Shown here piece after piece: positions 1 through 64,000 of a stretch of DNA of 64,000 bases. Numbering within the stretch: the stretch's first letter is position 1; each line of letters starts with the position of its first letter. Under the pieces are notes generated by a model that was given only the letters and a program-made list of their open reading frames with translations, searched no databases and had not been told where the DNA came from. Source of the stretch: Chloroflexota bacterium (GTDB lineage Bacteria; Chloroflexota; Dehalococcoidia; Tepidiformales; Tepidiformaceae); NCBI GenBank assembly GCA_026710655.1, contig JAPOQN010000007.1, forward strand, positions 1-64,000. Direction: 5' to 3'. A program made the position numbers and the translations under genes.

Positions 1-567
1 CACACGCAGCCCCGCGCCCTGCGCATAGGTCCGTACGACCTCGACGGTGCCGGGGTGAATCGGTTCCAGCAGCGCGACCGCGTGCCGCCTCGTGGCCCGC
101 GCGGCCAGCAGGCAGGCCTCCGCTGTCGCGCTGGCGACGTCGTAGAGGCCCGTGTTCGACACGTCCATCCCCGTCAGCTCGCACACCACCGACTGGTACT
201 CGAACGCCGACTGAAGGGTCCCCTGGCTGATCTCCGGCTGGTAGGGCGTGTAGGCGGTCACGAACTCGGAACGGCTGGTCAGGTGGGCGGCGACCGCCGG
301 GATGGAGCGCTGGTAGGCGCCCGCCCCCAGGAAACTCGGTCGCGACGGGCCAGTATTCTCGGCGGCGCGCTCCTCCAGCAGCGCGATCAGTTCCGGCTCC
401 GTCAGCGCGGGCGGCAGGTCGATCGCGGGGTCGCGCATGGCCGCCGGCAGGTCGGCGAACAGTGCGTCGAGGTCGGCCACGCCGATGCGTTCCAGCATCC
501 GCGCCCGATCCGCCTCGGTGGCCGGGATGTACGGATGCGGCGAGCCACCGAGGGACGGCGCCGTCAA
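1..567 (-). CDS. gcvPA: glycine dehydrogenase (decarboxylating) subunit 1, partial
   Basis: N-terminal 189 codons of the P-protein of the glycine cleavage system; the rest lies beyond base 1. The PLP-dependent P-protein decarboxylates glycine and passes the aminomethyl group to the lipoyl arm of GcvH. The conserved segment YTPYQPEISQGTLQ and the N-terminal pattern HPYIPATEADRARML are typical of the split PA subunit rather than the long single-chain form, so a gcvPB would be expected outside the window. The start is TTG at 567, two bases after the gcvH stop, with GGAG eight bases upstream. Last visible gene of the purU-gcvT-gcvH-gcvPA operon. Confidence 0.93.
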   Translation of the reverse strand, partial: MTAPSLGGSPHPYIPATEADRARMLERIGVADLDALFADLPAAMRDPAIDLPPALTEPELIALLEERAAENTGPSRPSFLGAGAYQRSIPAVAAHLTSRSEFVTAYTPYQPEISQGTLQSAFEYQSVVCELTGMDVSNTGLYDVASATAEACLLAARATRRHAVALLEPIHPGTVEVVRTYAQGAGLRV

Positions 568-569
568 CG

Positions 570-974
570 TCAGTTCTCCGGTAGCTGGGCGCGATACCCC
601 GCGGCGTCGAGCAGCCCTTCAAGCTCCGCCTCGTCGGCGATGCGCACGCGGATGATCCAGCCCTCGTCGTAGGGCGATTCGTTCACAAGCTCCGGCCGCT
701 CCTCGAGCTCCCCGTTGGCGGCGACCACCTCCCCGCCGACCGGCGAGTAGAAGTCCGAGACCGTTTTCGCTGACTCGATCTCCCCGCAGCGTTCGCCGGC
801 GGTGACCTGGTCCCCCGGGGCGGGAAGGTCGAGGTAGACCACGTCGCCCACCTGGTCCTGGGCGAAGTCCGTGATACCGATCACCGCCTCGTCCGGGTGC
901 TCCTCGTCACGACGCAGCCACTCGTGCTCGGGCGTGTAGAGGAGCGTATCGGGAGTCTCGTGGTCCATCGTCAT
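570..974 (-). CDS. gcvH: glycine cleavage system H protein
   Basis: 134-residue lipoyl carrier of the glycine cleavage complex, shuttling the aminomethyl intermediate from the P-protein to the T-protein. The lipoyl lysine is K70 in IESAKTVSD, within the usual hybrid motif, and the opening TPEHEWLR is characteristic. Its ATG overlaps the gcvT stop (ATGA, 971-974), indicating translational coupling. Length is normal for the family. Confidence 0.97.
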   Translation of the reverse strand: MTMDHETPDTLLYTPEHEWLRRDEEHPDEAVIGITDFAQDQVGDVVYLDLPAPGDQVTAGERCGEIESAKTVSDFYSPVGGEVVAANGELEERPELVNESPYDEGWIIRVRIADEAELEGLLDAAGYRAQLPEN

Positions 975-2089
975 GCCTGCCTCTGCTTTCGGTAGAACGG
1001 ACGCCGGACAACCTCGACGGGGAGCGCGCGGCCGCGCACATCCACCTCAAGCGTGACGCCGGGTTTCGCAAGCCGCACGGGAAGGTAGGCCATGCCGATG
1101 CCGAGGCGCAAGCTGGGGCTGAAGGCCCCGCTCGTGAGGTGCGCCACAGGCTCATCCCCGCCCGGCTCGTGTACCGCGAATCCGGCCCTCAGCACGCCCC
1201 GCTCCTGCGCCTGCAGGTGTGCGAGCCGCCGCGCTCTGGGCTGTGCCTTCGCCTCGACCAGCGCCTCCCGGCCCGTAAAGGGCGCCTCGTCGTCGAGGGT
1301 CACGGCGAAACCGAGGCCAGCCTCGTAGGGGTGCGTCGTCGCGTCGATGTCGTTGCCGTGGAGCGGCAGCGCCGCCTCCAGCCGCAGCGTGTCGCGCGCG
1401 CCCAACCCCGCCGGCGCTGCGCCGGCCGCCACGAACGCGTCCCAGAGCGCCCCGGCGCGGTCGGCTCCCGCGATGCACTCGCCGCCGTCCTCGCCCGTGT
1501 AGCCCGTGCGCGCTACGAGCACTGGGGTCCCGCCCCAGTCGAGCTCCGCGCAGTCGCGCTGCTCCAACCCCGCGAAGCCGTCGCCCAGCACCGTGCTCAG
1601 GATCCCCACGGCGGCGGGCCCCTGCACGGCCAGCATCACCGTTTCCGGCGTGACTTCCGAGGCCGCGCTGCCGGCGACGGCCCGCAGCCGCTCGAAGTCC
1701 GCGTCCGCGTTCGCCGCGTTGTGAATGACCAGCCAGCGCTCGCCCGGCAGATGGTAGATGAAGATGTCGTCGTCGATGCCCCCGCCCTCGTTGCAGTAGA
1801 GCGAGTAGTGCGCCTTGCCCACCGGCAGCGCCGTCACGTCGAAGGTCGTCACCGAGCGCAGCAACCCCGCCGCTTCTGGCCCCTCGACCCACGCCCGCGC
1901 CAGGTGTGACACATCGAAGACCCCGGCGTGTTCGCGCACGGCGTTGTGCTCGCCCACGATGCCCTCGTACTGGAGCGGCATCTCCCAGCCCGCGAATGGC
2001 GCGAAACGTGCGCCGAGCGCTTGGTGGCGCTCACGGAGGACAAGCTGCGTGAGCACGCTCGAACCCCCGGAACCGTCGTGTCCAGCCAT
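971..2089 (-). CDS. gcvT: aminomethyltransferase (glycine cleavage T protein)
   Basis: 372 residues. Transfers the methylene group from the H-protein lipoyl arm to tetrahydrofolate and releases ammonia. Family landmarks are the N-terminal FAPFAGWEMPLQY, FDVSHL, the folate-site region MLAVQGPAA and the C-terminal beta-barrel with LTSGAFSPSL. There is no Shine-Dalgarno sequence before the ATG. A TACAGT hexamer sits 6 bases upstream, so the gene may have its own leaderless promoter in addition to read-through from purU 71 bases upstream. I see no glycine riboswitch. Confidence 0.96.
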   Translation of the reverse strand: MAGHDGSGGSSVLTQLVLRERHQALGARFAPFAGWEMPLQYEGIVGEHNAVREHAGVFDVSHLARAWVEGPEAAGLLRSVTTFDVTALPVGKAHYSLYCNEGGGIDDDIFIYHLPGERWLVIHNAANADADFERLRAVAGSAASEVTPETVMLAVQGPAAVGILSTVLGDGFAGLEQRDCAELDWGGTPVLVARTGYTGEDGGECIAGADRAGALWDAFVAAGAAPAGLGARDTLRLEAALPLHGNDIDATTHPYEAGLGFAVTLDDEAPFTGREALVEAKAQPRARRLAHLQAQERGVLRAGFAVHEPGGDEPVAHLTSGAFSPSLRLGIGMAYLPVRLAKPGVTLEVDVRGRALPVEVVRRPFYRKQRQA

Positions 2090-2101
2090 GCTTCGACTGT
2101 A
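2090..2101 (-). promoter_or_regulatory. putative leaderless -10 element of gcvT
   Basis: On the minus strand TACAGT occupies 2101-2096, followed by six bases and the gcvT ATG. Transcription would start at or next to the A of the start codon. No convincing -35 and no Shine-Dalgarno sequence is visible. Confidence 0.55.
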
Positions 2102-2160
2102 CCCACGCCTCGCTCCGCAAGCTACTGTCTCGGTAAAGGGGTCTGTGCCGGTCCCCGGTC

Positions 2161-3033
2161 CTACTGGAAGACGACGGTCTTGTTGTCGTGCACGAGGACG
2201 CGGTCCTCAATGTGCCAGCGTACGGCTCGCGCCAGCACCTGCCGCTCCAGCTCCCGCCCCACCCGCATCAGGTCGGCGCGCGTGTCCCGGTGCGTCACGC
2301 GCAGCACGTCCTGTTCGATGATCGGCCCAGCATCCAGCTCCGCGGTGGCGTAGTGCGCCGTCGCCCCGATGATCTTCACCCCGCGCTCTTCCGCCTGCCC
2401 GTACGGATCGGCCCCCGCGAAGGCGGGCAGGAACGAGTGGTGAATGTTGATGATCTGCTGCGGGTACGCATCTAGGAAGGTCGGCGTCAGGATCTGCATG
2501 TAGCGAGCCAGCACGACCAGGTCGACGCGCCCGCACAGCAGCTCCAGCATCTCCTTCTCCTGCTCGACCTTCGTCTCGCGGGTGACCGGCAGGTGCTCGA
2601 ACGGCACGCTGAACCGCTCCGCCAGCGGCCGCAGGATCTCTCGGTTCGAGATCACCATGACGACGTCGGCCGCCAGTTCCTCCGTCCGCGCGCGCCATAG
2701 CAGGTCGAGCACGCAATTGGGCTCCCGCGTGCCCAGGATGGCGATTCGCGGGCGATTGGCGCTGTAGGAGACGTGCCAGTCCATCGCGAAACGGGCGGCA
2801 ACCTCCTCGCCAAAGCCCTCCGCGATCGCCGTCGCCGACCCGTCCAGGCCGGCGATGTTGTACTCGACCCGCAGGAAGAAGCGAGGGTCCTCTCCCCCTG
2901 TCGAGTGCTGGTCGCCACGGACCATGTTTGCGCCGTGGCGGTCCAGGTACTGCGAAACGGCGGCGACGATGCCGGGTTGGTCCGGGCACTGCACCAGCAG
3001 CCTCGCCGTGCCTTCGGTAGGAGTGTCAATCAT
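2161..3033 (-). CDS. purU: formyltetrahydrofolate deformylase
   Basis: 290 residues. Hydrolyses 10-formyl-THF to formate and THF, balancing one-carbon units; it sits directly upstream of the glycine cleavage genes, which make methylene-THF. Residues about 10-90 form an ACT domain (CPDQPGIVAAVSQYL). The C-terminal formyltransferase fold holds the catalytic Asn-His pair in INIHHSFLPAF and the Asp of ELDAGPIIEQDV. Preceded by TATCAT exactly 6 bases before the ATG and no Shine-Dalgarno sequence, suggesting a leaderless operon mRNA. Confidence 0.95.
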   Translation of the reverse strand: MIDTPTEGTARLLVQCPDQPGIVAAVSQYLDRHGANMVRGDQHSTGGEDPRFFLRVEYNIAGLDGSATAIAEGFGEEVAARFAMDWHVSYSANRPRIAILGTREPNCVLDLLWRARTEELAADVVMVISNREILRPLAERFSVPFEHLPVTRETKVEQEKEMLELLCGRVDLVVLARYMQILTPTFLDAYPQQIINIHHSFLPAFAGADPYGQAEERGVKIIGATAHYATAELDAGPIIEQDVLRVTHRDTRADLMRVGRELERQVLARAVRWHIEDRVLVHDNKTVVFQ

Positions 3034-3045
3034 GCCCGGATGATA
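3034..3045 (-). promoter_or_regulatory. putative leaderless -10 element of the purU-gcv operon
   Basis: TATCAT at 3045-3040 on the minus strand, then CCGGGC, then ATG. This matches the window-wide TANNNT-N6/7-start pattern. No clear -35 at 16-19 bases. Confidence 0.6.
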
Positions 3046-3093
3046 CGGCCTGAGACTCGTACGGCGTGACGCATGTGTGGCATGCCTACGCGT

Positions 3094-4578
3094 CTACTGG
3101 TACATGATCAGGTCCGGCACGTCGTCGATCGCCTGGACCTGTTCCGGAGTCATCACCGGTGTGTCCTGGTTGAAGAACAGCTTCAGCGCGGGCCGCTCCG
3201 ATGGCTCGGTGAGCGCGTACCAGTCGTAGTGGCGGAGCTTCAGCGCCATCGTTCCGAAGCCGTCCATGTCGATGGAAATCTCGACCCCCTCCACGTCGTC
3301 CACCGCGTCTCGGTCACGCAGCATGCGCGCGGCGAACTGGTGCACCATCAGGATCTTTGGGGGAATGCCCTCCTCCTCCACCAGTGTCGCCAGGTAGTGC
3401 TGTACCTCGTTCACGTGGTCCGCCCCGATGCCGCCGATGGCCAGCCCCGGGCGCACCCCCAGGTGCTCGGTCGCGAACTCCGGGTCCAGCGCCATGTGCA
3501 CGAACGGCTCTCGCAGGAACTCCTCCAGCAGCTGCACCTCGTACAGCGGGTCGCTCCAGCCGATCTGCACATCCAGGAAGAGGATCATCTCGCGCTCGCG
3601 AGCCGCCTCCACGTATTCGGCGATCACGTCGTGCGAGAGCCGCGAGAGCCACGTGCCGTCCCGTGTCGGATAGGCCTGCGCCACGCCCGTGATCAGGTGG
3701 TACGCGGGGATGACTTCGCGCGGACCGTTCAGGCGGTCGTAGCGCTCCGCCCAGTCGGCGACGGCGTTGGCGACCTCCGCCGGTGTCCCGTGGCCGAGCA
3801 CGCCCATCGCCCGCACACCGGGGAATCCGTAGAACGACACGATCTGCGCATCCTCGAACACCGACTGAACCGAGGGCGGCCGCGGGAACGTCCAGGGGCG
3901 CTCCACGTTCGAGACGACGAGGTACGTGCCACCCGGGGAGAAGTGCGTCAGCCCCTGTAGGAGCGGCGCTACGCCGTCACCCCAGCCCTGCACCGGCAGG
4001 AGCGCATCCTCCCCGAACGACCACACCGAGAGGCCGGGAACCGTGCCGTCAGCCCCCCGCTCCCACTGCACCCAGCCCAGCGCTCGCCCTGCGAACGCCT
4101 CGCGCACCTCCAGCCGTGGTCCGGTCCACTGCAGCCATGTGGAACCTGCCCGCAACATCACGTCGCACTGGGGAATCCCGTTGATGCCGCTGATCGGCAC
4201 GGACTCCACCCAGTCGAGCTCTGACGCCGCTACCTCCACCATCGCATCCTGGCCGTGGCAGAGGTACGCGCGCTCGCCCGTCACGATCAGCGGCGCCTCC
4301 CCCTCCACCATGTAGCCCGAGCTGCCCCCGCCCGGGAGCCGCAGGTCGATCTCGGTTGGTACGTCACACGCGACTTCGATGGAGAGCGGCGTGCTCAGGG
4401 GCGCACGTGCCGCCGGGCCCGTGCTGGCAGCGGCGGCGGTCGCGTCGTAGGTGGCCTCCGCCCGGACCTGGCAGGCAGCGTCGGCTGCTGCCGCGGAACT
4501 ACCTCCGCCCAGCCACAGCGCCAGTGCCGCGAGACCCACAACGAACGCAATCAGCCTGGTATGCGGCGCACGTATCAC
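3094..4578 (-). CDS. secreted protein of unknown function
   Basis: 494 residues from a GTG start preceded by GGAGGGG. Residues about 8-34 form a signal peptide (hydrophobic core ending AAAADAA), so the product is exported. The first ~230 residues are beta-rich with a Pro/Ser/Ala linker. The remainder alternates strands and helices in a way that resembles a TIM-barrel (segments such as EMILFLDVQIGW, HMALDPEF, KILMVHQF and VEISIDMDGFGT contain charged residues at strand ends that could form an active site). I do not recognise the family. It could be a glycoside-hydrolase-like or phosphodiesterase-like barrel. No neighbour hints at a substrate. Confidence 0.8.
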   Translation of the reverse strand: MIRAPHTRLIAFVVGLAALALWLGGGSSAAAADAACQVRAEATYDATAAAASTGPAARAPLSTPLSIEVACDVPTEIDLRLPGGGSSGYMVEGEAPLIVTGERAYLCHGQDAMVEVAASELDWVESVPISGINGIPQCDVMLRAGSTWLQWTGPRLEVREAFAGRALGWVQWERGADGTVPGLSVWSFGEDALLPVQGWGDGVAPLLQGLTHFSPGGTYLVVSNVERPWTFPRPPSVQSVFEDAQIVSFYGFPGVRAMGVLGHGTPAEVANAVADWAERYDRLNGPREVIPAYHLITGVAQAYPTRDGTWLSRLSHDVIAEYVEAAREREMILFLDVQIGWSDPLYEVQLLEEFLREPFVHMALDPEFATEHLGVRPGLAIGGIGADHVNEVQHYLATLVEEEGIPPKILMVHQFAARMLRDRDAVDDVEGVEISIDMDGFGTMALKLRHYDWYALTEPSERPALKLFFNQDTPVMTPEQVQAIDDVPDLIMYQ

Positions 4579-4625
4579 GCGGAAACCCCTCCGGGGCCGC
4601 CACCGGGCCCCGCGTCAACATATTA

Positions 4626-4668
4626 GCAAGGTGCATAAGCATTTGGCTATTTCTTAACGCAACCTTGC
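4626..4668. promoter_or_regulatory. AT-rich inverted repeat between divergent genes
   Basis: The 182-base gap between the unknown secreted protein (minus) and the DUF502 gene (plus) contains an unusually AT-rich island with a 7-base inverted repeat, GCAAGGT at 4626-4632 and ACCTTGC at 4662-4668, separated by 29 bases. It could be an operator or a promoter core serving both genes. A TAGAAT hexamer further right (about 4718) may be the -10 of the DUF502 gene. Confidence 0.35.
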
Positions 4669-4760
4669 CAGCTTGCTTACCGGGGGTTGCCGATCCCCGC
4701 CCCGCCTCCACCGCCCCATAGAATCCCGCGACAGCCCCACAAGGCCCCCGGAGGCGCCCC

Positions 4761-5411
4761 ATGACCGCAGATGCCCAGCCCGCCGCCGTCCACCAGCGAG
4801 TCGGCCGCGGCGTGACCCGAAGGGTCATGCGCGGGGCTGTCCTCCTGCTGCCCCTCATGGTCACGTTCTGGCTCATCCAGTTTGCCTTCCAGACCATGGA
4901 CGGCCTGCTCCAGCCGATCATCTCCGCCATTGCCGGCGACGAGATTCCCGGTCTGAGCTTCGCCATCATCATCGTCGCCCTCTTCATCGTCGGCGCCCTC
5001 AGCTCGAACTTCCTCTTCCGGACCCCCGGCTATCTCTTCGAGCGCGGCATCACGGCGATTCCCGGCATCGGGTCGGTCTACAGCACGACCAAGAAGCTCC
5101 TCCCCGGCTCCGACCGCAGCGCCACGACCACCACCGGGTTCGACACCGTCGTGCGCATCGAGTACCCCCGCCCGGGCGTCTGGTCCGTGGGCTTCCTCAT
5201 GAGCACGATCGACGATGCCGCCGGGACGAAGTGCGGCGTCGTCTACATGCCCTCAACGCCCATGCCCCAGTCCGGCTGGCTGGTCCAGCTCCCCCTCGAC
5301 GAGATTGAACTGATGGACTGGAGCTCGGCCCAGGCGATGCAGTACATCGTCACCGCCGGCGTCACCTGCCCCGATGTGATGGAGTTGCGCGCCATCGAAG
5401 CCTTGTCGTGA
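4761..5411 (+). CDS. DUF502 family membrane protein
   Basis: 216 residues with two transmembrane segments (about 24-46 and 66-88) and a conserved soluble C-terminal part including FERGITAIPGIGSVYSTTKK and a PxPG turn (PRPGVWSVGF), as in the DUF502 family found across bacteria. The cellular role of the family is not established; an envelope or transport-associated role is usually assumed. The ATG has GGAGG about seven bases upstream. Confidence 0.88.
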   Translation: MTADAQPAAVHQRVGRGVTRRVMRGAVLLLPLMVTFWLIQFAFQTMDGLLQPIISAIAGDEIPGLSFAIIIVALFIVGALSSNFLFRTPGYLFERGITAIPGIGSVYSTTKKLLPGSDRSATTTTGFDTVVRIEYPRPGVWSVGFLMSTIDDAAGTKCGVVYMPSTPMPQSGWLVQLPLDEIELMDWSSAQAMQYIVTAGVTCPDVMELRAIEALS

Positions 5412-5481
5412 TGGCATGTGGCCCCTCTCGTTCCTGTACCATCGCCTCGCCGCCGCAGCCTCGCGGCGAGGAGGGCTAGAC

Positions 5482-6147
5482 ATGGCAGACGAGATGCGCA
5501 TCCAGGTCATGAACGGCGGTCCCTACGTCGTTTCCGGTGGCGTCCCCCTCACGGAGATGGCCCCCGTCCAGACCCTCAACGGCGAGAACGTCGACTGGCA
5601 CGTCCTCCGCGAGATCGACGAGTCACGCGACCTCTACGCCCTCTGCCGCTGCGGTCGCTCCAACGACAAGCCCTACTGCGACGGCTCCCACGCCACCGAG
5701 CCCTGGGCCGAGGCCGAGACCGCCGACCGCCGCCCGATGGCCGACCGCGCTAACCGCATCGAGGGCGCCGCCGGCGTCATGCTCGACGACGAGTCCATCT
5801 GCATCGGCGCCGGCTTCTGCGGCACACGCACCACGAACGCCTGGGACCTCATCAACGAGGAGGGCGACGAGGCCCGCGAGCGCGTCACCGCCATGGTCGC
5901 CCGCTGCCCCACCGGCCGCCTCGCCATGATCACAGCCGGAGGCGACTCGCTCGAGCCCGCGACCGACTCCGAGATCGCGGTCGTCCCCGGCGGCCCCCTC
6001 TGGGTTCGCGGGGGTGTCCGCGTCGAGAGCGCCGACGGCACCCCCTGGTCGGACCAGGACCGCCGTACGCTTTGCCGCTGCGGCGCCTCCAACAACAAGC
6101 CCTTCTGCGACGGCGCCCACAGCGACATCCACTTCGACGAGCGTTAG
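5482..6147 (+). CDS. double CDGSH iron-sulfur protein with central Fer4_19-like domain
   Basis: 221 residues. Two CDGSH-type 2Fe-2S binding motifs are present: C55/C57/C66/H70 (CRCGRSNDKPYCDGSH) and C198/C200/C209/H213 (CRCGASNNKPFCDGAH). Between them a segment with C107, C113 and C142 (SICIGAGFCG, ARCPTGRLAM) fits a divergent mono-cluster ferredoxin domain. Such proteins are taken to be cytosolic redox or cluster-transfer proteins; the partner is unknown. The start is ATG 5482 with AGGAGG eight bases upstream; an upstream in-frame start at 5416 lacks one. Its stop overlaps the convergent gene's stop. Confidence 0.92.
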   Translation: MADEMRIQVMNGGPYVVSGGVPLTEMAPVQTLNGENVDWHVLREIDESRDLYALCRCGRSNDKPYCDGSHATEPWAEAETADRRPMADRANRIEGAAGVMLDDESICIGAGFCGTRTTNAWDLINEEGDEARERVTAMVARCPTGRLAMITAGGDSLEPATDSEIAVVPGGPLWVRGGVRVESADGTPWSDQDRRTLCRCGASNNKPFCDGAHSDIHFDER

Positions 6148-6467
6148 CCGGCGGCGTCCACCTCGCTCAGGGAGCGCACCGACGCGACATCCCGCTCCTC
6201 ACGCATTTCTCGAATGACGTCGACGGAGTTTCCGGGCAGCACTCGATCTCCGAAGATCTCCTCGCGGATTTGTGCAAAGGACTCCGAGTCGGAGAGACGG
6301 GTGGGCTCACCGGGCTCGCCTCCCGCTTCGTCGTCGTCCAGCTCCTTCTCAATGGCTCTCTGGCAGAGCTGACGCATGCTGACGCCCCTCAGGGCCGCCA
6401 CCGCCTTCAACCGCCGCTGCAGCGGGGCATCAAGGTCGAGCGTGAGCCGCTTCTTCTCTGTGGCCAT
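6144..6467 (-). CDS. ribbon-helix-helix DNA-binding protein, orphan antitoxin-like
   Basis: 107 residues from ATG 6467. The N-terminus (KKRLTLDLDAPLQRRLKAVA) and following helix (VSMRQLCQRAIEKEL) form an RHH/Arc-like DNA-binding fold of the kind found in FitA/VapB-type antitoxins. The acidic C-terminal tail would be the toxin-binding or unstructured part. No toxin gene (PIN or RelE type) lies on either side, so it is either an orphan antitoxin or a stand-alone regulator. An upstream ATG at 6506 would add 13 residues but lacks a ribosome site. Confidence 0.75.
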   Translation of the reverse strand: MATEKKRLTLDLDAPLQRRLKAVAALRGVSMRQLCQRAIEKELDDDEAGGEPGEPTRLSDSESFAQIREEIFGDRVLPGNSVDVIREMREERDVASVRSLSEVDAAG

Positions 6468-6573
6468 GTCCTCGTCGCTCCCGATCGTGGGCTGTGCCTT
6501 CCACATTTGCGGAAATACAGAAATACGTCAAGGGCTGGGGCACGAGGAGTCAAATGCCGCAGGGAAGCAGCTG

Positions 6574-7443
6574 CTAGCCCAGCAGCCGCTTCATCGTCGC
6601 GCCGATCTCCGCCGGCGAGTCCGAGACCACCGCCCCCGCCGCGCGCAGCGCCGACTTCTTGCTCTCGGCCTTGCCGTCTTCGCCCGAGATGATCGCCCCC
6701 GCGTGGCCCATCCGACGCCCCGGAGGCGCCGTCGCCCCCGCGATGAACGCGACCACCGGCTTGCGCACATGCTCCTTGATGTAGGCCGCCGCATCCTGCT
6801 CGGCGCTGCCGCCGATCTCGCCCACCATCACGATCGCGTCCGTGTCCTCGTCCTCGTTCAGCATCCGGATGGCGTCGCGTTGCGGCGTCCCGATGATCGG
6901 GTCGCCGCCCACGCCGATGCAGGTGCTCTGCCCGAGCCCCTCCGCCGTGAGCTGCGCCACCACCTCGTACACGAGTGTCCCCGAGCGGCTCACCACGCCC
7001 ACGCGCCCCGGCAGGAACACGTCGCCCGGCATGATGCCCACGCGCGTCTGCGTCCCCGGCGTGATCACGCCCGGGCAGTTCGGCCCGATGAGCATCGTCG
7101 GGCTCCCCTTCAACGCCTGCTTCACGCGCACCATGTCCATCACCGGGATGCCCTCCGTGATGCAGACCGCCAGCGGCACTGCCGAGTTCGCCGCCTCCAG
7201 GATCGCGTCCGCCGCGAAGGGCGCCGGCACGAAGATGATGCTCACGTTCGCGCCCGCCTCCCGCACCGCCGCGTCCACTGTCGGGAAGATGGGGACGCCG
7301 TCTTGCTCTTCACCGCCGCGCCGCGGATGCACCGCCGCCACCACGTTCGTGCCGTAGGCGATCGAGCGGCGCATGTGGTTCGCGCCCTCCGTGCCGATCC
7401 CCTGAACCATCAACCGCGTGTTCTCGTCGAGAAGGACGCTCAT
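6574..7443 (-). CDS. sucD: succinate-CoA ligase (or related acyl-CoA ligase) alpha subunit
   Basis: 289 residues, standard length. Rossmann CoA-binding domain at the N-terminus ([19 protein letters not shown]) and the phosphohistidine in [12 protein letters not shown] near residue 247. Other landmarks are [12 protein letters not shown] and [11 protein letters not shown]. Converts succinyl-CoA to succinate with nucleotide triphosphate formation in the TCA cycle. Unusually, no sucC is adjacent; the only beta-subunit-like gene is 46 kb away (53940-55124) and divergent. The ATG has a GGGAGC site upstream. Confidence 0.93.
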
Positions 7444-7635
7444 CGAAGCTCCCGCGCGCGCCGCGCCGCCAGACTTACGCCCGCGTATTCGCGGGCCTCC
7501 GCATTCTAGCCATGCCTCCCGATGGCGCTAGCCGGGAGCCATGCCCCCGGCCTGCCACTGCCCCGCAACCGCGCTATCGCCGCCGCTGCTACGATTACGC
7601 ACCGATCACCGACCACTGACCACCGGAGGCTCCAC

Positions 7636-8820
7636 ATGGCCATGGCTCTCGACGGCATCAAGGTCCTCGACCTCTCCCGCCTCGCGCCCGGCCCCTACTG
7701 CTCGATGCTCCTCGCCGACTTCGGCGCCGACGTTACCCTCGTCGAGGCCGTGCCCGGCGCCAACGCCAAGCTCGGCGGTCCCGCCGCCGACCCCGAAGCG
7801 GCGAAGCGCGCCGCCGCCTACAACGCCCTCGGCCGCGGCAAGCGCTCCATCGCCCTCAACCTCAAGAACGAGGCCGCACGCGAGGTTTTCTACGAGCTCG
7901 TCCGTGGCGCCGACGTCGTCCTCGAAGGCTTCCGCCCCGGCGTCGTGAACCGCCTCGGTGTCGACTACGAGACCGTCTCGGAAATCAACCCCCGCATCGT
8001 CTACTGCTCCCTCTCCGGCTTTGGCCAGACCGGCCCCTACAGCAACCTCGTCGGCCATGACATCAACTACATCTCCATCGGCGGCGCCCTTGGCGTCATC
8101 GGCCGCCCCGGCGCCGCCCCCGCCATCCCTGTCAACCTGCTCGCTGACTTCGCCGGCGGCGGACTCATGGCCGCCTTCGCCATCTGCACCGCCCTCCTCG
8201 CGCGCGAGCACACCGGCCGCGGCCAGGCCGTCGACATCGCCATGAGCGACGGCGTCCTCTCCCTCATGACGGCCGCCATGACCGGCTTCTTCTCGACCGG
8301 CACGCCCCTTCGCCCCGGCGAAGGCTTCCTCACCGGGGCCCGCCCCTGGTACGACACCTACAAGTGCGGCGACGGCCGCTGGTTCTCCATCGGCAGCATC
8401 GAGCCGCACTTCTACGATGCCCTCTGCCGCACCCTCGGCACCGAAGAGTTCCTCGGCAAACAGCACGAAGAGTCCGTCTGGCCCGCCATGCGCGAGCGCT
8501 TCGAGGCCGTCTTCGCCACGAAGACCGCCGACGAGTGGATGGCGATCATGTCGGAGCACGACATCTGCGCCGCCCCTGTCCTGGAGCAGGAGAACATCGT
8601 CACCGACCCCCACAACCTCGCCCGCGAGATGGTCGTCACCGTCGATACCCCGGCGGGACCAGTGCAGCAGGTCGGGGTCGGGCCCAAGCTCAGCGAAACC
8701 CCCGGAAGCGTCCAGCGCGGCGCGCCCCTCAATGGCGAGCACACCGACGAGGTGCTCGCCTCCATCGGCTACGATGCCGACCGCATCGCCGCCCTCCGCG
8801 CCGAGGGCGCTGTCGGCTAG
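7636..8820 (+). CDS. CaiB/BaiF family CoA-transferase
   Basis: 394 residues from ATG 7636 (GGAGG six bases upstream; the frame stays open further upstream but without a family match). Class III CoA-transferase opening: LDGIKVLDLSRLAPGPYCSMLLADFGADV. The catalytic Asp is probably the one in GHDINYISIGGALG. These enzymes move CoA between acyl-CoAs and free acids in catabolic routes; the substrate cannot be told from sequence. First gene of a plus-strand cluster to 12555. Confidence 0.9.
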   Translation: MAMALDGIKVLDLSRLAPGPYCSMLLADFGADVTLVEAVPGANAKLGGPAADPEAAKRAAAYNALGRGKRSIALNLKNEAAREVFYELVRGADVVLEGFRPGVVNRLGVDYETVSEINPRIVYCSLSGFGQTGPYSNLVGHDINYISIGGALGVIGRPGAAPAIPVNLLADFAGGGLMAAFAICTALLAREHTGRGQAVDIAMSDGVLSLMTAAMTGFFSTGTPLRPGEGFLTGARPWYDTYKCGDGRWFSIGSIEPHFYDALCRTLGTEEFLGKQHEESVWPAMRERFEAVFATKTADEWMAIMSEHDICAAPVLEQENIVTDPHNLAREMVVTVDTPAGPVQQVGVGPKLSETPGSVQRGAPLNGEHTDEVLASIGYDADRIAALRAEGAVG

Positions 8821-8861
8821 CGCCTGCCGCCCGGGAGGCGCGGACGCAAAGGAGCACCCCC

Positions 8862-9812
8862 ATGGAATACCGCGTCGTCGCCACCGACATCGAGTTCGCC
8901 GAGGGGCCCCTTGAGCTCCCCGACGGCGACATCCTCTTCACCGAGATCCGCGCTGGTACGCTCACCCGCGTCTCGCCGGACGGCTCCCGCAGGGAGACCT
9001 TCGCGACCACCGGCGGCGGCCCCAACGGCGCCGCCATCGGTCCCGACGGCGCCATCTACGTCACGCAGAACGGCGGCTTCCTCTGGTCCGAGAGCCGCAC
9101 CGCCAGCGGCCAGCGCATGATCTCCCCCGGCAACCGCCCCGAGGGCGACGATTACATCGGCGGCCAGATCCAGCGCGTCAGCGCGGACGGCTCCGAGGTT
9201 ACGACCATCTACCGCGAGTGCGACGGCGAGCCCCTGAAGGGTCCCAACGACCTCGTCTTCGACCGCGAGGGCAACTTCTACTTCACCGACCACGGCAAGC
9301 GTCACGGTCGCAGCCGCGATATCACCGGCGTCTTCTACGCTTCCCCCACGGGCGACTTCATCCGCGAGATCATCTTCCCCCTCGAGGCGCCCAACGGCAT
9401 CGGCCTCAGCCCCGACGAGCGCACCCTCTACGTGGCCGAGACCCCCACCGGCCGCCTCTGGGCCTTCGATATCACCGCCCCCGGCGAGATCGGCGACCGC
9501 CACGTCGTCGCCACCGTCCCCGGCGCCCCGCCCCACAACTTCGCCATGTGCGACTCCATGTGCGTCGACGGCGAGGGCAACGTCATCGTGGCGACCATCA
9601 TCAACGGTGGCATCACCTCCATCTCCCCCGACGGCGCCACCGTCCAGCACCACCCCCTCCCCGACCGCGTCACCACCAACGCCTGCTTTGCCGGCCCCGA
9701 CCTGCGCACGCTCTACGTCACCATGGGCGCGATGGGCCAGCTCATCGCCTTCGATAACTGGCCTACCGTTGGCCACCGGCTCAACTTCCAGGCGGAGCAG
9801 GGCTCCACGTGA
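8862..9812 (+). CDS. SMP-30/gluconolactonase family six-bladed beta-propeller hydrolase
   Basis: 316 residues. Repeated blade motifs such as SPDGSRRETF and SADGSEVTTIY, with metal-site residues in EGPLELPDG (Glu), GPNDLVFDREG (Asn) and an Asp late in the chain, are typical of SMP-30/lactonase enzymes that open lactone rings with a divalent metal. The sequence AAAGGAG precedes the ATG. Overlaps the next gene by GTGA. In this context a lactone-hydrolysis step in a catabolic pathway is plausible but inferred. Confidence 0.88.
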   Translation: MEYRVVATDIEFAEGPLELPDGDILFTEIRAGTLTRVSPDGSRRETFATTGGGPNGAAIGPDGAIYVTQNGGFLWSESRTASGQRMISPGNRPEGDDYIGGQIQRVSADGSEVTTIYRECDGEPLKGPNDLVFDREGNFYFTDHGKRHGRSRDITGVFYASPTGDFIREIIFPLEAPNGIGLSPDERTLYVAETPTGRLWAFDITAPGEIGDRHVVATVPGAPPHNFAMCDSMCVDGEGNVIVATIINGGITSISPDGATVQHHPLPDRVTTNACFAGPDLRTLYVTMGAMGQLIAFDNWPTVGHRLNFQAEQGST

Positions 9813-10990
9813 TCACGGCCGCCGGCCTCACGCTCGCGGTCTGTGCGGTCGGCCTCGCCCTGCTGCGCGTCACCGTGGCCGCCCCCCAGCACTGCCCCGA
9901 GATCACCCCCGAGTCGCTCGAAGCCGCCGCCGGCGCCTCCGCCACCTGGATCGAAGTCGCCCAGTACCCCGACGGCCGCTACGTCTACGAGTACGACCGC
10001 GAGGCCGACACCCTTTCCGATGACTACAACGTCGTCCGCCACGCGGGCGTCACCATGTCGCTCTACCAGGCCGCCGCCCTCGGCGACCTCTCCCGTCTGC
10101 ACGCCGCCGACCGCGGAACGGCCTGGATGCAGGCGAACCTCATCGAGCACGACGACTGGGTCGCCCTGCGTAACCCCGAGACGGGCCTCGTGAAGCTCGG
10201 CGCCAGCTCGCTCATGCTCGCCGGCCTGACGCAGCGCCGGCTCGCCACCGACGACCCGCTCTACGACGACCTCATGCGCCGGCTCGCCCGCTTCCTCGTC
10301 GTCATGCAGCTCCCCGACGGCGCCATGCTGAACTACTGGGACCCCGCCACCGGCGCCCCCAACCCCGCCGTCCGCTCGCGCTACGCCACCGGCGAGGCGC
10401 TCTGGGCGCTTGCCCAGATGCACCGCCACTTCCCCGAGGACGGCTGGGACGAACCCTCCTGGCGCATCGCCGACTACCTCGCCCTCCACCGCGACGAGGT
10501 CGAGGAGCTCGACTTCCCGCCCTGGCCCGACCAGTGGGCCGCCTACAGCCTCTCTGAGATGGCTGACTGGCCCCTGGAGGAGCACCACATCGAGTACGCC
10601 CGCGCCCTTGCCGAGCGCTTCGGCTTCCTCATCCGCGTTGAGTCGCAGCGCACCGGCGGCCCCATCAACGAGCCCTTCCACGGCCAGCTGACGCGCGCCG
10701 CCGGCCTCGGCACGTGGGTCGAGGGGCTGACCTCCATGTGGCGCCTCGCCAGCACCGACGAGCGCCTCGCCGATCTCGAGCCGAAACTCGCCGAACGGGC
10801 CATCTGCGGCGCCGGCATCCTCGCCGACCGCCAGGTCACCGCCGCGCAGAGCGCGGACTGGCCCAGCCCCGCCCTCACCGCCGGCGGCTGGTTCCGCGAC
10901 GGCCTCACCCGCATGGACGACCAGCAGCACGCGCTTTCCGGTCTCGCCCTCACAGGGGCTATCCTTGCGCGCGAGGAGGACGCCCCATGA
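9809..10990 (+). CDS. membrane-anchored alpha-toroid protein of unknown function
   Basis: 393 residues, GTG start overlapping the upstream stop (GTGA). Residues 3-25 form a signal anchor. The remainder is helical with repeated pairs such as DDYNVVRHAGVTMSLYQAA, RYATGEALWALAQMHRHF and LTRAAGLGTWVEGLTSMWRL, the pattern of (alpha/alpha)6 toroids seen in D-glucuronyl C5-epimerase-like proteins and some glycosidases. No catalytic motif is assigned with confidence. Coupled to both neighbours, hence probably part of the same process. Ends in ATGA overlap with the next gene. Confidence 0.75.
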   Translation: MITAAGLTLAVCAVGLALLRVTVAAPQHCPEITPESLEAAAGASATWIEVAQYPDGRYVYEYDREADTLSDDYNVVRHAGVTMSLYQAAALGDLSRLHAADRGTAWMQANLIEHDDWVALRNPETGLVKLGASSLMLAGLTQRRLATDDPLYDDLMRRLARFLVVMQLPDGAMLNYWDPATGAPNPAVRSRYATGEALWALAQMHRHFPEDGWDEPSWRIADYLALHRDEVEELDFPPWPDQWAAYSLSEMADWPLEEHHIEYARALAERFGFLIRVESQRTGGPINEPFHGQLTRAAGLGTWVEGLTSMWRLASTDERLADLEPKLAERAICGAGILADRQVTAAQSADWPSPALTAGGWFRDGLTRMDDQQHALSGLALTGAILAREEDAP

Positions 10991-11538
10991 GCGGCATCGG
11001 CATAACCATTCTCCTCATCTTCGCCGCGATTAACCCGCCCGCGGTCCTCGCCACGATCAACCGTGCCGTCGACCGCCGCCTCGATCCGAAAGTCGCCGCC
11101 GTCGCCTTCGTCGCCGGCGCCGCCCTCCTCCTCGCCGCCACGTTCGCCGCCGACGCGTTCCTTGATGCTCTCCAGCTCGAACCCGAGACCTTCCGCATCT
11201 CCGCCGGCATCGTCATGGCGGTCACGGGGGCTGCCTTCATCCTCTTCGGCCCCTTCTCCTTCCCCGTCGAGGACGGCTGGAAGGGCGCCCTCTTCCCCTT
11301 CGCCTTCCCCCTTCTCGCCAGCCCCGCCGCCTTCGCCGCCGTCCTCACCCGTTCCGCCGACAAGGGCGAACCGCAGACGGTCCTCGCCACCCTCATCGTT
11401 GTGGCTGCGGTGTCCGCCGGCGTCTTCGCCCTCTCCGGACGGTCCACCCCCGTTGTTCCCATCCTTGCGCGGGTGATCGGCGCTGTCCTCATCTTCCGCG
11501 CCGTGGGCCTCGTCATCGATGGGATTCGCGCCGTCTAG
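10987..11538 (+). CDS. MarC-like integral membrane protein
   Basis: 183 residues with about six hydrophobic segments. The motif KGALFPFAFPLLASPAAFAAV resembles the conserved P-x-x-P-x-x-A region of MarC family proteins, whose function is unresolved (they were once linked to multiple antibiotic resistance). The opening (LLIFAAINPPAVL) also matches the N-terminal NPP motif. ATG overlaps the upstream stop by four bases, so it is co-translated with the alpha-toroid gene. Confidence 0.72.
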   Translation: MSGIGITILLIFAAINPPAVLATINRAVDRRLDPKVAAVAFVAGAALLLAATFAADAFLDALQLEPETFRISAGIVMAVTGAAFILFGPFSFPVEDGWKGALFPFAFPLLASPAAFAAVLTRSADKGEPQTVLATLIVVAAVSAGVFALSGRSTPVVPILARVIGAVLIFRAVGLVIDGIRAV

Positions 11539-11560
11539 CACGTAGCGAAAGGAGTCCGCC

Positions 11561-12088
11561 GTGCCCGAACTCGACCAGGATGCCCTCCAGCGTGTGCTCG
11601 ACGAGATCGAGCTGCGCAACCTCTACTTCCGCTACGCCCGTGGCGTCGACCGCCTCGACCCCGAGCTCCTCCGCTCCTGTTTCCACGAGGATGCCCACAT
11701 CACCACCCGCAACCGGGAGATCCGCGACGACTTCGTGAAGAACGTCATGGTCGGCCTCTCCCGTTTCAAGATGACCCAGCACGTCACCACCAACGTCTGG
11801 GTCGAGGTCGACGGCGACACCGCGAAGGGCGACGCCTACGCCCAGGCCAACCACCGCGCCCCCGGCGAGAACGGCGAGCCCGACACCGACTACCGCTGGG
11901 GCGGCCGCTACGTCGACCGCTTCGAGCGGCGCGACGGCGTCTGGAAGTTCACCGACCGCGTCGTCATCCACGACATGGACCGCGTCGTGAAGGTCACCGA
12001 GGTCTGGGACCCGCCCGGCCTCGGCTTCACCGAGGGCTCCCACTCGACCGACGACATCGTCTACCGGGACGAAGGAGAAACGCGATGA
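11561..12088 (+). CDS. SnoaL/NTF2-like fold protein
   Basis: 175 residues, GTG start with AAAGGAG ten bases upstream. The N-terminal helix (LDEIELRNLYFRYARGVDRLDPELLRSCFHEDA) is a hallmark of SnoaL_4 polyketide-cyclase-like/bile-acid 7-alpha-dehydratase-like proteins, small alpha+beta barrels that catalyse dehydration, isomerisation or hydroxylation or simply bind ligands. His in HITTRNREIR and later Asp/His residues could be catalytic. Overlaps the VOC gene by four bases. Confidence 0.85.
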   Translation: MPELDQDALQRVLDEIELRNLYFRYARGVDRLDPELLRSCFHEDAHITTRNREIRDDFVKNVMVGLSRFKMTQHVTTNVWVEVDGDTAKGDAYAQANHRAPGENGEPDTDYRWGGRYVDRFERRDGVWKFTDRVVIHDMDRVVKVTEVWDPPGLGFTEGSHSTDDIVYRDEGETR

Positions 12089-12555
12089 CCTTCGAGGACA
12101 TCATCAGCCCCTACGACATCCCCTCCGGGGGCATCTTCCACTTCGCCATGGCCGTGCCCGACCTGCCCGGGGCCATGGACCTGCTCGGCCCCGCCCTCAA
12201 CGTCGACTGGACCTCCGTCTGGTCCATGACGCGGGAGATGGATACCCCGGAAGGCCGCACCCGCGATGAGATGCAGGCCGTCTACTCCCGCCAGGGCCCT
12301 CCCTTCGTCGAGCTTGTCAACGGTCACGGGAGCGGCTTCTTCGCCGCCGACCAGGGTCCCCGCCTCCACCACGTCGGCTACATCGTCGAAGACGTCCGCG
12401 CCGAGGCCGAGCGCCTCCAGACCCTCGGCATGACTATCTGGGACCTCGGCCCGAACTCCGCCTTCGTCACGAACGAGGTCGGCATGACCTTCGAGATCAT
12501 GGGCGAAGGCATCCGCGAGACGCTCGACGAGTGGTTCGCCAGGCCCACCGGCTGA
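12085..12555 (+). CDS. VOC (glyoxalase/bleomycin-resistance) family protein
   Basis: 156 residues with the paired beta-alpha-beta-beta-beta modules of the vicinal oxygen chelate fold. Candidate metal ligands are His in GIFHFAMAVPD, Glu in PFVELVNG, His in RLHHVGYIVED and Glu in MTFEIMGEG, the H-E-H-E arrangement of metal-dependent members. The reaction is unknown. GGAG precedes the ATG within the upstream gene. Last gene of the likely catabolic cluster. Confidence 0.87.
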   Translation: MTFEDIISPYDIPSGGIFHFAMAVPDLPGAMDLLGPALNVDWTSVWSMTREMDTPEGRTRDEMQAVYSRQGPPFVELVNGHGSGFFAADQGPRLHHVGYIVEDVRAEAERLQTLGMTIWDLGPNSAFVTNEVGMTFEIMGEGIRETLDEWFARPTG

Positions 12556-12615
12556 CCGACCCGATGGCCGCCGCCCGCAGCCGCTAACCAGGCGTTCGCG
12601 TAGCATCGCCTCGCG

Positions 12616-13398
12616 ATGCCCCGCCGCATCCTCCTCAGTAACGACGACGGCTACGAATCGCCCGGACTCTGGGCGCTGGCCCGCGCCTGCACGTCCCTCG
12701 GCTGCGAGGTTACCGTGGTCGCCCCCGAGAAGAACCAGAGCGCCGTGGGCGGCAGCCTCACCCTCCGCCAGGAGCTCAACTGGACCCGCATCGAGGATCC
12801 GCCCGTCCCCGGCGTCGACGCCTGGTACGTCAACGGTTCGCCCGCCTCCGCCGTCATCGTCGGCCTCAACGGCGTCCTCGACGAGGAACCCGACCTGCTC
12901 GTTTCCGGCATCAACCGGGGCGCGAACATCGGCAACGACCTCACCGCCAGCGGCACCGTCGGCGCCGCCCTCCAGAGCCACTACCGCGGCATCACCTCGC
13001 TCGCCATCTCCTACGCGATGGACCCTCGCGCCGAGGTCGACTGGGACACTGCCGAGCGCGTCGCCGCCATCTTCTGCCGCGAGGAGATCGAGGGCCGCCT
13101 GCCCAAGTCCGTCTTCCTCAACGTCAACATCCCCCTCGTCCCCTTCGAGGAGATCAAGGGCATCCTCGTCACCCGTGTCGCCCGGCGCGGCTACTTCCAC
13201 CTGGAAGTCCAGGGCGAGACGAAGGGCATCCTCACCCGCGGCCCCTTTGAGCCCCCCCCCCTCGACCCGCCCCCCGGCACCGACATCTGGGCGATCATGC
13301 ACAAGTACGTCAGCGTCAGCCCGCTCCAGGCCAACTTCACCGACCACCACGTCATCGACGCCCTCGGCCAGCGCTTCAACGCCGCCTGGAGCGAATAA
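12616..13398 (+). CDS. surE: 5'/3'-nucleotidase SurE
   Basis: 260 residues. Metal-dependent nucleoside monophosphatase. The N-terminal ILLSNDDGY (D10, D11), the Ser of APEKNQSAVGGS and the Asn of SGINRGANIGND give the SurE metal site. The C-terminus carries a proline-rich segment (PPPLDPPPGT). TAGCAT lies nine bases before the ATG without a Shine-Dalgarno sequence, a slightly loose version of the leaderless pattern. Usually assigned to nucleotide salvage and stationary-phase survival. Confidence 0.95.
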   Translation: MPRRILLSNDDGYESPGLWALARACTSLGCEVTVVAPEKNQSAVGGSLTLRQELNWTRIEDPPVPGVDAWYVNGSPASAVIVGLNGVLDEEPDLLVSGINRGANIGNDLTASGTVGAALQSHYRGITSLAISYAMDPRAEVDWDTAERVAAIFCREEIEGRLPKSVFLNVNIPLVPFEEIKGILVTRVARRGYFHLEVQGETKGILTRGPFEPPPLDPPPGTDIWAIMHKYVSVSPLQANFTDHHVIDALGQRFNAAWSE

Positions 13399-13414
13399 CG
13401 CCCGGGCGTTGCGC

Positions 13415-13420
13415 TACACT
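13415..13420 (+). promoter_or_regulatory. candidate -10 element of yebC
   Basis: TACACT preceded by GCGC, about 30 bases before the yebC ATG, which here has a good Shine-Dalgarno (CGGAGGA). It is an example of the same hexamer used with a leader. Confidence 0.4.
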
Positions 13421-13450
13421 CGAAGCTGACCAAATCCGGAGGACGGTCCC

Positions 13451-14200
13451 ATGTCTGGCCACTCGAAATGGTCGACCATCAAGCGGAAGAAGGAAGCCGC
13501 CGATAACAAGCGCGGCGCCCTCTTCACCAAGCTTGCCAAGGAACTCCAACTCGCCGCCAGGGACGGTGGTCCCGATCCCGATACCAACTTCAAGCTGCGC
13601 CTCGCCGTCCAGCGGGCGAAGGCCGCCAACATGCCCAACGACAACATCAGCCGCGCCATCGCCAAGGCCACCGGCGGCGGTGACAGCGATCAGCTGATCG
13701 AGGTCAGCTACGAGGGCTATGGACCCGGTGGCGCCGCCATCCTCATCACGGCCGTCACCGACAACCGCAACCGCACCGTCGCCGCCATCCGCCACGAGTT
13801 CACACGCGCCGGTGGCAACCTCGGCGAGAACGGCTCCGTCGCCTGGCAGTTCGAGTCCCGCGGCGCCCTTTCCGTCTCCGTCGATGGCCACGACGAGGAC
13901 GAGATCGCCCTCGCCGCTATCGAGGCCGGCGCCGAGGATGTCGAGACCTCCGGCGACTCGGTCGAGGTCCAGACCGCCCCGGGCGACCTTGAGCCCGTTC
14001 GCCAGGCCCTCGCCGAAGCGGGCTACCACGTCGAGCACGCCGACCTCTCGATGGTGCCCACCACCCCCATTTCGCTGGAGAAGGGGCCGGCCGCCCAGAC
14101 CCTCCGCCTCCTCGACGGGCTCGAGGAGCTCGAAGACGTGCAGCGCGTCTACTCCAACGCCGACTTCGACGAGGAGCTCCTCGCCCAGTACGCCGGCTAG
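13451..14200 (+). CDS. yebC: YebC/PmpR family translation/transcription factor
   Basis: 249 residues, full family length, with the invariant opening SGHSKWSTIKRKKEAADNKR. YebC-type proteins were first described as transcriptional regulators and are now linked to relief of ribosome stalling at proline stretches. Located 60 bases upstream of ruvC, the common bacterial arrangement. ATG with CGGAGGA seven bases upstream. Confidence 0.96.
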   Translation: MSGHSKWSTIKRKKEAADNKRGALFTKLAKELQLAARDGGPDPDTNFKLRLAVQRAKAANMPNDNISRAIAKATGGGDSDQLIEVSYEGYGPGGAAILITAVTDNRNRTVAAIRHEFTRAGGNLGENGSVAWQFESRGALSVSVDGHDEDEIALAAIEAGAEDVETSGDSVEVQTAPGDLEPVRQALAEAGYHVEHADLSMVPTTPISLEKGPAAQTLRLLDGLEELEDVQRVYSNADFDEELLAQYAG

Positions 14201-14248
14201 CGTCTTCCCGCTGCCACAGGCCCCTCGGCGCTCCCCGGCGCGCCGTCG

Positions 14249-14260
14249 TAGAGTGCGGCC
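14249..14260 (+). promoter_or_regulatory. putative leaderless -10 element of ruvC
   Basis: TAGAGT at 14249-14254 followed by six bases and ATG at 14261. No Shine-Dalgarno sequence or clear -35. Confidence 0.5.
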
Positions 14261-14746
14261 ATGCGCATTGCTGGCATCGATCCCGGCCTGAACGCCACCG
14301 GCTACGGCATCGTCGACATCGATGGCGACGAGTGCCGCCACGTCGCCCACGGCGTCGTCCGCACCCGTTCTGCCGACAGCCTCGCCCGGCGCCTCGTCCT
14401 CATCCGCGACGGCCTGCGCAAGGCCCTCGCCCAGTGGTCACCCGAGGTTGGCGCCGTCGAGGCCTCCTTCGTCGGCTCGAACGCGCGCTCCGCGCTCGCT
14501 CTCGGCCACGCCCGCGCCGCCGCCATCCTCGCCCTCGCCGACTCCGGCCTCGAAGTGCACGAGTACGCCCCCGCCGTCATCAAGACCCAGGTGGGCGGCT
14601 ACGGACAGAGTGACAAGGTGCAGATAGCCAAGATGGTGGCCATCGAACTGGGCCTGCCCGAACCGCCCAGCCCCTCCGATGCCGCCGACGCCCTCGCTGT
14701 CGCCATCACCCACTGGGCGCACACGCGCCTGGACGGCCGGATCTAG
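14261..14746 (+). CDS. ruvC: Holliday junction resolvase RuvC
   Basis: 161 residues. Endonuclease that nicks Holliday junctions symmetrically after RuvAB branch migration. The four acidic catalytic residues are visible: D7 (IAGIDPGLNATG), E67 (VEASF), D140 and D143 (SDAADALAVA). ruvA is 8.4 kb away and no ruvB is present in the window. The stop codon overlaps that of the convergent split-barrel gene (CTAG, 14743-14746). Confidence 0.97.
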   Translation: MRIAGIDPGLNATGYGIVDIDGDECRHVAHGVVRTRSADSLARRLVLIRDGLRKALAQWSPEVGAVEASFVGSNARSALALGHARAAAILALADSGLEVHEYAPAVIKTQVGGYGQSDKVQIAKMVAIELGLPEPPSPSDAADALAVAITHWAHTRLDGRI

Positions 14747-15207
14747 TAGTGCCCGCCCAGCTTCGTGTGATCCCAGCTGTAGATGCGCTCCGGCCGCACA
14801 CGCACGGTGACGCGCTTCGCCGCTGCCGGCAGCGCCTCCTCCGGCGTGTCCGTCGGGATGGGCAGCCCGCGGTACTTGTTCGCCACGACCGACATCACCG
14901 TGGCCGTCGTCTGGACGTCGGTATCCACCTCGCCGGCGCCTCGGATCACGAGCCCCCGCAGCTCTTCGTAGGCCTCCCCCGACTCCAGCATCACCGAAAT
15001 TCGTGGGTCACGCTGCAGGTTCAGAATCTTCTGGCTCTTCCCGAACGTCGTGAAGTGGATCACCCCGTCGATCATCACGTACCACATCGGCGCCAGGTGG
15101 GGGAATCCGCCCGGCCCGTTCGTCGCCACCTGTAACGTCCAGCCGTCGTTCAGGAACTGCTCCTGCTCTTCGGCTGTCAGGGCGATGGATGCTCGGCGGC
15201 TGGGCAT
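14743..15207 (-). CDS. pyridoxamine 5'-phosphate oxidase-like FMN/F420-binding split-barrel protein
   Basis: 154 residues. The opening (FLNDGWTLQVATNGPGGFPHLAPMWY) and KSQKILNLQRDPRISVMLE are typical of the PPOX-class split-barrel family that binds FMN or F420 and reduces small substrates. Ends with the PERIYSWDH motif frequent in actinobacterial and Chloroflexota members. Cofactor cannot be decided by eye. A good ribosome site (GAGGGG) precedes the ATG. Confidence 0.87.
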   Translation of the reverse strand: MPSRRASIALTAEEQEQFLNDGWTLQVATNGPGGFPHLAPMWYVMIDGVIHFTTFGKSQKILNLQRDPRISVMLESGEAYEELRGLVIRGAGEVDTDVQTTATVMSVVANKYRGLPIPTDTPEEALPAAAKRVTVRVRPERIYSWDHTKLGGHY

Positions 15208-15284
15208 GCGGAACCCCTCGTTGTTGCTTTCCCAGAGCCTACGCCCTGTTCCGAAACGCCGCGTGACTGGACCGCGACGGGCGC

Positions 15285-17402
<2,118 letters not shown>

Positions 17403-17415
17403 GAGCGCCAGTGTA
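17403..17415 (-). promoter_or_regulatory. putative leaderless -10 element of uvrB
   Basis: Minus-strand TACACT at 17415-17410, seven bases before ATG. The extended sequence CGCTGCTACACT also precedes purQ. No LexA-like palindrome seen. Confidence 0.6.
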
Positions 17416-17457
17416 GCAGCGCCCTCCGCCCCTCCTCCGCCACTACCCCACCGCGAA

Positions 17458-18234
17458 TCACCCTCGCGGGACGGCTACCCCTACTGTGATGGTCCCCGCG
17501 TAGCCATCGCCATCCTCGACCACCGACGCCAGCAGGTTCGCCTCAGCGGGGTCGCCCCGCAGCACGTCGTCGTTGTCGTTGCGCGTCGAGCGGTTCGGTC
17601 GGTCACGGTAGGGCGTCTGGAGGTAGACCTGGTCCGTGGTGTCGTCGTCGAAGTAGAACTGCGACGTCGCAAAGGTCGTGCCCGCATGGTGAACCTTGAA
17701 GTGGATGTGCACCGTCCGGCCGGGATACCACCCCGGATAGATAGTCTCGAAGCTCGCAACGCCGTCGCCATCGGTCACCTGGATTCCGCGGAGGAACGTC
17801 TCGCCGGATGTATCCAGTCCCCCGGGCCGCCCGCCGTACCCGGAGTAGGCGCCTCCGGCGTCGGTGTGCCAGATATCGACGAGGGCGTCCGGCAGCGGTT
17901 CGCACGTTTCCCCCACCCGCATCACGCGGATCCCCATTGTGAGCGGCGCCCCGACGCGGTCTTCCGTGATGTCGCGCCGCAGCATCTCCGTGTCGAAGTA
18001 GAACGGCCCCTCGGTTGCCTCGGGAGTGAGGACGCAAACGGGCGTGTCAGACGCCCCGCCTGTCGCCGCCGCCCCCTCCGCGGGGACCGTGCTCGGCGCT
18101 GCAGGAACTCCGCTTCCCTCCGACCCTCCGCATGCCGCCGCGAGCGTGATGGCGACCCCGCCCAGGCCGAACGTGGCGAGGAAGTCGCGCCTCGTGAATC
18201 GTGCTGGTCGCCGCCGCCGTCGAGGGTTCGTCAT
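17458..18234 (-). CDS. Tat-exported lipoprotein, intradiol ring-cleavage dioxygenase-like
   Basis: 258 residues. The N-terminus carries a twin-arginine motif ([11 protein letters not shown]) followed by a lipobox (LAAAC), so the folded protein would be exported by Tat and lipid-anchored. The mature part has the intradiol dioxygenase beta-sandwich: [23 protein letters not shown], and Fe(III) ligands in [16 protein letters not shown] (Tyr, His, His). These enzymes cleave catechols between the hydroxyls. An exported lipid-anchored member implies an extracytoplasmic substrate. Leader with GGGGAG before ATG. Confidence 0.88.
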
Positions 18235-18265
18235 CGCCTGTCTCCCCTAACGTACCGGAGGCGCC

Positions 18266-19135
18266 CTAAGACCCCGATAAGCCGTCGCCTCCCTTTTCCT
18301 CCCCCAGAGTCACGTTGTCGATGAGCCGCACCGCCCCGAAGCGCACGGCCAGCGAGAGCAGCCCCTCCCCCGCCACCTCCCCCTCGACCTCCGCCAGCGT
18401 CTCCGAGTCCGCCACCGAGACATAGTCGAGCTCCCCCAGCGGCTCAGACCCCACCACCGCCCGCACTCCCGCCCGCAGCGACTCTGCGTCCCGCACCCCG
18501 TCTGCGTACAGCTCCTCCGCCCACCGCAGCGCCCGCGACAACACGCTCGCCGCCGCCCGCTGCTCCGGCGTGAGGTAGGCGTTGCGACTGCTCATCGCCA
18601 GCCCGTCCGCCTCCCGCACCGTCTCGCAGGCCACGATCTCCACCGGCAGGTCGAGGTCGCGCACGAGCCGCCGGATGACCCGCAGCTGCTGCGCGTCCTT
18701 CTTCCCGAAGTACGCGCGGTCGGGACGCACCACGTTCAGCAGCTTTGTTACCACGGTCGCCACCCCCCGGAAGTGCACCGGCCGCGACGCCCCCTCCAGC
18801 CCCTGCGCCAGCCCCTCGACCGTCACGTACGTCTGGTACCCCTCCGGGTACATCGCCTCGACCCCCGGCAGGTAGACCGCGTCGATGCCCGCATCGCGCA
18901 GGAGCGCGAGGTCGCGCTCCTCGTCGCGCGGGTAGCGCTCGTAGTCCTCGCCCGGGCCGAACTGAGCCGGGTTCACGAAGATGCTCGCTGCCGAGACGTC
19001 GTTCTCCGCCACCGAACGCCGCGCGAGGGCCAGGTGCCCATCGTGCAGGTACCCCATCGTCGGCGTCAGCCCAAGGCTGCCCGGATGGGCCGCGCGCCAG
19101 GCGCGCATCTCCGCGGGTGTCTGCAGAATCTTCAC
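18266..19135 (-). CDS. panC: pantothenate synthetase
   Basis: 289 residues from GTG 19135. Condenses pantoate with beta-alanine using ATP. Nucleotidyltransferase signature PTMGYLHDGHLAL, the pantoate site FVNPAQFGPGEDYERYPR and the KMSKS-like MSSRNAYL are present. The reading frame continues upstream into panB but the conserved start VKILQTPAEMRAW and a GGGG site place the start 22 bases after the panB stop. Third gene of panD-panB-panC. Confidence 0.95.
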   Translation of the reverse strand: MKILQTPAEMRAWRAAHPGSLGLTPTMGYLHDGHLALARRSVAENDVSAASIFVNPAQFGPGEDYERYPRDEERDLALLRDAGIDAVYLPGVEAMYPEGYQTYVTVEGLAQGLEGASRPVHFRGVATVVTKLLNVVRPDRAYFGKKDAQQLRVIRRLVRDLDLPVEIVACETVREADGLAMSSRNAYLTPEQRAAASVLSRALRWAEELYADGVRDAESLRAGVRAVVGSEPLGELDYVSVADSETLAEVEGEVAGEGLLSLAVRFGAVRLIDNVTLGEEKGGDGLSGS

Positions 19136-19157
19136 GCGCGACCCCGCGGGCGCAGGT

Positions 19158-20009
19158 TCAGGCGGGCGTGCTGGCGCCCTGGCGCAGCTCGCCCATCGTC
19201 TCCTCGGCCATCGGGAAGCTCTCCTCTTCCGTTGGGAAGGCGCCCTCCTCGACATCCGCCACGTAGTCGCGGATAGCCTCGCGGATGGTCTCCCCCAGCA
19301 CGGCGTAGCGCTTCGCGTGCCGGAATTGCCGCTGGTCGTCGAACAGCCCCAGCATGTCGTGCAGCACCTGCACCTGGCCGTCGCACTCCGGCCCCGCCCC
19401 GATGCCGATGGTGGGCACCCCGATGCGCTCCGTCACCATCTTCGCGAGGGGCGCCGGGATCGTCTCCAGCACCACGGCGAAGGCGCCCGCCTCCTCCAGC
19501 GCCCGCGCATCGCCGATGAGGCGCGCGGCCGCCGCCGGCGTCTTGCCCTGCACCTTGTGTCCGCCGAACTGGTTCACCGACTGCGGCGTCAGGCCCAGGT
19601 GCCCCATCACGGGGATCCCGGCCGACACCATCCGCCGCACCAGCGGCGCCACCTCGCTGCCGCCCTCCAGCTTCACCGCCCCGGCCCCTGCCTGCAGCAG
19701 GCGACCGGCGTTCGCGACCGCCTCGTCGGGATTCGCCTGGTAGCTCATGAAGGGCATGTCCGCCACCACCAGGCAGCGCTCCGTGCCCCGAATGACCGCC
19801 TTCGTGTGGTGCAGGATGTCGTCCATCGTGACCGGCACCGTGGAGTCGTGGCCCAGCATCACCGTGCCGAGCGAGTCCCCCACGAGGATCACGGGCGCAC
19901 CCGCCTGCTCGACGAGCCGCGCCATCGCGTAGTCGTACGCCGTCAGCATCGCGAAGCGACGGCCCTCGCGCTTCCATTCCGTCAGTTTGTGGATAGAAAG
20001 ACGTCCCAT
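19158..20009 (-). CDS. panB: 3-methyl-2-oxobutanoate hydroxymethyltransferase
   Basis: 283 residues from ATG 20009, which has AGGAGG upstream; the frame stays open upstream only because of base composition. Makes ketopantoate from ketoisovalerate and methylene-THF, the folate donor linked to the gcv genes nearby. Landmarks: MLTAYDYAMARL, VGDSLGTVMLGHDSTVPVT, GAGAVKLEGG, GHLGLTPQSVNQFGG and the Glu of VLETIPAP. Confidence 0.97.
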   Translation of the reverse strand: MGRLSIHKLTEWKREGRRFAMLTAYDYAMARLVEQAGAPVILVGDSLGTVMLGHDSTVPVTMDDILHHTKAVIRGTERCLVVADMPFMSYQANPDEAVANAGRLLQAGAGAVKLEGGSEVAPLVRRMVSAGIPVMGHLGLTPQSVNQFGGHKVQGKTPAAAARLIGDARALEEAGAFAVVLETIPAPLAKMVTERIGVPTIGIGAGPECDGQVQVLHDMLGLFDDQRQFRHAKRYAVLGETIREAIRDYVADVEEGAFPTEEESFPMAEETMGELRQGASTPA

Positions 20010-20019
20010 CGTTTCCTCC

Positions 20020-20421
20020 TCAGTTCGCGCTGACTGGCTCGCCTTCGCGGTGGCGAATCCCTTCGCCCCGCGCGCGCCGCTCGATGACGTTGTCTTCGCC
20101 CAGGTAGACGATGCGTGGCGCGAGGTCGCGCGCATCCGCGTCGTCCATCTGGTGGTAGCTCAGGATGATGACCTTGTCGCCCTCGTCCACGAGGTGCGCG
20201 GCCGCTCCGTTAATGCAGACCTCGCCGCTGCCTTCGCGCCCGACGATCGCATACGTCTCGAGGCGCGCCCCGTTCGTCAGGTCCAGCACGTGAACCTGCT
20301 CGTTCGGGATCAGCCCAACGGCGTCCATCAGGATGGGGTCGAGCGTGATCGACCCCTCGTACTCAAGGTTGGCCTCGGTAACCGTGGCTCCGTGAATCTT
20401 GGCGACCAGCATTGTGCGCAC
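20020..20421 (-). CDS. panD: aspartate 1-decarboxylase
   Basis: 133 residues from GTG 20421 (GGGAGGGAG five bases upstream), with an internal ATG at 20412 as alternative. Pro-enzyme that self-cleaves between G23 and S24 in EYEGSITLD to give the pyruvoyl group and makes beta-alanine for pantothenate. Other hallmarks: NGAAAHLVDEGDKVIILSY. First gene of the panDBC operon. An intrinsic-terminator-like hairpin lies just upstream of its ribosome site. Confidence 0.95.
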   Translation of the reverse strand: MRTMLVAKIHGATVTEANLEYEGSITLDPILMDAVGLIPNEQVHVLDLTNGARLETYAIVGREGSGEVCINGAAAHLVDEGDKVIILSYHQMDDADARDLAPRIVYLGEDNVIERRARGEGIRHREGEPVSAN

Positions 20422-20438
20422 CGGCGCTCCCTCCCACG

Positions 20439-20468
20439 AAAAACGCCCTCGCCGGGTTCGGCGGGGCG
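20439..20468 (-). terminator. intrinsic terminator hairpin in front of panD
   Basis: On the minus strand: CGCCC-CGCCG, tetraloop AACC, CGGCG-A-GGGCG, then TTTTT. The stem is ten G-C pairs with one bulged A and is followed by five U. It ends 17 bases before the panD GTG and just before its Shine-Dalgarno sequence. It either ends the upstream mutM/P1-peptidase transcript or works as an attenuator in a panDBC leader. Confidence 0.75.
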
Positions 20469-20627
20469 CGGAACGGTAGAACCGGGAGCAAGGTGCTTGC
20501 TGACCGCGGCTCGCCATCCGTACCGGCCCTGCGGGTCCAGGCGGACTAGAGCGTGCGTAGACTCGTTTCCCAGGCTCGCCGCCCGCGAACGGATCGACGG
20601 CAAGCGGGATCGTCGCGATCCGCGCGA

Positions 20628-20640
20628 GGGTTGTCAACCC
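20628..20640. promoter_or_regulatory. 13-base palindrome containing TTGACA, upstream of panD
   Basis: GGGTTGTCAACCC is a 6-1-6 perfect inverted repeat. Read on the minus strand it contains a consensus -35 (TTGACA, 20637-20632), but the hexamer 17 bases on (GACGAT) is a poor -10. It could be an operator/promoter for panDBC or a regulator site. The rest of the 228-base gap (20422-20649) holds no ORF I would support. Confidence 0.4.
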
Positions 20641-20649
20641 CCGTTTGCT

Positions 20650-21648
20650 TTAAGTCCCCCGCCACTCCCCCGCCGACGGCACCCCCGCCAGCCCCTCCGC
20701 CAGCCTTACGCTCCGCACGACCGCTCGCTCGACCGTCAGCATCGCCATCAGGCCCAGCGTCGTGAGGTCCTGCGGTTCCGTCGCGGCCTCCCCCGTGGTC
20801 AGCGCGAAGGCCACGTCCCCGTCGCCGAGCGTGTGCGCGGGGATGATCGTGCGCGCCAGCCCGTCGTGGGCGTGCACGGCCAGCCGCTGAACGCCGATGT
20901 GCTCGATGGCGGCGTTCGTCGCGATGCACACCAGCGTCGTGTTCTCCCGGCTCCCCTCCTCCTCCACGCGCTCGACTACCGCCTGCTCCGGCGTCCGCAT
21001 CTCGCCCTCCCCCTCGCCCCGCGGCCCTGCCACCAGCTCCCCGGTCTCCGGGTCGACGATCGCCCCCACCGAGTTCGTTACGGCCAGCGCCCCCACCACC
21101 AGTCCCCGCGGCCCCACCAGGCTCGCCGTCCCCACGCCCCCCTTCAGTCTCCGCTCCACGCCCAGCAGCTGCGCCACCGACGCGCCCGTGCCCGCCCCCA
21201 CGCTTCCCTGCGCGACCGCCCCTCCCGTCGCTCGCGCCGCCGCCCGCTCCCCCTCATCAGCCCCCGGATAGGCGTTCTGCCCCGTGGGCAGGTCGTAAAT
21301 GCCCGCCCCCACCACGATCGGGACAGGTCCCGCCTTCGTCTCGACCCCGACGCTCCTCGCCGCCAGCCAGCGTGCTACCCCCGCCGTGGTCGCCAGCCCG
21401 AACGCCGAGCCACCCGTCAGCACCACGGCGTGACAGCGCCGGATCGCGTTCTCGCCGGCCAGCGCGTCCGTCTCGTGCGTCGCCGGCGCCCCTCCCCGCA
21501 CGTCCGCCGCCGCCTCCGTACACCCTTCGCACAGGATGACCGTGCAGCCCGTCGCCTTCCGGCGCGAGGTCCACTGCCCGACGCGCACGCCCCGGACATC
21601 CGTGATGGCGTCGCGCCTGCCGGGCCGGAGCGGCTCGACCGCGCTCAC
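20650..21648 (-). CDS. P1 (DmpA/NylC-like) family N-terminal nucleophile peptidase
   Basis: 332 residues from GTG 21648, which overlaps the upstream stop (GTGA). P1/S58 peptidases self-cleave so that an internal Ser or Thr becomes the N-terminal nucleophile. Here the sequence ENTTLVCIATNA is the expected cleavage/nucleophile region. Earlier landmarks: ITDVRGVRVGQWT, VVLTGGSAFGLATTAGVARWL and GASVAQLLG. Family members act on aminopeptidase, D-esterase or cyclic amide substrates; specificity is unknown. Confidence 0.88.
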   Translation of the reverse strand: MSAVEPLRPGRRDAITDVRGVRVGQWTSRRKATGCTVILCEGCTEAAADVRGGAPATHETDALAGENAIRRCHAVVLTGGSAFGLATTAGVARWLAARSVGVETKAGPVPIVVGAGIYDLPTGQNAYPGADEGERAAARATGGAVAQGSVGAGTGASVAQLLGVERRLKGGVGTASLVGPRGLVVGALAVTNSVGAIVDPETGELVAGPRGEGEGEMRTPEQAVVERVEEEGSRENTTLVCIATNAAIEHIGVQRLAVHAHDGLARTIIPAHTLGDGDVAFALTTGEAATEPQDLTTLGLMAMLTVERAVVRSVRLAEGLAGVPSAGEWRGT

Positions 21649-22277
21649 ACTGCCTTCCCCAGCGACCGCCGCGCGCGCAGGTACGCCTCCAGGAACCCCC
21701 GCGCCACCGAGCACAGGTCGGCGATCAGGTCCGCCATCGCCACCGTCGCTTCCTCGCCCGCTGCCAGCCGCACCTCCAGCCGCTCCCCCTCCCCGTTCGT
21801 CCCCGTGATCGCGAGTTGGTCGACTGGCGCCGGCATCGCCAGCGAATCGGCCGCCGTGGTCGCCTCGATCAGCGCAGGGAGCCACTCCGGCACGGGCAGG
21901 CCCCGCAGCTGGGCCGCGCTCTCCACCGCCCCTTCGTCGAGCGCCAGCCGCCGCACGACCCCCTCCGGCTCCGCCGTCGCCGCCAGCTGCGCCAGCGCGA
22001 CCCACGCCTCCGCCCCCGGCAACGGCCCCCGCAGCGACTCCGCCACCGAGAACCGTCGGTCGTCCAGCGCCTCGAAGACGGCGGTCAGCCGCAGCGCCGC
22101 CTCCACGAGCTGTCCCGCCAGCATCCCCACCAGCGCAGGGCGCTCATACGGGGGGCAGAAGGCGAGCGAGCGCAGCGCCGTGTCGGACACCATCTGGGGC
22201 TTGCTCAGGACCGAGCGCTCGTACTCCTCCAGGAACCGGAGTTCTGTCAGCCGCTCGATGTAGGGCGCTTCCGACAT
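21645..22277 (-). CDS. conserved-looking helical protein of unknown function
   Basis: 210 residues, mostly predicted alpha-helix with no membrane segment or signal peptide and no motif I recognise. It lies nine bases after mutM and is translationally coupled (GTGA) to the P1 peptidase, suggesting joint function with that peptidase. The ATG is preceded by TAGAAT-N6, though the TAG of that hexamer is also the mutM stop codon. Confidence 0.72.
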   Translation of the reverse strand: MSEAPYIERLTELRFLEEYERSVLSKPQMVSDTALRSLAFCPPYERPALVGMLAGQLVEAALRLTAVFEALDDRRFSVAESLRGPLPGAEAWVALAQLAATAEPEGVVRRLALDEGAVESAAQLRGLPVPEWLPALIEATTAADSLAMPAPVDQLAITGTNGEGERLEVRLAAGEEATVAMADLIADLCSVARGFLEAYLRARRSLGKAV

Positions 22278-22289
22278 GCGGCCATTCTA
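22278..22289 (-). promoter_or_regulatory. possible leaderless -10 overlapping the mutM stop codon
   Basis: TAGAAT at 22289-22284 on the minus strand, six bases before the ATG at 22277. Its first three bases are the mutM TAG stop, so the match is partly forced by coding sequence. Confidence 0.35.
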
Positions 22290-23135
22290 CGTCCCGGCAG
22301 ACCGCTGCCTGCGCGGCCTCCGCTGGCACCGCGGGCAGAAGTGCGTCCCCCGGCCCCCCACCACCGACCGCGCGATCTCCGTCCCGCACGTGTAGCACGG
22401 CTTGCCGTCGCGCCGGAACACCTGCACGTACATGTGCTGCCGCCCGGGGTCGCCCTGCGCGTCGACGTAGTCGCTGAAGCTCGCCCCGCGGTTCTCGATG
22501 CCGCGCTCCAGCACCTCGCGGCAGGCCACGCGCAGCCGCGAGACCGCCCCCCTCGACACCTCCCCCGCCGCCGTGTCCGGCCGAATTCGCGCCTGGAACA
22601 GCGCCTCGTCCACGTAGATGTTCCCCAGCCCTGCCACCCGCCGCTGGTCGAGCAGGACCGCCTTCACCGGCGCCGTCCGCCCCGCCAGCAGCTTCCGCAG
22701 GAAGGCTGCCGTGAACGCCTCGTCCAGCGGCTCCGGCCCCAGCTTCCCCACCACTTCCGCCGCGTCCTCGACGATGTCCCACGTACCGAACTTGCGCAGG
22801 TCGCTCCATCGCAGGTCGTGCCCGTCATCGAGCGAGAGGCGTCCCCGCTCGTACTCGATCGCCGGCTCGGCCGCTCCCCGCCGCACCAGCCGCCCCGTCA
22901 TACGCAGGTGAGTCACGAACGCGCGCCCGTCGTCCATGCCGAAGAGCAGGTACTTGCCCCGCCGTCCCAGCGAGACGAACCGCCGCCCCACCAGCCCCGC
23001 CCGCAGCGCATCGATCGGCAGGCCCGTCAGCAGGTCGATCGTGCCGGGGTCGACCTCCACCCCCGCCACCGTCCGCCCCACCACGAGCGGCTCCAGGTCT
23101 CGCCTGATCGTCTCGACTTCGGGCAGCTCCGGCAC
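22287..23135 (-). CDS. mutM: formamidopyrimidine-DNA glycosylase
   Basis: 282 residues from GTG 23135. Bifunctional glycosylase/AP lyase removing 8-oxoguanine. The catalytic N-terminal proline follows the initiator (PELPEVETIRRDL), the H2TH region contains GLGNIYVDEALF, and the C-terminal zinc finger has CYTCG and FCPRC. TAGGCT seven bases before the GTG with no Shine-Dalgarno suggests leaderless transcription, divergent from ruvA 55 bases away. Confidence 0.97.
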   Translation of the reverse strand: MPELPEVETIRRDLEPLVVGRTVAGVEVDPGTIDLLTGLPIDALRAGLVGRRFVSLGRRGKYLLFGMDDGRAFVTHLRMTGRLVRRGAAEPAIEYERGRLSLDDGHDLRWSDLRKFGTWDIVEDAAEVVGKLGPEPLDEAFTAAFLRKLLAGRTAPVKAVLLDQRRVAGLGNIYVDEALFQARIRPDTAAGEVSRGAVSRLRVACREVLERGIENRGASFSDYVDAQGDPGRQHMYVQVFRRDGKPCYTCGTEIARSVVGGRGTHFCPRCQRRPRRQRSAGT

Positions 23136-23148
23136 GGTTCTCAGCCTA
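23136..23148 (-). promoter_or_regulatory. putative leaderless -10 element of mutM
   Basis: Minus-strand TAGGCT at 23148-23143, then seven bases, then GTG. Shares a 55-base divergent intergenic region with the ruvA element. Confidence 0.5.
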
Positions 23149-23178
23149 CCCGCGCCCCGGCTCGCCGTCGCGGCGGCG

Positions 23179-23190
23179 TAAGATCGCCCC
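23179..23190 (+). promoter_or_regulatory. putative leaderless -10 element of ruvA
   Basis: TAAGAT at 23179-23184, then CGCCCC, then GTG at 23191. Confidence 0.55.
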
Positions 23191-23844
23191 GTGATCACCC
23201 ACCTTTCCGGGCAGCTCACCCATGCCGACGTCGGCGAGCTGAGCGTCGAAGTCGATGTCTCGGGTGTCCGCTACGAGGTGCTCGTCCCCGCCTTCCTCTG
23301 GCCCGAGATCCAGGAGGCGGCCGACTCCTCGCCGGAAGGCGAGCCCGGCCCCCCCATCGCCCTTCACGTCCTCTACCACGCCACCTCCAACCAGCCCGTG
23401 CCCCTCCTCGTTGGCTTTCTCCGCCGCCCCGAGCGCGACTTCTTCCGCAAGTTCACCAGTGTTGAGGGGCTGGGCCCGACCAAGGCGGTCAAGGCTATGA
23501 CCGTCTCGGTCAGCACCATCGCCCGCGCTATCGAGCAGGAGGACCAGGCCGCCCTTGTCCGCCTCCCCGGCATCGGCGCGCGCGTCGCCGGCAAGATCGT
23601 CGCCACCCTGCGGGGCAAGGTCGTCGCCGAAGCTGCCCTCCAGGACGGCGCCATCGAGAACCCCGTCGACCTCGAGAGCCTCAAGCGCGACCGCGTCGCC
23701 CTCGATGCCGCCGAGGCCGTCGCCGCCCTCGGCTACAACCGCTCCGAGGCCCGCCGCTGGGTCGACGACGCCCTCGCCGGCGACCCCGACATCGCTACCG
23801 TCGAGGAGCTGACGCTGGCCGTCCTCCGTGCGCGTGGCGCCTGA
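23191..23844 (+). CDS. ruvA: Holliday junction branch migration protein RuvA
   Basis: 217 residues, GTG start. Tetrameric junction-binding partner of RuvB. N-terminal OB-fold (GQLTHADVGELSVEVDVSGVRYEV) and two helix-hairpin-helix motifs, VEGLGPTKAVKAM and LPGIGARVAGKIVATL. The C-terminal domain III that regulates RuvB ends the chain. ruvB is not adjacent and not in the window. Confidence 0.95.
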   Translation: MITHLSGQLTHADVGELSVEVDVSGVRYEVLVPAFLWPEIQEAADSSPEGEPGPPIALHVLYHATSNQPVPLLVGFLRRPERDFFRKFTSVEGLGPTKAVKAMTVSVSTIARAIEQEDQAALVRLPGIGARVAGKIVATLRGKVVAEAALQDGAIENPVDLESLKRDRVALDAAEAVAALGYNRSEARRWVDDALAGDPDIATVEELTLAVLRARGA

Positions 23845-23878
23845 GCCCCGCCGTTCGCCAGTAACCTCCCCACCCGTC

Positions 23879-23890
23879 TAGGATGCCCCC
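23879..23890 (+). promoter_or_regulatory. putative leaderless -10 element of the DsbA-like gene
   Basis: TAGGAT at 23879-23884, then six bases, then GTG at 23891. No Shine-Dalgarno sequence. Confidence 0.55.
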
Positions 23891-24859
23891 GTGACGCAGC
23901 CGCCCACCGATTCCGAGGAAGCGCCCTTCGAGCCGCCCGAGGCACCCCCCGAGCCGGCGCCGGCGTCCCATCAGGACATAAGGCCTGCCCGTCCCCCCGC
24001 CTGGCCTTACTTCCTCACGCCGATCGCCGTCCTGCTTGGCGCCGCTGCCATCGTCATCACCCTCGTCTTGCTGGATGACGACCCCCAGCCGGAACCCATC
24101 GGTCCCGCCCTCGAATCCCTCTCCCGCTCGGTCGAGTCCCTGTCCGAAGCTGCCGAGTCGTTGTCGGAGTCGGCAGCCCAGCCGCCCGCCGCCCAGGAGC
24201 CGGCCGAACCTGCCGCCGCCCCCAGGGCCCCCACCACCCTCCGCGAAGCCGTCACCAGCTATGCCGTGGCGCTCAACCTCGACGTCGCCCGCTTCGACGA
24301 GTGCCTCAGCGCCCCGGCCACCTACGAGGCGGTCGCCGAGCAGGCCCAGCGGGCCATCGACCTCGGCTTGAACGGCACGCCTTCCTTCTTCATCAACAAC
24401 AAGTTCATCTCCGGCGCCCAGCCCACGGAGATCTTCACCGAGGTCATCGCCGCGGAGTTGAACGGGAGCCCAACCTCCATCGATGAGTATTCGGAAGCGG
24501 TGCAGGTTCTCGCGCAGCGCGACCCGCCTGCCTTCATCATCGTCGCCGAACGCCCCGACATCAGCGGCGCCGCCATCGAGGGTAACCCCGACGCCCCCGT
24601 CGTCCTCATCGAGTACAGCGACTTCCAGTGCCCCTTCTGCCAGCGCTGGTTCTACAGCTCGCTGCCGGAGATCAGGGAGCTCGTCGGCGAGAACGTCGCC
24701 CTCGCGTTCGTACACTTCCCCCTCACCCAACTCCACCCCAACGCCGCTACCGTCCATGTCGCCGCCCAGTGCGCCGGCGAACAGGACAAGTTCTGGGAGA
24801 TGCACGACCTTCTCTTCCAGCAGCAGAACCAGTGGGCGCAGCTCCCCAACGTCAACTAG
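23891..24859 (+). CDS. membrane-anchored DsbA-like thiol oxidoreductase with permuted domain order
   Basis: 322 residues. A cytosolic Pro/Glu-rich N-tail (1-37), one transmembrane helix (about 39-61), then an Ala/Pro/Glu linker. Residues 116-191 match the C-terminal half of a DsbA domain, with the cis-proline strand GTPSFFINN (P164) and SGAQPTEIF. Residues 232-322 match the N-terminal half, with EYSDFQCPFCQRW (active-site C247-P-F-C250) and KFWEMHDLLF. The normal order is reversed. The frame is open throughout and ends just where a DsbA helical insertion would end. Likely function: extracytoplasmic disulfide formation or exchange. Alternative: two degenerate half-domains. Confidence 0.88.
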   Translation: MTQPPTDSEEAPFEPPEAPPEPAPASHQDIRPARPPAWPYFLTPIAVLLGAAAIVITLVLLDDDPQPEPIGPALESLSRSVESLSEAAESLSESAAQPPAAQEPAEPAAAPRAPTTLREAVTSYAVALNLDVARFDECLSAPATYEAVAEQAQRAIDLGLNGTPSFFINNKFISGAQPTEIFTEVIAAELNGSPTSIDEYSEAVQVLAQRDPPAFIIVAERPDISGAAIEGNPDAPVVLIEYSDFQCPFCQRWFYSSLPEIRELVGENVALAFVHFPLTQLHPNAATVHVAAQCAGEQDKFWEMHDLLFQQQNQWAQLPNVN

Positions 24860-24865
24860 CCGCTC

Positions 24866-25279
24866 CTACCCGGACCCCGCTGCCTCCAGCCGCCCCAGGA
24901 TGTGCCGCACAACCCGACCCGTGCGGTCGTGCCCGGCGCTGCAGTGAACGAGCACCGGCTTCGGGAGGCGCTGGAACGATGCCCACGCTTCCTCCAGATG
25001 CGCTGCCGTGTACGGCTCCGTGAGACCGTCGCGCACGCCGATGTGCGCTACCTCGAACCCGGCCGCCCGGTACCGTCCCAGCAGCCCCTCCGGCAGCGCA
25101 CCCGCATACAGCGGGAGTTGGTCGTCCCCGAGCAGGCAGATCACCGACCGCACCCCCGCCTCAACCGCATCGTCGATCCACGTCTCTACCGCTGACAGGG
25201 GCACGGCGCGTTCCTCCCCCGGCGTGTAGCCCGGACGCGGACTGACCGCCAGCTCCCCCTCGATGATCCAGCTGACCAC
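24866..25279 (-). CDS. dual-specificity-like protein phosphatase
   Basis: 137 residues from GTG 25279, five bases after the stop of the upstream gene. The cysteine phosphatase loop VHCSAGHDRTG gives nucleophile C113 and R119; a candidate general acid is in GVRDGLTEPY. The N-terminus (WIIEGELAVSPRPGY) matches cyanobacterial/archaeal tyrosine phosphatase-like proteins. Substrate unknown. Convergent with the DsbA-like gene, six bases between stops. Confidence 0.88.
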   Translation of the reverse strand: MVSWIIEGELAVSPRPGYTPGEERAVPLSAVETWIDDAVEAGVRSVICLLGDDQLPLYAGALPEGLLGRYRAAGFEVAHIGVRDGLTEPYTAAHLEEAWASFQRLPKPVLVHCSAGHDRTGRVVRHILGRLEAAGSG

Positions 25280-25284
25280 GGCGA

Positions 25285-26253
25285 CTACGCGATCCCCAGC
25301 GAGTCGAGCGCCTCCGCGATCGAGGCCGCCGCCCGCCGCTCGTGTGCCGCCGCCCGGCGCAGCGCGTTCGCCGCCGCCTCCCGCAGCCCCGGATTCGAGA
25401 CGCTTCCGTGCCCGCCCGCCGGAAACGGGAACAGCGTCAGCAGCGGCGAGAGCGCCTGCGTCAGGTCGAGTACCGCCCGTTGCGCGTGCATCAGCGGGAT
25501 GGCCAGCCCCGGCACGGCCTCCGCCAGGTCGCCCAGGAAGGCCGCCCCGTCGGTGCGCGCCGCCTGCAGCACGGCCAGCGTGTAGGCGTTCCCCGCCCGG
25601 TCGATCTCCCCCGTCCCCTCGAACGCGTCCGCCCACGCCTCCAGGGCCGCAGTCCCCCGGGGATGCGCGCTCTCGCCGCCGCCCCCGGACATCAGCTCCA
25701 CTGCCGTCTGCAGCGCCCCCACCACCGCCTCCTCCGGGTCCGGGTCGCTCGGCCCGACCGGCGCGAACAGCTCAACGATCCCGATCGATGGCGTCGGCCA
25801 GTCGCTCCACGGCGCGAATCCCCCCATCTCCTCCGACACCGCCGACTCCACGAGGAAGCCCCCGCGCTCCACGCTGTACCCCCGCACGATCGCGAACTCG
25901 TGTATCTGCAGGTCGAACCCGATGAGCGGCACCCCCGCGTCCAGCCGCTCCCGCGCCCACGCGATTGCCGCCTCCCGCACTCCCGCCAGCTCCTCCCCCT
26001 GCGCCCTCCGCGCGAATCGCTCCCACGCGAGCCCCGTGCGCGCGTACCGCTCGACCATCGCCCCCCAGTCGAGATCGTGCGGTCCGCTGGGCAGCGCCGT
26101 CACGTCCCCCTCGCTGGCCAGGCACAGGTGCCAGGCGTGCCCCGTCAATCCCATCACGGCGTGGCGAGGCATTTCCAGCCCCTCCGCCGCGAGTACGCCT
26201 TCGAGGGCGCCCGCGGCGGTCGTCCAGTTCGGCTTCAGCTTCAGTTCGCCCAC
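25285..26253 (-). CDS. hypothetical protein, possibly BtrH-like
   Basis: 322 residues, GTG start. The N-terminal half has segments (GLTGHAWHLCL, IAWARERLDAGVPLIGFDL, FAIVRGYSVERGGFLVES) that recall the papain-like butirosin-biosynthesis BtrH/NlpC-peptidase-like fold. The C-terminal 130 residues are helical with HAQRAVLDLTQAL. No catalytic Cys-His pair can be assigned with confidence. It heads a two-gene unit with the phosphatase. Function not assigned. Confidence 0.72.
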   Translation of the reverse strand: MGELKLKPNWTTAAGALEGVLAAEGLEMPRHAVMGLTGHAWHLCLASEGDVTALPSGPHDLDWGAMVERYARTGLAWERFARRAQGEELAGVREAAIAWARERLDAGVPLIGFDLQIHEFAIVRGYSVERGGFLVESAVSEEMGGFAPWSDWPTPSIGIVELFAPVGPSDPDPEEAVVGALQTAVELMSGGGGESAHPRGTAALEAWADAFEGTGEIDRAGNAYTLAVLQAARTDGAAFLGDLAEAVPGLAIPLMHAQRAVLDLTQALSPLLTLFPFPAGGHGSVSNPGLREAAANALRRAAAHERRAAASIAEALDSLGIA

Positions 26254-26295
26254 AGTTGCATCCCCGCCAGTCGCGGCCCGTCCTGCGGGCGACCG

Positions 26296-26301
26296 TAGAA
26301 T
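26296..26301 (+). promoter_or_regulatory. candidate -10 element of the M16 protease gene
   Basis: TAGAAT about 38 bases before the ATG at 26340, in an 86-base divergent gap. No matching -35 found. Confidence 0.35.
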
Positions 26302-26339
26302 AAGCCCAACCCCCCGCAGAACGAGAGGCTACCGCACCC

Positions 26340-27614
26340 ATGGCCGTAACCTGGCAGACCACCACGCTCCCCCACGGCCTGCGCGTCGTCACAACCCCCG
26401 TCCCCACCACCCAGGCCACCACCGTCAATCTCTTTGTCGGCGTCGGCTCCCGCTCCGAGCCCCAGCGCCTGAACGGCATCACCCACTTCCTCGAGCACAT
26501 GATCTTCAAGGGAACCGAACGCCGCCCCCGCGCCAACATGATCGCCGAGGAGATTGAGGGTGCCGGCGGCACCCTCAACGCCTACACGAACAAGGAGTAC
26601 ACCTGCTACTGGAACGTGGTCCCCTACGACCGCCTCGAGACGGCAATCGACCTAACCGCCGACATGCTCCTCCACTCCACCCTCCCCCAGGAGGAGATTG
26701 ACCGCGAGCGCACCGTCGTGCAGCAGGAGCTCAAGCGGAACCACGACAACCCCGCGGGTTGGACGAGCCGCCTTCTCGGCGTCTCCGTCTACGGCGAGCA
26801 GCCCTGTGGCTGGGACGTCGGCGGCAGCGTGGATCTCGTCGAAGAGATGAACCGCCCCGACTTCATCGAGCACATGGAGGGCTGGTATCTGGGACCGAAC
26901 ATGGTCCTCTCCGTGGCCGGGAACTGCACCCACGAGCAGGTCCTTGAGCTGGCCGAGCCCCGCTTCGCCGAGGTCGCTGCCGGCGGTCTCCCCGACATCA
27001 CCCCCTACGACCCGGAGACCACCGGCGCCCGCGTCAGCATCGACTCGCGCGATATCGACCAGTGCAGCGTCATGCTCGGCATGCCCCTCTTCGGCCGCGA
27101 TGATCCCCGCCGCTTCGCCCTCCGCATCCTCAACAACATCCTCGGCTCGGGCATGTCCTCGCGCCTCTTCACTGAGGTGCGCGAGCGCCGCGGCCTCGCC
27201 TACTCGGTGCACTCCAGCTACGGCTACCTGGCCGATGCCGGCGTCTTCACCGTCTCCGCCGGCGTCAACCGCGAGAAGCTCTCCGAAACCCTCGGCGTCT
27301 GCCTCGACGAGCTCCGGAGGCTCGTGGACGAGCCCGTTCCCGAGGACGAGCTGCGGCGGGCGAAGGACCACGCCATCGGCCGCTTCCGCCTCTCCCTCGA
27401 GACCGCCTTCTCCCTCGGCCAGCGCCACGGCGAGCAGCTGCTCACGAAGGGCAGGGTCGAGACCATCGACCAGTTCGTCGCCGCCCTCGAAGCGGTCGAC
27501 GCCTCCCAGATCCGCTCCGTCGCCACCGACATCTTCGTGAACGACCGCTTCCACTGCGCCGCCGTCGGCCCCGACCTGAACGAGGACGAGATCGCCAACG
27601 CCCTCTCTGGCTAG
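26340..27614 (+). CDS. M16 family zinc metallopeptidase
   Basis: 424 residues, the usual length for bacterial processing-peptidase-like M16B proteins. The inverted zinc motif HFLEH is at 49-53 and the third ligand Glu lies in RTVVQQELKRN; AGGTLNAYTNKEYTCYW is also characteristic. A later R-Y pair region (RRGLAYSVHSSYGYLAD) binds substrate. Role in peptide turnover or precursor processing inferred. Many bacteria pair this gene with pnp or dut; here it is alone. Confidence 0.94.
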   Translation: MAVTWQTTTLPHGLRVVTTPVPTTQATTVNLFVGVGSRSEPQRLNGITHFLEHMIFKGTERRPRANMIAEEIEGAGGTLNAYTNKEYTCYWNVVPYDRLETAIDLTADMLLHSTLPQEEIDRERTVVQQELKRNHDNPAGWTSRLLGVSVYGEQPCGWDVGGSVDLVEEMNRPDFIEHMEGWYLGPNMVLSVAGNCTHEQVLELAEPRFAEVAAGGLPDITPYDPETTGARVSIDSRDIDQCSVMLGMPLFGRDDPRRFALRILNNILGSGMSSRLFTEVRERRGLAYSVHSSYGYLADAGVFTVSAGVNREKLSETLGVCLDELRRLVDEPVPEDELRRAKDHAIGRFRLSLETAFSLGQRHGEQLLTKGRVETIDQFVAALEAVDASQIRSVATDIFVNDRFHCAAVGPDLNEDEIANALSG

Positions 27615-27749
27615 ACCCGCCAGTTCTTTCCGCGGCGCCCTTCACTCAGCGCGGCGGTAGCCGCGCGCTCTCCTCAGCGAAGCGCTCTCCTCAGCCGCGC
27701 GCTAGCGCGGCGCTCCACTCAGGCGGGCATCGCCCGCCGCTCTCCTCGC
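27615..27749. repeat. three GC-rich hairpins with a repeated linker between convergent genes
   Basis: Between the stops of the M16 gene and purL are three 7-base-pair hairpins: GCGCGGC/GCCGCGC (27649-27666, loop GGTA), GCCGCGC/GCGCGGC (27694-27711, loop GCTA) and GGCGGGC/GCCCGCC (27722-27738, loop ATC). They are joined by copies of GCTCTCCTCAGC-like sequence (27667-27678, 27684-27695, variant 27712-27723). On the minus strand the unit reads CTGAGGAGAGCG plus hairpin. It could be a bidirectional terminator or a REP-like dispersed repeat. No coding sequence. Confidence 0.7.
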
Positions 27750-29960
27750 CTACAGCCCCAGCCCCGACTCCCATGCCTCCCGAACCTCGGTGAGGTCCGC
27801 CTCGACCGGTCCGTAGCGAAGCACGCTCTCCTCCGTCGTGGCGCCCAGCCGCGTGGCCGCCACCCCCAGCTCCTCCGCCAGCGCCACCAGTCCCTCCCCC
27901 GCCTCGGGACGCGCGCTCACCACGATGCGTCCCTGCCCCTCCCCGAACAGGGCTGCGTCGACGCGCCCCTCCACCTCGACCTCTCCCGCGAAGCCGTACC
28001 CGCCGAGCAGGCAGCACTCCGCCAGCGCGACCGCGAGGCCGCCGTCGCTGCAGTCGTGCGCGCTCAACAGCAGACCGGCGTCGTTCGCGCCCAGCACGAG
28101 GTCGTGTAGCCGCCCCTCCGCTGCGAGGTCGACCGTGGGCGTGCCGATGACCGCGCCGTGTACGGCCTCCAGGTACTCGCTCCCTGCCAGCGTCCGCGCC
28201 GTCTGCTCGACCGTTCCGCCCAGCAGCCACACTTCCGCCCCCGCCCGCTCGAAGGCCGCCCCCAGGTGCGCGTGCACGTTCTCCAGCACCCCCAGCATCC
28301 CGATGACCGGTGTCGGTGAGACCGGTGCCCCGCCGCTCTCGTTGTAGAGGCTCACGTTGCCGCTCACGACCGGCGTCCCGAACGCCTCGCAGGCCGCGGA
28401 GATGCCGTCCACCGCCCCGGAGAGGGTCGCGTACACCTCAAGGTTCTCGGGGGCCCCGAAATTGAGGCAATCCGTCACCGCAACCGGCCGCGCCCCCGTG
28501 CAGACCACGTTGCGCGCCGCCTCCGCCACCGCGATCGCCCCCCCGTTGTGCGCGTCGAGCTGGCAGTAGCGACCGTTCCCGTCGGTCGCCACGGCGATAC
28601 CTCGAGTCGTGCCCGGCACGCGCAGCACGGCTGCGTCGCCCCCCGGCGCCACCACCGTGTTCGCCAGCACTTGGTGGTCGTACTGGCGGAAAACCTCGCG
28701 CTTGCTCGCGAGGTTCGGCCGCCCGATCAGCGCCACCAGCGCCTCCGTCGCCGCCTCTGCCTTCAGGTCCGGGAACGCCCCCGGATTCGCCTGGCTGCGC
28801 GCCAGCGCCTCCACGCTGCGACGCCCGTCGCGCGTGTACGCCGGCGCCTCCGTCGCCACCTCGACCGGCACCCGCCCAACCTCCACCCCGTCCTCCCGCA
28901 GCACCACCTCGTCCCCGTCCGTCACCTGACCGATCTCGATGCAATCCACCTCCCAGCGCTCGAACAACGCCTCCACGTCCGCCACGTGCTCGCGTTTCGC
29001 GATCACGAGCATCCGCTCCTGGCTCTCCGAGAGCATGACCTCGTACGGCGTCATCCCCGATTCGCGCCGCGGCACGCAATCCAGGTCGAGCACCGCTCCC
29101 GAGTCCCCCCGCGCGCAACACTCGAGCACCGAGCTGGTCAGGCCCGCCGCCCCCAGGTCCTGCAGCCCCACGATCCAGTCCCGGTGCTCCGAGGCGAGTT
29201 CGTGGCAGGCCTCCATCAGCATCTTTTCCAGGAACGGGTTGCCCACCTGCACCGCCGGACGCATCTCCTCGAAGCGCGCCTCTGGATCGGTGCGGCTCGC
29301 CAGCCCGCTTGCCCCGTGAATGCCGTCCCGGCCCGTATCCGCCCCCACCAGCAGCAGGGCGTTCCCCTCGCCGCTCGCGTTCGCGCTCAGGATGCCGTCT
29401 GCCCGCACCAGCCCCACGCACATCGCGTTCACGAGCGGGTTGCCGTTGTATGACCCCCCGAACACCACCTCCCCCCCCACGGTCGGGATCCCGAGGCAGT
29501 TCCCGTACCCCCCGATACCGCCCACCACCCCCTCGAACAGGTAGCGGTTGTTCCCCTCGTCCAGCGGACCGAAGCGCAGCGAGTCCAGCAGCGCGATCGG
29601 GTACGCCCCCATCGCGAAGATGTCCCGAACGATCCCCCCCACGCCCGTCGCCGCCCCCTCGTACGGCTCGATCGCCGAGGGGTGGTTGTGCGACTCGACC
29701 TTCATCACCACCGCCCAGCCGTCCCCGATGTCGATCGCGCCCGCGTTTTCCTCACCCACGCGCGTCAGCACGCGGTCGCCGCCGCTCGGGAAACGGCGCA
29801 GCAGCGGGCGGCTGTTCTTGTAGCCGCAGTGCTCGCTCCACAGCGAGCCGAACATCCCCAGCTCGACCTCGTTCGGTTCCCGCCCCAGCCGCCCCACGAG
29901 CAGGTCGTATTCATCGCGACTCAGCGCGACTGCGTCCAGTGCCTCCTGCTCGACCGCCAC
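27750..29960 (-). CDS. purL: phosphoribosylformylglycinamidine synthase subunit PurL
   Basis: 736 residues, normal for the small PurL form that works with PurQ and PurS. ATP-dependent conversion of FGAR to FGAM in purine synthesis. Landmarks: LWSEHCGYKNSRPLL (H44), VESHNHPSAIEPYEGAATGVGG, QDLGAAGLTSS and HDCSDGGLAVALAE. Start GTG at 29960 with TAGCAT six bases upstream and no Shine-Dalgarno. purQ lies 1.65 kb upstream, separated by three membrane-protein genes; no purS was found. Confidence 0.97.
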   Translation of the reverse strand: MAVEQEALDAVALSRDEYDLLVGRLGREPNEVELGMFGSLWSEHCGYKNSRPLLRRFPSGGDRVLTRVGEENAGAIDIGDGWAVVMKVESHNHPSAIEPYEGAATGVGGIVRDIFAMGAYPIALLDSLRFGPLDEGNNRYLFEGVVGGIGGYGNCLGIPTVGGEVVFGGSYNGNPLVNAMCVGLVRADGILSANASGEGNALLLVGADTGRDGIHGASGLASRTDPEARFEEMRPAVQVGNPFLEKMLMEACHELASEHRDWIVGLQDLGAAGLTSSVLECCARGDSGAVLDLDCVPRRESGMTPYEVMLSESQERMLVIAKREHVADVEALFERWEVDCIEIGQVTDGDEVVLREDGVEVGRVPVEVATEAPAYTRDGRRSVEALARSQANPGAFPDLKAEAATEALVALIGRPNLASKREVFRQYDHQVLANTVVAPGGDAAVLRVPGTTRGIAVATDGNGRYCQLDAHNGGAIAVAEAARNVVCTGARPVAVTDCLNFGAPENLEVYATLSGAVDGISAACEAFGTPVVSGNVSLYNESGGAPVSPTPVIGMLGVLENVHAHLGAAFERAGAEVWLLGGTVEQTARTLAGSEYLEAVHGAVIGTPTVDLAAEGRLHDLVLGANDAGLLLSAHDCSDGGLAVALAECCLLGGYGFAGEVEVEGRVDAALFGEGQGRIVVSARPEAGEGLVALAEELGVAATRLGATTEESVLRYGPVEADLTEVREAWESGLGL

Positions 29961-29972
29961 GCCCCGATGCTA
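29961..29972 (-). promoter_or_regulatory. putative leaderless -10 element of purL
   Basis: Minus-strand TAGCAT at 29972-29967, then CGGGGC, then GTG at 29960. Confidence 0.55.
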
Positions 29973-29985
29973 CCGCCCCGCCACC

Positions 29986-30429
29986 TCACGCGCTCCGGCG
30001 GCCGTGGGAGGTCACCACGACGCGCGTCCCCGCCACCTTGTCCCACAGGCACTGCCGCTGCCCGTCCCAGGCGCACCAGCCCGCCGCCACCAGCCATGCG
30101 ACCACCCCCGCGAAAGCCAGGTTGATGCCCCCCTCGACTTCCATCGACAGCAGCAGCAGGTCGAGGAGGACGAAGAGCAGCACCTTGACCCAGACATCCC
30201 GCGCGACCATCCGCACGAGGCTCGCTGGCTGTCCCTGCGCATCCACCACCTGCATCCCCAGCAGCCGCTTCGCCGGCGACTGCCCGTTTGGGGCCGTGTT
30301 GACGAACCAGAAGATCCAGCCAACGCCAAGGGTCAGTGCGAACAGGACGATCTCGAAGAGGTGTCCCGCGAACCGCTGGCCCCGGCTGGCCAGCTGCCCG
30401 CTCGATACCGCGGAAGCCGCGTCCGCCAC
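29986..30429 (-). CDS. RDD family membrane protein
   Basis: 147 residues with three hydrophobic segments and the RDD landmarks in order: RGQRFAGHLFEIVLF, NGQSPAKRLLGMQVVD, VARDVWVKVLL and a terminal WDGQRQCLWDKVAGTRVV. RDD proteins are small integral membrane proteins implicated in ion (Na+/H+) exchange or anchoring, but mostly uncharacterised. It is a paralogue of the next gene upstream, three bases away, so a tandem duplication. Confidence 0.87.
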   Translation of the reverse strand: MADAASAVSSGQLASRGQRFAGHLFEIVLFALTLGVGWIFWFVNTAPNGQSPAKRLLGMQVVDAQGQPASLVRMVARDVWVKVLLFVLLDLLLLSMEVEGGINLAFAGVVAWLVAAGWCAWDGQRQCLWDKVAGTRVVVTSHGRRSA

Positions 30430-30432
30430 GGG

Positions 30433-31002
30433 CTACAGCCGCTCCAGCTCCCGCGCCCGCCGCTCCTCGTACTCCTCGTCGGTCAGCAGACCGCGATTGT
30501 GCAGGTCCTGCAGCGTCTGGAGATTCTCCGTTGCTTCCCGGGAGGGCGGAGCCACTGCGGCCCCTGGGACCGCGCCCGCTCCCTGGACAACGTACGTCCC
30601 CAGCGCCTTGTCCCAGAGGCACTGCCGGTTCGCGTCCCAGACGCACCAGAGTGCGGCGGCGATGAACACAACCAGTGTGATCGCGCCGGCCACACCCGCG
30701 TTCGCGAGGCTCAGCAGCAGGTCCAGCACTGCGAACGAGGCCCACTTGACGACGATCTCGCGCAGCAGCATCAAGCCCAGCCCGGCCCGGCTCCCGTCCG
30801 CGCGGACCACGTGGATCCCCAGCAGTCGCTTCGCGGGGCTCTGTCCGCGCCCCCCCACCACGAGCAGCCAGATCAGCCACCCGATCCCGAGCGTGAAGGT
30901 GAAGAGAACGAGTTCGAGCACGTACTCAGCCAGCCGCCGACCCTGGCTCGCCAGCTCAAGTGCTGGTCCTGCGGACTCCGCTTCAGGGGCTGCTACTGTC
31001 AC
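30433..31002 (-). CDS. RDD family membrane protein with C-terminal SHOCT-like segment
   Basis: 189 residues. Same RDD core as its neighbour (GQSPAKRLLGIHVVR, WDANRQCLWDKALGTYVV), followed by a linker and a SHOCT-like short helical hairpin (LQTLQDLHNRGLLTDEEYEERRARELERL) that usually mediates oligomerisation. Part of a minus-strand run: purQ, DUF4389, RDD, RDD, purL. Confidence 0.87.
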   Translation of the reverse strand: MTVAAPEAESAGPALELASQGRRLAEYVLELVLFTFTLGIGWLIWLLVVGGRGQSPAKRLLGIHVVRADGSRAGLGLMLLREIVVKWASFAVLDLLLSLANAGVAGAITLVVFIAAALWCVWDANRQCLWDKALGTYVVQGAGAVPGAAVAPPSREATENLQTLQDLHNRGLLTDEEYEERRARELERL

Positions 31003-31011
31003 TCTGGTCTC

Positions 31012-31596
31012 CTAATCGAAGCTAAACGTTGGGTATTCGTCGACCAGCAGGTAGGCGTACGCGCTCGCCCGCTCGGTCCAACGGGTGTACCCCACGAGAA
31101 AGTTGTGCAGCCCCTCGGGCACCCGGCCCAGCACAACTGCCGCCACCCACGCGACTAGCGCAACAAACACGAGAGCGATGCCGAGCAACGACAGCACGAT
31201 CTCGTGCGGGATCAGGAGGATGCAGCGGAAGAACGTCGTCAGCCGGTTCCGGTCCGCGGTCTGCTCCTGGATCGTGAGACGCACCGGGTAGTCCGGCTCC
31301 TCCTCCATCGAGAACGGCGGGTATCGATCCGTCAGCAGGGTGCCGTAGGCGTTGGCCCGCGCCGCCCAGCGCGAGAACCCGATGGTGAAGCGCAGCATTC
31401 CCGCCGGGAAGCGCCCCGCGAACACGATCGTGAACCACGCGAATGTGATCACGACCCCCGCCGCCAGCCCAAGGAAGTTGAGCACGATGACGTGCGGGAT
31501 GACCAGCAGCCACCGGAAGAAGATCGACAGCCGGTTCTGAGCTGCCGGCGGATCGACTTCGAACTGGACCGGGTAGCCCTCGGTAACGACCGTCAT
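31012..31596 (-). CDS. DUF4389 membrane protein with internal duplication
   Basis: 194 residues containing two copies of the same unit: (Y)PVQFEVDPP...NRLSIFFRWLLVIPH and (Y)PVRLTIQEQ...NRLTTFFRCILLIPH, each followed by a membrane hairpin and a region rich in R/W (FSRWAARANAYGTLLTDRYPPFS and TRWTERASAYAYLLVDEYPTFS). This is the DUF4389 arrangement; function unknown. ATG with GGGAG upstream. Confidence 0.85.
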   Translation of the reverse strand: MTVVTEGYPVQFEVDPPAAQNRLSIFFRWLLVIPHVIVLNFLGLAAGVVITFAWFTIVFAGRFPAGMLRFTIGFSRWAARANAYGTLLTDRYPPFSMEEEPDYPVRLTIQEQTADRNRLTTFFRCILLIPHEIVLSLLGIALVFVALVAWVAAVVLGRVPEGLHNFLVGYTRWTERASAYAYLLVDEYPTFSFD

Positions 31597-31609
31597 TGCC
31601 CTACTCCCT

Positions 31610-32311
31610 TCAGACCACGGCTCCGGCCGCGACCTCGACCAGCGATTGCCAGATGCGGTTGCCGTCGGCCCCGCCCGTCAGCTCTTCGCCGGCGCGCTCG
31701 GGGTGCGGCATCATCCCCACTACGTTCCCTGCCTCGTTGCGGATGCCCGCGATGTTGCGGGCGCTCCCGTTCGGATTCGCGTCCGGCGTGACTTCGCCGT
31801 GATCGTCGCAGTAGCGGAACACGACGCGTCCCTCGCGCTCCAGCTCGTCGAGCGTCGCGCGGTCGGCCTGGTAGTTGCCCTCTCCGTGGCTGATGGGGAT
31901 GCGCAGCCCCTCGCCCTCGCCGATGCCCGCCGTCCACGGCGATCCGCCGCCCTCGCGCCGCAGGTGCGTCCACTCGCAGCGGAAGCGCAGGCTGCGGTTG
32001 CGGATGAGCGCTCCCGGCAGCAGACCGCTCTCGCACAGCACCTGGAAGCCGTTGCAGATGCCGATCACCGGCATCCCGTCCTCCGCCGCCCGCACCACCT
32101 CCTCCATGATCGGCGAGAAGCGCGCGATCGCCCCGCAACGCAGGTAGTCGCCGTAGGAGAAGCCACCTGGCAGCACCACGGCGTCGAACTCCGCCAGCGA
32201 GGTCTCCTGGTGCCACACGATCTCCGCTTCCTGCCCGAGCACGTTCACGAGCACGTGCTCGGTATCGCGGTCGCTCCAGGTTCCCGGGAAACGCACGATG
32301 GCGAAACGCAT
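31610..32311 (-). CDS. purQ: phosphoribosylformylglycinamidine synthase, glutaminase subunit PurQ
   Basis: 233 residues from ATG 32311; the frame is open further upstream but the conserved RFAIVRFPGTWSDRD starts here. Class I glutamine amidotransferase that supplies ammonia to PurL: nucleophile in VIGICNGFQVL and the His-Glu pair in MMPHPERA. TACACT lies seven bases before the ATG within CGCTGCTACACT, shared exactly with uvrB. Confidence 0.97.
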   Translation of the reverse strand: MRFAIVRFPGTWSDRDTEHVLVNVLGQEAEIVWHQETSLAEFDAVVLPGGFSYGDYLRCGAIARFSPIMEEVVRAAEDGMPVIGICNGFQVLCESGLLPGALIRNRSLRFRCEWTHLRREGGGSPWTAGIGEGEGLRIPISHGEGNYQADRATLDELEREGRVVFRYCDDHGEVTPDANPNGSARNIAGIRNEAGNVVGMMPHPERAGEELTGGADGNRIWQSLVEVAAGAVV

Positions 32312-32324
32312 CCTCAGTAGTGTA
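32312..32324 (-). promoter_or_regulatory. putative leaderless -10 element of purQ
   Basis: Minus-strand TACACT at 32324-32319, then seven bases (ACTGAGG), then ATG. GAGG is directly adjacent to the ATG, too close to be a normal ribosome site. Confidence 0.6.
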
Positions 32325-32349
32325 GCAGCGACCTGTGAGGCCCCTGCTG

Positions 32350-34563
32350 CTACTCGTCCGTCGCTCTGCCCTCCGCCTCCACGGGGTCGACGGGATCCCG
32401 GGGTGTGGGCCCCACCGCGGGGGCCGTACCGCCGGTCGTCACGTCCGATTCCTGCTGTGAGTCCGGCGCATCCGGGTACTCGATACGTGGGTGGTAGACG
32501 GCCCGCAGCGTGCTCCGGAAACTCGCCGCGACCTCCCGCAGCTCCCGCATCGTGATGTCGCACTCGTCCATCTGCCCCTCCGCCAGCCGCTCCGTGAACA
32601 CCCCGTTGACCAGTTTGTCGATCTCCTCGTGCGTCTCCGGCTGGGTCGCCCGTACGAGCGCCTCGCACGAGTCCGCCAGCATCACGATCGCCTGCTCCTT
32701 CGCCTGCGGCCTCGGGCCCGGGTAGCGGAACGTCTCCGCGTCCGTTTCGCCCCGCTCCAGCGCCTTGTGATAGAAGAACTCGACCAGCCGCGTGCCGTGG
32801 TGCTGCGGGATGAAGTCCCCCACCAGCGCCGGCAGCCGCCGCCTCCGCGCCAGGTCCATCCCGTCCAGCACGTGCCCGTGGATGATGCGCGCGCTCGCCT
32901 CCGGGGCGAGACTGTCGTGCGGGCTCACTCCCCGCTCGATGTTGTTCTCCACGAAGTACTCCGGGCGCTGCATCTTGCCGATGTCGTGGTAGTACGCCCC
33001 CGCCCGCACCAGCAGCGAGTCCGCCCCGATGCGGTTCGCCGCCTGCTCCCCCAGCGTCCCTACCAGCATGCTGTGGTGGAACGTCCCCGGCGCCTTCTCC
33101 TGCAGCTCCTGCAGGATCGGATGGCCCGCCTGCGCCAGCTCCATTAGCTGCATCCGCGTTGTTACCCGCAGCGCCGTCGAGAGCAACACGTGTACCCCCA
33201 GCCCGATCACGGCGGAACCGCTTCCCGCGACCGTGGCCGCCATTGCCAGCCAGCCCAGCCCCTCTGTCTCGCGCTGCTCCGTTAGCATCCAGAACGCGAG
33301 GAGCACCGCGGCCGTCGCCGCCCCCACGGAAAGCCCCGCGGCCGCGAAGCGGCTCAGCCGCTCCGTTCGCTGCATCGCCGCCGCCCCTGCCAGACCGCCC
33401 GCCGCGTACGCGATCACCAGCTGCAGTGGCTCCAGCGCACTCGTGAAGGCGGCCCCCGCCAGGGATGGCGCCGTGGCCGCGATGAACCCGGCATAGAGCG
33501 CGATAACCACTGCCACCATCGCCCCGAAGCGCGGCGCCGACACCGACGACACCACCACTGCCGCAGCCCCTACCGGCAGCCCGTAGGCGAAGAACCGTCC
33601 CTCCGTGTCGGGCAGCAGCTCCGGCAGGGCCACCCGTACCGCCACCAGCGTGCCCAGCACCGCCAATAGCGTCATCAGGCCGCGCCGCTCGGCGGGACGC
33701 GCGAACGGCTGCAGGCGGTAGAGGTACACCGCCAGCACGGTCCCCAGTGCCGCCCCCATGAGCAGCCCCGCCCCCAGGTCGTAGTAGTCGAACCCCTCGC
33801 GGATGACGCCCGTCTCCCGCAGCGCCTCGATCACGACCGGGTCCAGCGCCTGCCCCTCCTCGGCGATTACCTCGCCCGGGGAGTAGCTCACCAGTACGGG
33901 CGCCACCGCGTCCCGGGCCTCGCTCCGCAACCCCTGTGTCGTCAGCTCGTCCAGCGCCACCGTCGGCGTCACGAAGGCGTCGAGCAACTCGCGCAGCGCC
34001 CCCTCGCCGTTCTGGAACGAGGGTACGTTTCCCACCAGCAGGTACGCCTCGATCCGGTTCCGCTGGTCTTTCTCCCGAAGCGGGGAACTCAGGATGGCGC
34101 TCACGCCCTCAACCGCCGATCGCCGCAGGTCCTCGAGGTCGTCTTCGTCGAGCGTAAGCAGCGTCGAGCGGATGGCCTGCCCCAACCCGATGCCTCCGGG
34201 CGACTCGCCCAGCGTCCCCAGGCGTTCCTCTGACGAAAGCCCCGTGCGCAGCCGCAGCCGCACGACCTCCTCGAAGAGCATGGACAGCAGGCTGAGCTGT
34301 TCCTCGGGAACCTCTTCCAGCGAAGCCATCACGGGCTCGACAGCCGCTTCTGCCTCGACCCGGGCCGCCTCCGTCAGTTCCTCCGAGACGTATTCGCTCT
34401 CGTGCACGGCGGCGAACGCCCGCGGGGCGATGTCGCCCTCACGCGGGGCGCTTTCTCCGGGAAGCAGGGGTATCGCCAGGGCGATCGCGCCGATGGCGAT
34501 GATGACGCCAAAGACAGCCGCGCCCCCGCGCGTGACGACCGGATCAGGAAGGCGGCGCAGCAT
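32350..34563 (-). CDS. PgpH/YqfF-type 7TM-HD cyclic-di-AMP phosphodiesterase
   Basis: 737 residues from ATG 34563. Order: N-terminal membrane segment (about 14-36), extracytoplasmic 7TMR-HDED domain (to about 270), seven transmembrane helices (about 280-480), then a cytosolic HD domain with YYHDIGKMQRPEYF near residue 526 and HGHVLDGMDLARR, plus QHHGTRLVEFFYHKA. Family members hydrolyse c-di-AMP. A disordered acidic/Pro tail ends the chain. TATCAT 13 bases before ATG is a candidate -10. Confidence 0.93.
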   Translation of the reverse strand: MLRRLPDPVVTRGGAAVFGVIIAIGAIALAIPLLPGESAPREGDIAPRAFAAVHESEYVSEELTEAARVEAEAAVEPVMASLEEVPEEQLSLLSMLFEEVVRLRLRTGLSSEERLGTLGESPGGIGLGQAIRSTLLTLDEDDLEDLRRSAVEGVSAILSSPLREKDQRNRIEAYLLVGNVPSFQNGEGALRELLDAFVTPTVALDELTTQGLRSEARDAVAPVLVSYSPGEVIAEEGQALDPVVIEALRETGVIREGFDYYDLGAGLLMGAALGTVLAVYLYRLQPFARPAERRGLMTLLAVLGTLVAVRVALPELLPDTEGRFFAYGLPVGAAAVVVSSVSAPRFGAMVAVVIALYAGFIAATAPSLAGAAFTSALEPLQLVIAYAAGGLAGAAAMQRTERLSRFAAAGLSVGAATAAVLLAFWMLTEQRETEGLGWLAMAATVAGSGSAVIGLGVHVLLSTALRVTTRMQLMELAQAGHPILQELQEKAPGTFHHSMLVGTLGEQAANRIGADSLLVRAGAYYHDIGKMQRPEYFVENNIERGVSPHDSLAPEASARIIHGHVLDGMDLARRRRLPALVGDFIPQHHGTRLVEFFYHKALERGETDAETFRYPGPRPQAKEQAIVMLADSCEALVRATQPETHEEIDKLVNGVFTERLAEGQMDECDITMRELREVAASFRSTLRAVYHPRIEYPDAPDSQQESDVTTGGTAPAVGPTPRDPVDPVEAEGRATDE

Positions 34564-34690
34564 GAAGTGACCCCGGATGATAGCAGAGCCACCCTCCGGC
34601 CCCGCGCCGCCCCGGCGCTCGGCGAGCGCGTATCGTTGCCCCGCGAGCCGGCCCCTGCGCCGGCCAGTTCCCTGTGCGAAAGGCAGACCA

Positions 34691-35830
34691 ATGGCGGACA
34701 TCAACGAGCAGGTCAGGGCGGCACTCGAGGAGCTCATCGCCAGCGGCGCCGAATCGGGACTGCAGGTCGCCGCCTATCACCACGGCGACCTCGTCGTGGA
34801 CACCTGGGCCGGGCTCGCCGACGTCGAGTCCGGGCGACCCGTCGATGGCGGTACGCTCTTCACGTCCTTCTCCTGCACAAAAGGCGTCACCGCGACCGCC
34901 GTCCACATGCTCGTCGAGCGGGGGGTGATCGCCTACGACGAGCCCATCGCCAGCCACTGGCCCGAGTTCGCCCAGCGCGGCAAGCAGTACGCCACCGTCC
35001 GCCATGCGCTCACGCACCGTGTCGGCGTCCCCCTGATGCCCGACGGCGTTAGCCCTGAGTCCATGTCCGACTGGGACTTCATGTGCGATGCCATCGCCGC
35101 CCTGGAGCCGCTCTGGGAGCCGGGTACCCGAACCGGCTACCACGCCTACACCTTCGGCTGGATCCTCGGCGAGGTGCTCCGCCGCGCCGATGGCCGCCCC
35201 ATCAACCAGTTCGTCCAGGAGGAGATCTGCGGCCCCCTCGGCCTCGACGGCATCCACCTGGGCATCGACGACGCCACCGAGCCGCGCGTCGCCACCCTCG
35301 TCGATGGCCCCCGCCCCGATGCCCCGCCCGCCCCGCCGGGCGCGCTCATCACGCGCGCCATCCCGCCCGCCGTCGGCATCCTCGCCGAGCCCTACAACAA
35401 CCCCGTCGTCCGCCGCGCCGCCCTCCCCGCCCACGGCGGCCTCATGAGCGCGCGCTCACTCGCCCGCATGTACGCCTGCCTCGGCAACGGCGGCGAGCTC
35501 GACGGGGTCCGCATCCTCCCCGAGGAACGCGTCGCTACTGCTACCCGCTTCCAGACCGACGACGTCGACATGGTCATCCAGCAACCCGTGCGAAAGGCGC
35601 TCGGCTACTTCCAGACCGGTCCCATTACCGCCATGGGGCCCCGCACCACCACCTTCGGCCACCCCGGCGCGGGTGGCGCCATCGGCTTCGCCGATCCTGA
35701 GCACGAGTTCGCCTTCGCTCTCACCAAGAGCTCCCTGGTCGCCGGTTCCGAGCCCGGCACGAGCGCGGCCGAGGTTGTCGGGGCGCTGGTGCGCCGCGAA
35801 TTGGGGTTCCCGGACGAAGAGGCTGGCTAG
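34691..35830 (+). CDS. class C beta-lactamase-like serine hydrolase (esterase)
   Basis: 379 residues from ATG 34691. The SxxK nucleophile motif is FSCTKGVTATAVHML; a Tyr pair in GTRTGYHAYTFGWILGEVL stands at the YxN position and GAGGAIGFADPEH at the third motif. This combination is typical of EstB-type esterases and D-aminopeptidase-like beta-lactamase-fold hydrolases rather than of true antibiotic resistance. AAAGG seven bases upstream. Its stop overlaps that of the convergent yqeY (CTAG). Confidence 0.9.
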   Translation: MADINEQVRAALEELIASGAESGLQVAAYHHGDLVVDTWAGLADVESGRPVDGGTLFTSFSCTKGVTATAVHMLVERGVIAYDEPIASHWPEFAQRGKQYATVRHALTHRVGVPLMPDGVSPESMSDWDFMCDAIAALEPLWEPGTRTGYHAYTFGWILGEVLRRADGRPINQFVQEEICGPLGLDGIHLGIDDATEPRVATLVDGPRPDAPPAPPGALITRAIPPAVGILAEPYNNPVVRRAALPAHGGLMSARSLARMYACLGNGGELDGVRILPEERVATATRFQTDDVDMVIQQPVRKALGYFQTGPITAMGPRTTTFGHPGAGGAIGFADPEHEFAFALTKSSLVAGSEPGTSAAEVVGALVRRELGFPDEEAG

Positions 35831-36273
35831 CCCAGCAGGCCCCGCACGATCTCGCTGATCACGCGTCCGTCGGCCTTGCCCTGGAAGCGCTTGATGAGCA
35901 CCGGCATCACCTTGCCGATGTCGCGCGGCCCGGAGGCGCCCGTCTCCGCGATCGTGGCCCGCGCCGCCTCCTCGATCTCCTCGCGGCTCGCTTCCTCGGG
36001 CAGGTAGCCCGCGAATGCCTCCAGCTCCGCTTCCTCGCGCTCGACGAGGTCCTCGCGGCCGCCCTTGCGGAACTCCGCGATGCTCTCGCGCCGCTGCTTC
36101 ACCTGCCGCTGCACGACGACCAGCAGGTCGCCCTCGGCGAGCTCGTCTCCCGCCTCGATCTCGGCGTTCTTGATGGCCGCCGTGAGCATGCGCAGGGCCG
36201 ACCGGCGCGGCTCGTCCCGGGCGAGCATCGCCGCGCGCAGGTCGCTCTGGATGCGGTCTTTCAGGGCCGCCAC
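35827..36273 (-). CDS. yqeY: GatB/YqeY domain protein
   Basis: 148 residues: LKDRIQSDLRAAMLARDEPRRSALRML, the QRRESIAEFRKGGREDLVEREEAEL helix and GDIGKVMP-type C-terminal segment (GPRDIGKVMPVLIKRFQGKADGRVI, GatB tail-domain-like). The YqeY family is homologous to the tRNA-binding tail of GatB; function not fixed. Located ten bases after rpsU, a common pairing. Confidence 0.93.
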   Translation of the reverse strand: MAALKDRIQSDLRAAMLARDEPRRSALRMLTAAIKNAEIEAGDELAEGDLLVVVQRQVKQRRESIAEFRKGGREDLVEREEAELEAFAGYLPEEASREEIEEAARATIAETGASGPRDIGKVMPVLIKRFQGKADGRVISEIVRGLLG

Positions 36274-36283
36274 GGTGAGGGGG

Positions 36284-36499
36284 CTACCGCCCCGACCGGG
36301 CGCGCGCCTCAGCCCGAAGCTGCTTCTTGCGCAGCTTCCGCAGGCGTGCCGCTTCTTTCTTCTTGCGCTTCACGCTCGGCTTTTCGTAGTGCTGGCGCTT
36401 GCGCGTCTCCGAGAGGATGCCGTCCTGCTGCACGCGCTTGTTGAAGCGCTTCAATGCAGACTCGAATGGCTCGTCCTCACCGATAATAATTTCGGCCAC
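36284..36499 (-). CDS. rpsU: 30S ribosomal protein bS21
   Basis: 71 residues, GTG start. Typical bS21: [25 protein letters not shown], then a strongly basic C-terminus ([21 protein letters not shown]). Binds the 30S platform near the anti-Shine-Dalgarno region. The usual partner yqeY follows. Confidence 0.96.
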
Positions 36500-36594
36500 G
36501 CTGCTGGCTCACCACCCTTCGGGTGCGATTGCCGCCCGTCCGGACGGCGAGCGCTCACGGTACCACCAGCCGCCCCCTCGCGAAAGCGACCGCC

Positions 36595-37065
36595 TCAGCC
36601 GCCAGCCCCGCCCCGCGCCTCCCGCACCCGCGCGTCCAGCATCCGCAGACGCTCCTCCACCCAGATTGCCGGACGTTCGTTCGCGACCCCCGGTGCCTCC
36701 ATGTTGTAGCGATCCTGCTTCGTCCGCAGCGCCCGCGCCGCCGCCGCGAACTCGCGCCGCCGCTCGGCGATCAGCGGCGCCAGCCGCCGCCACTCCCCGG
36801 TCGCCCGCGCCCGCTCGACGAGCGCCCCGTGCTCCGCTTCGAGTGCCGCCAACCGCTCCCGGTCCAGTTCGATAGTCTTTGCCAGCTCGAGCCACTCTGG
36901 CAGCGTCCCCGCGTTCCCGAGGATGTGATGCGCCAGCCAGAGGTCGCCCGCCAGCCGCTCGGCGTCGCGCAGCGGGAGCCGCGCCCCCTCCCCCGGGAGC
37001 CCCTCAAAGACGCCCTCCTCGATCGCTTCCAGGATGCGGTTCTCGACCAGCTGCTCGAATCTCAC
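36595..37065 (-). CDS. DUF1992 (DnaJC28-like) protein
   Basis: 156 residues. The N-terminal half fits DUF1992: FEQLVENRILEAIEEGVFEGLPGEGARLPL, LWLAHHILGNAGTLPEWLELAKTIELDRERL. The C-terminal half is a charged coiled-coil-like helix pair. The family occurs alone in bacteria and fused to a J domain in eukaryotes; no J domain here. The 95-base gap to rpsU contains a GTCCGGAC-centred hairpin. Confidence 0.88.
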   Translation of the reverse strand: MRFEQLVENRILEAIEEGVFEGLPGEGARLPLRDAERLAGDLWLAHHILGNAGTLPEWLELAKTIELDRERLAALEAEHGALVERARATGEWRRLAPLIAERRREFAAAARALRTKQDRYNMEAPGVANERPAIWVEERLRMLDARVREARGGAGG

Positions 37066-37145
37066 CCGTGCCTCGCCACGTTCCGCCTAGCAGAACGGGG
37101 CCGTACAGGGCCCCGTCGCGGTCGTTCTCCGTTGATGCGGGCGCG

Positions 37146-37289
37146 TCAGTCGGCCGAGGGCAGGACCTTCGGTTGCATGAGCTCCATGTCGCGGTCGTCG
37201 ACCTTCAGGTCACACTCGCCCGGCTTGATCACCAGCACCTCAATGCCGGTCTCCTCGTCCTTGTAGCGCTTTCCCAGCTGTACGGCCAT
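37146..37289 (-). CDS. 47-residue mini-protein, Cys-depleted relative of its neighbour
   Basis: Start ATG 37289 with AGGGG ten bases upstream. The sequence GKRYKDEETGIEVLVIKPGECDLKV aligns along its whole length with the neighbouring 39-residue zinc-ribbon protein (GKRYLCPTCGSEFIVTKGGDGELKC), but the CxxC positions are occupied by D and T and the second cysteine site is V. It has one other cysteine. Probably a metal-free structural paralogue. Function unknown. Fifteen bases after its neighbour. Confidence 0.75.
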   Translation of the reverse strand: MAVQLGKRYKDEETGIEVLVIKPGECDLKVDDRDMELMQPKVLPSAD

Positions 37290-37303
37290 TCGAACGTCCC
37301 CTG

Positions 37304-37423
37304 CTACTTCTTTTGTTCGAGCGGCGTGTCGCCGCACTTCAGTTCGCCGTCGCCGCCCTTCGTCACGATGAACTCAGAGCCGCACGTTGGGCAGAGATAC
37401 CGTTTTCCCGTCTGCGCCGCCAT
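37304..37423 (-). CDS. 39-residue desulforedoxin-like zinc-ribbon mini-protein
   Basis: ATG 37423 preceded by an ideal AAGGAGG six bases upstream. Encodes GKRYLCPTCGSEFIVTKGG then LKCGDTPLEQKK. The CxxC plus a later Cys resemble desulforedoxin/rubredoxin-like single-site metal knuckles, though only three cysteines are visible where desulforedoxin has four, so a partner Cys (dimer) or Asp could complete the site. Too short for ordinary gene finders. Confidence 0.82.
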   Translation of the reverse strand: MAAQTGKRYLCPTCGSEFIVTKGGDGELKCGDTPLEQKK

Positions 37424-37501
37424 CAAAGTCCTCCTTGTCGACGAAGCTCCGGTCGGATTCGGATCGTAGGCACGCCCCTGCGGAGCGTCAACAAATTCGG
37501 G

Positions 37502-39241
37502 CTATTCGGTGACGAACACCACCGCCAGCATGTCCGGATGGTAGCTGCAGGTGATGCGGTACTCGCCCGGCGCGTCGAACGTGAAGGTCCGGGTCTCGCC
37601 CACTCCCTCGAAGTCGTCGCCCTGCTGCTCGCCATCGATCTCGATGTTGTGCAGGCCGACCACGTTCTCGAACGTCACTGTCGTGCCCGCCGTCACCTTC
37701 ACGCCCGAACGGTTCGGCGGCCTGGCTTCGCCGTCGGCCACGATCGTCCAGTCGTTGTCGTGCGCGAGAATGACCGCGTCGGTGGTGACCGTGTTGGGCT
37801 CGTCGATGACGATCGGGTCGGCCCCGCTGATCGTGTTGAAGGCGCTCGAGGAAACGGTGTGCTCAACGCAGGCCGTGCCAGGGTTGAGCTCGTCCGACGG
37901 CGCCGCGCCCCAGGCGTCCGCAGGGAAGTGCAGCGACTTGCCGATGGGCAGGATTGCTGCCGCGTCTACGCCGTTGGCCTCACCCAGCGTGGCGGCCGTC
38001 ACGTTGCCGAAGCCCGAGGCCACCGTGGCGAGGTCAGAGCCAGCGACGACGTAGGAGTTGATGGGTGGCAGCGCGATCCAGACCTCGGTCGAGACCTCCT
38101 CGTCTGCGCCCAGCTCGTTCAGCGACCGCAATGTGGCCTGGCTGATGCCGTGCGCGGTGGCGATGGAGAGAACGGTGTCGCCGAATTGCACCACGTAGCG
38201 GGTGCCGTTGCGCAGGAGGATCACGTCGCCTTCTGCGATCGCGGCGTCCACCTCCATCGCGTTGTCCTCGGCCATGGCGACTTCGGGAATGTCGTGCGCC
38301 TCCGCGATGGAGACGAGCGTGTCGCCGGCCCGCGCGGTATAGGTCGTACCGTCGGGGAGAAGCAGCTTGCGCTCGCCCGTCAGCGGCGTGTCATCCGCGA
38401 TGTCGCCCAGGATGGTCAGCAGGAGCGGGTTGAGCGAGCGGATCTGCGCCGGCGTGATGCCGTGCTGCTCCGCGATGCCCGCAAAGGTCTCGCCCGCCTT
38501 CACCAGGTAGGTGGCGCCCTCCGGCAGCCGCAGGGTCTGTCCCGGCAGGAGCCCCGTCGCGATGGTGCCCGCGTCCGGGTTCAGCATCAGGGCTTCGTCG
38601 TCGCCCGAATAGGGCAGGTAGAAGTTGCCGGACTCGTCGACGGCGTAGGTGATGCCGTTCAGCTCCGCGATCAGGATGGCGCCCTCGGTGGCGTCGCTGC
38701 CAATGCCGTGCGCGGCCGCGATCTGGGGCAGGGTGTCGCCCGTCACCGAAGCCGACGACTCGTGGTTCAGGTTGTGCGCGAACTCGACCGCCGCCAGCCA
38801 GCCATGGTTCGTCGGATTGCCGTTCGCGTCGAACGTCTCCTCCTCGAGCGGCGCTGTCAGCAGCCGCACGAGGTGCTCAAGCTGGTTCGCCGTGAGGCTT
38901 CCGCCGTTCGAGTCCAGCCAGGCCGGCATGAGCGTGCCCGCGCGGCCGCAGGTCAGCGTGCGCCGGATGAGGTCCTGGTTCTGCGAGAGAACCAGCGGCT
39001 CCTGGTTCCGGAAGGAGGCCTTGTTCAGCGTCAGCCCCACGCCGCCCTCGCCCCGGATGCCGTGGCACGTGCGGCAGTTGTTCGCATAGAGCAGCGCCCC
39101 GCGCTCGATCGACTCCGCCTCGAAGAAGTCCGCCTGCCGTTCCGCGCGGATCGGCAGGTCGATGGTGGTGTAGGCCGCACAGCCGGCCACGCTGATGAAC
39201 ATCAGCACCACGATCAGGAAGATTTGGCGCTGGGTATTCAA
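37502..39241 (-). CDS. lipoprotein fusing cytochrome c, LysM-like repeats and a cupredoxin
   Basis: 579 residues. Lipobox VAGC with lipidated C21. A c-type cytochrome domain follows: C56-R-T-C59-H60 and probable axial M105 in GTLMPAW. Residues about 165-460 contain four or five LysM-like units (e.g. YLVKAGETFAGIAEQHGI, YTARAGDTLVSIAEAHDI, YVVQFGDTVLSIATAHGI). The last ~100 residues are a plastocyanin-like cupredoxin with type 1 copper ligands His (GLHNIEID), Cys and His (ITCSYH) and Met (PDM). It follows the Rieske gene in the cytochrome bc operon, so it is likely the electron acceptor of the complex, held in the cell wall by LysM repeats (inference). Confidence 0.93.
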   Translation of the reverse strand: MNTQRQIFLIVVLMFISVAGCAAYTTIDLPIRAERQADFFEAESIERGALLYANNCRTCHGIRGEGGVGLTLNKASFRNQEPLVLSQNQDLIRRTLTCGRAGTLMPAWLDSNGGSLTANQLEHLVRLLTAPLEEETFDANGNPTNHGWLAAVEFAHNLNHESSASVTGDTLPQIAAAHGIGSDATEGAILIAELNGITYAVDESGNFYLPYSGDDEALMLNPDAGTIATGLLPGQTLRLPEGATYLVKAGETFAGIAEQHGITPAQIRSLNPLLLTILGDIADDTPLTGERKLLLPDGTTYTARAGDTLVSIAEAHDIPEVAMAEDNAMEVDAAIAEGDVILLRNGTRYVVQFGDTVLSIATAHGISQATLRSLNELGADEEVSTEVWIALPPINSYVVAGSDLATVASGFGNVTAATLGEANGVDAAAILPIGKSLHFPADAWGAAPSDELNPGTACVEHTVSSSAFNTISGADPIVIDEPNTVTTDAVILAHDNDWTIVADGEARPPNRSGVKVTAGTTVTFENVVGLHNIEIDGEQQGDDFEGVGETRTFTFDAPGEYRITCSYHPDMLAVVFVTE

Positions 39242-39259
39242 CGAGTCCTCCGCTGCCGG

Positions 39260-39850
39260 CTAACCACTGTAGGGAACCGCCCGCTTCGGATTGTCGCCGC
39301 CGCCCAGCGTCAGGCCCCGCGTGTTCACGGTTACCGAGCCGTCGCTGTTCGTGGTCAGCAGGAACGTGTCCATCGGGCGCGGCGCCGGTCCGAAGACGCG
39401 AATCCCCGCCCGTGAGTAGGTCGAGCCGTGGCAGGGGCAGCGGAACCACCCCTGGATGCCCGGGAAGGCAACTTCCGCCCCGTCGAAGTCGCCCCGCCAG
39501 GGGACTGTGCAGCCGAGGTGTGGGCACTTCCAGTACAGCGCGAGCAATCCGCCCGTGCCGCCCTGGCCCAGCACGTCGCCTTCGGCGCCGTCCAGGTTCA
39601 CCAGCCAGAACTTGCCTTCGGTGATGCGCACGGGCTCGGCGCCCGGCTCCGGAATCTGGATCTTCGGAACCGTGACCGGCCGGCCGAAGCCCTGCGGGCT
39701 GCGCAGGTTGAAGAAGCCCAGGAAGAAGGCGCTGAACGCGCCCAGCGTGAGCGTCAGCCCGGCGAACGCGCTCACCCGCATGAACGAGCGTCGCGAGACC
39801 TTGCGTGCCTCCGCCTGCCGTGCCTGCTCTATCCGCTGCGCTTGCGCCAT
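39260..39850 (-). CDS. Rieske 2Fe-2S protein of the cytochrome bc complex
   Basis: 196 residues. Tat-like N-terminus (SRRSFMRVSAF, 19-29) and one membrane anchor (about 28-47). Cluster ligands: C109-P-H111-L-G-C114 and C138-P-C140-H141 in WFRCPCHGSTY, with the second disulfide cysteines C114/C140. Takes electrons from menaquinol at the Qo site and passes them to cytochrome c. Sits between the cytochrome b subunits and the fused cytochrome c gene. Confidence 0.96.
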   Translation of the reverse strand: MAQAQRIEQARQAEARKVSRRSFMRVSAFAGLTLTLGAFSAFFLGFFNLRSPQGFGRPVTVPKIQIPEPGAEPVRITEGKFWLVNLDGAEGDVLGQGGTGGLLALYWKCPHLGCTVPWRGDFDGAEVAFPGIQGWFRCPCHGSTYSRAGIRVFGPAPRPMDTFLLTTNSDGSVTVNTRGLTLGGGDNPKRAVPYSG

Positions 39851-39856
39851 CCCTCG

Positions 39857-40747
39857 CTACTCCTGCCCCGGAATGCCTTCGAGGGTGCGCAGGTCCCACG
39901 GCCAGATCAGGTCCTGGCCGGGACCGCGGAAGGCGGTACCGATAATCGTCAGCATCAGGAACACGCCTACGAACCCGCTCATCAGCGTGATCAGCGCGTC
40001 GCGTCGGGTCAGCACCCAGCCGACCTTCCAGAGGGCGAAGATGAGGAGGCACGTGAATCCGACCATGAAGCCGGCCGGGATGCCGATGTCCACCAGCAGC
40101 GTCGGCAGGTCGATCTTCTGGAACGTGGTGACGCCCGCACCGGGACCCTCGTCAAGGATCTTCAGGTTGAACCACAGGTAGGGAATCGAGGACGCCCAGT
40201 CCGGCCAGGGAACCACGGAGGGGTCCTTGAGCGCCGCCGAGCGCTCCAGGAACGCGAGCGTGTCGCCGCCCGAGAACCCGAACCAGTCCTTCAGCCAGAG
40301 GGCGACCTTGCCCGAGTTCCAGAGGATGAGGGCGAGCGTGCCCCACCAGCCCACCATGAACGAGAACACCGTGTTCTTCACCGAGTTCACGTCGGCGAAC
40401 CAGCGCCCCTGTCCCTCGGTGGAGCGATCGAAGTAGGGGAAGGCCCCGAGGACGATCAGCCAGACCGTCGGCACCACGATGCCGGCGAGCGCCGGGTTCA
40501 TGTGCAGCAGCAGTTCCTGCAGGTTTAGCAGGTACCACGGCGCCTTCGCCGGGTCGTTGGTGACGTTCGCGTTCGCCTCGTCCAGGAGGGGCGCGTTCAT
40601 CAGGTACGAGAGCAGGAACAGCAGCACCGTGAACAACAGCGCCGAGATGAACTCCACGAAGACCAGGTCGGGCCAGACGAGCACTTCCTCATCGCGTGCG
40701 CGAGGGGTGGGTCGGGCGGCCGGACGGGCGACGACAACGGTAGCCAT
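39857..40747 (-). CDS. cytochrome b C-terminal subunit (subunit IV-like)
   Basis: 296 residues, longer than PetD. Several transmembrane helices; the Qo-site tetrapeptide region reads KAPWYLLNLQELLLHMNPALAG, so the usual PEWY Glu is absent (APWY). A loop of about 110 residues after the second helix (about 125-235) is unlike PetD. Functions with the upstream b6-type subunit in quinol oxidation. Confidence 0.9.
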   Translation of the reverse strand: MATVVVARPAARPTPRARDEEVLVWPDLVFVEFISALLFTVLLFLLSYLMNAPLLDEANANVTNDPAKAPWYLLNLQELLLHMNPALAGIVVPTVWLIVLGAFPYFDRSTEGQGRWFADVNSVKNTVFSFMVGWWGTLALILWNSGKVALWLKDWFGFSGGDTLAFLERSAALKDPSVVPWPDWASSIPYLWFNLKILDEGPGAGVTTFQKIDLPTLLVDIGIPAGFMVGFTCLLIFALWKVGWVLTRRDALITLMSGFVGVFLMLTIIGTAFRGPGQDLIWPWDLRTLEGIPGQE

Positions 40748-40766
40748 GCGTTAGCTCACCCCGCCT

Positions 40767-41519
40767 CTACAGCGGCCGGGCCAGGCCGCCATCCCGGCGA
40801 ATCCGCCAGAAGTGCACGGCCATGAAGATTGCCGCCAGCAGGGGCAGGCCAATGACGTGGAGCGTGTAGAAGCGAATCAGCGCGTCGGGACCCACCTCGA
40901 AGCCGCCGAGCAGCCAGAACCGGGTCTTGGGGCCCAGCACCGGCGCCGAGCCGGCGATGTTCGTGCCCACCGTGATGGCCCAGAACGCCAGCTGGTCCCA
41001 CGGCAGCAGGTAGCCCGTGAAGCTGAGCAGGAACGTCAGCACCAGCAGTACCACGCCCACGACCCAGTTGAACTCGCGCGGTGGCTTGTAGGCCCCCGTA
41101 TAGAAGACCCGCAGCATGTGCAGGAACACGAGGATCACCATCGCGTGCGCCATCCAGCGGTGCATGTTCCGCATCAGCTGGCCGAACTGCACGTTCGTCT
41201 GGATGTTCTGGATGTCCAGGTAGGCGCGGTCCACGCTGGGCACGTAATAGAACATCAATAAGATGCCCGTCACGGTCAGGCCCAGGAACATGAAGAACGT
41301 GAGCCCGCCCAGGCAGTAGGTATGCGTGATCTTGACGTGCGTCCGGTGGATGCGGGTCGGGTGCAGGTGCAGGAACACGTTCGTCGCGACTACCAGCATC
41401 TGGTTGCGCGGTGTGTTCGGGTAGCCCGTGCGGAAGATCGACCGCCACACGTAGTTATGGAAGAGCTTGTCGTAGATCAGGTCGCCGATGGTTGGTTGGG
41501 TGGGCTGTTCAACGGCCAT
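40767..41519 (-). CDS. cytochrome b6-type subunit of quinol-cytochrome c reductase
   Basis: 250 residues from ATG 41519. Bis-His heme ligands: first pair in [16 protein letters not shown] (14 apart), second pair in [18 protein letters not shown] (15 apart), the b6 spacing. C69 in [12 protein letters not shown] matches the b6 cysteine that carries covalent heme c(n/i). An upstream in-frame GTG (41540) would add seven residues. A 32-residue membrane ORF precedes it by five bases. Confidence 0.94.
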
Positions 41520-41524
41520 GGATG

Positions 41525-41623
41525 TTACCGCTCCCACCACTTGCCGAATGCGACCATGATCGCAAGGCCCAGGAACATCGTGATGAACACGAAAACCAGC
41601 TCGAGGAATTCGCCAACTTCCAC
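41525..41623 (-). CDS. 32-residue single-span membrane protein at the head of the bc operon
   Basis: GTG start 41623, stop TAA at 41527-41525, five bases before the cytochrome b start. The product is an acidic N-terminus ([10 protein letters not shown]), a hydrophobic span [16 protein letters not shown], and a basic C-terminus (GKWWER). The layout is like small subunits of b6f complexes (PetG/L/M/N), though I cannot claim homology by eye. It is the first gene after a strong promoter. Too short for routine gene calling. Confidence 0.72.
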
Positions 41624-41698
41624 GGTCCCGCGCCCTCTCCGTTCACCGCCGCCGGCCCTGCCGGGCCCGGGCGAGTTTGTGAATCCTGTAGCAAGCGA

Positions 41699-41727
41699 GT
41701 TATACCCCGCCCCTCCGAGGGGGTCAA
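41699..41727 (-). promoter_or_regulatory. strong sigma70-type promoter of the bc operon with spacer palindrome
   Basis: Minus strand: TTGACC (41727-41722), 17-base spacer, TATAAC (41704-41699). Within and next to the spacer lies the perfect inverted repeat CCCCTC-G-GAGGGG, a likely operator that would block RNA polymerase. The first start codon (GTG 41623) is about 75 bases downstream. Confidence 0.75.
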
Positions 41728-41774
41728 ACTTGCAGAGCCCCTGCTGGCGAACCCTGAACGTCCGCCTGCTTTCC

Positions 41775-42503
41775 TTACAGGCGAAGCCCGAAACGCAGCC
41801 TCACCAGCCCCCGGATGTCCTCCGTCGCCGTGCTCACGATGTGCACTTTCGTGTCCGGATCCTCCACCCAGCGAACCGGCAGCTCGCCTACCCGCAAGCC
41901 TGCCTGCTGCGCCCGTATCAACAGCTCCGTATCGAAGAACCAGGCCCGGTCCTCGATCCCTCGAACAACTTCCTCCAGCGCCCGCCGGCCCACCGCCTTG
42001 AAGCCGCACTGCGCGTCGCTGATTCGCAGCCGCGGGAAGAACGCCCGGATGATGAGCACGTAGCAGCGCGAAATGAACTCCCGCTTGAACGACCGCTTCG
42101 TCTGCGAGCCGCGCGCCAGCCGTGAGCCGCTGACCACGTCGTACCCCCCCTCCGCCACCATCCCGACCAGGTCCGGCAACTGGCTCAGTTCCGTGCTCAG
42201 GTCCACATCCATATAGGAGACCACGTCGGCGTCGCTTCCCAGCCACGCCTCCCGCAGCGCGATCCCGCGCCCCTTCACCGTCAGGACCAGCGCCCGCACG
42301 CGCCCATGCTCGGCCTCCAGCTCGCGGGCCAGTTCGCTCGTGCCGTCGTTCGACCCGTTGTCCGCGATTACCAGCCGCCAGTTGTAGCGGGGGTCGTCCT
42401 CGAAGAGCGCGAGCGTGCGTTCCACGCTCTCGCGCAGCACCGACACCTCGTTGTAGCAGGGGATGACAACGTCGACCGTCGGCCGCGGGCCTTCCGTGCT
42501 CAC
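41775..42503 (-). CDS. family 2 glycosyltransferase (dolichol-phosphate glucosyltransferase-like)
   Basis: 242 residues, GTG start. GT-A fold: VDVVIPCYNEVSVL, ADNGSNDGTSELA, KGRGIALREAW and DVVSYMDVDLS (DxD metal site), then GSRLARGSQTKRS and DAQCGFKAVGR. This set matches DPG/DPM synthase-like transferases that make polyprenyl-phosphate sugars for cell-envelope glycans. No membrane segments in the C-terminus. Confidence 0.92.
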   Translation of the reverse strand: MSTEGPRPTVDVVIPCYNEVSVLRESVERTLALFEDDPRYNWRLVIADNGSNDGTSELARELEAEHGRVRALVLTVKGRGIALREAWLGSDADVVSYMDVDLSTELSQLPDLVGMVAEGGYDVVSGSRLARGSQTKRSFKREFISRCYVLIIRAFFPRLRISDAQCGFKAVGRRALEEVVRGIEDRAWFFDTELLIRAQQAGLRVGELPVRWVEDPDTKVHIVSTATEDIRGLVRLRFGLRL

Positions 42504-42532
42504 ATCGTCCTCGGGGGCAATGTCGGGGGGGG

Positions 42533-42790
42533 CTACTCAGGGCGAAGCGCCGCCAGCCGGCGCTTCGTGCGGTCCGCCCGTCCCGTGGGGATGGCGCCCT
42601 TCCGCGCCGCCCGGTCCAGGACCGAGAAGGCCTCGCTGAGCGCTGCCCCGAAGGCGTCGCTGTCGCCGGTGTCCGCCGCCTCGCGTGCGGCGCGCACGGC
42701 CGAGCGCGACTCCGAGCGGGTCGCGCGGTGGCGCCCCCGCCGCTTGAGCGACTGACGCCAGCGCTTCGTTGCTGATCGCGTAGTTGCCAT
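42533..42790 (-). CDS. rpsT: 30S ribosomal protein bS20
   Basis: 85 residues from ATG 42790. Basic helical bundle: ATTRSATKRWRQSLKRRGRHRATRSESRS then a long helix ending in TKRRLAALRPE. bS20 binds 16S rRNA helix 44. TACGAT lies eight bases upstream of the ATG with no Shine-Dalgarno, a loose version of the leaderless pattern. Divergent from rho. Confidence 0.9.
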   Translation of the reverse strand: MATTRSATKRWRQSLKRRGRHRATRSESRSAVRAAREAADTGDSDAFGAALSEAFSVLDRAARKGAIPTGRADRTKRRLAALRPE

Positions 42791-42841
42791 GGACGCCGAT
42801 CGTAGGCGCGTGTCGGGCTCCGCGCAAAGCCGGCGCCGTAC

Positions 42842-42870
42842 TTGCCTCGTTTCCAAAGCTCTCGTATTCT
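42842..42870 (+). promoter_or_regulatory. promoter of rho
   Basis: TTGCCT (42842-42847), 17-base spacer, TATTCT (42865-42870) in the divergent rpsT-rho gap, giving a leader of about 30 bases before ATG 42906. Confidence 0.55.
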
Positions 42871-42905
42871 GAATCAGCACTGGTCAGAAGCCCGGCTTCC
42901 CGTCG

Positions 42906-44351
42906 ATGCGCTCACCAGGCACACCGCAAAGGTTCGAGGTTCCGGCACCCTATCTCGCCCGTAGCTGCCGAGCACTGCTCGCAGCGGGCCACAGGATCGC
43001 TGCCATCACACGCGCACCAGAATCCCCACCAGCCCCCGAAGAGGCCGTCATCTCCGATAGCGAGAATGGCGCGTCCGCGGCAACGCTCAACATCTCTGAG
43101 CTCGAAAGCACGACGCGTGGCGAACTCATCCGCCTCGCCAAGGAACTCGGCGTCAGCAACGCCTCCACGCTGCGCAAGCGGGATCTCATCTTCCGCCTCC
43201 TGCAGACCCAGGCCGAGCGCCGCGGCAACCTCTTCTCCGGCGGCTTCCTCGAGGTCTCCGACGATGGCAACTACGGCTTCCTCCGCGGCGAGTCCCTCCT
43301 CCCCGGCCCGCACGACATCTACGTCTCGCAATCCAACCTCCGCCGCTTCGCCCTCCGCCCCGGCGATTACGTCACCGGCCAGATACGCGCTCCCCGCGAC
43401 AACGAGAAGTACTACGGCCTCCTCAAGGTCGAAGCGGTCAACGGCCTCGATCCCGACGCCGCCAAGAGCCGTCCCTTCTTCGAGAACCTCACCGCCGTCT
43501 TCCCCAACGAGCGGCTGCTCCTCGAAACCACCCCCGACAACCTCACCCACCGCCTCATCGACCTGATCGCCCCCATCGGGCGTGGGCAGCGCGCCCTCAT
43601 CGTCTCCCCGCCCAAGGCCGGCAAGACGATGCTCCTCCAGAACATCGCCAACGGCATCACCACCAACCATCCCGATGTCCACCTCATGGTCGTCCTCATC
43701 GGCGAACGTCCCGAAGAGGTCACCGACATGCGCCGCAGCGTCCGCGGCGAGGTCGCCAGCAGTACGTTCGACGAACCAGTCGAGGACCACACCCGTGTCG
43801 CCGAGATGGCCTTCGAGCGGGCCAAGCGGCTCGTCGAAGGTGGCCAGGATGTCGTCATCCTCATGGACTCCATCACGCGCGCCACGCGCGCCTACAACCT
43901 CGCCCTGCCCCCCAGCGGACGCACCCTCACCGGCGGCGTCGACCCCGTCGCCCTCTACCCCCCCAAGCGCCTCTTCGGCGCCGCCCGCAAATGCGAGGAG
44001 GGCGGCTCCCTGACCGTCATCGCCACCTGCCTCATCGATACCGGCAGCCGCATGGACGAGGTCATCTTCGAGGAGTTCAAGGGCACCGGGAACATGGAGC
44101 TCCGCCTCGACCGCAAGCTCGCCGAGCGTCGCTTCTATCCCGCCATCGATATCCAGGCCAGCTCCACCCGCCGCGAGGAGCTCCTCCTCGACGAGGGCAC
44201 GCTCAAGGGCGTCTGGCTGGTCCGCCGCATGACCGCCATGATCTCGCAGAACTCCCCCAACTCCCTTGAGGCCACCGAGCGCCTCCTCGAGCGTCTGGGC
44301 CGCTCCGAGACCAACGAGGAGTTCCTCTCCAGCCTCCGCACCGAGGTCTAG
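42906..44351 (+). CDS. rho: transcription termination factor Rho
   Basis: 481 residues if the first ATG is used. RNA-dependent hexameric helicase/translocase. N-terminal helical domain ([18 protein letters not shown]), cold-shock RNA-binding domain ([15 protein letters not shown]...[12 protein letters not shown]), and RecA-like motor with Walker [12 protein letters not shown]-loop and R-finger regions ([15 protein letters not shown]). The stretch before residue ~55 has little conservation and no ribosome site precedes ATG 42906; the true start may lie further in. Confidence 0.95.
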
Positions 44352-44400
44352 GGCCCTGAGCGGCCCCGCCACCCCCGACCGCGGCCAGCGCCCGTTGCCC

Positions 44401-45609
44401 TTGTTGAAGGAATCCCTCCTCCGCTTCATCGGCTTGCGCTACCGGTCGCCGGCTCGTTCGCACGTCCATGGCCACCTGCCCTTCCGCTTTGGCCTGCACC
44501 TCGTGCTGATCGCCATGGCCGCCGTCGCGGCCCTCCTCACCGCCCGGCTCGTTTCCGATGCCGAGCTCGTGCAGGTCTCCACCATCCCCTCCTCTCCCCT
44601 CTCCGGTGTGCGCGCCATCGCTCCCACTGGCGAAACCTTCCTCCGACCCGGGGTCAGCCACGCCACCACCGAGTCCCCGCTCAGGGACTCCCTGCCGAAC
44701 CACCAGGATTCCGGTGAGAAACCCGACGAGGGCACCCTCACGGATGGTGTCGGCGAGGCTAGTGCCGAGGCTGAAGGCGCCGGCTGCGGACTCCGAGCCC
44801 TCGCCGAGCAGATCGATCCAACCGAGCCCTACGTCCTCTACGTCGTCCGGCCGGGAGATACGCTCGGGCACATCGCCGAAGCCTGCGGGAGCACGGTCAA
44901 CAACATCCTCCTCAACAACGCCGAGGTCGACGACGTCAGCCTGATCCCAATCGGCCTGCAGATCCTCGTCCCCCTGATCCAGGCCCCCATCGAGACCGGC
45001 ATCCTCTACAAGATTGGCCACGGCGAGACGCTCAGCGACATCATCGACGACTACATCAACGTCACCATCGACGACGTCCTCGCCTACCGCCCCAACAGTC
45101 TCTCCGATCCCGGGGACATCCAGCCCGGCGAATACATCCTCCTCCCCAACGCCGAACCCAAGCCGGTCAGCCCCGATGGCTGGGCTCTGACGCCGCCGCC
45201 GCCGGTCTCGCCCGGGCGGTTCGGCCTGCCCCTCGCCGCCTGGAGCCTCATCAGCGATACCTTCGGCACACCTCGCGGCGCCGGGCGCGTCCACACCGGT
45301 ATCGACCTCGCCCTTGGCGGGTACCCCGCTTCGTCGGTCTACGCTTCCTGCGATGGCTCGGTCTCCCGCGTCGAGCACCTCACCTACAGCTACGGCTTCT
45401 ATGTCATCGTCGACTGTGGTGGTGGCTGGGAGACGCTGTACTCCCACTTCAGGGAGATCATCGTTTCCTATGGTCAGGGCGTGACGAAGGGCGAGACGAT
45501 CCTTGGCATCTCCGGCTCAACAGGATTCAGCACCGGCGAGCACCTCCACTTCGAGATTCGCTATAACGGGCAGCCCCAGAATCCGGAGAACTACCTCGAC
45601 TTCCGCTAG
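44401..45609 (+). CDS. membrane-anchored LysM-M23 peptidoglycan endopeptidase, copy 1
   Basis: 402 residues from TTG 44401 (chosen by alignment with its tandem copy). One transmembrane segment (about 31-48), two LysM modules (YVVRPGDTLGHIAEACGST and YKIGHGETLSDIIDDYIN), then an M23/LytM domain with zinc ligands in VHTGIDLAL and EHLHFEIRYNG. Acts outside the membrane on wall peptide cross-links. Follows rho. Confidence 0.92.
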   Translation: MLKESLLRFIGLRYRSPARSHVHGHLPFRFGLHLVLIAMAAVAALLTARLVSDAELVQVSTIPSSPLSGVRAIAPTGETFLRPGVSHATTESPLRDSLPNHQDSGEKPDEGTLTDGVGEASAEAEGAGCGLRALAEQIDPTEPYVLYVVRPGDTLGHIAEACGSTVNNILLNNAEVDDVSLIPIGLQILVPLIQAPIETGILYKIGHGETLSDIIDDYINVTIDDVLAYRPNSLSDPGDIQPGEYILLPNAEPKPVSPDGWALTPPPPVSPGRFGLPLAAWSLISDTFGTPRGAGRVHTGIDLALGGYPASSVYASCDGSVSRVEHLTYSYGFYVIVDCGGGWETLYSHFREIIVSYGQGVTKGETILGISGSTGFSTGEHLHFEIRYNGQPQNPENYLDFR

Positions 45610-45740
45610 GGAAAGTAAGCCATTTCCCCGGCTGTTCCTTGCTTTTTGCATCTGGCTGCGGCAGTTTAGGTCTTGGACATTCGGCGTGGACATCCGGGTG
45701 TGGTCGTGTCGCGCCCGCAACTAGGAGGGGATGGAGGGCT

Positions 45741-46961
45741 GTGCTGAGGGACCGGCTGCTGCGCTTGCTGCACACCCGCTCAGGTCCCCGTGCGCGTTCG
45801 CACGCTCACGGTCGCGTTCCCGCGCGAGCCGGCCTGCACCTCCTGGTGATCGGCCTTGCCGCCCTCGCCGCCCTTCTCACGGCCCGGCTCGTCTCCGAGC
45901 CCGAGCCCGCCGCCGTCGCCAGCATCCCCCCCGCGCCCCTCTCCGGCGTCCGCGCGATCGCTGCCACCGGTGAGACGTTCCTCCGCCCCGGTGTCAGCCA
46001 CACGACCGCCGAGTCACCACTCCGCGCCTCCCTCGCATCCCCCCAGGCCTCCCTCCGTCCCACCGGCGACGTCGCGACAGACGACACCCTTACGAGGGAG
46101 GTCGGCCGTGTTTACGCGGCCAGGACGGACGATGGCTACGAGGTCCGCGCCCTCGCCGACCAGATCGCCCCCAGCGTGCCCAACGTCATCTACGAAGTCC
46201 GGGAAGGCGACACTCTCGGAGAGATTGCCGAGACCTACGGCACAACCGTCGACAACATCCTGCGCAACAACGCCGAGGTCGATCAGGGGGGTTGGATTGC
46301 CCCCGGCCAGCACGTGCTCGTCCCCTTTGACACCGGCATCCTCTACAAGGTCGGGACCGGCGAAACGCTCAGCCAAATCCTCGACGACTTCCTGAATGTC
46401 ACCATCGACGACGTCCTCGCCTACTCCGCAAACAACCTCGCCGACTTCAGCGACATCAGCCCCGGCGACTACATCCTTCTCCCCAACGCCGAGCACAAGC
46501 CGCCCCCCGTCTACAGCGACGAAGGGGTCGTCCTCGGCTACTACGGCGTGCCCGATGTCTCCGGCGATCGCTTCAGCCTGCCCCTCCCCGTGTGGGCGTT
46601 CGTCAGCGACGAGTTCGGAACCTACCGGGGGCCCGGACGCATCCATACCGGAATCGACCTCGCGCTTGCCCCCTACCCCGCCTCATCCGTCTACGCCGCT
46701 TGCGACGGTTGGGTCTCCCGCGTCGAGTACCTCACCTACAGCTACGGCTACTACGTGATCGTCGACTGTGGCGATGGCTGGGACACCCTCTACTCCCACT
46801 TCAGCGAAATCCTCGTGTCCTGGGGCCAGAATGTGAGGAAGGGCGAGACCATCGTCGGCATCTCCGGCTCGACCGGTTACAGCACCGGCGAGCACCTTCA
46901 CTTCGAGATCCGGTACAACGGCGCCCCCCTCAACCCCCGCGAGTACCTCAACTTCGACTAG
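45741..46961 (+). CDS. membrane-anchored LysM-M23 peptidoglycan endopeptidase, copy 2
   Basis: 406 residues from GTG 45741, with GGAGGG just upstream. Same architecture as copy 1: transmembrane anchor, LysM YEVREGDTLGEIAETYGTT and YKVGTGETLSQILDDFLN, then M23 domain (IHTGIDLAL, EHLHFEIRYNGAPLNPREYL). The two copies are similar throughout, including the anchor and the PLSGVRAIA(P/A)TGETFLRPGVSH segment, so a recent tandem duplication. The 131-base gap between them contains no clear gene. Confidence 0.92.
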   Translation: MLRDRLLRLLHTRSGPRARSHAHGRVPARAGLHLLVIGLAALAALLTARLVSEPEPAAVASIPPAPLSGVRAIAATGETFLRPGVSHTTAESPLRASLASPQASLRPTGDVATDDTLTREVGRVYAARTDDGYEVRALADQIAPSVPNVIYEVREGDTLGEIAETYGTTVDNILRNNAEVDQGGWIAPGQHVLVPFDTGILYKVGTGETLSQILDDFLNVTIDDVLAYSANNLADFSDISPGDYILLPNAEHKPPPVYSDEGVVLGYYGVPDVSGDRFSLPLPVWAFVSDEFGTYRGPGRIHTGIDLALAPYPASSVYAACDGWVSRVEYLTYSYGYYVIVDCGDGWDTLYSHFSEILVSWGQNVRKGETIVGISGSTGYSTGEHLHFEIRYNGAPLNPREYLNFD

Positions 46962-46971
46962 GGGCACCCGA

Positions 46972-46986
46972 CCTCGCAGCGCGAGG
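46972..46986. terminator. hairpin between convergent M23 and sortase genes
   Basis: CCTCGC-AGC-GCGAGG is a 6-base-pair stem with a 3-base loop in the 30-base gap between the two stops. It lacks a U-tract on either strand, so it is a Rho-type or stabilising hairpin rather than an intrinsic terminator. Confidence 0.4.
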
Positions 46987-46991
46987 CCGCC

Positions 46992-47795
46992 TCAGTCCCC
47001 GCCCTCCACCGCCCGCGCCGTCCGCCCCGGTTTCGTCTCCACCAGCTTCGCGATCACCACGTCGCGGTCTACGTAGTAGCCCGAGCCATCAGGGTTCGCC
47101 TCGACGAACTCGCCCCCGCACGTGATCAGCACCACCCACTCCTCGTTCGCGGGACGCCGGAGTGCGGGGTCCTCCGCCTCGTGCGGCGAGATGAGATCCG
47201 CCATCGGAACCTCCCCGGCGATGTAGCGGCGCTGCAGGAACACCTCGTAGATGTACTCTCGTCCGTCATCCATCACCACCACCACCACGTCGCCGTCCTC
47301 CAGGTCCGTGAGCGCATAGAACGGCCCGCGGATGTCGGGGAACCAGTCCTTGTGCGCCGAGTAGATGGAGTTCGTGCCGAATCCCGGCTTGTCGTAGATG
47401 TGGTACCAGCCCACGTTCCGGGGTCTGGGCACGTCCAGCTTGTTGTACCCCGGCACCTTGCCGAGCGCCTCGATCGGCGCCTCCACCCCAAGCGAGGGGA
47501 TGCGCATCAGGGCCAACTCGCCGTCGTAGGGGGTCGGCTCCGGAGTCGCTGGCGGGGTGGCCGTTACCTGCGTTGCTGTGGCCGTCTCCTGCGCCGGTGC
47601 GGTCGTCGCCGTCGCCGCGGCCTCGGGAGTCTGCCGGACCTGCTCCGGCTCGTCCTCCAGATCGATGCTCACGCACGCGCTGGCCGTGAGGGCAAGCGCC
47701 GCCACCACCAGAAGGGCTACCCGAGATCCGTTCCAGCCCGCAGCTACCCGGCGAGCAAACCACCGCATGGCAGTTAGCTTACCGCTGGTCTTCAT
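46992..47795 (-). CDS. lipoprotein sortase, copy 1
   Basis: Up to 267 residues (ATG 47795; ATG 47768 is possible). Signal with lipobox TASAC (C41), Thr/Ala/Pro-rich stalk (52-90), then a class E/F-like sortase domain: catalytic H148 (YSAHKDW), C226 (VLITCGGEF) and R244 (VDRDVVIAK). Transpeptidase that attaches surface proteins to the wall. A lipid anchor instead of a transmembrane anchor is uncommon for sortases. Overlaps copy 2 by 17 bases if the first ATG is used. Confidence 0.9.
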   Translation of the reverse strand: MKTSGKLTAMRWFARRVAAGWNGSRVALLVVAALALTASACVSIDLEDEPEQVRQTPEAAATATTAPAQETATATQVTATPPATPEPTPYDGELALMRIPSLGVEAPIEALGKVPGYNKLDVPRPRNVGWYHIYDKPGFGTNSIYSAHKDWFPDIRGPFYALTDLEDGDVVVVVMDDGREYIYEVFLQRRYIAGEVPMADLISPHEAEDPALRRPANEEWVVLITCGGEFVEANPDGSGYYVDRDVVIAKLVETKPGRTARAVEGGD

Positions 47796-48561
47796 CCGCC
47801 GCCCGCACCGCCTGTGGGGGAATCGTTTCCACGTGCCTGGCGATCACCACATCCCGGTGGAGGTAGTAACCAGCCCCGCCCGGGGTCCGCTCCACAAAGT
47901 CCCCGCCGCAGGTGTACAGCGTGATCCACTCCTCGTCGGGGGGGCGCAGCAACTCGGGGTCCCTTGCCTCGTGCGGCCAGATGATGTCGTGCATGGGGAT
48001 GTCTTCCCGCGTGTAGCGGCGCTGGAAGAACACTTCGTAGACGTACTCGCGACCGTCATCCATCACCACGTTGATCAGGTCGCCGTTCTGCAGCTCCGTC
48101 AGCGCGTAGAAGGGCCCGCGCTTGTCCGGCCAGTAGTCCTTGTGCGCCGCGTACAGCGAGCTCGTGCCGAACCCGGGCTTGTCGTAGATGTCGTACCAGC
48201 CGATGTTGTACCACTCGGGCACGTCGAGCTTGTTTTGTCCCGGCACCAGCCCGATCCGCTCAATCGGCGCCTCCACCCCGAGCGATGGCAGCCGCATCGC
48301 CACCACCTCGCCGTCGTACGGCTCCGGGTCGGGTGTCGCCTCGGGGGTGGCTGTGGCGTCTGGCGCGGGGATGGTGGGCTGGGGCGAGGCCGGAGCGCGG
48401 GTTGGGGCGGGTGTCGCCGTTGGGGTTGGCTCCGGTGCCGGGGTTGCTTCGGGCGTCGGTTCGGGGGCTGGCTCCGGCGTGGCGGTGCCACACGCCGTGC
48501 TCACCAGGAGCAGGACTACGCCCAGGAGGAGGAATGCCTTCGTCAGTTGCCTACCGCGCAC
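47779..48561 (-). CDS. lipoprotein sortase, copy 2
   Basis: 260 residues from GTG 48561 (GGAG six bases upstream; ATG 48600 would add 13 residues). Lipobox VSTAC (C24), a Pro/Thr/Glu/Ala stalk to about residue 80, and a sortase domain with H140, C218 (LYTCGGDF) and R236. Nearly co-linear with copy 1, so a tandem duplication. Follows the surface protein gene, which may supply the substrate. Confidence 0.9.
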   Translation of the reverse strand: MRGRQLTKAFLLLGVVLLLVSTACGTATPEPAPEPTPEATPAPEPTPTATPAPTRAPASPQPTIPAPDATATPEATPDPEPYDGEVVAMRLPSLGVEAPIERIGLVPGQNKLDVPEWYNIGWYDIYDKPGFGTSSLYAAHKDYWPDKRGPFYALTELQNGDLINVVMDDGREYVYEVFFQRRYTREDIPMHDIIWPHEARDPELLRPPDEEWITLYTCGGDFVERTPGGAGYYLHRDVVIARHVETIPPQAVRAADEDQR

Positions 48562-48625
48562 GACGATCTCCGTGCACCCCCGCAGGGTGGCCACCACCAA
48601 TGCGAAGTATACCGGGTGAGCGTTT

Positions 48626-49741
48626 CTAGCGGCGACGCTGGAGACGGTTAAGAAGATCCCTGACGGAGGTGCCCATAGAGTCGCGGATTGAGGTGCTCCG
48701 CGTGGCTGGGCCGACCCCGATAACGTACTCGGTCCTGGCAGACGTCCCTGGCGGGCGCCCCAGCCAGTAGAAGACCACGACGCCGGCCGCGGCCAGCCCC
48801 GCCACCACCGCCAGCACGATGATCACCACCAGCGCTCCATCGGTCCCGCCGTCGCTCTCTGGCTCCGTGGCTGCAGGCGCCGGGGTTTCCGCCGGCGTAG
48901 CCGCTTCCGTCGCGGCAGGCGGCTCCGTCGCTGCAGGCGCTTCCGTGGGCTCGGGCGCCTCCGTCGCAGTGGGGGCCGGCGTTGCCGTGGCAGCGGGCTC
49001 TTCGGTGGCCTCCGGCGCTTCCGTGGCTTCGGGCGTTTCTTCAGCGGCCACTTCGGTGGCGGCCGCCGCCTCTGTGGGCTCCGGCGATGCCTCGGGCTCG
49101 ACCGTTTCGGTGGTCTCCGTCGCCTCGGGGCTCTCCTCCGGCTCTTCCGGCACGGTCGTCTCCGTTGCCTCGGGGCTTTCCTCCGGCTCGACCGGCTCCT
49201 CGGCTACGGTCGTCTCCGTGCCCTCCGGCGTCTCCTCCGGCTCGACCGGCTCTTCGGGCACGGTCGTCTCCGTGCCCTCGGGTGTCTCTTCCGGCTCCGT
49301 GGGACCGGCCGGCAGCGTCAGGTTGAGCTCCTGCGGTTGGCCTCGCCAGATCCCGGTCTCCTGCGCGAACCGATCGCCGATCTTGAATCGCACCAGCGTC
49401 TCATCAGCTCCGCACCCTTCCTTCTCCTGGGCCGACAGCACGTCGACCCGGTAGTTCGTGACGGCCTCCCCGTCCTCGCCCGTACGGATGGTCTGCTGCG
49501 GTTCTTCCTGGCTGCACACCGCGTCGCCGATGTAGGCAACCACATCCAGCCCTCCCGCCACCTCGCCGTCGGGGGCGGTCACCGTGCCGAAGAACGTCGA
49601 GGGTTGGGTCGGCGGGTTCGTCTGAGCCGGCGCCGCCTCACTCGGGCCTACCGCCACTCCCACCGCCACCGCCAGGCACCCCAACAACAGCGTCAGCGGC
49701 GCGAGGGACTCCCTTGCCCATCGCCCTCGCTGTAGGCCCAT
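48626..49741 (-). CDS. secreted Pro/Glu/Thr-rich surface protein with C-terminal membrane anchor
   Basis: 371 residues. Signal peptide (hydrophobic core 14-31, cleavage near ASEAA/APAQ), a globular part with paired cysteines (AVCSQEEP, EGCGADE) to about residue 145, then about 150 residues of Pro/Glu/Thr/Ala repeats, one transmembrane helix (about 304-326) and a basic cytosolic tail ending NRLQRRR. No LPxTG-like C-terminal signal. First gene of the surface-protein/sortase unit. Start ATG with TAGGCT seven bases upstream. Confidence 0.85.
   Translation of the reverse strand: MGLQRGRWARESLAPLTLLLGCLAVAVGVAVGPSEAAPAQTNPPTQPSTFFGTVTAPDGEVAGGLDVVAYIGDAVCSQEEPQQTIRTGEDGEAVTNYRVDVLSAQEKEGCGADETLVRFKIGDRFAQETGIWRGQPQELNLTLPAGPTEPEETPEGTETTVPEEPVEPEETPEGTETTVAEEPVEPEESPEATETTVPEEPEESPEATETTETVEPEASPEPTEAAAATEVAAEETPEATEAPEATEEPAATATPAPTATEAPEPTEAPAATEPPAATEAATPAETPAPAATEPESDGGTDGALVVIIVLAVVAGLAAAGVVVFYWLGRPPGTSARTEYVIGVGPATRSTSIRDSMGTSVRDLLNRLQRRR
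49100..49298 (-). repeat. imperfect 54-base coding repeat (Pro/Glu/Thr stalk)
   Basis: At least three units encode EPEETPEGTETTVPEEPV-like 18-residue repeats (variants EPEESPEATETTV), forming the extended stalk of the surface protein. Repeat unit and borders are estimated by eye. Confidence 0.6.
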
Positions 49742-49754
49742 AGGCGCGAGCCTA
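49742..49754 (-). promoter_or_regulatory. putative leaderless -10 element of the surface-protein/sortase unit
   Basis: Minus-strand TAGGCT at 49754-49749, then CGCGCCT, then ATG at 49741. Confidence 0.5.
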
Positions 49755-49813
49755 CAGCAGGCAGTGCCTATGCCCTAACGGTGTGGGCGCCCGCCGCGAC
49801 CGGAATTCGCTGC

Positions 49814-50140
49814 CTAGTTGAACGAGAGGGTCATCGTGGGCGGCGTGAGTGCGAAGTGCATCTCCACCGAGAACTCTTCCAGCTTGTCCGACCAGCTCGC
49901 CCACATCCCCCGCGCGTACGCCGCCTCCGCGCTCCCGAACGCCCCCTGCATCGAGCGCGGATCCTCGAAGCAGTAGACGCCCAGCATGGTCCCCTCCCGC
50001 GTCTCCCCCCACTGCACGCTCGCCATCCCCGGGATCTTCGCGACCTCCCGCAGGTGCTGCGAGCGGAACCACGCGGAGAACGTCTCGCGATCGTCCCGCA
50101 CCCGCGCCCGCAACAGGATGAATGGCTGCTCGCCCTTCAT
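49814..50140 (-). CDS. dimeric alpha/beta-barrel-like small protein
   Basis: 108 residues from ATG 50140 (GAGGAG upstream). The pattern ILLRARVRDDRETFSAWFRSQHLREVAKIPG, then VYCFEDPRSMQGAF and a final strand, is that of ferredoxin-like EthD/antibiotic-biosynthesis-monooxygenase proteins. No catalytic residues assigned. Its start codon overlaps the stop of the kinase gene (ATGA), so the two are translated together. Confidence 0.72.
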   Translation of the reverse strand: MKGEQPFILLRARVRDDRETFSAWFRSQHLREVAKIPGMASVQWGETREGTMLGVYCFEDPRSMQGAFGSAEAAYARGMWASWSDKLEEFSVEMHFALTPPTMTLSFN

Positions 50141-50640
50141 GCGTCTCCTCGGCAGAGCGCGACCGTCAGCGCCACGCTCGGCTCCGTACAGTATCGCGAA
50201 TCCACTTGCACGCACGGTGTGCTGAATGGCTCCTCCTGCCCGCGCATGCGCTCGTACACGCGAACGTCCGCCTCCGAGGCGCCGTCGCGTGGCCCCGCCA
50301 GCCGTTCTCGAAGCACGGCGTCGGGCGCCGTCAGCCGCACCGCCACCACCCGCGCCCCCTGCCCCGCCGCTAGCTCCAGGAACCCGCTGCGCTCCCACCC
50401 CCGCAGGTTGGTGGCATCGACGATCACGTCGCGGCCATCCGCCAGAACCCCTGCCGCCCGCTCCCGCACTGTCGCGAACACCGCTGCGTTCTCCTTGCGC
50501 GTGTACCGCCGCCGCGGGAACAATTCCAGCCGCACGCGGTCGCTCTCCAGCACTCCGGCGTCGAGTCGCGAGGCCAGCCGCTTGGCGAACGTGGTCTTGC
50601 CCGATCCCGGCAGACCGCTGAGCAGGACGAGTGCCCTCAA
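50137..50640 (-). CDS. AAA_33/zeta-like P-loop kinase
   Basis: 167 residues from TTG 50640 with GGAGG ten bases upstream. Walker A GLPGSGKT (residues 9-16), lid and recognition region LESDRVRLELFPRRRYTRKEN, VIVDATNLRGWER, and RERLAGPRDGASEADVRVYERM. Such kinases phosphorylate small molecules, sugars or nucleic acid ends (polynucleotide kinase, gluconate kinase-like). Divergent from rpsO by 69 bases. Confidence 0.85.
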   Translation of the reverse strand: MRALVLLSGLPGSGKTTFAKRLASRLDAGVLESDRVRLELFPRRRYTRKENAAVFATVRERAAGVLADGRDVIVDATNLRGWERSGFLELAAGQGARVVAVRLTAPDAVLRERLAGPRDGASEADVRVYERMRGQEEPFSTPCVQVDSRYCTEPSVALTVALCRGDA

Positions 50641-50709
50641 ATTGCCGGTACCTCCCCCTCGTGCTACTTTCCCTCTTGAAGACAGGTAAAGGAAGTCGAA
50701 CGAGCAAGT

Positions 50710-50976
50710 TTGCTGGCCCAGGAAACGAAAGAGGCCCTGATCCGGGAGTACGCCCGCAATGACGGCGATACCGGGTCCCCTGAAGTCCAGGTGGCGCTCC
50801 TCACCGAGCGCATCAAGTACCTGACGACGCATCTGCAGGCGCATAAGCACGATTACCACACGCGCCGCGGGCTGCTGAAGCTCGTCGGGCAGCGCCGCCG
50901 GTTGCTGCGCTACCTCAACAAGCGGGATGTCAACAGGTACCGCGCGCTGATTGGGCGCCTCGGGCTGCGCCGCTAA
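50710..50976 (+). CDS. rpsO: 30S ribosomal protein uS15
   Basis: 88 residues, TTG start. Family core [51 protein letters not shown]. Binds 16S rRNA helices 20-22. Placed upstream of pnp, the classical rpsO-pnp arrangement. Confidence 0.97.
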
Positions 50977-51090
50977 GGCCACCCCATTTCGTCTCTGGCC
51001 TCGTCCCCGAGCAGGGCGGCAGCCTGCCATTGAGCCCTCCCGAACCCATCGAGCCCGCGGCCCCGCCGCAAGAGTGAGTGTGAGAGAGAT

Positions 51091-53922
51091 ATGACCACAA
51101 CCGAATCCAGCATCCGTACCTACGAAGTCGAGATTGGCGGTAAGCCGCTGCTCATCCAGCACGGCGCCCTCGCCGGCCTCGCCAACGGCGCCGTCACCGT
51201 CCGCCAGGGCGATACCGTCGTCCTTGTCACGGTCTGCATGGCCGACCCCCGTGAGGGAATCGATTTCTTCCCCCTCACCGTCGATTACGAAGAGCGCCTC
51301 TACGCCGTCGGCAAGATCCCCGGCGGGTTCCCCCGCCGCGAAGGCCGCCCCTCCTCCGATGGCATCCTCGCCATGCGTCTTACCGACCGCTCCATCCGCC
51401 CCCTCTTCCCCAAGGGCTTCCGCAACGAGATTCAGATCGTTGCCACCACCCTTTCCTCCGACCGCGAGCACCAGCCCGACACCCTCATCACCGTCGGCGC
51501 CAGTGCCGCCCTCAGCATCAGCGACATCCCCTTCAACGGGCCCGTAAGCAGCGTCCGCGTTGGCCGCATTGATGGCGAGTACGTCGTCAATCCCACCTTC
51601 GCCGAAGCCGCCGAGGGCGACCTCGACCTCATCGTCGCCGGTACGAAGGACGCCGTCATGATGGTCGAGGCCGGCGCCTCCGAGGTTCCCGAGGACGCCG
51701 TCATCGAGGCCATGGAGATCGCCATGGAGGCGAACTCCGCCATCAACGCTCTCGTTGAGGAGATCGCCGCCGAAGCCGCTCCCGTCAAAAAGGACTACAC
51801 CCCCGCCGTCGACAACGAGGAGGCCATCGAGGCCATCCGCGAGGCCCTTGGCGACCGCATCGACGACATCGTCTCCAACGCCGCCAGCGAGCGCAGCGAG
51901 GAGAACAAGCGCGTCCGCGCCGAGCTCGTCGAGCAGTTCGAGGGCCGCTTCGAGTCCCGCGATGTCGCCGACGGCCTCTACGCCGTCATCAAGAAGGCCA
52001 TGCGCGACCGCATCCTCGACGAGGGCCGCCGCGCTGATGACCGTGAGACCACCGAGATTCGCCCCCTTGATATCCACGTCGGCACCCTCCCCCGCACGCA
52101 CGGCTCCGGCCTCTTCAAGCGCGGCGAGACCCAGGTGCTCACCATCGCCACCCTCGGCGGCATGAACATGGCGCAGAAGCTCGACACCCTCTCGCCGGAC
52201 GAGTCCAAGCGCTACATGCACCACTACAACTTCCCCCCCTACTCCGTCGGTGAGGCCCGCCCCATGCGCGGCGCCGGCCGCCGCGAGATCGGGCACGGCG
52301 CCCTCGCCGAGCGCGCCCTCCTCCCCGTCATCCCGCCCGAGACGGAGTTCCCCTACGCCCTCCGCCTCGTCAGCGAGGTGCTCTCCTCCAACGGCTCCAC
52401 CTCCATGGCCAGCGTCTGCGGCAGCACCCTCGCCCTTATGGACGCGGGCGTGCCCCTCTCCGCCCCCGTGGCCGGCATCGCCATGGGCCTGATCATGGGC
52501 GAGGACGACAACTACGCCGTCCTCACCGATATCGCCGGCCAGGAAGACTTCATGGGCGATATGGACTTCAAGGTCGCCGGCACCGAAGAGGGCATCACCG
52601 CCCTCCAGATGGACATCAAGATCGGCGGCGTCGCCCGCGAGCTGCTCGAGACCGCCCTCTCCCAGGCGCGGGACGCCCGCCTGTTCCTGCTGGAGCGCAT
52701 GGGCGAGGTCATCGAAGAGCCTCGCGAGACCGTCTCCGAGCACGCGCCCAAGGTCTACATCATCAAGATCGACCAGGAGCAAATCGGGACCGTGATCGGC
52801 CCCGGCGGCCGCGTCATCCGCAAGATCCAGGAGGACTCCGGCGGCGCCAACGTCGACATCCAGGAAGACGGCACCATCTTCGTCTCCGCCGTCGAGGGCG
52901 ACGCTGCTGACATCGCCATCCGCATGATCGAAGGCCTCACCAAGGAGATCGGCGTCGGCGAGACCTACACCGGTCCCGTTACCCGCATCCTCAACTTCGG
53001 CGCCTTTGTCGAGATTCTTCCCGGCAAGGACGGCCTCGTGCACATCTCCGAGCTCAGCGAGGAGCGTGTCGAGCGCGTCGAGGATGTCGTCTCCGTCGGC
53101 GATGAGCTGACCGTCACCGTCACCGAGATCGACTCGCTCGGTCGCGTCAACCTGACCGCTCGCAGTGGCCGCGTCGGCGCCGCTCCGGAGACGGAAGGCC
53201 GCGACGCCCGCCCCCGTGACAGGGGCGACCGTGGTGACCGGGGCGACCGCGGACGTGACCGCGACCGCCCGCGTGGCCGCGACCGGGACAGGGACCGCGA
53301 CCGCCCACGTGGTGGCCGGGACCGCGACCGTGACCGTGATCGCCCGCGCGGCCGGGACCGAGACCGAGACCGAGACCGTGATCGGGACCGCGATCGAGAC
53401 CGAGCCCGCGATCGCGACCGCGACAGCGAACGACCGCGCGACCGCGCCCCCGAGCCGGAGGTCGAGGAAGAAGCCCCCGTCGCCGCCACCGAGGTGAACG
53501 GCGCCGTGGAAGACGACTTCGACGATGGCGCTGACTATGACGCCCCCGAGCCCGTCGCTGCCGAGGAACGGTCCGACGACCGCTCCGACGACCGCTCCGA
53601 GGACCGCTCCGAGGACCGCTCCGAGGACCGCTCCGATGGCGCTCCCCGCCGTCGCCGCCGGCGCCGCCCGCGCAGCGGTGGCGGCCGTGAGGGTGGTGGT
53701 CGCGATGGTGGTAGCCGCGATGGTGGTGGCCGCGATGGTGGTGGCCGCGATGGTGGCGGCTCCCGCCAGCCCGAGCAGCGCGAAATCAACCGTGGCGCCA
53801 ACCGCGGCGGCGCCAGCCGCGGCTGGACTCGCCGCAGCACGCCAACCGATGGCGGCGTGCCGCCCGCCCCGCCGCCTCCGCCTCGCCGCGGGCTCGGTGG
53901 CGGCGGCGACTACGAGGACTAG
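51091..53922 (+). CDS. pnp: polyribonucleotide nucleotidyltransferase with long charged tail
   Basis: 943 residues; typical PNPase has about 700. Two RNase PH domains, with the alpha-helical domain between them, then KH ([17 protein letters not shown]) and S1 ([28 protein letters not shown]) domains ending near residue 692. The last ~250 residues are low complexity: an R/D alternating stretch (residues ~705-785), an acidic part, SEDRSEDR repeats, a poly-Arg stretch and GGRDGG repeats. Such RG/RD tails bind RNA and drive protein-RNA assembly. Phosphorolytic mRNA decay enzyme. Strong ATG at 51091 after GTGAGAGAGAT. Confidence 0.97.
53212..53765 (+). repeat. in-frame low-complexity repeats in the pnp tail
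   Basis: Codon-pair repeats encode (RD)n (about 53212-53440), the hexamer-type TCCGAGGACCGC encoding SEDR (about 53566-53635) and GATGGTGGT-type GGRDGG repeats (about 53690-53760). They keep the frame, so selection is at the protein level, but they are recombination-prone DNA. Confidence 0.8.
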
Positions 53923-53939
53923 CCGGGAAACCGCCCGCC

Positions 53940-55124
53940 GTGCGCCTCTTCGAACACGAGGCTAAGGCGCTCCTTCGGCGCGCCGGCCTTGAGACACCCC
54001 GCGGGCTTCTCGCTGAGACGCCCGCGGCGGCGGTTCTCGCCGCGACCGAACTCGGCCCCCGCGTCGCCGTAAAGGGACAGGTGCGCTCGGGCGGTCGCGC
54101 CAGGGCGGGCGCCGTCCGGCTTGCCGAAGGTCCAGCCGAGGTCGAGGAGGCGGCCCGCGCTGTCCTCGCCGCCCGCGTTGCCGATCAGCCCGTGACCGGC
54201 CTCCTCATCGAGGAGGCCGTCGCCATTGAAGCCGAGCGCTACCTCGGCATCGTCTACGACGACCGCTCCCGCGGCCCCGCTGCCGTCGCTTCCCTCGCCG
54301 GCGGCGTCGATGTCGAGGACGAGGCCGCCTCCTCCTCCCGCGTCCCCCTCTCCACCCTCGCGCCCACTCAGGACTTCCGCCTCAAGGAGGCCGTCGCTGC
54401 TCTCGGCCTGTCCGGGCGCGAACTCAACGAGCTCACGGGCATCCTCGCCCGCCTCTGGCGCCTCTTCACCGAGCACGACCTGCTCCTCGCGGAGGTCAAC
54501 CCCCTAGCCCGCACCTCCGACGGCCGCTGGCTCGCCCTCGACGCCCGCGTCGAGCTCGACGACGACGCGCTCTACCGGCAGGCGGAGACGGTCCGCGACC
54601 TCGGCATCGACCCCGCCACCCGCAGCGATCGCGAGGCCAGTGAGCTCGAGCTGGAGGCTGCTCGCATCGACCGCTCCGACCACCGCGGCGTTGCCGGGCG
54701 CGTCGTCCAGTTCGATGGCTCGCTCGCGCTCCTCATCGGCGGCGGTGGCGCCAGCCTCACCGCCTTCGACGCCGTCCGCGCCCACGGCGGCCAGCCTGCC
54801 AACTACTGCGAGATCGGCGGCAACCCCAGCGTGCGCAAGGTCGCGGCCCTCACGCGCCTGCTGCTGGGCCAGCCCGGCATCGAGCGCATCGCCGTCATCA
54901 TGAACGTGGTTAACAACACCCGCGCCGACCTTATCGCGCGCGGCGTCATCAGCGGCTGCCTCGATGCCGGCCTCGAACCCGCCTCCGCCATCGCCGTTTT
55001 CCGCGTGCCCGGCGCCTGGGAAGAGGAGTGTGTCGCCCTCCTCCGCCACTACGGCGTCACCGCCTGCGACCGCACCGTCAGCATCGACGAGGCCGCCGGC
55101 CTCGCCGTCGCTGCGGAGTCCTAG
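53940..55124 (+). CDS. sucC: SucC-like ATP-grasp acyl-CoA ligase beta subunit, divergent
   Basis: 394 residues, GTG start. N-terminal ATP-grasp fold begins FEHEAKALLRRAGLETPRG and contains KGQVRSGGRARAGAV (nucleotide phosphate region) and LLIEEAVAIEAERYLGI. The C-terminal flavodoxin-like domain (YCEIGGNPSVRKVAALTRLLL) carries NVVNNTRADLIARG where canonical SucC has a GGI loop. So it is a diverged beta subunit, either of SucD (46 kb away) or of another CoA ligase. Nine bases before convergent glnA. Confidence 0.78.
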   Translation: MRLFEHEAKALLRRAGLETPRGLLAETPAAAVLAATELGPRVAVKGQVRSGGRARAGAVRLAEGPAEVEEAARAVLAARVADQPVTGLLIEEAVAIEAERYLGIVYDDRSRGPAAVASLAGGVDVEDEAASSSRVPLSTLAPTQDFRLKEAVAALGLSGRELNELTGILARLWRLFTEHDLLLAEVNPLARTSDGRWLALDARVELDDDALYRQAETVRDLGIDPATRSDREASELELEAARIDRSDHRGVAGRVVQFDGSLALLIGGGGASLTAFDAVRAHGGQPANYCEIGGNPSVRKVAALTRLLLGQPGIERIAVIMNVVNNTRADLIARGVISGCLDAGLEPASAIAVFRVPGAWEEECVALLRHYGVTACDRTVSIDEAAGLAVAAES

Positions 55125-55133
55125 AGCAGCGTC

Positions 55134-56456
55134 CTAGAGGAGCGGCAGGTACTCGGAGAGCTCGAAGTCCGAGACGTGGCGCTGGTAGCGCTCCCACTCG
55201 ATGCGCTTGTTCTTCAGCAGGCTCTCGAAGACGTGGTCGCCCAGCGCCTCCCGCAGCAGCGTTGATTCCGCCGCCGCGTCGATCGCCTCCAGCAGGTTCC
55301 CCGGGAGCGTCTCGATGCCCAGCCGGGTGCGCTCCTCGTCCGACATCTCGAAGACGTTCTCCTCGACCGGGGGCGGCAATGCGCGCTCCTGCTCGATCCC
55401 GTCCAGCCCCGCCGCCAGCATCACCGCGAACGCCAGGTACGGGTTGCACGCCGGGTCCGGCGAGCGGTACTCGATGCGTGTGTGGATCTCGTCCCCGGGC
55501 GAGTACTCGGGAATGCGCACCAGGTCGCTTCGGTTGCGACGTGCCCAGCTCAGGTACACCGGCGCCTCGAACCCCGGCTGCAATCGCTTGTAGCTGTTCA
55601 CCCACTGGTTCGTCACCAGCGTCATCGCCCCCGCATGCGCCAGCAGACCGGCCACGTACCCCTTCGCCAGCGCGCTCAGGTGGTACACGTCGTCGGCGTC
55701 GAAGAACGCGTTCCGCTCCCCCTTGAACAGCGACTGGTGCACGTGCATGCCGCTGCCGTTCTGGTCCTGCAGCGGCTTCGGCATGAAGGTCGCGTAGGCG
55801 CCATTAGCCTCCGCGATCTCCTTCACCACCGCGCGGTAGGTCATGGCGTTGTCCGCCATCGTCAGCGCATCCGTGTAGCGCAGCGCGATCTCGTGCTGGC
55901 TCGGAGCCACCTCGTGGTGGCTCGACTCCACCTCGATGCCCATCGCGCTCAGCGTCAGCACCGTGTCCCGCCGCAGGTCCGAGCCCTTGTCCGCGATAGC
56001 GTCGAAGTACCCGCCCTGGTCCAGCGGCACCGTGCCCTCGACATCCTGGAAGTAGAAGTACTCGAGCTCCGGGCTCACATAGAACGTGTAACCGAGCGCC
56101 TTCGCCCGCTCGAGCTGGCGGCGCAGGACCCCCCGCGGATCGCCCTCGAACGGTTCCCCGTCGGGCCGGTAGATGTCGCAGAACATGCGCGCCACGCTCT
56201 GCTCGCGCGGCCGCCACGGCACCAGCTGGAAGGTCGCCGGGTCGGGCCGCGCCACCATGTCGGACTCGTCGATCCGGGCGAACCCTTCGATGCTCGAGCC
56301 GTCGAACCCCATGCCGTCTTCGAGGGCGTTCTCAAGCTCCCCGATCGTGATCTGGAAGCTCTTCAGCGTCCCCACGATGTCCGTGAACCACAGACGCACG
56401 AACTTCACGTCGTTCTCGCGGCACGCCGAGATCACATAGCTCGCTGATTCGTTCAT
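55134..56456 (-). CDS. glnA: glutamine synthetase type I
   Basis: 440 residues from ATG 56456. Ammonia assimilation. Landmarks: GSSIEGF, ARPDPATFQLVPWRP, metal site ELEYFYFQ and ESSHHEVAPSQHEI, NGSGMHVHQSLF, NSYKRLQPGFEAPVYLSWARRN, and RIEYRSPDPACNPYLAFAVML. Length matches the GSI-alpha type without a long C-terminal adenylylation extension. Adenylylation motif is not clearly present. Confidence 0.97.
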   Translation of the reverse strand: MNESASYVISACRENDVKFVRLWFTDIVGTLKSFQITIGELENALEDGMGFDGSSIEGFARIDESDMVARPDPATFQLVPWRPREQSVARMFCDIYRPDGEPFEGDPRGVLRRQLERAKALGYTFYVSPELEYFYFQDVEGTVPLDQGGYFDAIADKGSDLRRDTVLTLSAMGIEVESSHHEVAPSQHEIALRYTDALTMADNAMTYRAVVKEIAEANGAYATFMPKPLQDQNGSGMHVHQSLFKGERNAFFDADDVYHLSALAKGYVAGLLAHAGAMTLVTNQWVNSYKRLQPGFEAPVYLSWARRNRSDLVRIPEYSPGDEIHTRIEYRSPDPACNPYLAFAVMLAAGLDGIEQERALPPPVEENVFEMSDEERTRLGIETLPGNLLEAIDAAAESTLLREALGDHVFESLLKNKRIEWERYQRHVSDFELSEYLPLL

Positions 56457-56525
56457 GGCCTCGTTCCGCGGACGCACCCGCGAGCACACCGTACCCGCCC
56501 GATGTTACAGACAGGTTGCGCCACG

Positions 56526-57206
56526 CTACTCTCCCGCCGCCTCGCGCTGCTGCCGCAGCCAGTCCCGCACGAACGGGTTGTGGTCGCGCTCGAATGCGAC
56601 CGTCGTCTCCTGCATGTGGCCCGGCAGCACGATCGTGTCCTCGGGCAGCGTCAGCAGCTCGTTCGTGATGCTCCGCATCTCCTCGTCGAAGTCGCCCCCC
56701 GGCAGGTCCGTCCGCCCGATCGACCCACGGAACAGCGTGTCGCCGCTGAAGAGCAGGCCGTCCGCGTAGTAGCTCACGCTCCCCGGCGTGTGTCCCGGGG
56801 TCGCGATCGCCTGCAGTTTCAGCCCCGCCACCTCCACCTCATCCCCACCGGTCACGAAGTTGTTGGGGTCGGGCGGCGCTTGGCTCTCCTCGATCCCGAA
56901 CTGCGCCGCCGCCCCCCGCCACCCGTTCCGCAGCAGGTCGAGGTCGCTCTGGTGCAGCAGGAAGCTCGCCCCCGTCGCCGCCTGTACGCCGCGAACCCCC
57001 AGAATGTGGTCGATATGCGCGTGCGAGTTCGCGATCGCCTTGATCGTCACCCCCATGTCCCTCGCCAGCGCCAGCACCTCATCCGGCTGGTCCCCCGGAT
57101 CGATGCAGATCGCTTCGCCCGTGCGGCGGTTCCCCACCACCCAGCAGTTCTCCTGGAAGACCCCCACCACGATTCCCCGCACCATGATCTCGTTCGCGAC
57201 ATCCAT
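56526..57206 (-). CDS. metallo-beta-lactamase fold hydrolase (glyoxalase II-like)
   Basis: 226 residues. Di-zinc motif SHAHIDH (H62, H64, D66, H67), later GHTPGSVSYY and GDTLFRGSIGRTD, and a final His in LPGHMQET. The sequence pattern is that of hydroxyacylglutathione hydrolase-like proteins in bacteria without glutathione, probably hydrolysing thioesters or acting on sulfur species. Substrate unknown. Confidence 0.92.
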   Translation of the reverse strand: MDVANEIMVRGIVVGVFQENCWVVGNRRTGEAICIDPGDQPDEVLALARDMGVTIKAIANSHAHIDHILGVRGVQAATGASFLLHQSDLDLLRNGWRGAAAQFGIEESQAPPDPNNFVTGGDEVEVAGLKLQAIATPGHTPGSVSYYADGLLFSGDTLFRGSIGRTDLPGGDFDEEMRSITNELLTLPEDTIVLPGHMQETTVAFERDHNPFVRDWLRQQREAAGE

Positions 57207-57259
57207 GCGGGGAGCTTCCCCGCCCTCCGCCGCCCCGTCAACCGCGGCCGGTCCCCTTG

Positions 57260-57988
57260 ATGAGCCCGCTGGACCTCGCCCTCATCAGCACCCTCGCCGC
57301 CGTCGCCTCCCTCCCCCAGAACGTCACCGGGTTCGGTTTCGCCCTGGTTCTCGCCCCCCTCCTCGTCCTCTTCCTCGACCCCGAGGAGACGGTCATCATC
57401 GTCAACATCCTCGCCATGCTCTCCGCCGCCGCTATCGTCTGGCGCCTGCGCGAACACATCGCCTGGCGCACCTCCGGCGTCCTCTTTGCCGCCTCCTTCG
57501 CGGGCATGCCCCTCGGACTGCTTGTGCTCCTCGTTGTTGATGGGAGAGTGCTCCAGATCCTGATCGCCCTCGCCGTCCTCAGCGGGACGCTCGCCCTCGC
57601 CCGCGGCCTCACCATCGGCGCCGGGACCGGCATCGCCGCCGCCGCGGGTGTCGCCGGCGGCTTCCTGCGAACCAGCACCAGCGCCGCCGGTCCGCCCGTC
57701 ATCCTCTACCTCCAGGGTCGCCGCTTCCCCCCGGACACCTTCCGCGCGACCGGCTCTTCCTTCCTCATGGCGACCGGCGCCGTCGCCCTCGTCCTCTATG
57801 CCGCCACCGGCCGCCTCGATGCCGATATCGGCCTCTCCGTCGGCGCCGCTATCCCCGGCGTCGCGCTTGGCACAGCCGTGGGCGCCACCCTCGCCGGCCG
57901 CGTCAGCGAGCGCTGGTTCCGCCACCTCGTCACCTTCGTCCTCATCGCCACCGCCGTCACCGCACTCGTCACCGCAATCCTCGGCTAG
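57260..57988 (+). CDS. TauE/SafE family sulfite/anion exporter
   Basis: 242 residues from ATG 57260. About seven or eight transmembrane helices and the repeated glycine-rich TauE/SafE helices; [11 protein letters not shown] and [22 protein letters not shown] include the conserved G-x-x-S-G-x-GPP region. Likely moves sulfite, sulfonate breakdown products or related anions. No adjacent sulfur gene to support specificity. Confidence 0.88.
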
Positions 57989-58023
57989 CGCCGCACCCCT
58001 CGCACCGTCTCCCCTCCCCCGCG

Positions 58024-58035
58024 TACCCTTCGCCC
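58024..58035 (+). promoter_or_regulatory. putative leaderless -10 element of the carboxylase beta-subunit gene
   Basis: TACCCT at 58024-58029, then TCGCCC, then ATG at 58036. Confidence 0.45.
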
Positions 58036-59646
58036 ATGGCCCTCGACGACCTCCCCCTCCTCCCCACCCGTGTCGATGTCCTCGCTGAGGGCTACCGGGA
58101 GAACCGCGACGCCAACCTCGCCCTCGTCGACGACCTTCGCGCACGCCTCCAGCGCGTCGAGCAGGCCGGCGGCGAACGCTACGTCGAGCGCCACCACGGC
58201 CGCGGCAAGCTCCTCGCCCGTGAGCGCATCCAGCGCCTCATCGACCCCGATGGCGCCTTCCTCGAGTTCAGCCCCCTCGCCGCCGACGGCGTCTACGACG
58301 ACGACGTGCCCGCCGCCGGCATCGTTACGGGCATCGGGCGCGTGGCCGGGCGCGAGTGCGTCATCGTCGCCAACGACGCCACCGTGAAAGGCGGCTCCTA
58401 CTACCCCCTCACCGTGCGCAAGCACCTCCGCGCCCAGGAAATCGCCGAGCAGAACCACCTCGCCTGCATCTACCTCGTCGATTCCGGCGGCGCCTTCCTC
58501 CCCCTCCAACACGATGTCTTTCCCGACCGCGACCACTTCGGCCGCATCTTCTACAACCAGGCCCGTCTCAGCGCGAAGGGCATCTACCAGGTTGCCGCCG
58601 TCATGGGTTCCTGCACCGCCGGGGGCGCCTACGTCCCCGCTATGAGCGACGAGACCGTGATCGTGCGCGGAACCGGCACGATCTTCCTCGGCGGGCCGCC
58701 CCTGGTGAAAGCCGCGACGGGCGAGGAGACGACCGCCGAGGAGCTCGGCGGCGCCGACGTCCATACCCGCATCAGCGGCGTCGCCGACCACTTCGCCGAG
58801 GCCGACGAGGATGCCCTCCGCATCGTCCGCAGCATCGTCGCCAGCATCCCCGCCACCAAGTCCCCGCCCTGGGAGCTCGGCCCGCCCGAGCCGCCCCTCC
58901 ACGACCCGGAGGAGCTCTACGGCATCGTCCCGCCCGACTACGGCCGTACCTACGACGTGCGCGAGGTCATCGCCCGTCTCGTCGATGGCTCCCGCTTCCA
59001 CGAGTTCAAGGCGCGCTACGGCACCACCCTTGTCTGCGGCTTCGCCCGCATCACCGGCTTCCCCGTGGGGATCATCGCCAACAACGGCATCCTCTTTGGC
59101 GAGAGCGCCCTCAAGGGCGCGCACTTCGTCGAGCTCTGCGGCCAGCGCCGCGTCCCCCTCGTCTTCCTCCAGAACATCACCGGATTCATGGTCGGACGCC
59201 AGTACGAGAACGCCGGCATCGCCCGCGACGGCGCCAAGATGGTCACCGCCGTCGCCAGCGTCGCCGTCCCCAAGTTCACCGTCGTCATCGGCGGCAGCTT
59301 CGGCGCCGGCAACTACGCCATGGCGGGACGCGCCTACTCCCCCCGCCAGCTCTGGATGTGGCCCAACGCCCGCATCAGCGTGATGGGCGGCGAGCAGGCG
59401 GCCAACGTCCTCCTCCAGGTCCGCCTCGACCGCGGCGAGGAGCTGACCGAGGAGGAGCAGCGCGCCTTCATGGCTCCCACGCTCGAAACCTACGAGCGCG
59501 AAGGCTCCCCCTACTTCAGCAGCGCACGCCTCTGGGACGACGGCGTCATCGACCCCCTCGACACCCGCCGTGTCCTCTCCATGGGTATCTCCGCCGCTCT
59601 CAACGCCCCCATCCCCGAGACCGACTGGGGTGTCTTCCGCATGTAG
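58036..59646 (+). CDS. acyl-CoA carboxylase carboxyltransferase (methylcrotonyl-CoA carboxylase beta-type)
   Basis: 536 residues. Two crotonase-fold domains with acyl-CoA and carboxybiotin sites: [27 protein letters not shown] and [40 protein letters not shown]. The full set matches MCC beta rather than propionyl-CoA carboxylase, so leucine or isovalerate degradation is likely. The biotin-carrying alpha subunit lies downstream beyond the decarboxylase. Confidence 0.94.
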
Positions 59647-59824
59647 TCCCTGGTGCCCCCCGCCTCGTGTCAGCACGCTTCCTTGCTAACGCCCCGCAGA
59701 TCGCTAGATTCCCCCGGGCGCTTCTTCCGGCCGCCCGCACGGGGCGCGAGGTCTTGGTAATCTGCCCGCGACCGGGCAAAGTAGCGCTCTCCGCGTTGGA
59801 AGCGGAGGCCTGGTGGAGTTGCAT

Positions 59825-61330
59825 ATGCCTGAAGGACCGGAGAGCGACATGGCTTCCTCCCCCGGTGGAGCGCCACAGGCAGGCGCCGAGGGCTCCACGA
59901 CCAGCGAACTCCAGATGTCGCACGAGCAAATGCTCGAACTCGGGCGACAGGCCCTGGACCTCGTCGTGAACCGCATCGAGAACCTGCCCGCCGGGGAGGC
60001 TTGGGATGGCGAGTTCCGGAAGGTTCTCGAAGCCCACCTCGCCGAGGATCCCCCCGAGGGTCCCAACCCCGCCTCCGAGGTGCTGGACAGGCTCGCGCGG
60101 GACGTACTCCCCTACACCGCGCGCCTCGATCACCCTCGCTTCTTCGGCTTCATCCCCACCTCGCCCACCTGGCCCGGCATCGTCGCCGACTTCCTGGCCG
60201 CGGGCTACCTCATCAACCAGTGCACGTGGCTCGTCGCGAGCGGCCCCAGCCAGCTCGAACTCGTCGTCATCGACTGGTTCAGGCGCTGGCTCGGGTATCC
60301 CGAGGGGGCAGGCGGCCTCTTTACCAGCGGCGGCTCCGCCGCCAGTGTCGACGCCTTCGTCGCCGCCCGCGAGGCAGCTGGGAACCCCGAACGAGCCACC
60401 GTCTACATGAGCGACCAGAGCCACAGCGCTCTCCCCCGCGCCGCCGTGATCGTCGGCGTCCGGCGTGACCACATCCGTTCGGTCCCGAGCGACAGCAGCT
60501 TCCAGATCGATATGGAGGCCCTCTCCAGGGCTGTCGCCGACGACCGCGCTGCCGGCCTTCATCCCATCGCCGTCTGCGCCAATGCCGGTACCTCCAGCAC
60601 TGGCTCGGTCGACCCGCTGGAGGAACTGGCGGACTTCTGCGAAGCCGAAGGCCTGTGGCTTCACGTGGATGCCGCCTACGGCGGTTTCGCGGCGGTGACC
60701 GAGCGGGGCAAACAGCTCCTGCGTGGCATCGAACGCGCCGACTCGGTCGGGCTTGACGCGCACAAGTGGTTCTTCCAGCCCTACGAGGCCGGCTGCCTGC
60801 TGGTGAAGGATCGGGAGACGCTCAGCGACGCCTTCCAGATGGGACACGACATCCTCCAGGACACGGTATGGGGGGCCAACCACCCCAACTTCGCCGACAT
60901 CGGCCTGCAGCTGAGCCGCTCCGCCCGCGCCCTGAAGGTCTGGATGTCCGTGCAGACCTTCGGCATGGACGCCTTCCGCCGTGCCGTCGAGAGAAGCATG
61001 GAGCTCGCCGTCCGCGCCCACGACTACGTCCGTGCCAGCCCCACCCTCGAGGCCCTCAGCACGCCGACCCTCGGGATCGTGTGCTTCCGCGTCAACCCCG
61101 AAGGGAGTGCCCTTGATGCGGCGGCCCTGGAGGAGGTCAACCGGACCGTGCTTGCGCAGATGTTCTGGGACGACCCCGCCTTCATGTCCTCCACGATGCT
61201 GCACGGGACGTTCGCGCTCAGGATGTGCATCATCAACCACACCACCACCTGGGATGACGTGCGCGAGACCCTTGAGGCCGTGGAGCGATTCGGCCAGCAG
61301 GCACTCTCGAAGAGGGATGCCCCCGCCTGA
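59825..61330 (+). CDS. group II pyridoxal-dependent decarboxylase (aromatic amino acid decarboxylase-like)
   Basis: 501 residues from ATG 59825 (GGAG six bases upstream). PLP lysine K314 in LDAHKWFFQPYEAG; earlier FTSGGSAASVDAFVAAREA and YMSDQSHSALPRAA, and the His-Val-Asp-Ala-Ala-Tyr-Gly motif for the cofactor pocket. Family decarboxylates aromatic L-amino acids, glutamate or diaminobutyrate. It sits between two CoA-carboxylase subunits, an uncommon arrangement. The 178-base gap before it contains no other gene. Confidence 0.93.
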   Translation: MPEGPESDMASSPGGAPQAGAEGSTTSELQMSHEQMLELGRQALDLVVNRIENLPAGEAWDGEFRKVLEAHLAEDPPEGPNPASEVLDRLARDVLPYTARLDHPRFFGFIPTSPTWPGIVADFLAAGYLINQCTWLVASGPSQLELVVIDWFRRWLGYPEGAGGLFTSGGSAASVDAFVAAREAAGNPERATVYMSDQSHSALPRAAVIVGVRRDHIRSVPSDSSFQIDMEALSRAVADDRAAGLHPIAVCANAGTSSTGSVDPLEELADFCEAEGLWLHVDAAYGGFAAVTERGKQLLRGIERADSVGLDAHKWFFQPYEAGCLLVKDRETLSDAFQMGHDILQDTVWGANHPNFADIGLQLSRSARALKVWMSVQTFGMDAFRRAVERSMELAVRAHDYVRASPTLEALSTPTLGIVCFRVNPEGSALDAAALEEVNRTVLAQMFWDDPAFMSSTMLHGTFALRMCIINHTTTWDDVRETLEAVERFGQQALSKRDAPA

Positions 61331-61385
61331 TAGCCGGGCCCGCCCCGCTCGGGCAGGACCGGCCGGGTGACCCTCTGCCTCCCCC

Positions 61386-61398
61386 TACAATGCCGCCA
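61386..61398 (+). promoter_or_regulatory. putative leaderless -10 element of the carboxylase alpha-subunit gene
   Basis: TACAAT at 61386-61391, then seven bases, then ATG at 61399. The ATG at 61390 overlaps the hexamer, so 61399 is preferred. Confidence 0.6.
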
Positions 61399-63285
61399 AT
61401 GTTCGATGCCGTCCTCGTGGCCAACCGCGGCGAGATCGCCGTCCGCATCATCCGCACCCTGCGGACGCTGGGCGTGCGCGCCGTCCTCGCCGCCTCCGTG
61501 CCCGACCGCCGCAGCCTGGCCGCCCGCCTCGCCGACGAGGTGGTGCTGCTCGAAGGCCACACCGCGGCCGAGACCTACCTCGACATCGAGGCCGTCGTCG
61601 CCGCCGCGAAGGCCACCGGCTGCGAGGCCGTCCATCCCGGCTACGGCCTTCTCAGCGAGCGCCCCGACTTTGCCCACGCCTGTGCCGGCGCCGGTCTCGT
61701 CTTCATCGGCCCCTCCACCGAAACCCTGACCCTCCTCGGCGACAAGGTTGCGGCACGCGACCTCGCAGTCGCTAACGACGTACCCGTCGCGCCCGGCGCG
61801 TCCGGAACGACCGACGCCGAGCTGGCCGAAGCCGCCCGCGAGGTCGGCTTTCCCCTGATGCTCAAGGCCCGCGGCGGGGGCGGCGGCCTCGGGATGCGCG
61901 TCGTGGCCACACCCGACGACCTCGCCCCCGCGATCGAGGCCGCCCGCCGCCAGACCGCCGCCGCCTTCGGCGACGACCGCCTCTTCGTCGAGCGCTACGT
62001 CGAGAACGCCCACCACGTCGAGGTCCAGGTTCTCGCCGACGCGCACGGCAACGCCGTCCACCTCGGCGAGCGCGACTGCTCCGTTCAGCGCCGCCATCAG
62101 AAGCTCGTCGAGGAGACCCCCAGCCCCGTCCTCGACGAGGCCCTGCGTGCGGAATTGACCGCCGCCGCCCTGCGACTCATGCGCGCCGCTGGCTACGTCA
62201 ACGCCGGCACCGTCGAGTTCCTCGTCGGCGAGCCGAAGGACGGCCGCCGCCCCTTCTACTTCCTCGAGGTGAACCCCCGTCTCCAGGTCGAGCACCCGGT
62301 CACCGAGGCGGTCACGGGCCTCGACCTTGTCGCCCTCCAGCTCGCTGTCGCCGCCGGGGAACCCCTCCCCTTCGCCCAGGACGGCATCCGCTTCGACGGC
62401 CACGCCATCGAGTTCCGCCTCAACGCCGAGGACCCCTGGGCTGGCTTCCTTCCCGCCGCCGGCCGCCTCACCACCCTGACCGCCCCCGGCGCCCGCCTCG
62501 ATACCGGCTACGAGGCAGGCGATGCCGTTCCCAGCGAGTACGACTCGCTCGTCGCCAAGCTCGTCGTCCGCGGACCTGTCCGCGGCGCGACGCTGCAGCT
62601 CGCGGCCGGCGTGCTGGGGAGCGCATCCCTTGCGGGCCTCCGCACCAACCTGCCCCTCCACCGCGCCGTCCTTGCCAACCCCGTCTTCGCTGCCGGAGAG
62701 GCGACCGTGCAGTGGCTCGAACGCGAGCTCCCCGCCCTCCTCGAAGCTGCCCGCCCGCACCCCGCTGCCCTGGCCGCGGCTGCCCGCCTTTTCGCCTCCC
62801 GCGAGGAGCCGGGCTTCGCCGGCTCCGCCTGGCTCGCTCCCGGCGCCCGTATCCTCTGGCTCGACGACGGCGCCGGACCCCGCTCCGTGTCCCTCGTTCG
62901 GGATCAGGCCAGTGTCGACGGCGAGTCCGTAGATGCCGGGGATGCAGCCTCAGTCACCGCGCGACTCGAACCCGACGGCAGCGTCGTGGTTGGTGCACCG
63001 ATCGGCGATTTCCGCGTCCGGCTCGTCCCTCCGCCGGCCACGTCCGCCGCCGCCCGCGCCGGCGATGGTCCCGCCAGCGCGATCCGCGCGCCCCTGGCGG
63101 GACGCGTCGCCGCCGTGAACGTGCGTGAGGGCGAGCCCGTAGCCGACGGCGTCGTCGTCGCCGTCCTCGACGCGATGAAGATGGAGCACGCCATCACCGC
63201 CCCAGGTGCGGGAACGGTCAGCGCCGTCCACGTGGCCCCCGACGAGGTCGTCGAGGCAGGGGCGCTCCTCGTCGAGCTGGAGTAG
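61399..63285 (+). CDS. acyl-CoA carboxylase biotin carboxylase/BCCP subunit
   Basis: 628 residues from ATG 61399. Biotin carboxylase domain (LVANRGEIAVRIIRTLRTLG, ATP-grasp loop [36 protein letters not shown]) and a C-terminal biotinyl domain with biotin site K594 in AMKMEHAITAPGAG. A region of about 75 residues between (about 480-555) is poorly conserved. Carboxylates biotin for the downstream acyl-CoA; its partner is the beta gene at 58036. Confidence 0.95.
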   Translation: MFDAVLVANRGEIAVRIIRTLRTLGVRAVLAASVPDRRSLAARLADEVVLLEGHTAAETYLDIEAVVAAAKATGCEAVHPGYGLLSERPDFAHACAGAGLVFIGPSTETLTLLGDKVAARDLAVANDVPVAPGASGTTDAELAEAAREVGFPLMLKARGGGGGLGMRVVATPDDLAPAIEAARRQTAAAFGDDRLFVERYVENAHHVEVQVLADAHGNAVHLGERDCSVQRRHQKLVEETPSPVLDEALRAELTAAALRLMRAAGYVNAGTVEFLVGEPKDGRRPFYFLEVNPRLQVEHPVTEAVTGLDLVALQLAVAAGEPLPFAQDGIRFDGHAIEFRLNAEDPWAGFLPAAGRLTTLTAPGARLDTGYEAGDAVPSEYDSLVAKLVVRGPVRGATLQLAAGVLGSASLAGLRTNLPLHRAVLANPVFAAGEATVQWLERELPALLEAARPHPAALAAAARLFASREEPGFAGSAWLAPGARILWLDDGAGPRSVSLVRDQASVDGESVDAGDAASVTARLEPDGSVVVGAPIGDFRVRLVPPPATSAAARAGDGPASAIRAPLAGRVAAVNVREGEPVADGVVVAVLDAMKMEHAITAPGAGTVSAVHVAPDEVVEAGALLVELE

Positions 63286-63290
63286 CCGCT

Positions 63291-63893
63291 CTAGTCGCTG
63301 CTGAAGGGCAGGTCTGCCTCGACGCGGCGGCCCTGGCTCTGGTGCACGCGCGCGATCGCCTCCGGCTCCGACTCGTGCACGGTCGTGGTCTTCTGCCCGC
63401 GCGTCATCGCGATCGTGCCCGTCCGCGAGAGCTCGCGGATGCCGTACGGCTCGCACATCTTGATGAGCCCGTTGATCTTGTCCTCGTCGCCAACGACCTG
63501 GAGCATCAGCGAGTTCGTCGCCATGTCGACCACGTCCGCACGGAACACGTTCGCGATGTCCAGCAGCTCGTGCCGGTTCACGTTGTTGCAGCGAACCTTG
63601 AGCAGCGCCAGCTCCCGCGTGATCGCGTCCTCGTGCGTCAGGTCGCTCACCTTCACCACGTCGATGAGCTTGTAGAGCTGCTTCTCCACCTGCTCCACGG
63701 GCGCGCTCGCCCCGTCCACGATGATGGTCATGCGGCTCAGGCCCTCGAACTCCGTGGGCCCGACCGCCAGCGACTCGATGTTGAAGCCCCGCCGCCGGAA
63801 CAGCCCCGCCACGCGCTGCAGCACACCCGGCTTGTCCTCGACGATGGCGACGACGGTGTGGTGGCTCGGTCGTGTTCCGTTGCTGATCGTCAT
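63291..63893 (-). CDS. ilvN: acetolactate synthase small (regulatory) subunit
   Basis: 200 residues from ATG 63893, which overlaps the ilvB stop (ATGA). N-terminal ACT domain ([28 protein letters not shown]) gives feedback regulation by branched-chain amino acids; the C-terminal half (about 90-190) follows the AHAS small-subunit domain (ELALLKVRC...). Convergent with the carboxylase gene, five bases between stops. Confidence 0.96.
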
Positions 63894-64000
63894 CGCACGA
63901 GCTCCTTCTCCGGCATCTCGATCGTCTCCGAGAGGGCCGCTCCCGCCGGAACCATCGGCCACACGTTCTCGTCCTGGTCCACATGGAAGTCGATCAGGAT
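63890..64000 (-). CDS. ilvB: acetolactate synthase large subunit, partial
   Basis: Last 36 codons plus stop; the rest is beyond base 64000. Visible sequence [25 protein letters not shown] is the typical C-terminus of acetohydroxyacid synthase large subunits. TGA overlaps the ilvN ATG. Confidence 0.9.

What the first reader, a model, noticed from the sequence alone, without database searches (positions are those of the whole stretch)
2090..61398. Window-wide leaderless promoter pattern TANNNT-N6/7-start codon
At least 13 genes have a TANNNT hexamer ending exactly six or seven bases before the start codon and no Shine-Dalgarno: gcvT (2101-2096), purU (3045-3040), ruvC (14249), uvrB (17415), the helical gene (22289), mutM (23148), ruvA (23179), DsbA-like (23879), purL (29972), purQ (32324), surface protein (49754), carboxylase beta (58024) and alpha (61386). 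surE (9 bases) and rpsT (8) are near matches. With A and T each near 0.16-0.17, a fixed T-A-x-x-x-T is expected in roughly 0.5% of positions, so about 1% for two spacings; 13 of roughly 30 transcription-unit starts is far above that. The spacing puts +1 on the start codon itself. uvrB and purQ share the 12 bases CGCTGCTACACT. One case (22289) is partly forced by a stop codon. Operon-internal genes instead have good Shine-Dalgarno sequences.
Basis: partly seen in the sequence, partly recalled or inferred. Interest (0 to 1): 0.82.

Follow-up and report, generated by a model that had tools for sequence, protein, structure and literature searches.

The report
Promoters sitting on start codons
In this uncultured, GC-rich Chloroflexota bacterium, roughly one gene in eight to ten has its promoter placed so close that the RNA should begin at the start codon itself; this leaderless style is well known from Deinococcus, Mycobacterium and Streptomyces, and here it is conserved among close relatives and patchily spread in another phylum.

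Summary
All 13 TANNNT hexamers lie where stated, 6 or 7 bases before a start codon. A 14th (sortase-like gene, ATG 47768) and the two near matches (surE 9, rpsT 8) were also found. In the window 14 of 65 called genes have the site; shifted spacings give 1.4 on average. In 670 kb of the same genome 61 of 614 motif-blind starts have it, against 4.2 in dinucleotide shuffles. Without gene calls, TASRMT-N5-C-ATG occurs 58 times in the genome, against 3 at spacing 4.

It looks like a sigma-70-type -10 element whose +1 is the start codon. A weak TTG box peaks 17-18 bases upstream, genes inside operons have it less often, and orthologues in a genus relative keep it: 13 of 17, against 1 of 75 without it.

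So the leaderless reading is supported, though no 5' ends are mapped. The kind is known (Zheng 2011, Cortes 2013, Zhong 2025). Added here: the lineage (Chloroflexota, class Dehalococcoidia, 68-70% GC), its level (about 10-15% of genes) and a patchy spread in the phylum (72 of 251 genomes pass a simple test).

The parts
2087..2101 (-). gcvT: TACAGT-N6-ATG (start 2089)
   Evidence: GcvT by NCBIfam
3031..3045 (-). purU: TATCAT-N6-ATG (start 3033)
   Evidence: PurU
14249..14263 (+). ruvC: TAGAGT-N6-ATG (start 14261); orthologue in G005 has TAGCGT-N7-ATG
   Evidence: RuvC
17400..17415 (-). uvrB: TACACT-N7-ATG (start 17402); TANNNT before ATG/GTG in 30 of 30 loci read from the family (28 at spacing 6/7)
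   Evidence: UvrB
22275..22289 (-). helical-protein gene: TAGAAT-N6-ATG (start 22277); its TAG is also the mutM stop codon
   Evidence: no Pfam family
23133..23148 (-). mutM: TAGGCT-N7-GTG (start 23135), divergent from ruvA
   Evidence: formamidopyrimidine glycosylase
23179..23193 (+). ruvA: TAAGAT-N6-GTG (start 23191); strict TANNNT at 6/7 in 8 of 8 genus members read, 0 of 10 other family members read
   Evidence: RuvA
23879..23893 (+). DsbA-like gene: TAGGAT-N6-GTG (start 23891)
   Evidence: DSBA/thioredoxin
29958..29972 (-). purL: TAGCAT-N6-GTG (start 29960); 17 of 18 family members read N6, 1 N8
   Evidence: PurL
32309..32324 (-). purQ: TACACT-N7-ATG (start 32311)
   Evidence: PurQ
49739..49754 (-). 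Thr/Glu/Pro-rich surface protein gene: TAGGCT-N7-ATG (start 49741)
   Evidence: no Pfam family
58024..58038 (+). carboxyltransferase subunit gene: TACCCT-N6-ATG (start 58036)
   Evidence: carboxyltransferase-type matches below cut-off
61386..61401 (+). biotin carboxylase / carrier gene: TACAAT-N7-ATG (start 61399)
   Evidence: biotin carboxylase matches below cut-off
12601..12618 (+). surE near match: TANNNT-N9-ATG (start 12616)
42788..42804 (-). rpsT near match: TACGAT-N8-ATG (start 42790)

Best explanation
These are promoters of the primary (sigma-70/RpoD-type) RNA polymerase in which the -10 element TANNNT lies so that its last T is at -7 and +1 is the first base of the start codon. The mRNA then begins with AUG or GUG and has no leader and no Shine-Dalgarno sequence. 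Such messages are most likely started by direct recognition of the 5'-terminal start codon by the initiator-tRNA-loaded ribosome, while about half of the other genes show an SD-like word. Shown here: the motif, its spacing, its genome-wide excess, its conservation and its lower frequency inside operons. Inferred: transcription start at the start codon, leaderless translation and its mechanism. Sites with 7-9 bases may give leaders of 0-3 bases.
For: Spacing peak at 6 then 7 in 617 genes with starts chosen without the motif (44 and 17 against about 3.5); 61 of 614 against a mean of 4.2 and maximum of 11 in 200 dinucleotide shuffles. Gene-call-free whole-genome count 58 at spacing 6 against 3 at spacing 4 and 5 for the pattern read backwards; looser pattern 220 at spacing 6 against 51 at spacing 3, which has the same codon phase, and 101 read backwards. 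A TTG box at 17-18 bases upstream in 14 of 182 sites, against 10 summed over 11 other spacers. C at -1 in 83% of 102 spacing-6 starts against 61.5% of 548 SD-led starts (p 1.4e-5). Same-strand genes with gap under 30: 8 of 216 against 68 of 389 other genes. Conservation (spacing 6-9): G000/G005 orthologues 13 of 17 against 1 of 75; uvrB 30 of 30 loci read, purL 18 of 18 family members read. RpoD present; anti-SD CCTCC intact in the 16S rRNA, so SD starts remain possible. The same geometry in D. radiodurans was tested by mutation and reporter (PMC12340547, part 1 of 3 of the Results and one subsection read).
Against: No RNA data for this organism. The -35 box is weak: matches of 4 or more of 6 to TTGACA are 6 and 9 at spacers 17 and 18 but also 5 at 19 and 6 at 23. 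C at -1 is also common at other starts. Genes close behind a same-strand gene have the motif less often but still above control (8 of 216 against 0.9; G005 11 of 138 against 0; G036 3 of 13 against 0), so some sites would be promoters inside apparent operons. ruvA keeps the strict motif only within the genus (0 of 10 other family members at 6/7), and purL lacks it at 6/7 in 3 of 3 class members outside the family. G000/G020 orthologue conservation is modest (6 of 15 against 6 of 51, p 0.02). SD absence at these genes is partly forced because the hexamer takes the SD place.
Confidence: 0.9

Rival explanations
1. The hexamer is a real -10 element but for many sites transcription starts a few bases upstream, giving very short leaders (1-5 bases) rather than strictly leaderless messages. 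(Not exclusive of the best explanation: it could hold for the 7-9 spacings.)
For: Spacings 7, 8 and 9 are also in excess (17, 12, 8 of 617), and the -1 C preference stands out at spacing 6 only.
Against: The mode is sharply 6, where +1 by the usual -10 geometry is the first base of the codon; spacings 0-5 hold 1, 1, 1, 0, 0 and 1 of 617.
Confidence: 0.25
2. TANNNT is a translation-enhancing element (for example an S1 or ribosome site replacing the SD), not a promoter.
For: It sits where an SD would be and excludes it (3 of 201 starts with both); it is also found, above control, at some genes close behind another.
Against: Less frequent at operon-internal genes, which also need translation signals; TTG box peaking at 17-18 bases; T, A and T kept in orthologues while the middle three bases vary; in D. 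radiodurans replacement by an SD abolished fluorescence and lowered RNA (PMC12340547).
Confidence: 0.04
3. Chance, base composition or wrongly chosen starts.
Against: Shifted spacings, dinucleotide shuffles, out-of-frame codons and gene-free whole-genome counts all give far less, and orthologues keep it.
Confidence: 0.01

Closest known systems
Leaderless '-10-motif' genes of Deinococcus-Thermus (Zheng 2011 PMC3160421, passages; Zhong 2025 PMC12340547, parts of Results; de Groot 2014, cited there, not read)
   Same: TANNNT 6-7 bp before the ORF; TACACT the commonest hexamer, there in D. radiodurans and here in 18 of 182 sites; SD genes alongside; the middle three bases free.
   Different: Share of genes about one third in D. 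radiodurans, about 10-15% here. Another phylum. No functional test here.
Leaderless transcripts of Mycobacterium tuberculosis (Cortes 2013 PMC3898074, passages read)
   Same: TANNNT -10, ATG and GTG starts both used, no or weak -35.
   Different: There mapped by 5'-end sequencing and about a quarter of genes; here sequence inference and about 10-15%. A weak TTG peak at 17-18 is seen here, none was reported there.
TA-led genes of Chloroflexi in the 953-genome survey of Zheng 2011 (passages read)
   Same: Same phylum, same signal class.
   Different: Table 2 there gives 4 of 12 Chloroflexi genomes with 4.0-5.7% and the text a TAtaaT form for medium-GC groups including Chloroflexi; here a high-GC class with the open TANNNT form and a share two to three times larger, by a different method, and whole families without it.

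Membership tests
bacterial leaderless genes with an ORF-adjacent -10 motif | TANNNT (or TATAAT-like) hexamer about 6-7 bases before the start codon, above chance genome-wide | tested here: met
   61 of 614 against 4.2 shuffled; 58 against 3
bacterial leaderless genes with an ORF-adjacent -10 motif | No SD sequence at these genes, SD elsewhere in the genome | tested here: met
   3 of 201 with both; SD-like word in 548 of 1126 other starts in three genomes; exclusion partly forced by overlap
bacterial leaderless genes with an ORF-adjacent -10 motif | More at unit starts than inside operons | tested here: met
   68 of 389 against 8 of 216 in the own genome; the 8 still exceed their control of 0.9
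bacterial leaderless genes with an ORF-adjacent -10 motif | Hexamer conserved in orthologues | tested here: met
   13 of 17 against 1 of 75 at spacing 6-9; uvrB 30 of 30, purL 18 of 18 read in the family; ruvA only in the genus
bacterial leaderless genes with an ORF-adjacent -10 motif | Transcript 5' end on the start codon | not testable with these tools
   no RNA data
sigma-70-type promoter | -35 element 16-18 bases before the -10 | tested here: inconclusive
   TTG at 17/18 in 14 of 182 sites, 10 over 11 other spacers: well placed but in a small minority
sigma-70-type promoter | Primary sigma factor encoded | tested here: met
   RpoD_Cterm TIGR02393, 391.5 bits, cut-off 354

The most novel reading that the evidence does not exclude
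Leaderless initiation in Chloroflexota is a mosaic trait that does not simply follow GC content. It is strong in high-GC Dehalococcoidia (f1, f21) and in several other families (f36, f46, f33), is densest in a family with 1.1-1.2 Mb draft genomes (f76, about 53% GC in a 28 kb sample), and shows no excess in others (f37, f39, f43, f49, f62). The phylum would then hold repeated gains or losses of this mode between relatives, usable to test what drives the switch between SD-led and leaderless starts, as may be seen for single genes (ruvA of G017 with GGAGG instead).
Probability: 0.45. Interest if true: 0.55.

Novelty: new member of a known kind. Interest (0 to 1): 0.4.

Why it matters
It extends a well-studied but taxonomically narrow mode of gene expression to an uncultured, GC-rich Chloroflexota class, at a level above the one that the 2011 survey gave for Chloroflexi (4 of 12 genomes, 4.0-5.7%). 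It has a practical side: gene finders that do not model it will misplace starts here, as the coding-only caller did for 4 of the 14 window genes. The patchy spread over one phylum offers a natural comparison for asking why lineages adopt or drop leaderless starts.

Tried and rejected
Chance and composition: rejected by shifted spacings, out-of-frame codons, dinucleotide shuffles and gene-free counts. Extended -10 (TGN) as a general feature: T at -3 is only mildly raised, 0.21, though uvrB in the genus has TGC before the hexamer. A DNA-repair bias among the window genes (ruvC, uvrB, mutM, ruvA) was not tested genome-wide. Small samples gave unclear results for single relatives: G038 2 of 46 and G074 1 of 61 by gene calls, although G074's whole-genome count is 39 against 2; G188 1 of 15. 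The samples of G047 (14 genes) and G157 (9 genes) are too small to use. With the loose pattern, the pattern read backwards is nearly as frequent in G036 (162 against 170) and more frequent in G117 (171 against 115), so that count does not confirm these two, although spacing 3 gives less (65 and 68). A column-conservation script found only 19 of the 30 uvrB loci through a loose anchor; I use for uvrB instead. Its pair part shows flanks 58% identical (140 of 240) and the middle three bases 75% (27 of 36) in 12 pairs chosen for having the motif, so T, A and T could not be compared directly with the flanks. The -1 C signal is weaker than it first looked, since all starts favour C. In the phylum survey the control (spacing 4) is in another codon phase than spacing 6; phase-matched spacings were checked on own and two relatives' stretches and with spacing 3 on 12 genomes.
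Full report
What was checked. The window is G000:C7:1-64000 of a 3.14 Mb draft genome in 71 contigs. Its GC is 66-72% by 4 kb steps, and 68.3% in 670 kb of the genome. The 16S rRNA ends in the normal anti-SD GGATCACCTCCTTTCT.

The sites. One search reads all 13 claimed sites; all are there, 8 at spacing 6 and 5 at spacing 7. The names hold: UvrB, PurL, RuvA, MutM (Fpg), PurQ, GcvT, PurU and RuvC reach NCBIfam cut-offs (RuvC by TIGR00228), and DsbA-like, SurE and two sortases are found by Pfam. The carboxylase subunits match their superfamilies below the cut-offs. The helical and surface proteins match nothing in Pfam. rpsT was missed by my caller but is real (Pfam S20), with TACGAT-N8-ATG. A 14th site at spacing 7 precedes a sortase-like gene.

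Chance in the window. I trained a simple coding-only gene caller on the own genome, which knows no start signals beyond a preference for ATG over GTG over TTG. It finds 65 genes within the window; 14 have TANNNT at 6/7 before a start it considers plausible, against a mean of 1.4 and maximum of 3 at 17 shifted spacings. With its single best starts it is 10 of 65, against a mean of 0.40 and a maximum of 3 in 1000 dinucleotide shuffles. Of the 65 genes, 46 are divergent from or at least 30 bases from the gene before; 12 of the 14 sites lie there by the caller's starts (11 if the sortase is counted from its leaderless start).

Genome level. In 670 kb (617 genes) the count by spacing is 44 at 6, 17 at 7, 12 at 8, 8 at 9, with at most 1 at each of 0-5 and about 3.5 per position at 13-30. 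In-frame ATG candidates have TANNNT at spacing 6 in 5.3% of 662, out-of-frame ATG in 0.4% of 558. GTG is used too (2.0% of 658, out-of-frame 0.4% of 802); TTG candidates give 2 of 157. Allowing alternative starts, 77 of 617 genes (12.5%; shifted control 13.2) are TANNNT-led at 6/7: 68 of 389 leading genes (control 12.4) and 8 of 216 genes less than 30 bases behind a same-strand gene (control 0.9). So genes behind another have it less often, but not never. Free of gene calls, TASRMT-N5-C-ATG occurs 58 times in the whole genome, against 3 at spacing 4 and 5 for the pattern read backwards, and TANNNT-N6-ATG 220 times, against 51 at spacing 3 and 101 read backwards.

Promoter character. Pooling 182 sites at 6/7 from three genomes (own, G005, G020), TTG occurs 7 times each at 17 and 18 bases upstream of the hexamer and 10 times in all over the other 11 spacers tested; matches of 4 or more of 6 to TTGACA are 6 and 9 at 17 and 18, but also 5 at 19 and 6 at 23. 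That is a weak -35 element in the canonical place. The commonest hexamers are TACACT, TAGGCT and TAGACT. The base before the start codon is C in 83% of 102 spacing-6 starts, 61.5% of 548 SD-led starts and 65.7% of 134 starts with TANNNT further up (p 1.4e-5 and 0.003). This fits a pyrimidine at -1 before a purine +1, but C is favoured at all starts, so it is a supporting detail only. TANNNT (spacing 6-9) and an SD-like word coincide in 3 of 201 starts, partly because they compete for the same place.

Conservation. In 92 reciprocal best pairs with a genus relative (G005), 13 of 17 genes with the motif at 6-9 keep it, while 1 of 75 genes without it has it in the relative (p 1.4e-11); one of the 13 pairs is only 27% identical and may be a paralogue. 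Shifted spacings give 0, 0 and 1 shared cases. Flanks of 12 such pairs are 58% identical (140 of 240), so three given bases would all stay in about a fifth of cases by that rate (my arithmetic), not 13 of 17. With a family relative (G020) it is 6 of 15 against 6 of 51, and G005/G020 gives 7 of 11 against 5 of 47. uvrB has TANNNT before ATG or GTG in 30 of 30 loci read, own included (the best 30 of the 59 genomes with a match gave loci; all are of the family): 11 at spacing 6, 17 at 7, one each at 9 and 10, TACACT in 25. For purL I read own and 20 of the other genomes listed: it is there in 18 of 18 family members (17 at 6, one at 8) but at 6/7 in 0 of 3 class members outside the family. For ruvA I read own and 18 of the genomes: 8 of 8 genus members have it at 6/7, 0 of 10 other family members and 0 of 1 other class member do in strict form. 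Among those ten, GATACT at 6 (two), CATACT at 8, CACAAT at 6 and CACGAT at 7 look like one-base variants, and G017 has GGAGG instead (read by eye).

Spread. Gene calls on stretches of 23 relatives show the excess in G005 (60 of 359, control 6.6), G020 (45 of 356, 5.8), G036 (13 of 57, 1.9), G055 (8 of 53, 0.8), G051 (7 of 53, 0.9) and, outside the class, G117 (5 of 60, 0.9); there is none in low-GC Dehalococcoidia G048 (8 of 82, 7.1) and G049 (6 of 56, 8.9), and no clear sign in the other samples, which are small. The whole-genome index over 251 Chloroflexota genomes passes a simple test (spacing 6 at least three times spacing 4, excess of 10 or more) in 72 of 251, and in 5 of 33 of the own class; one of these five (f14, 14 against 3) is borderline, since its family as a whole has 170 against 109. 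Per family the excess per Mb is largest in f76 (78 against 4 in 2.3 Mb), f21, f1, f36, f46 and f33, and absent in f37 (1187 against 1224), f39 (522, 488), f43 (101, 130), f49 (406, 378) and f62 (37, 39). f76 is about 53% GC in a 28 kb sample and f34 (55.5% GC in G095) shows a moderate excess (703, 326), while f62 and f61 (61% and 64% GC in G158 and G152) show none, so GC content alone does not seem to explain it. The families are numbered, not named, and contamination of drafts can blur single rows.

Known work. Zheng 2011 (PMC3160421, passages) defined TA-led leaderless genes in bacteria, TAnnnT in high-GC groups, and 4 of 12 Chloroflexi genomes at 4.0-5.7%. Cortes 2013 (PMC3898074, passages) mapped TANNNT leaderless transcripts for a quarter of M. 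tuberculosis genes. Zhong 2025 (PMC12340547, part 1 of 3 of the Results and one subsection) showed in D. radiodurans that TANNNT 6-7 bp before ORFs acts as the -10 region, with mutants and reporters, and scanned the bacterial domain by phylum in a supplementary figure that I could not see, so Chloroflexota may be in it. The StartLink paper (PMC9581028, passages) quotes 21.6% of bacterial species as predicted users of leaderless transcription. PMC10783764 (passages) lists Dehalococcoidia as an SD-using class (59%). Nakagawa 2017 (PMC5397173, passages) had 2 Chloroflexi species. Searches for leaderless with Dehalococcoidia, Chloroflexota, Chloroflexi plus TANNNT, Chloroflex plus dRNA-seq, Thermomicrobi, and Dehalococcoides (with 8 of 45 listed, 74) showed me no paper on leaderless transcription in this class; the held library lacks most subscription papers, and the original GeneMarkS-2 paper is not held.

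Verdict. The pattern is real, conserved among close relatives, and best read as leaderless sigma-70-type promoters. It is a new lineage for a known kind of gene expression.

Noticed in passing
23133-23193: mutM and ruvA diverge from start codons only 55 bases apart, and both have a TANNNT at leaderless spacing, so the two promoters interleave; the mutM hexamer (read as AGCCTA on the ruvA strand) is present in 8 of 8 genus members read (by eye).
   Followed up: partly
G188 and G226 (family f76): Two Chloroflexota draft genomes of 1.1-1.2 Mb have the highest density of strict leaderless sites among the families surveyed (37 and 41, against 2 each at spacing 4); a 28 kb sample was too small to confirm it by gene calls (1 of 15).
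   Followed up: partly
46992-49741: Two sortase-domain genes next to a Thr/Glu/Pro-rich protein with, by eye, hydrophobic stretches near both ends.
   Followed up: no
L279 (G017 ruvA upstream): In one family member ruvA has GGAGG shortly before GTG instead of the -10-like hexamer: a possible switch between leaderless and SD-led start (by eye).
   Followed up: no
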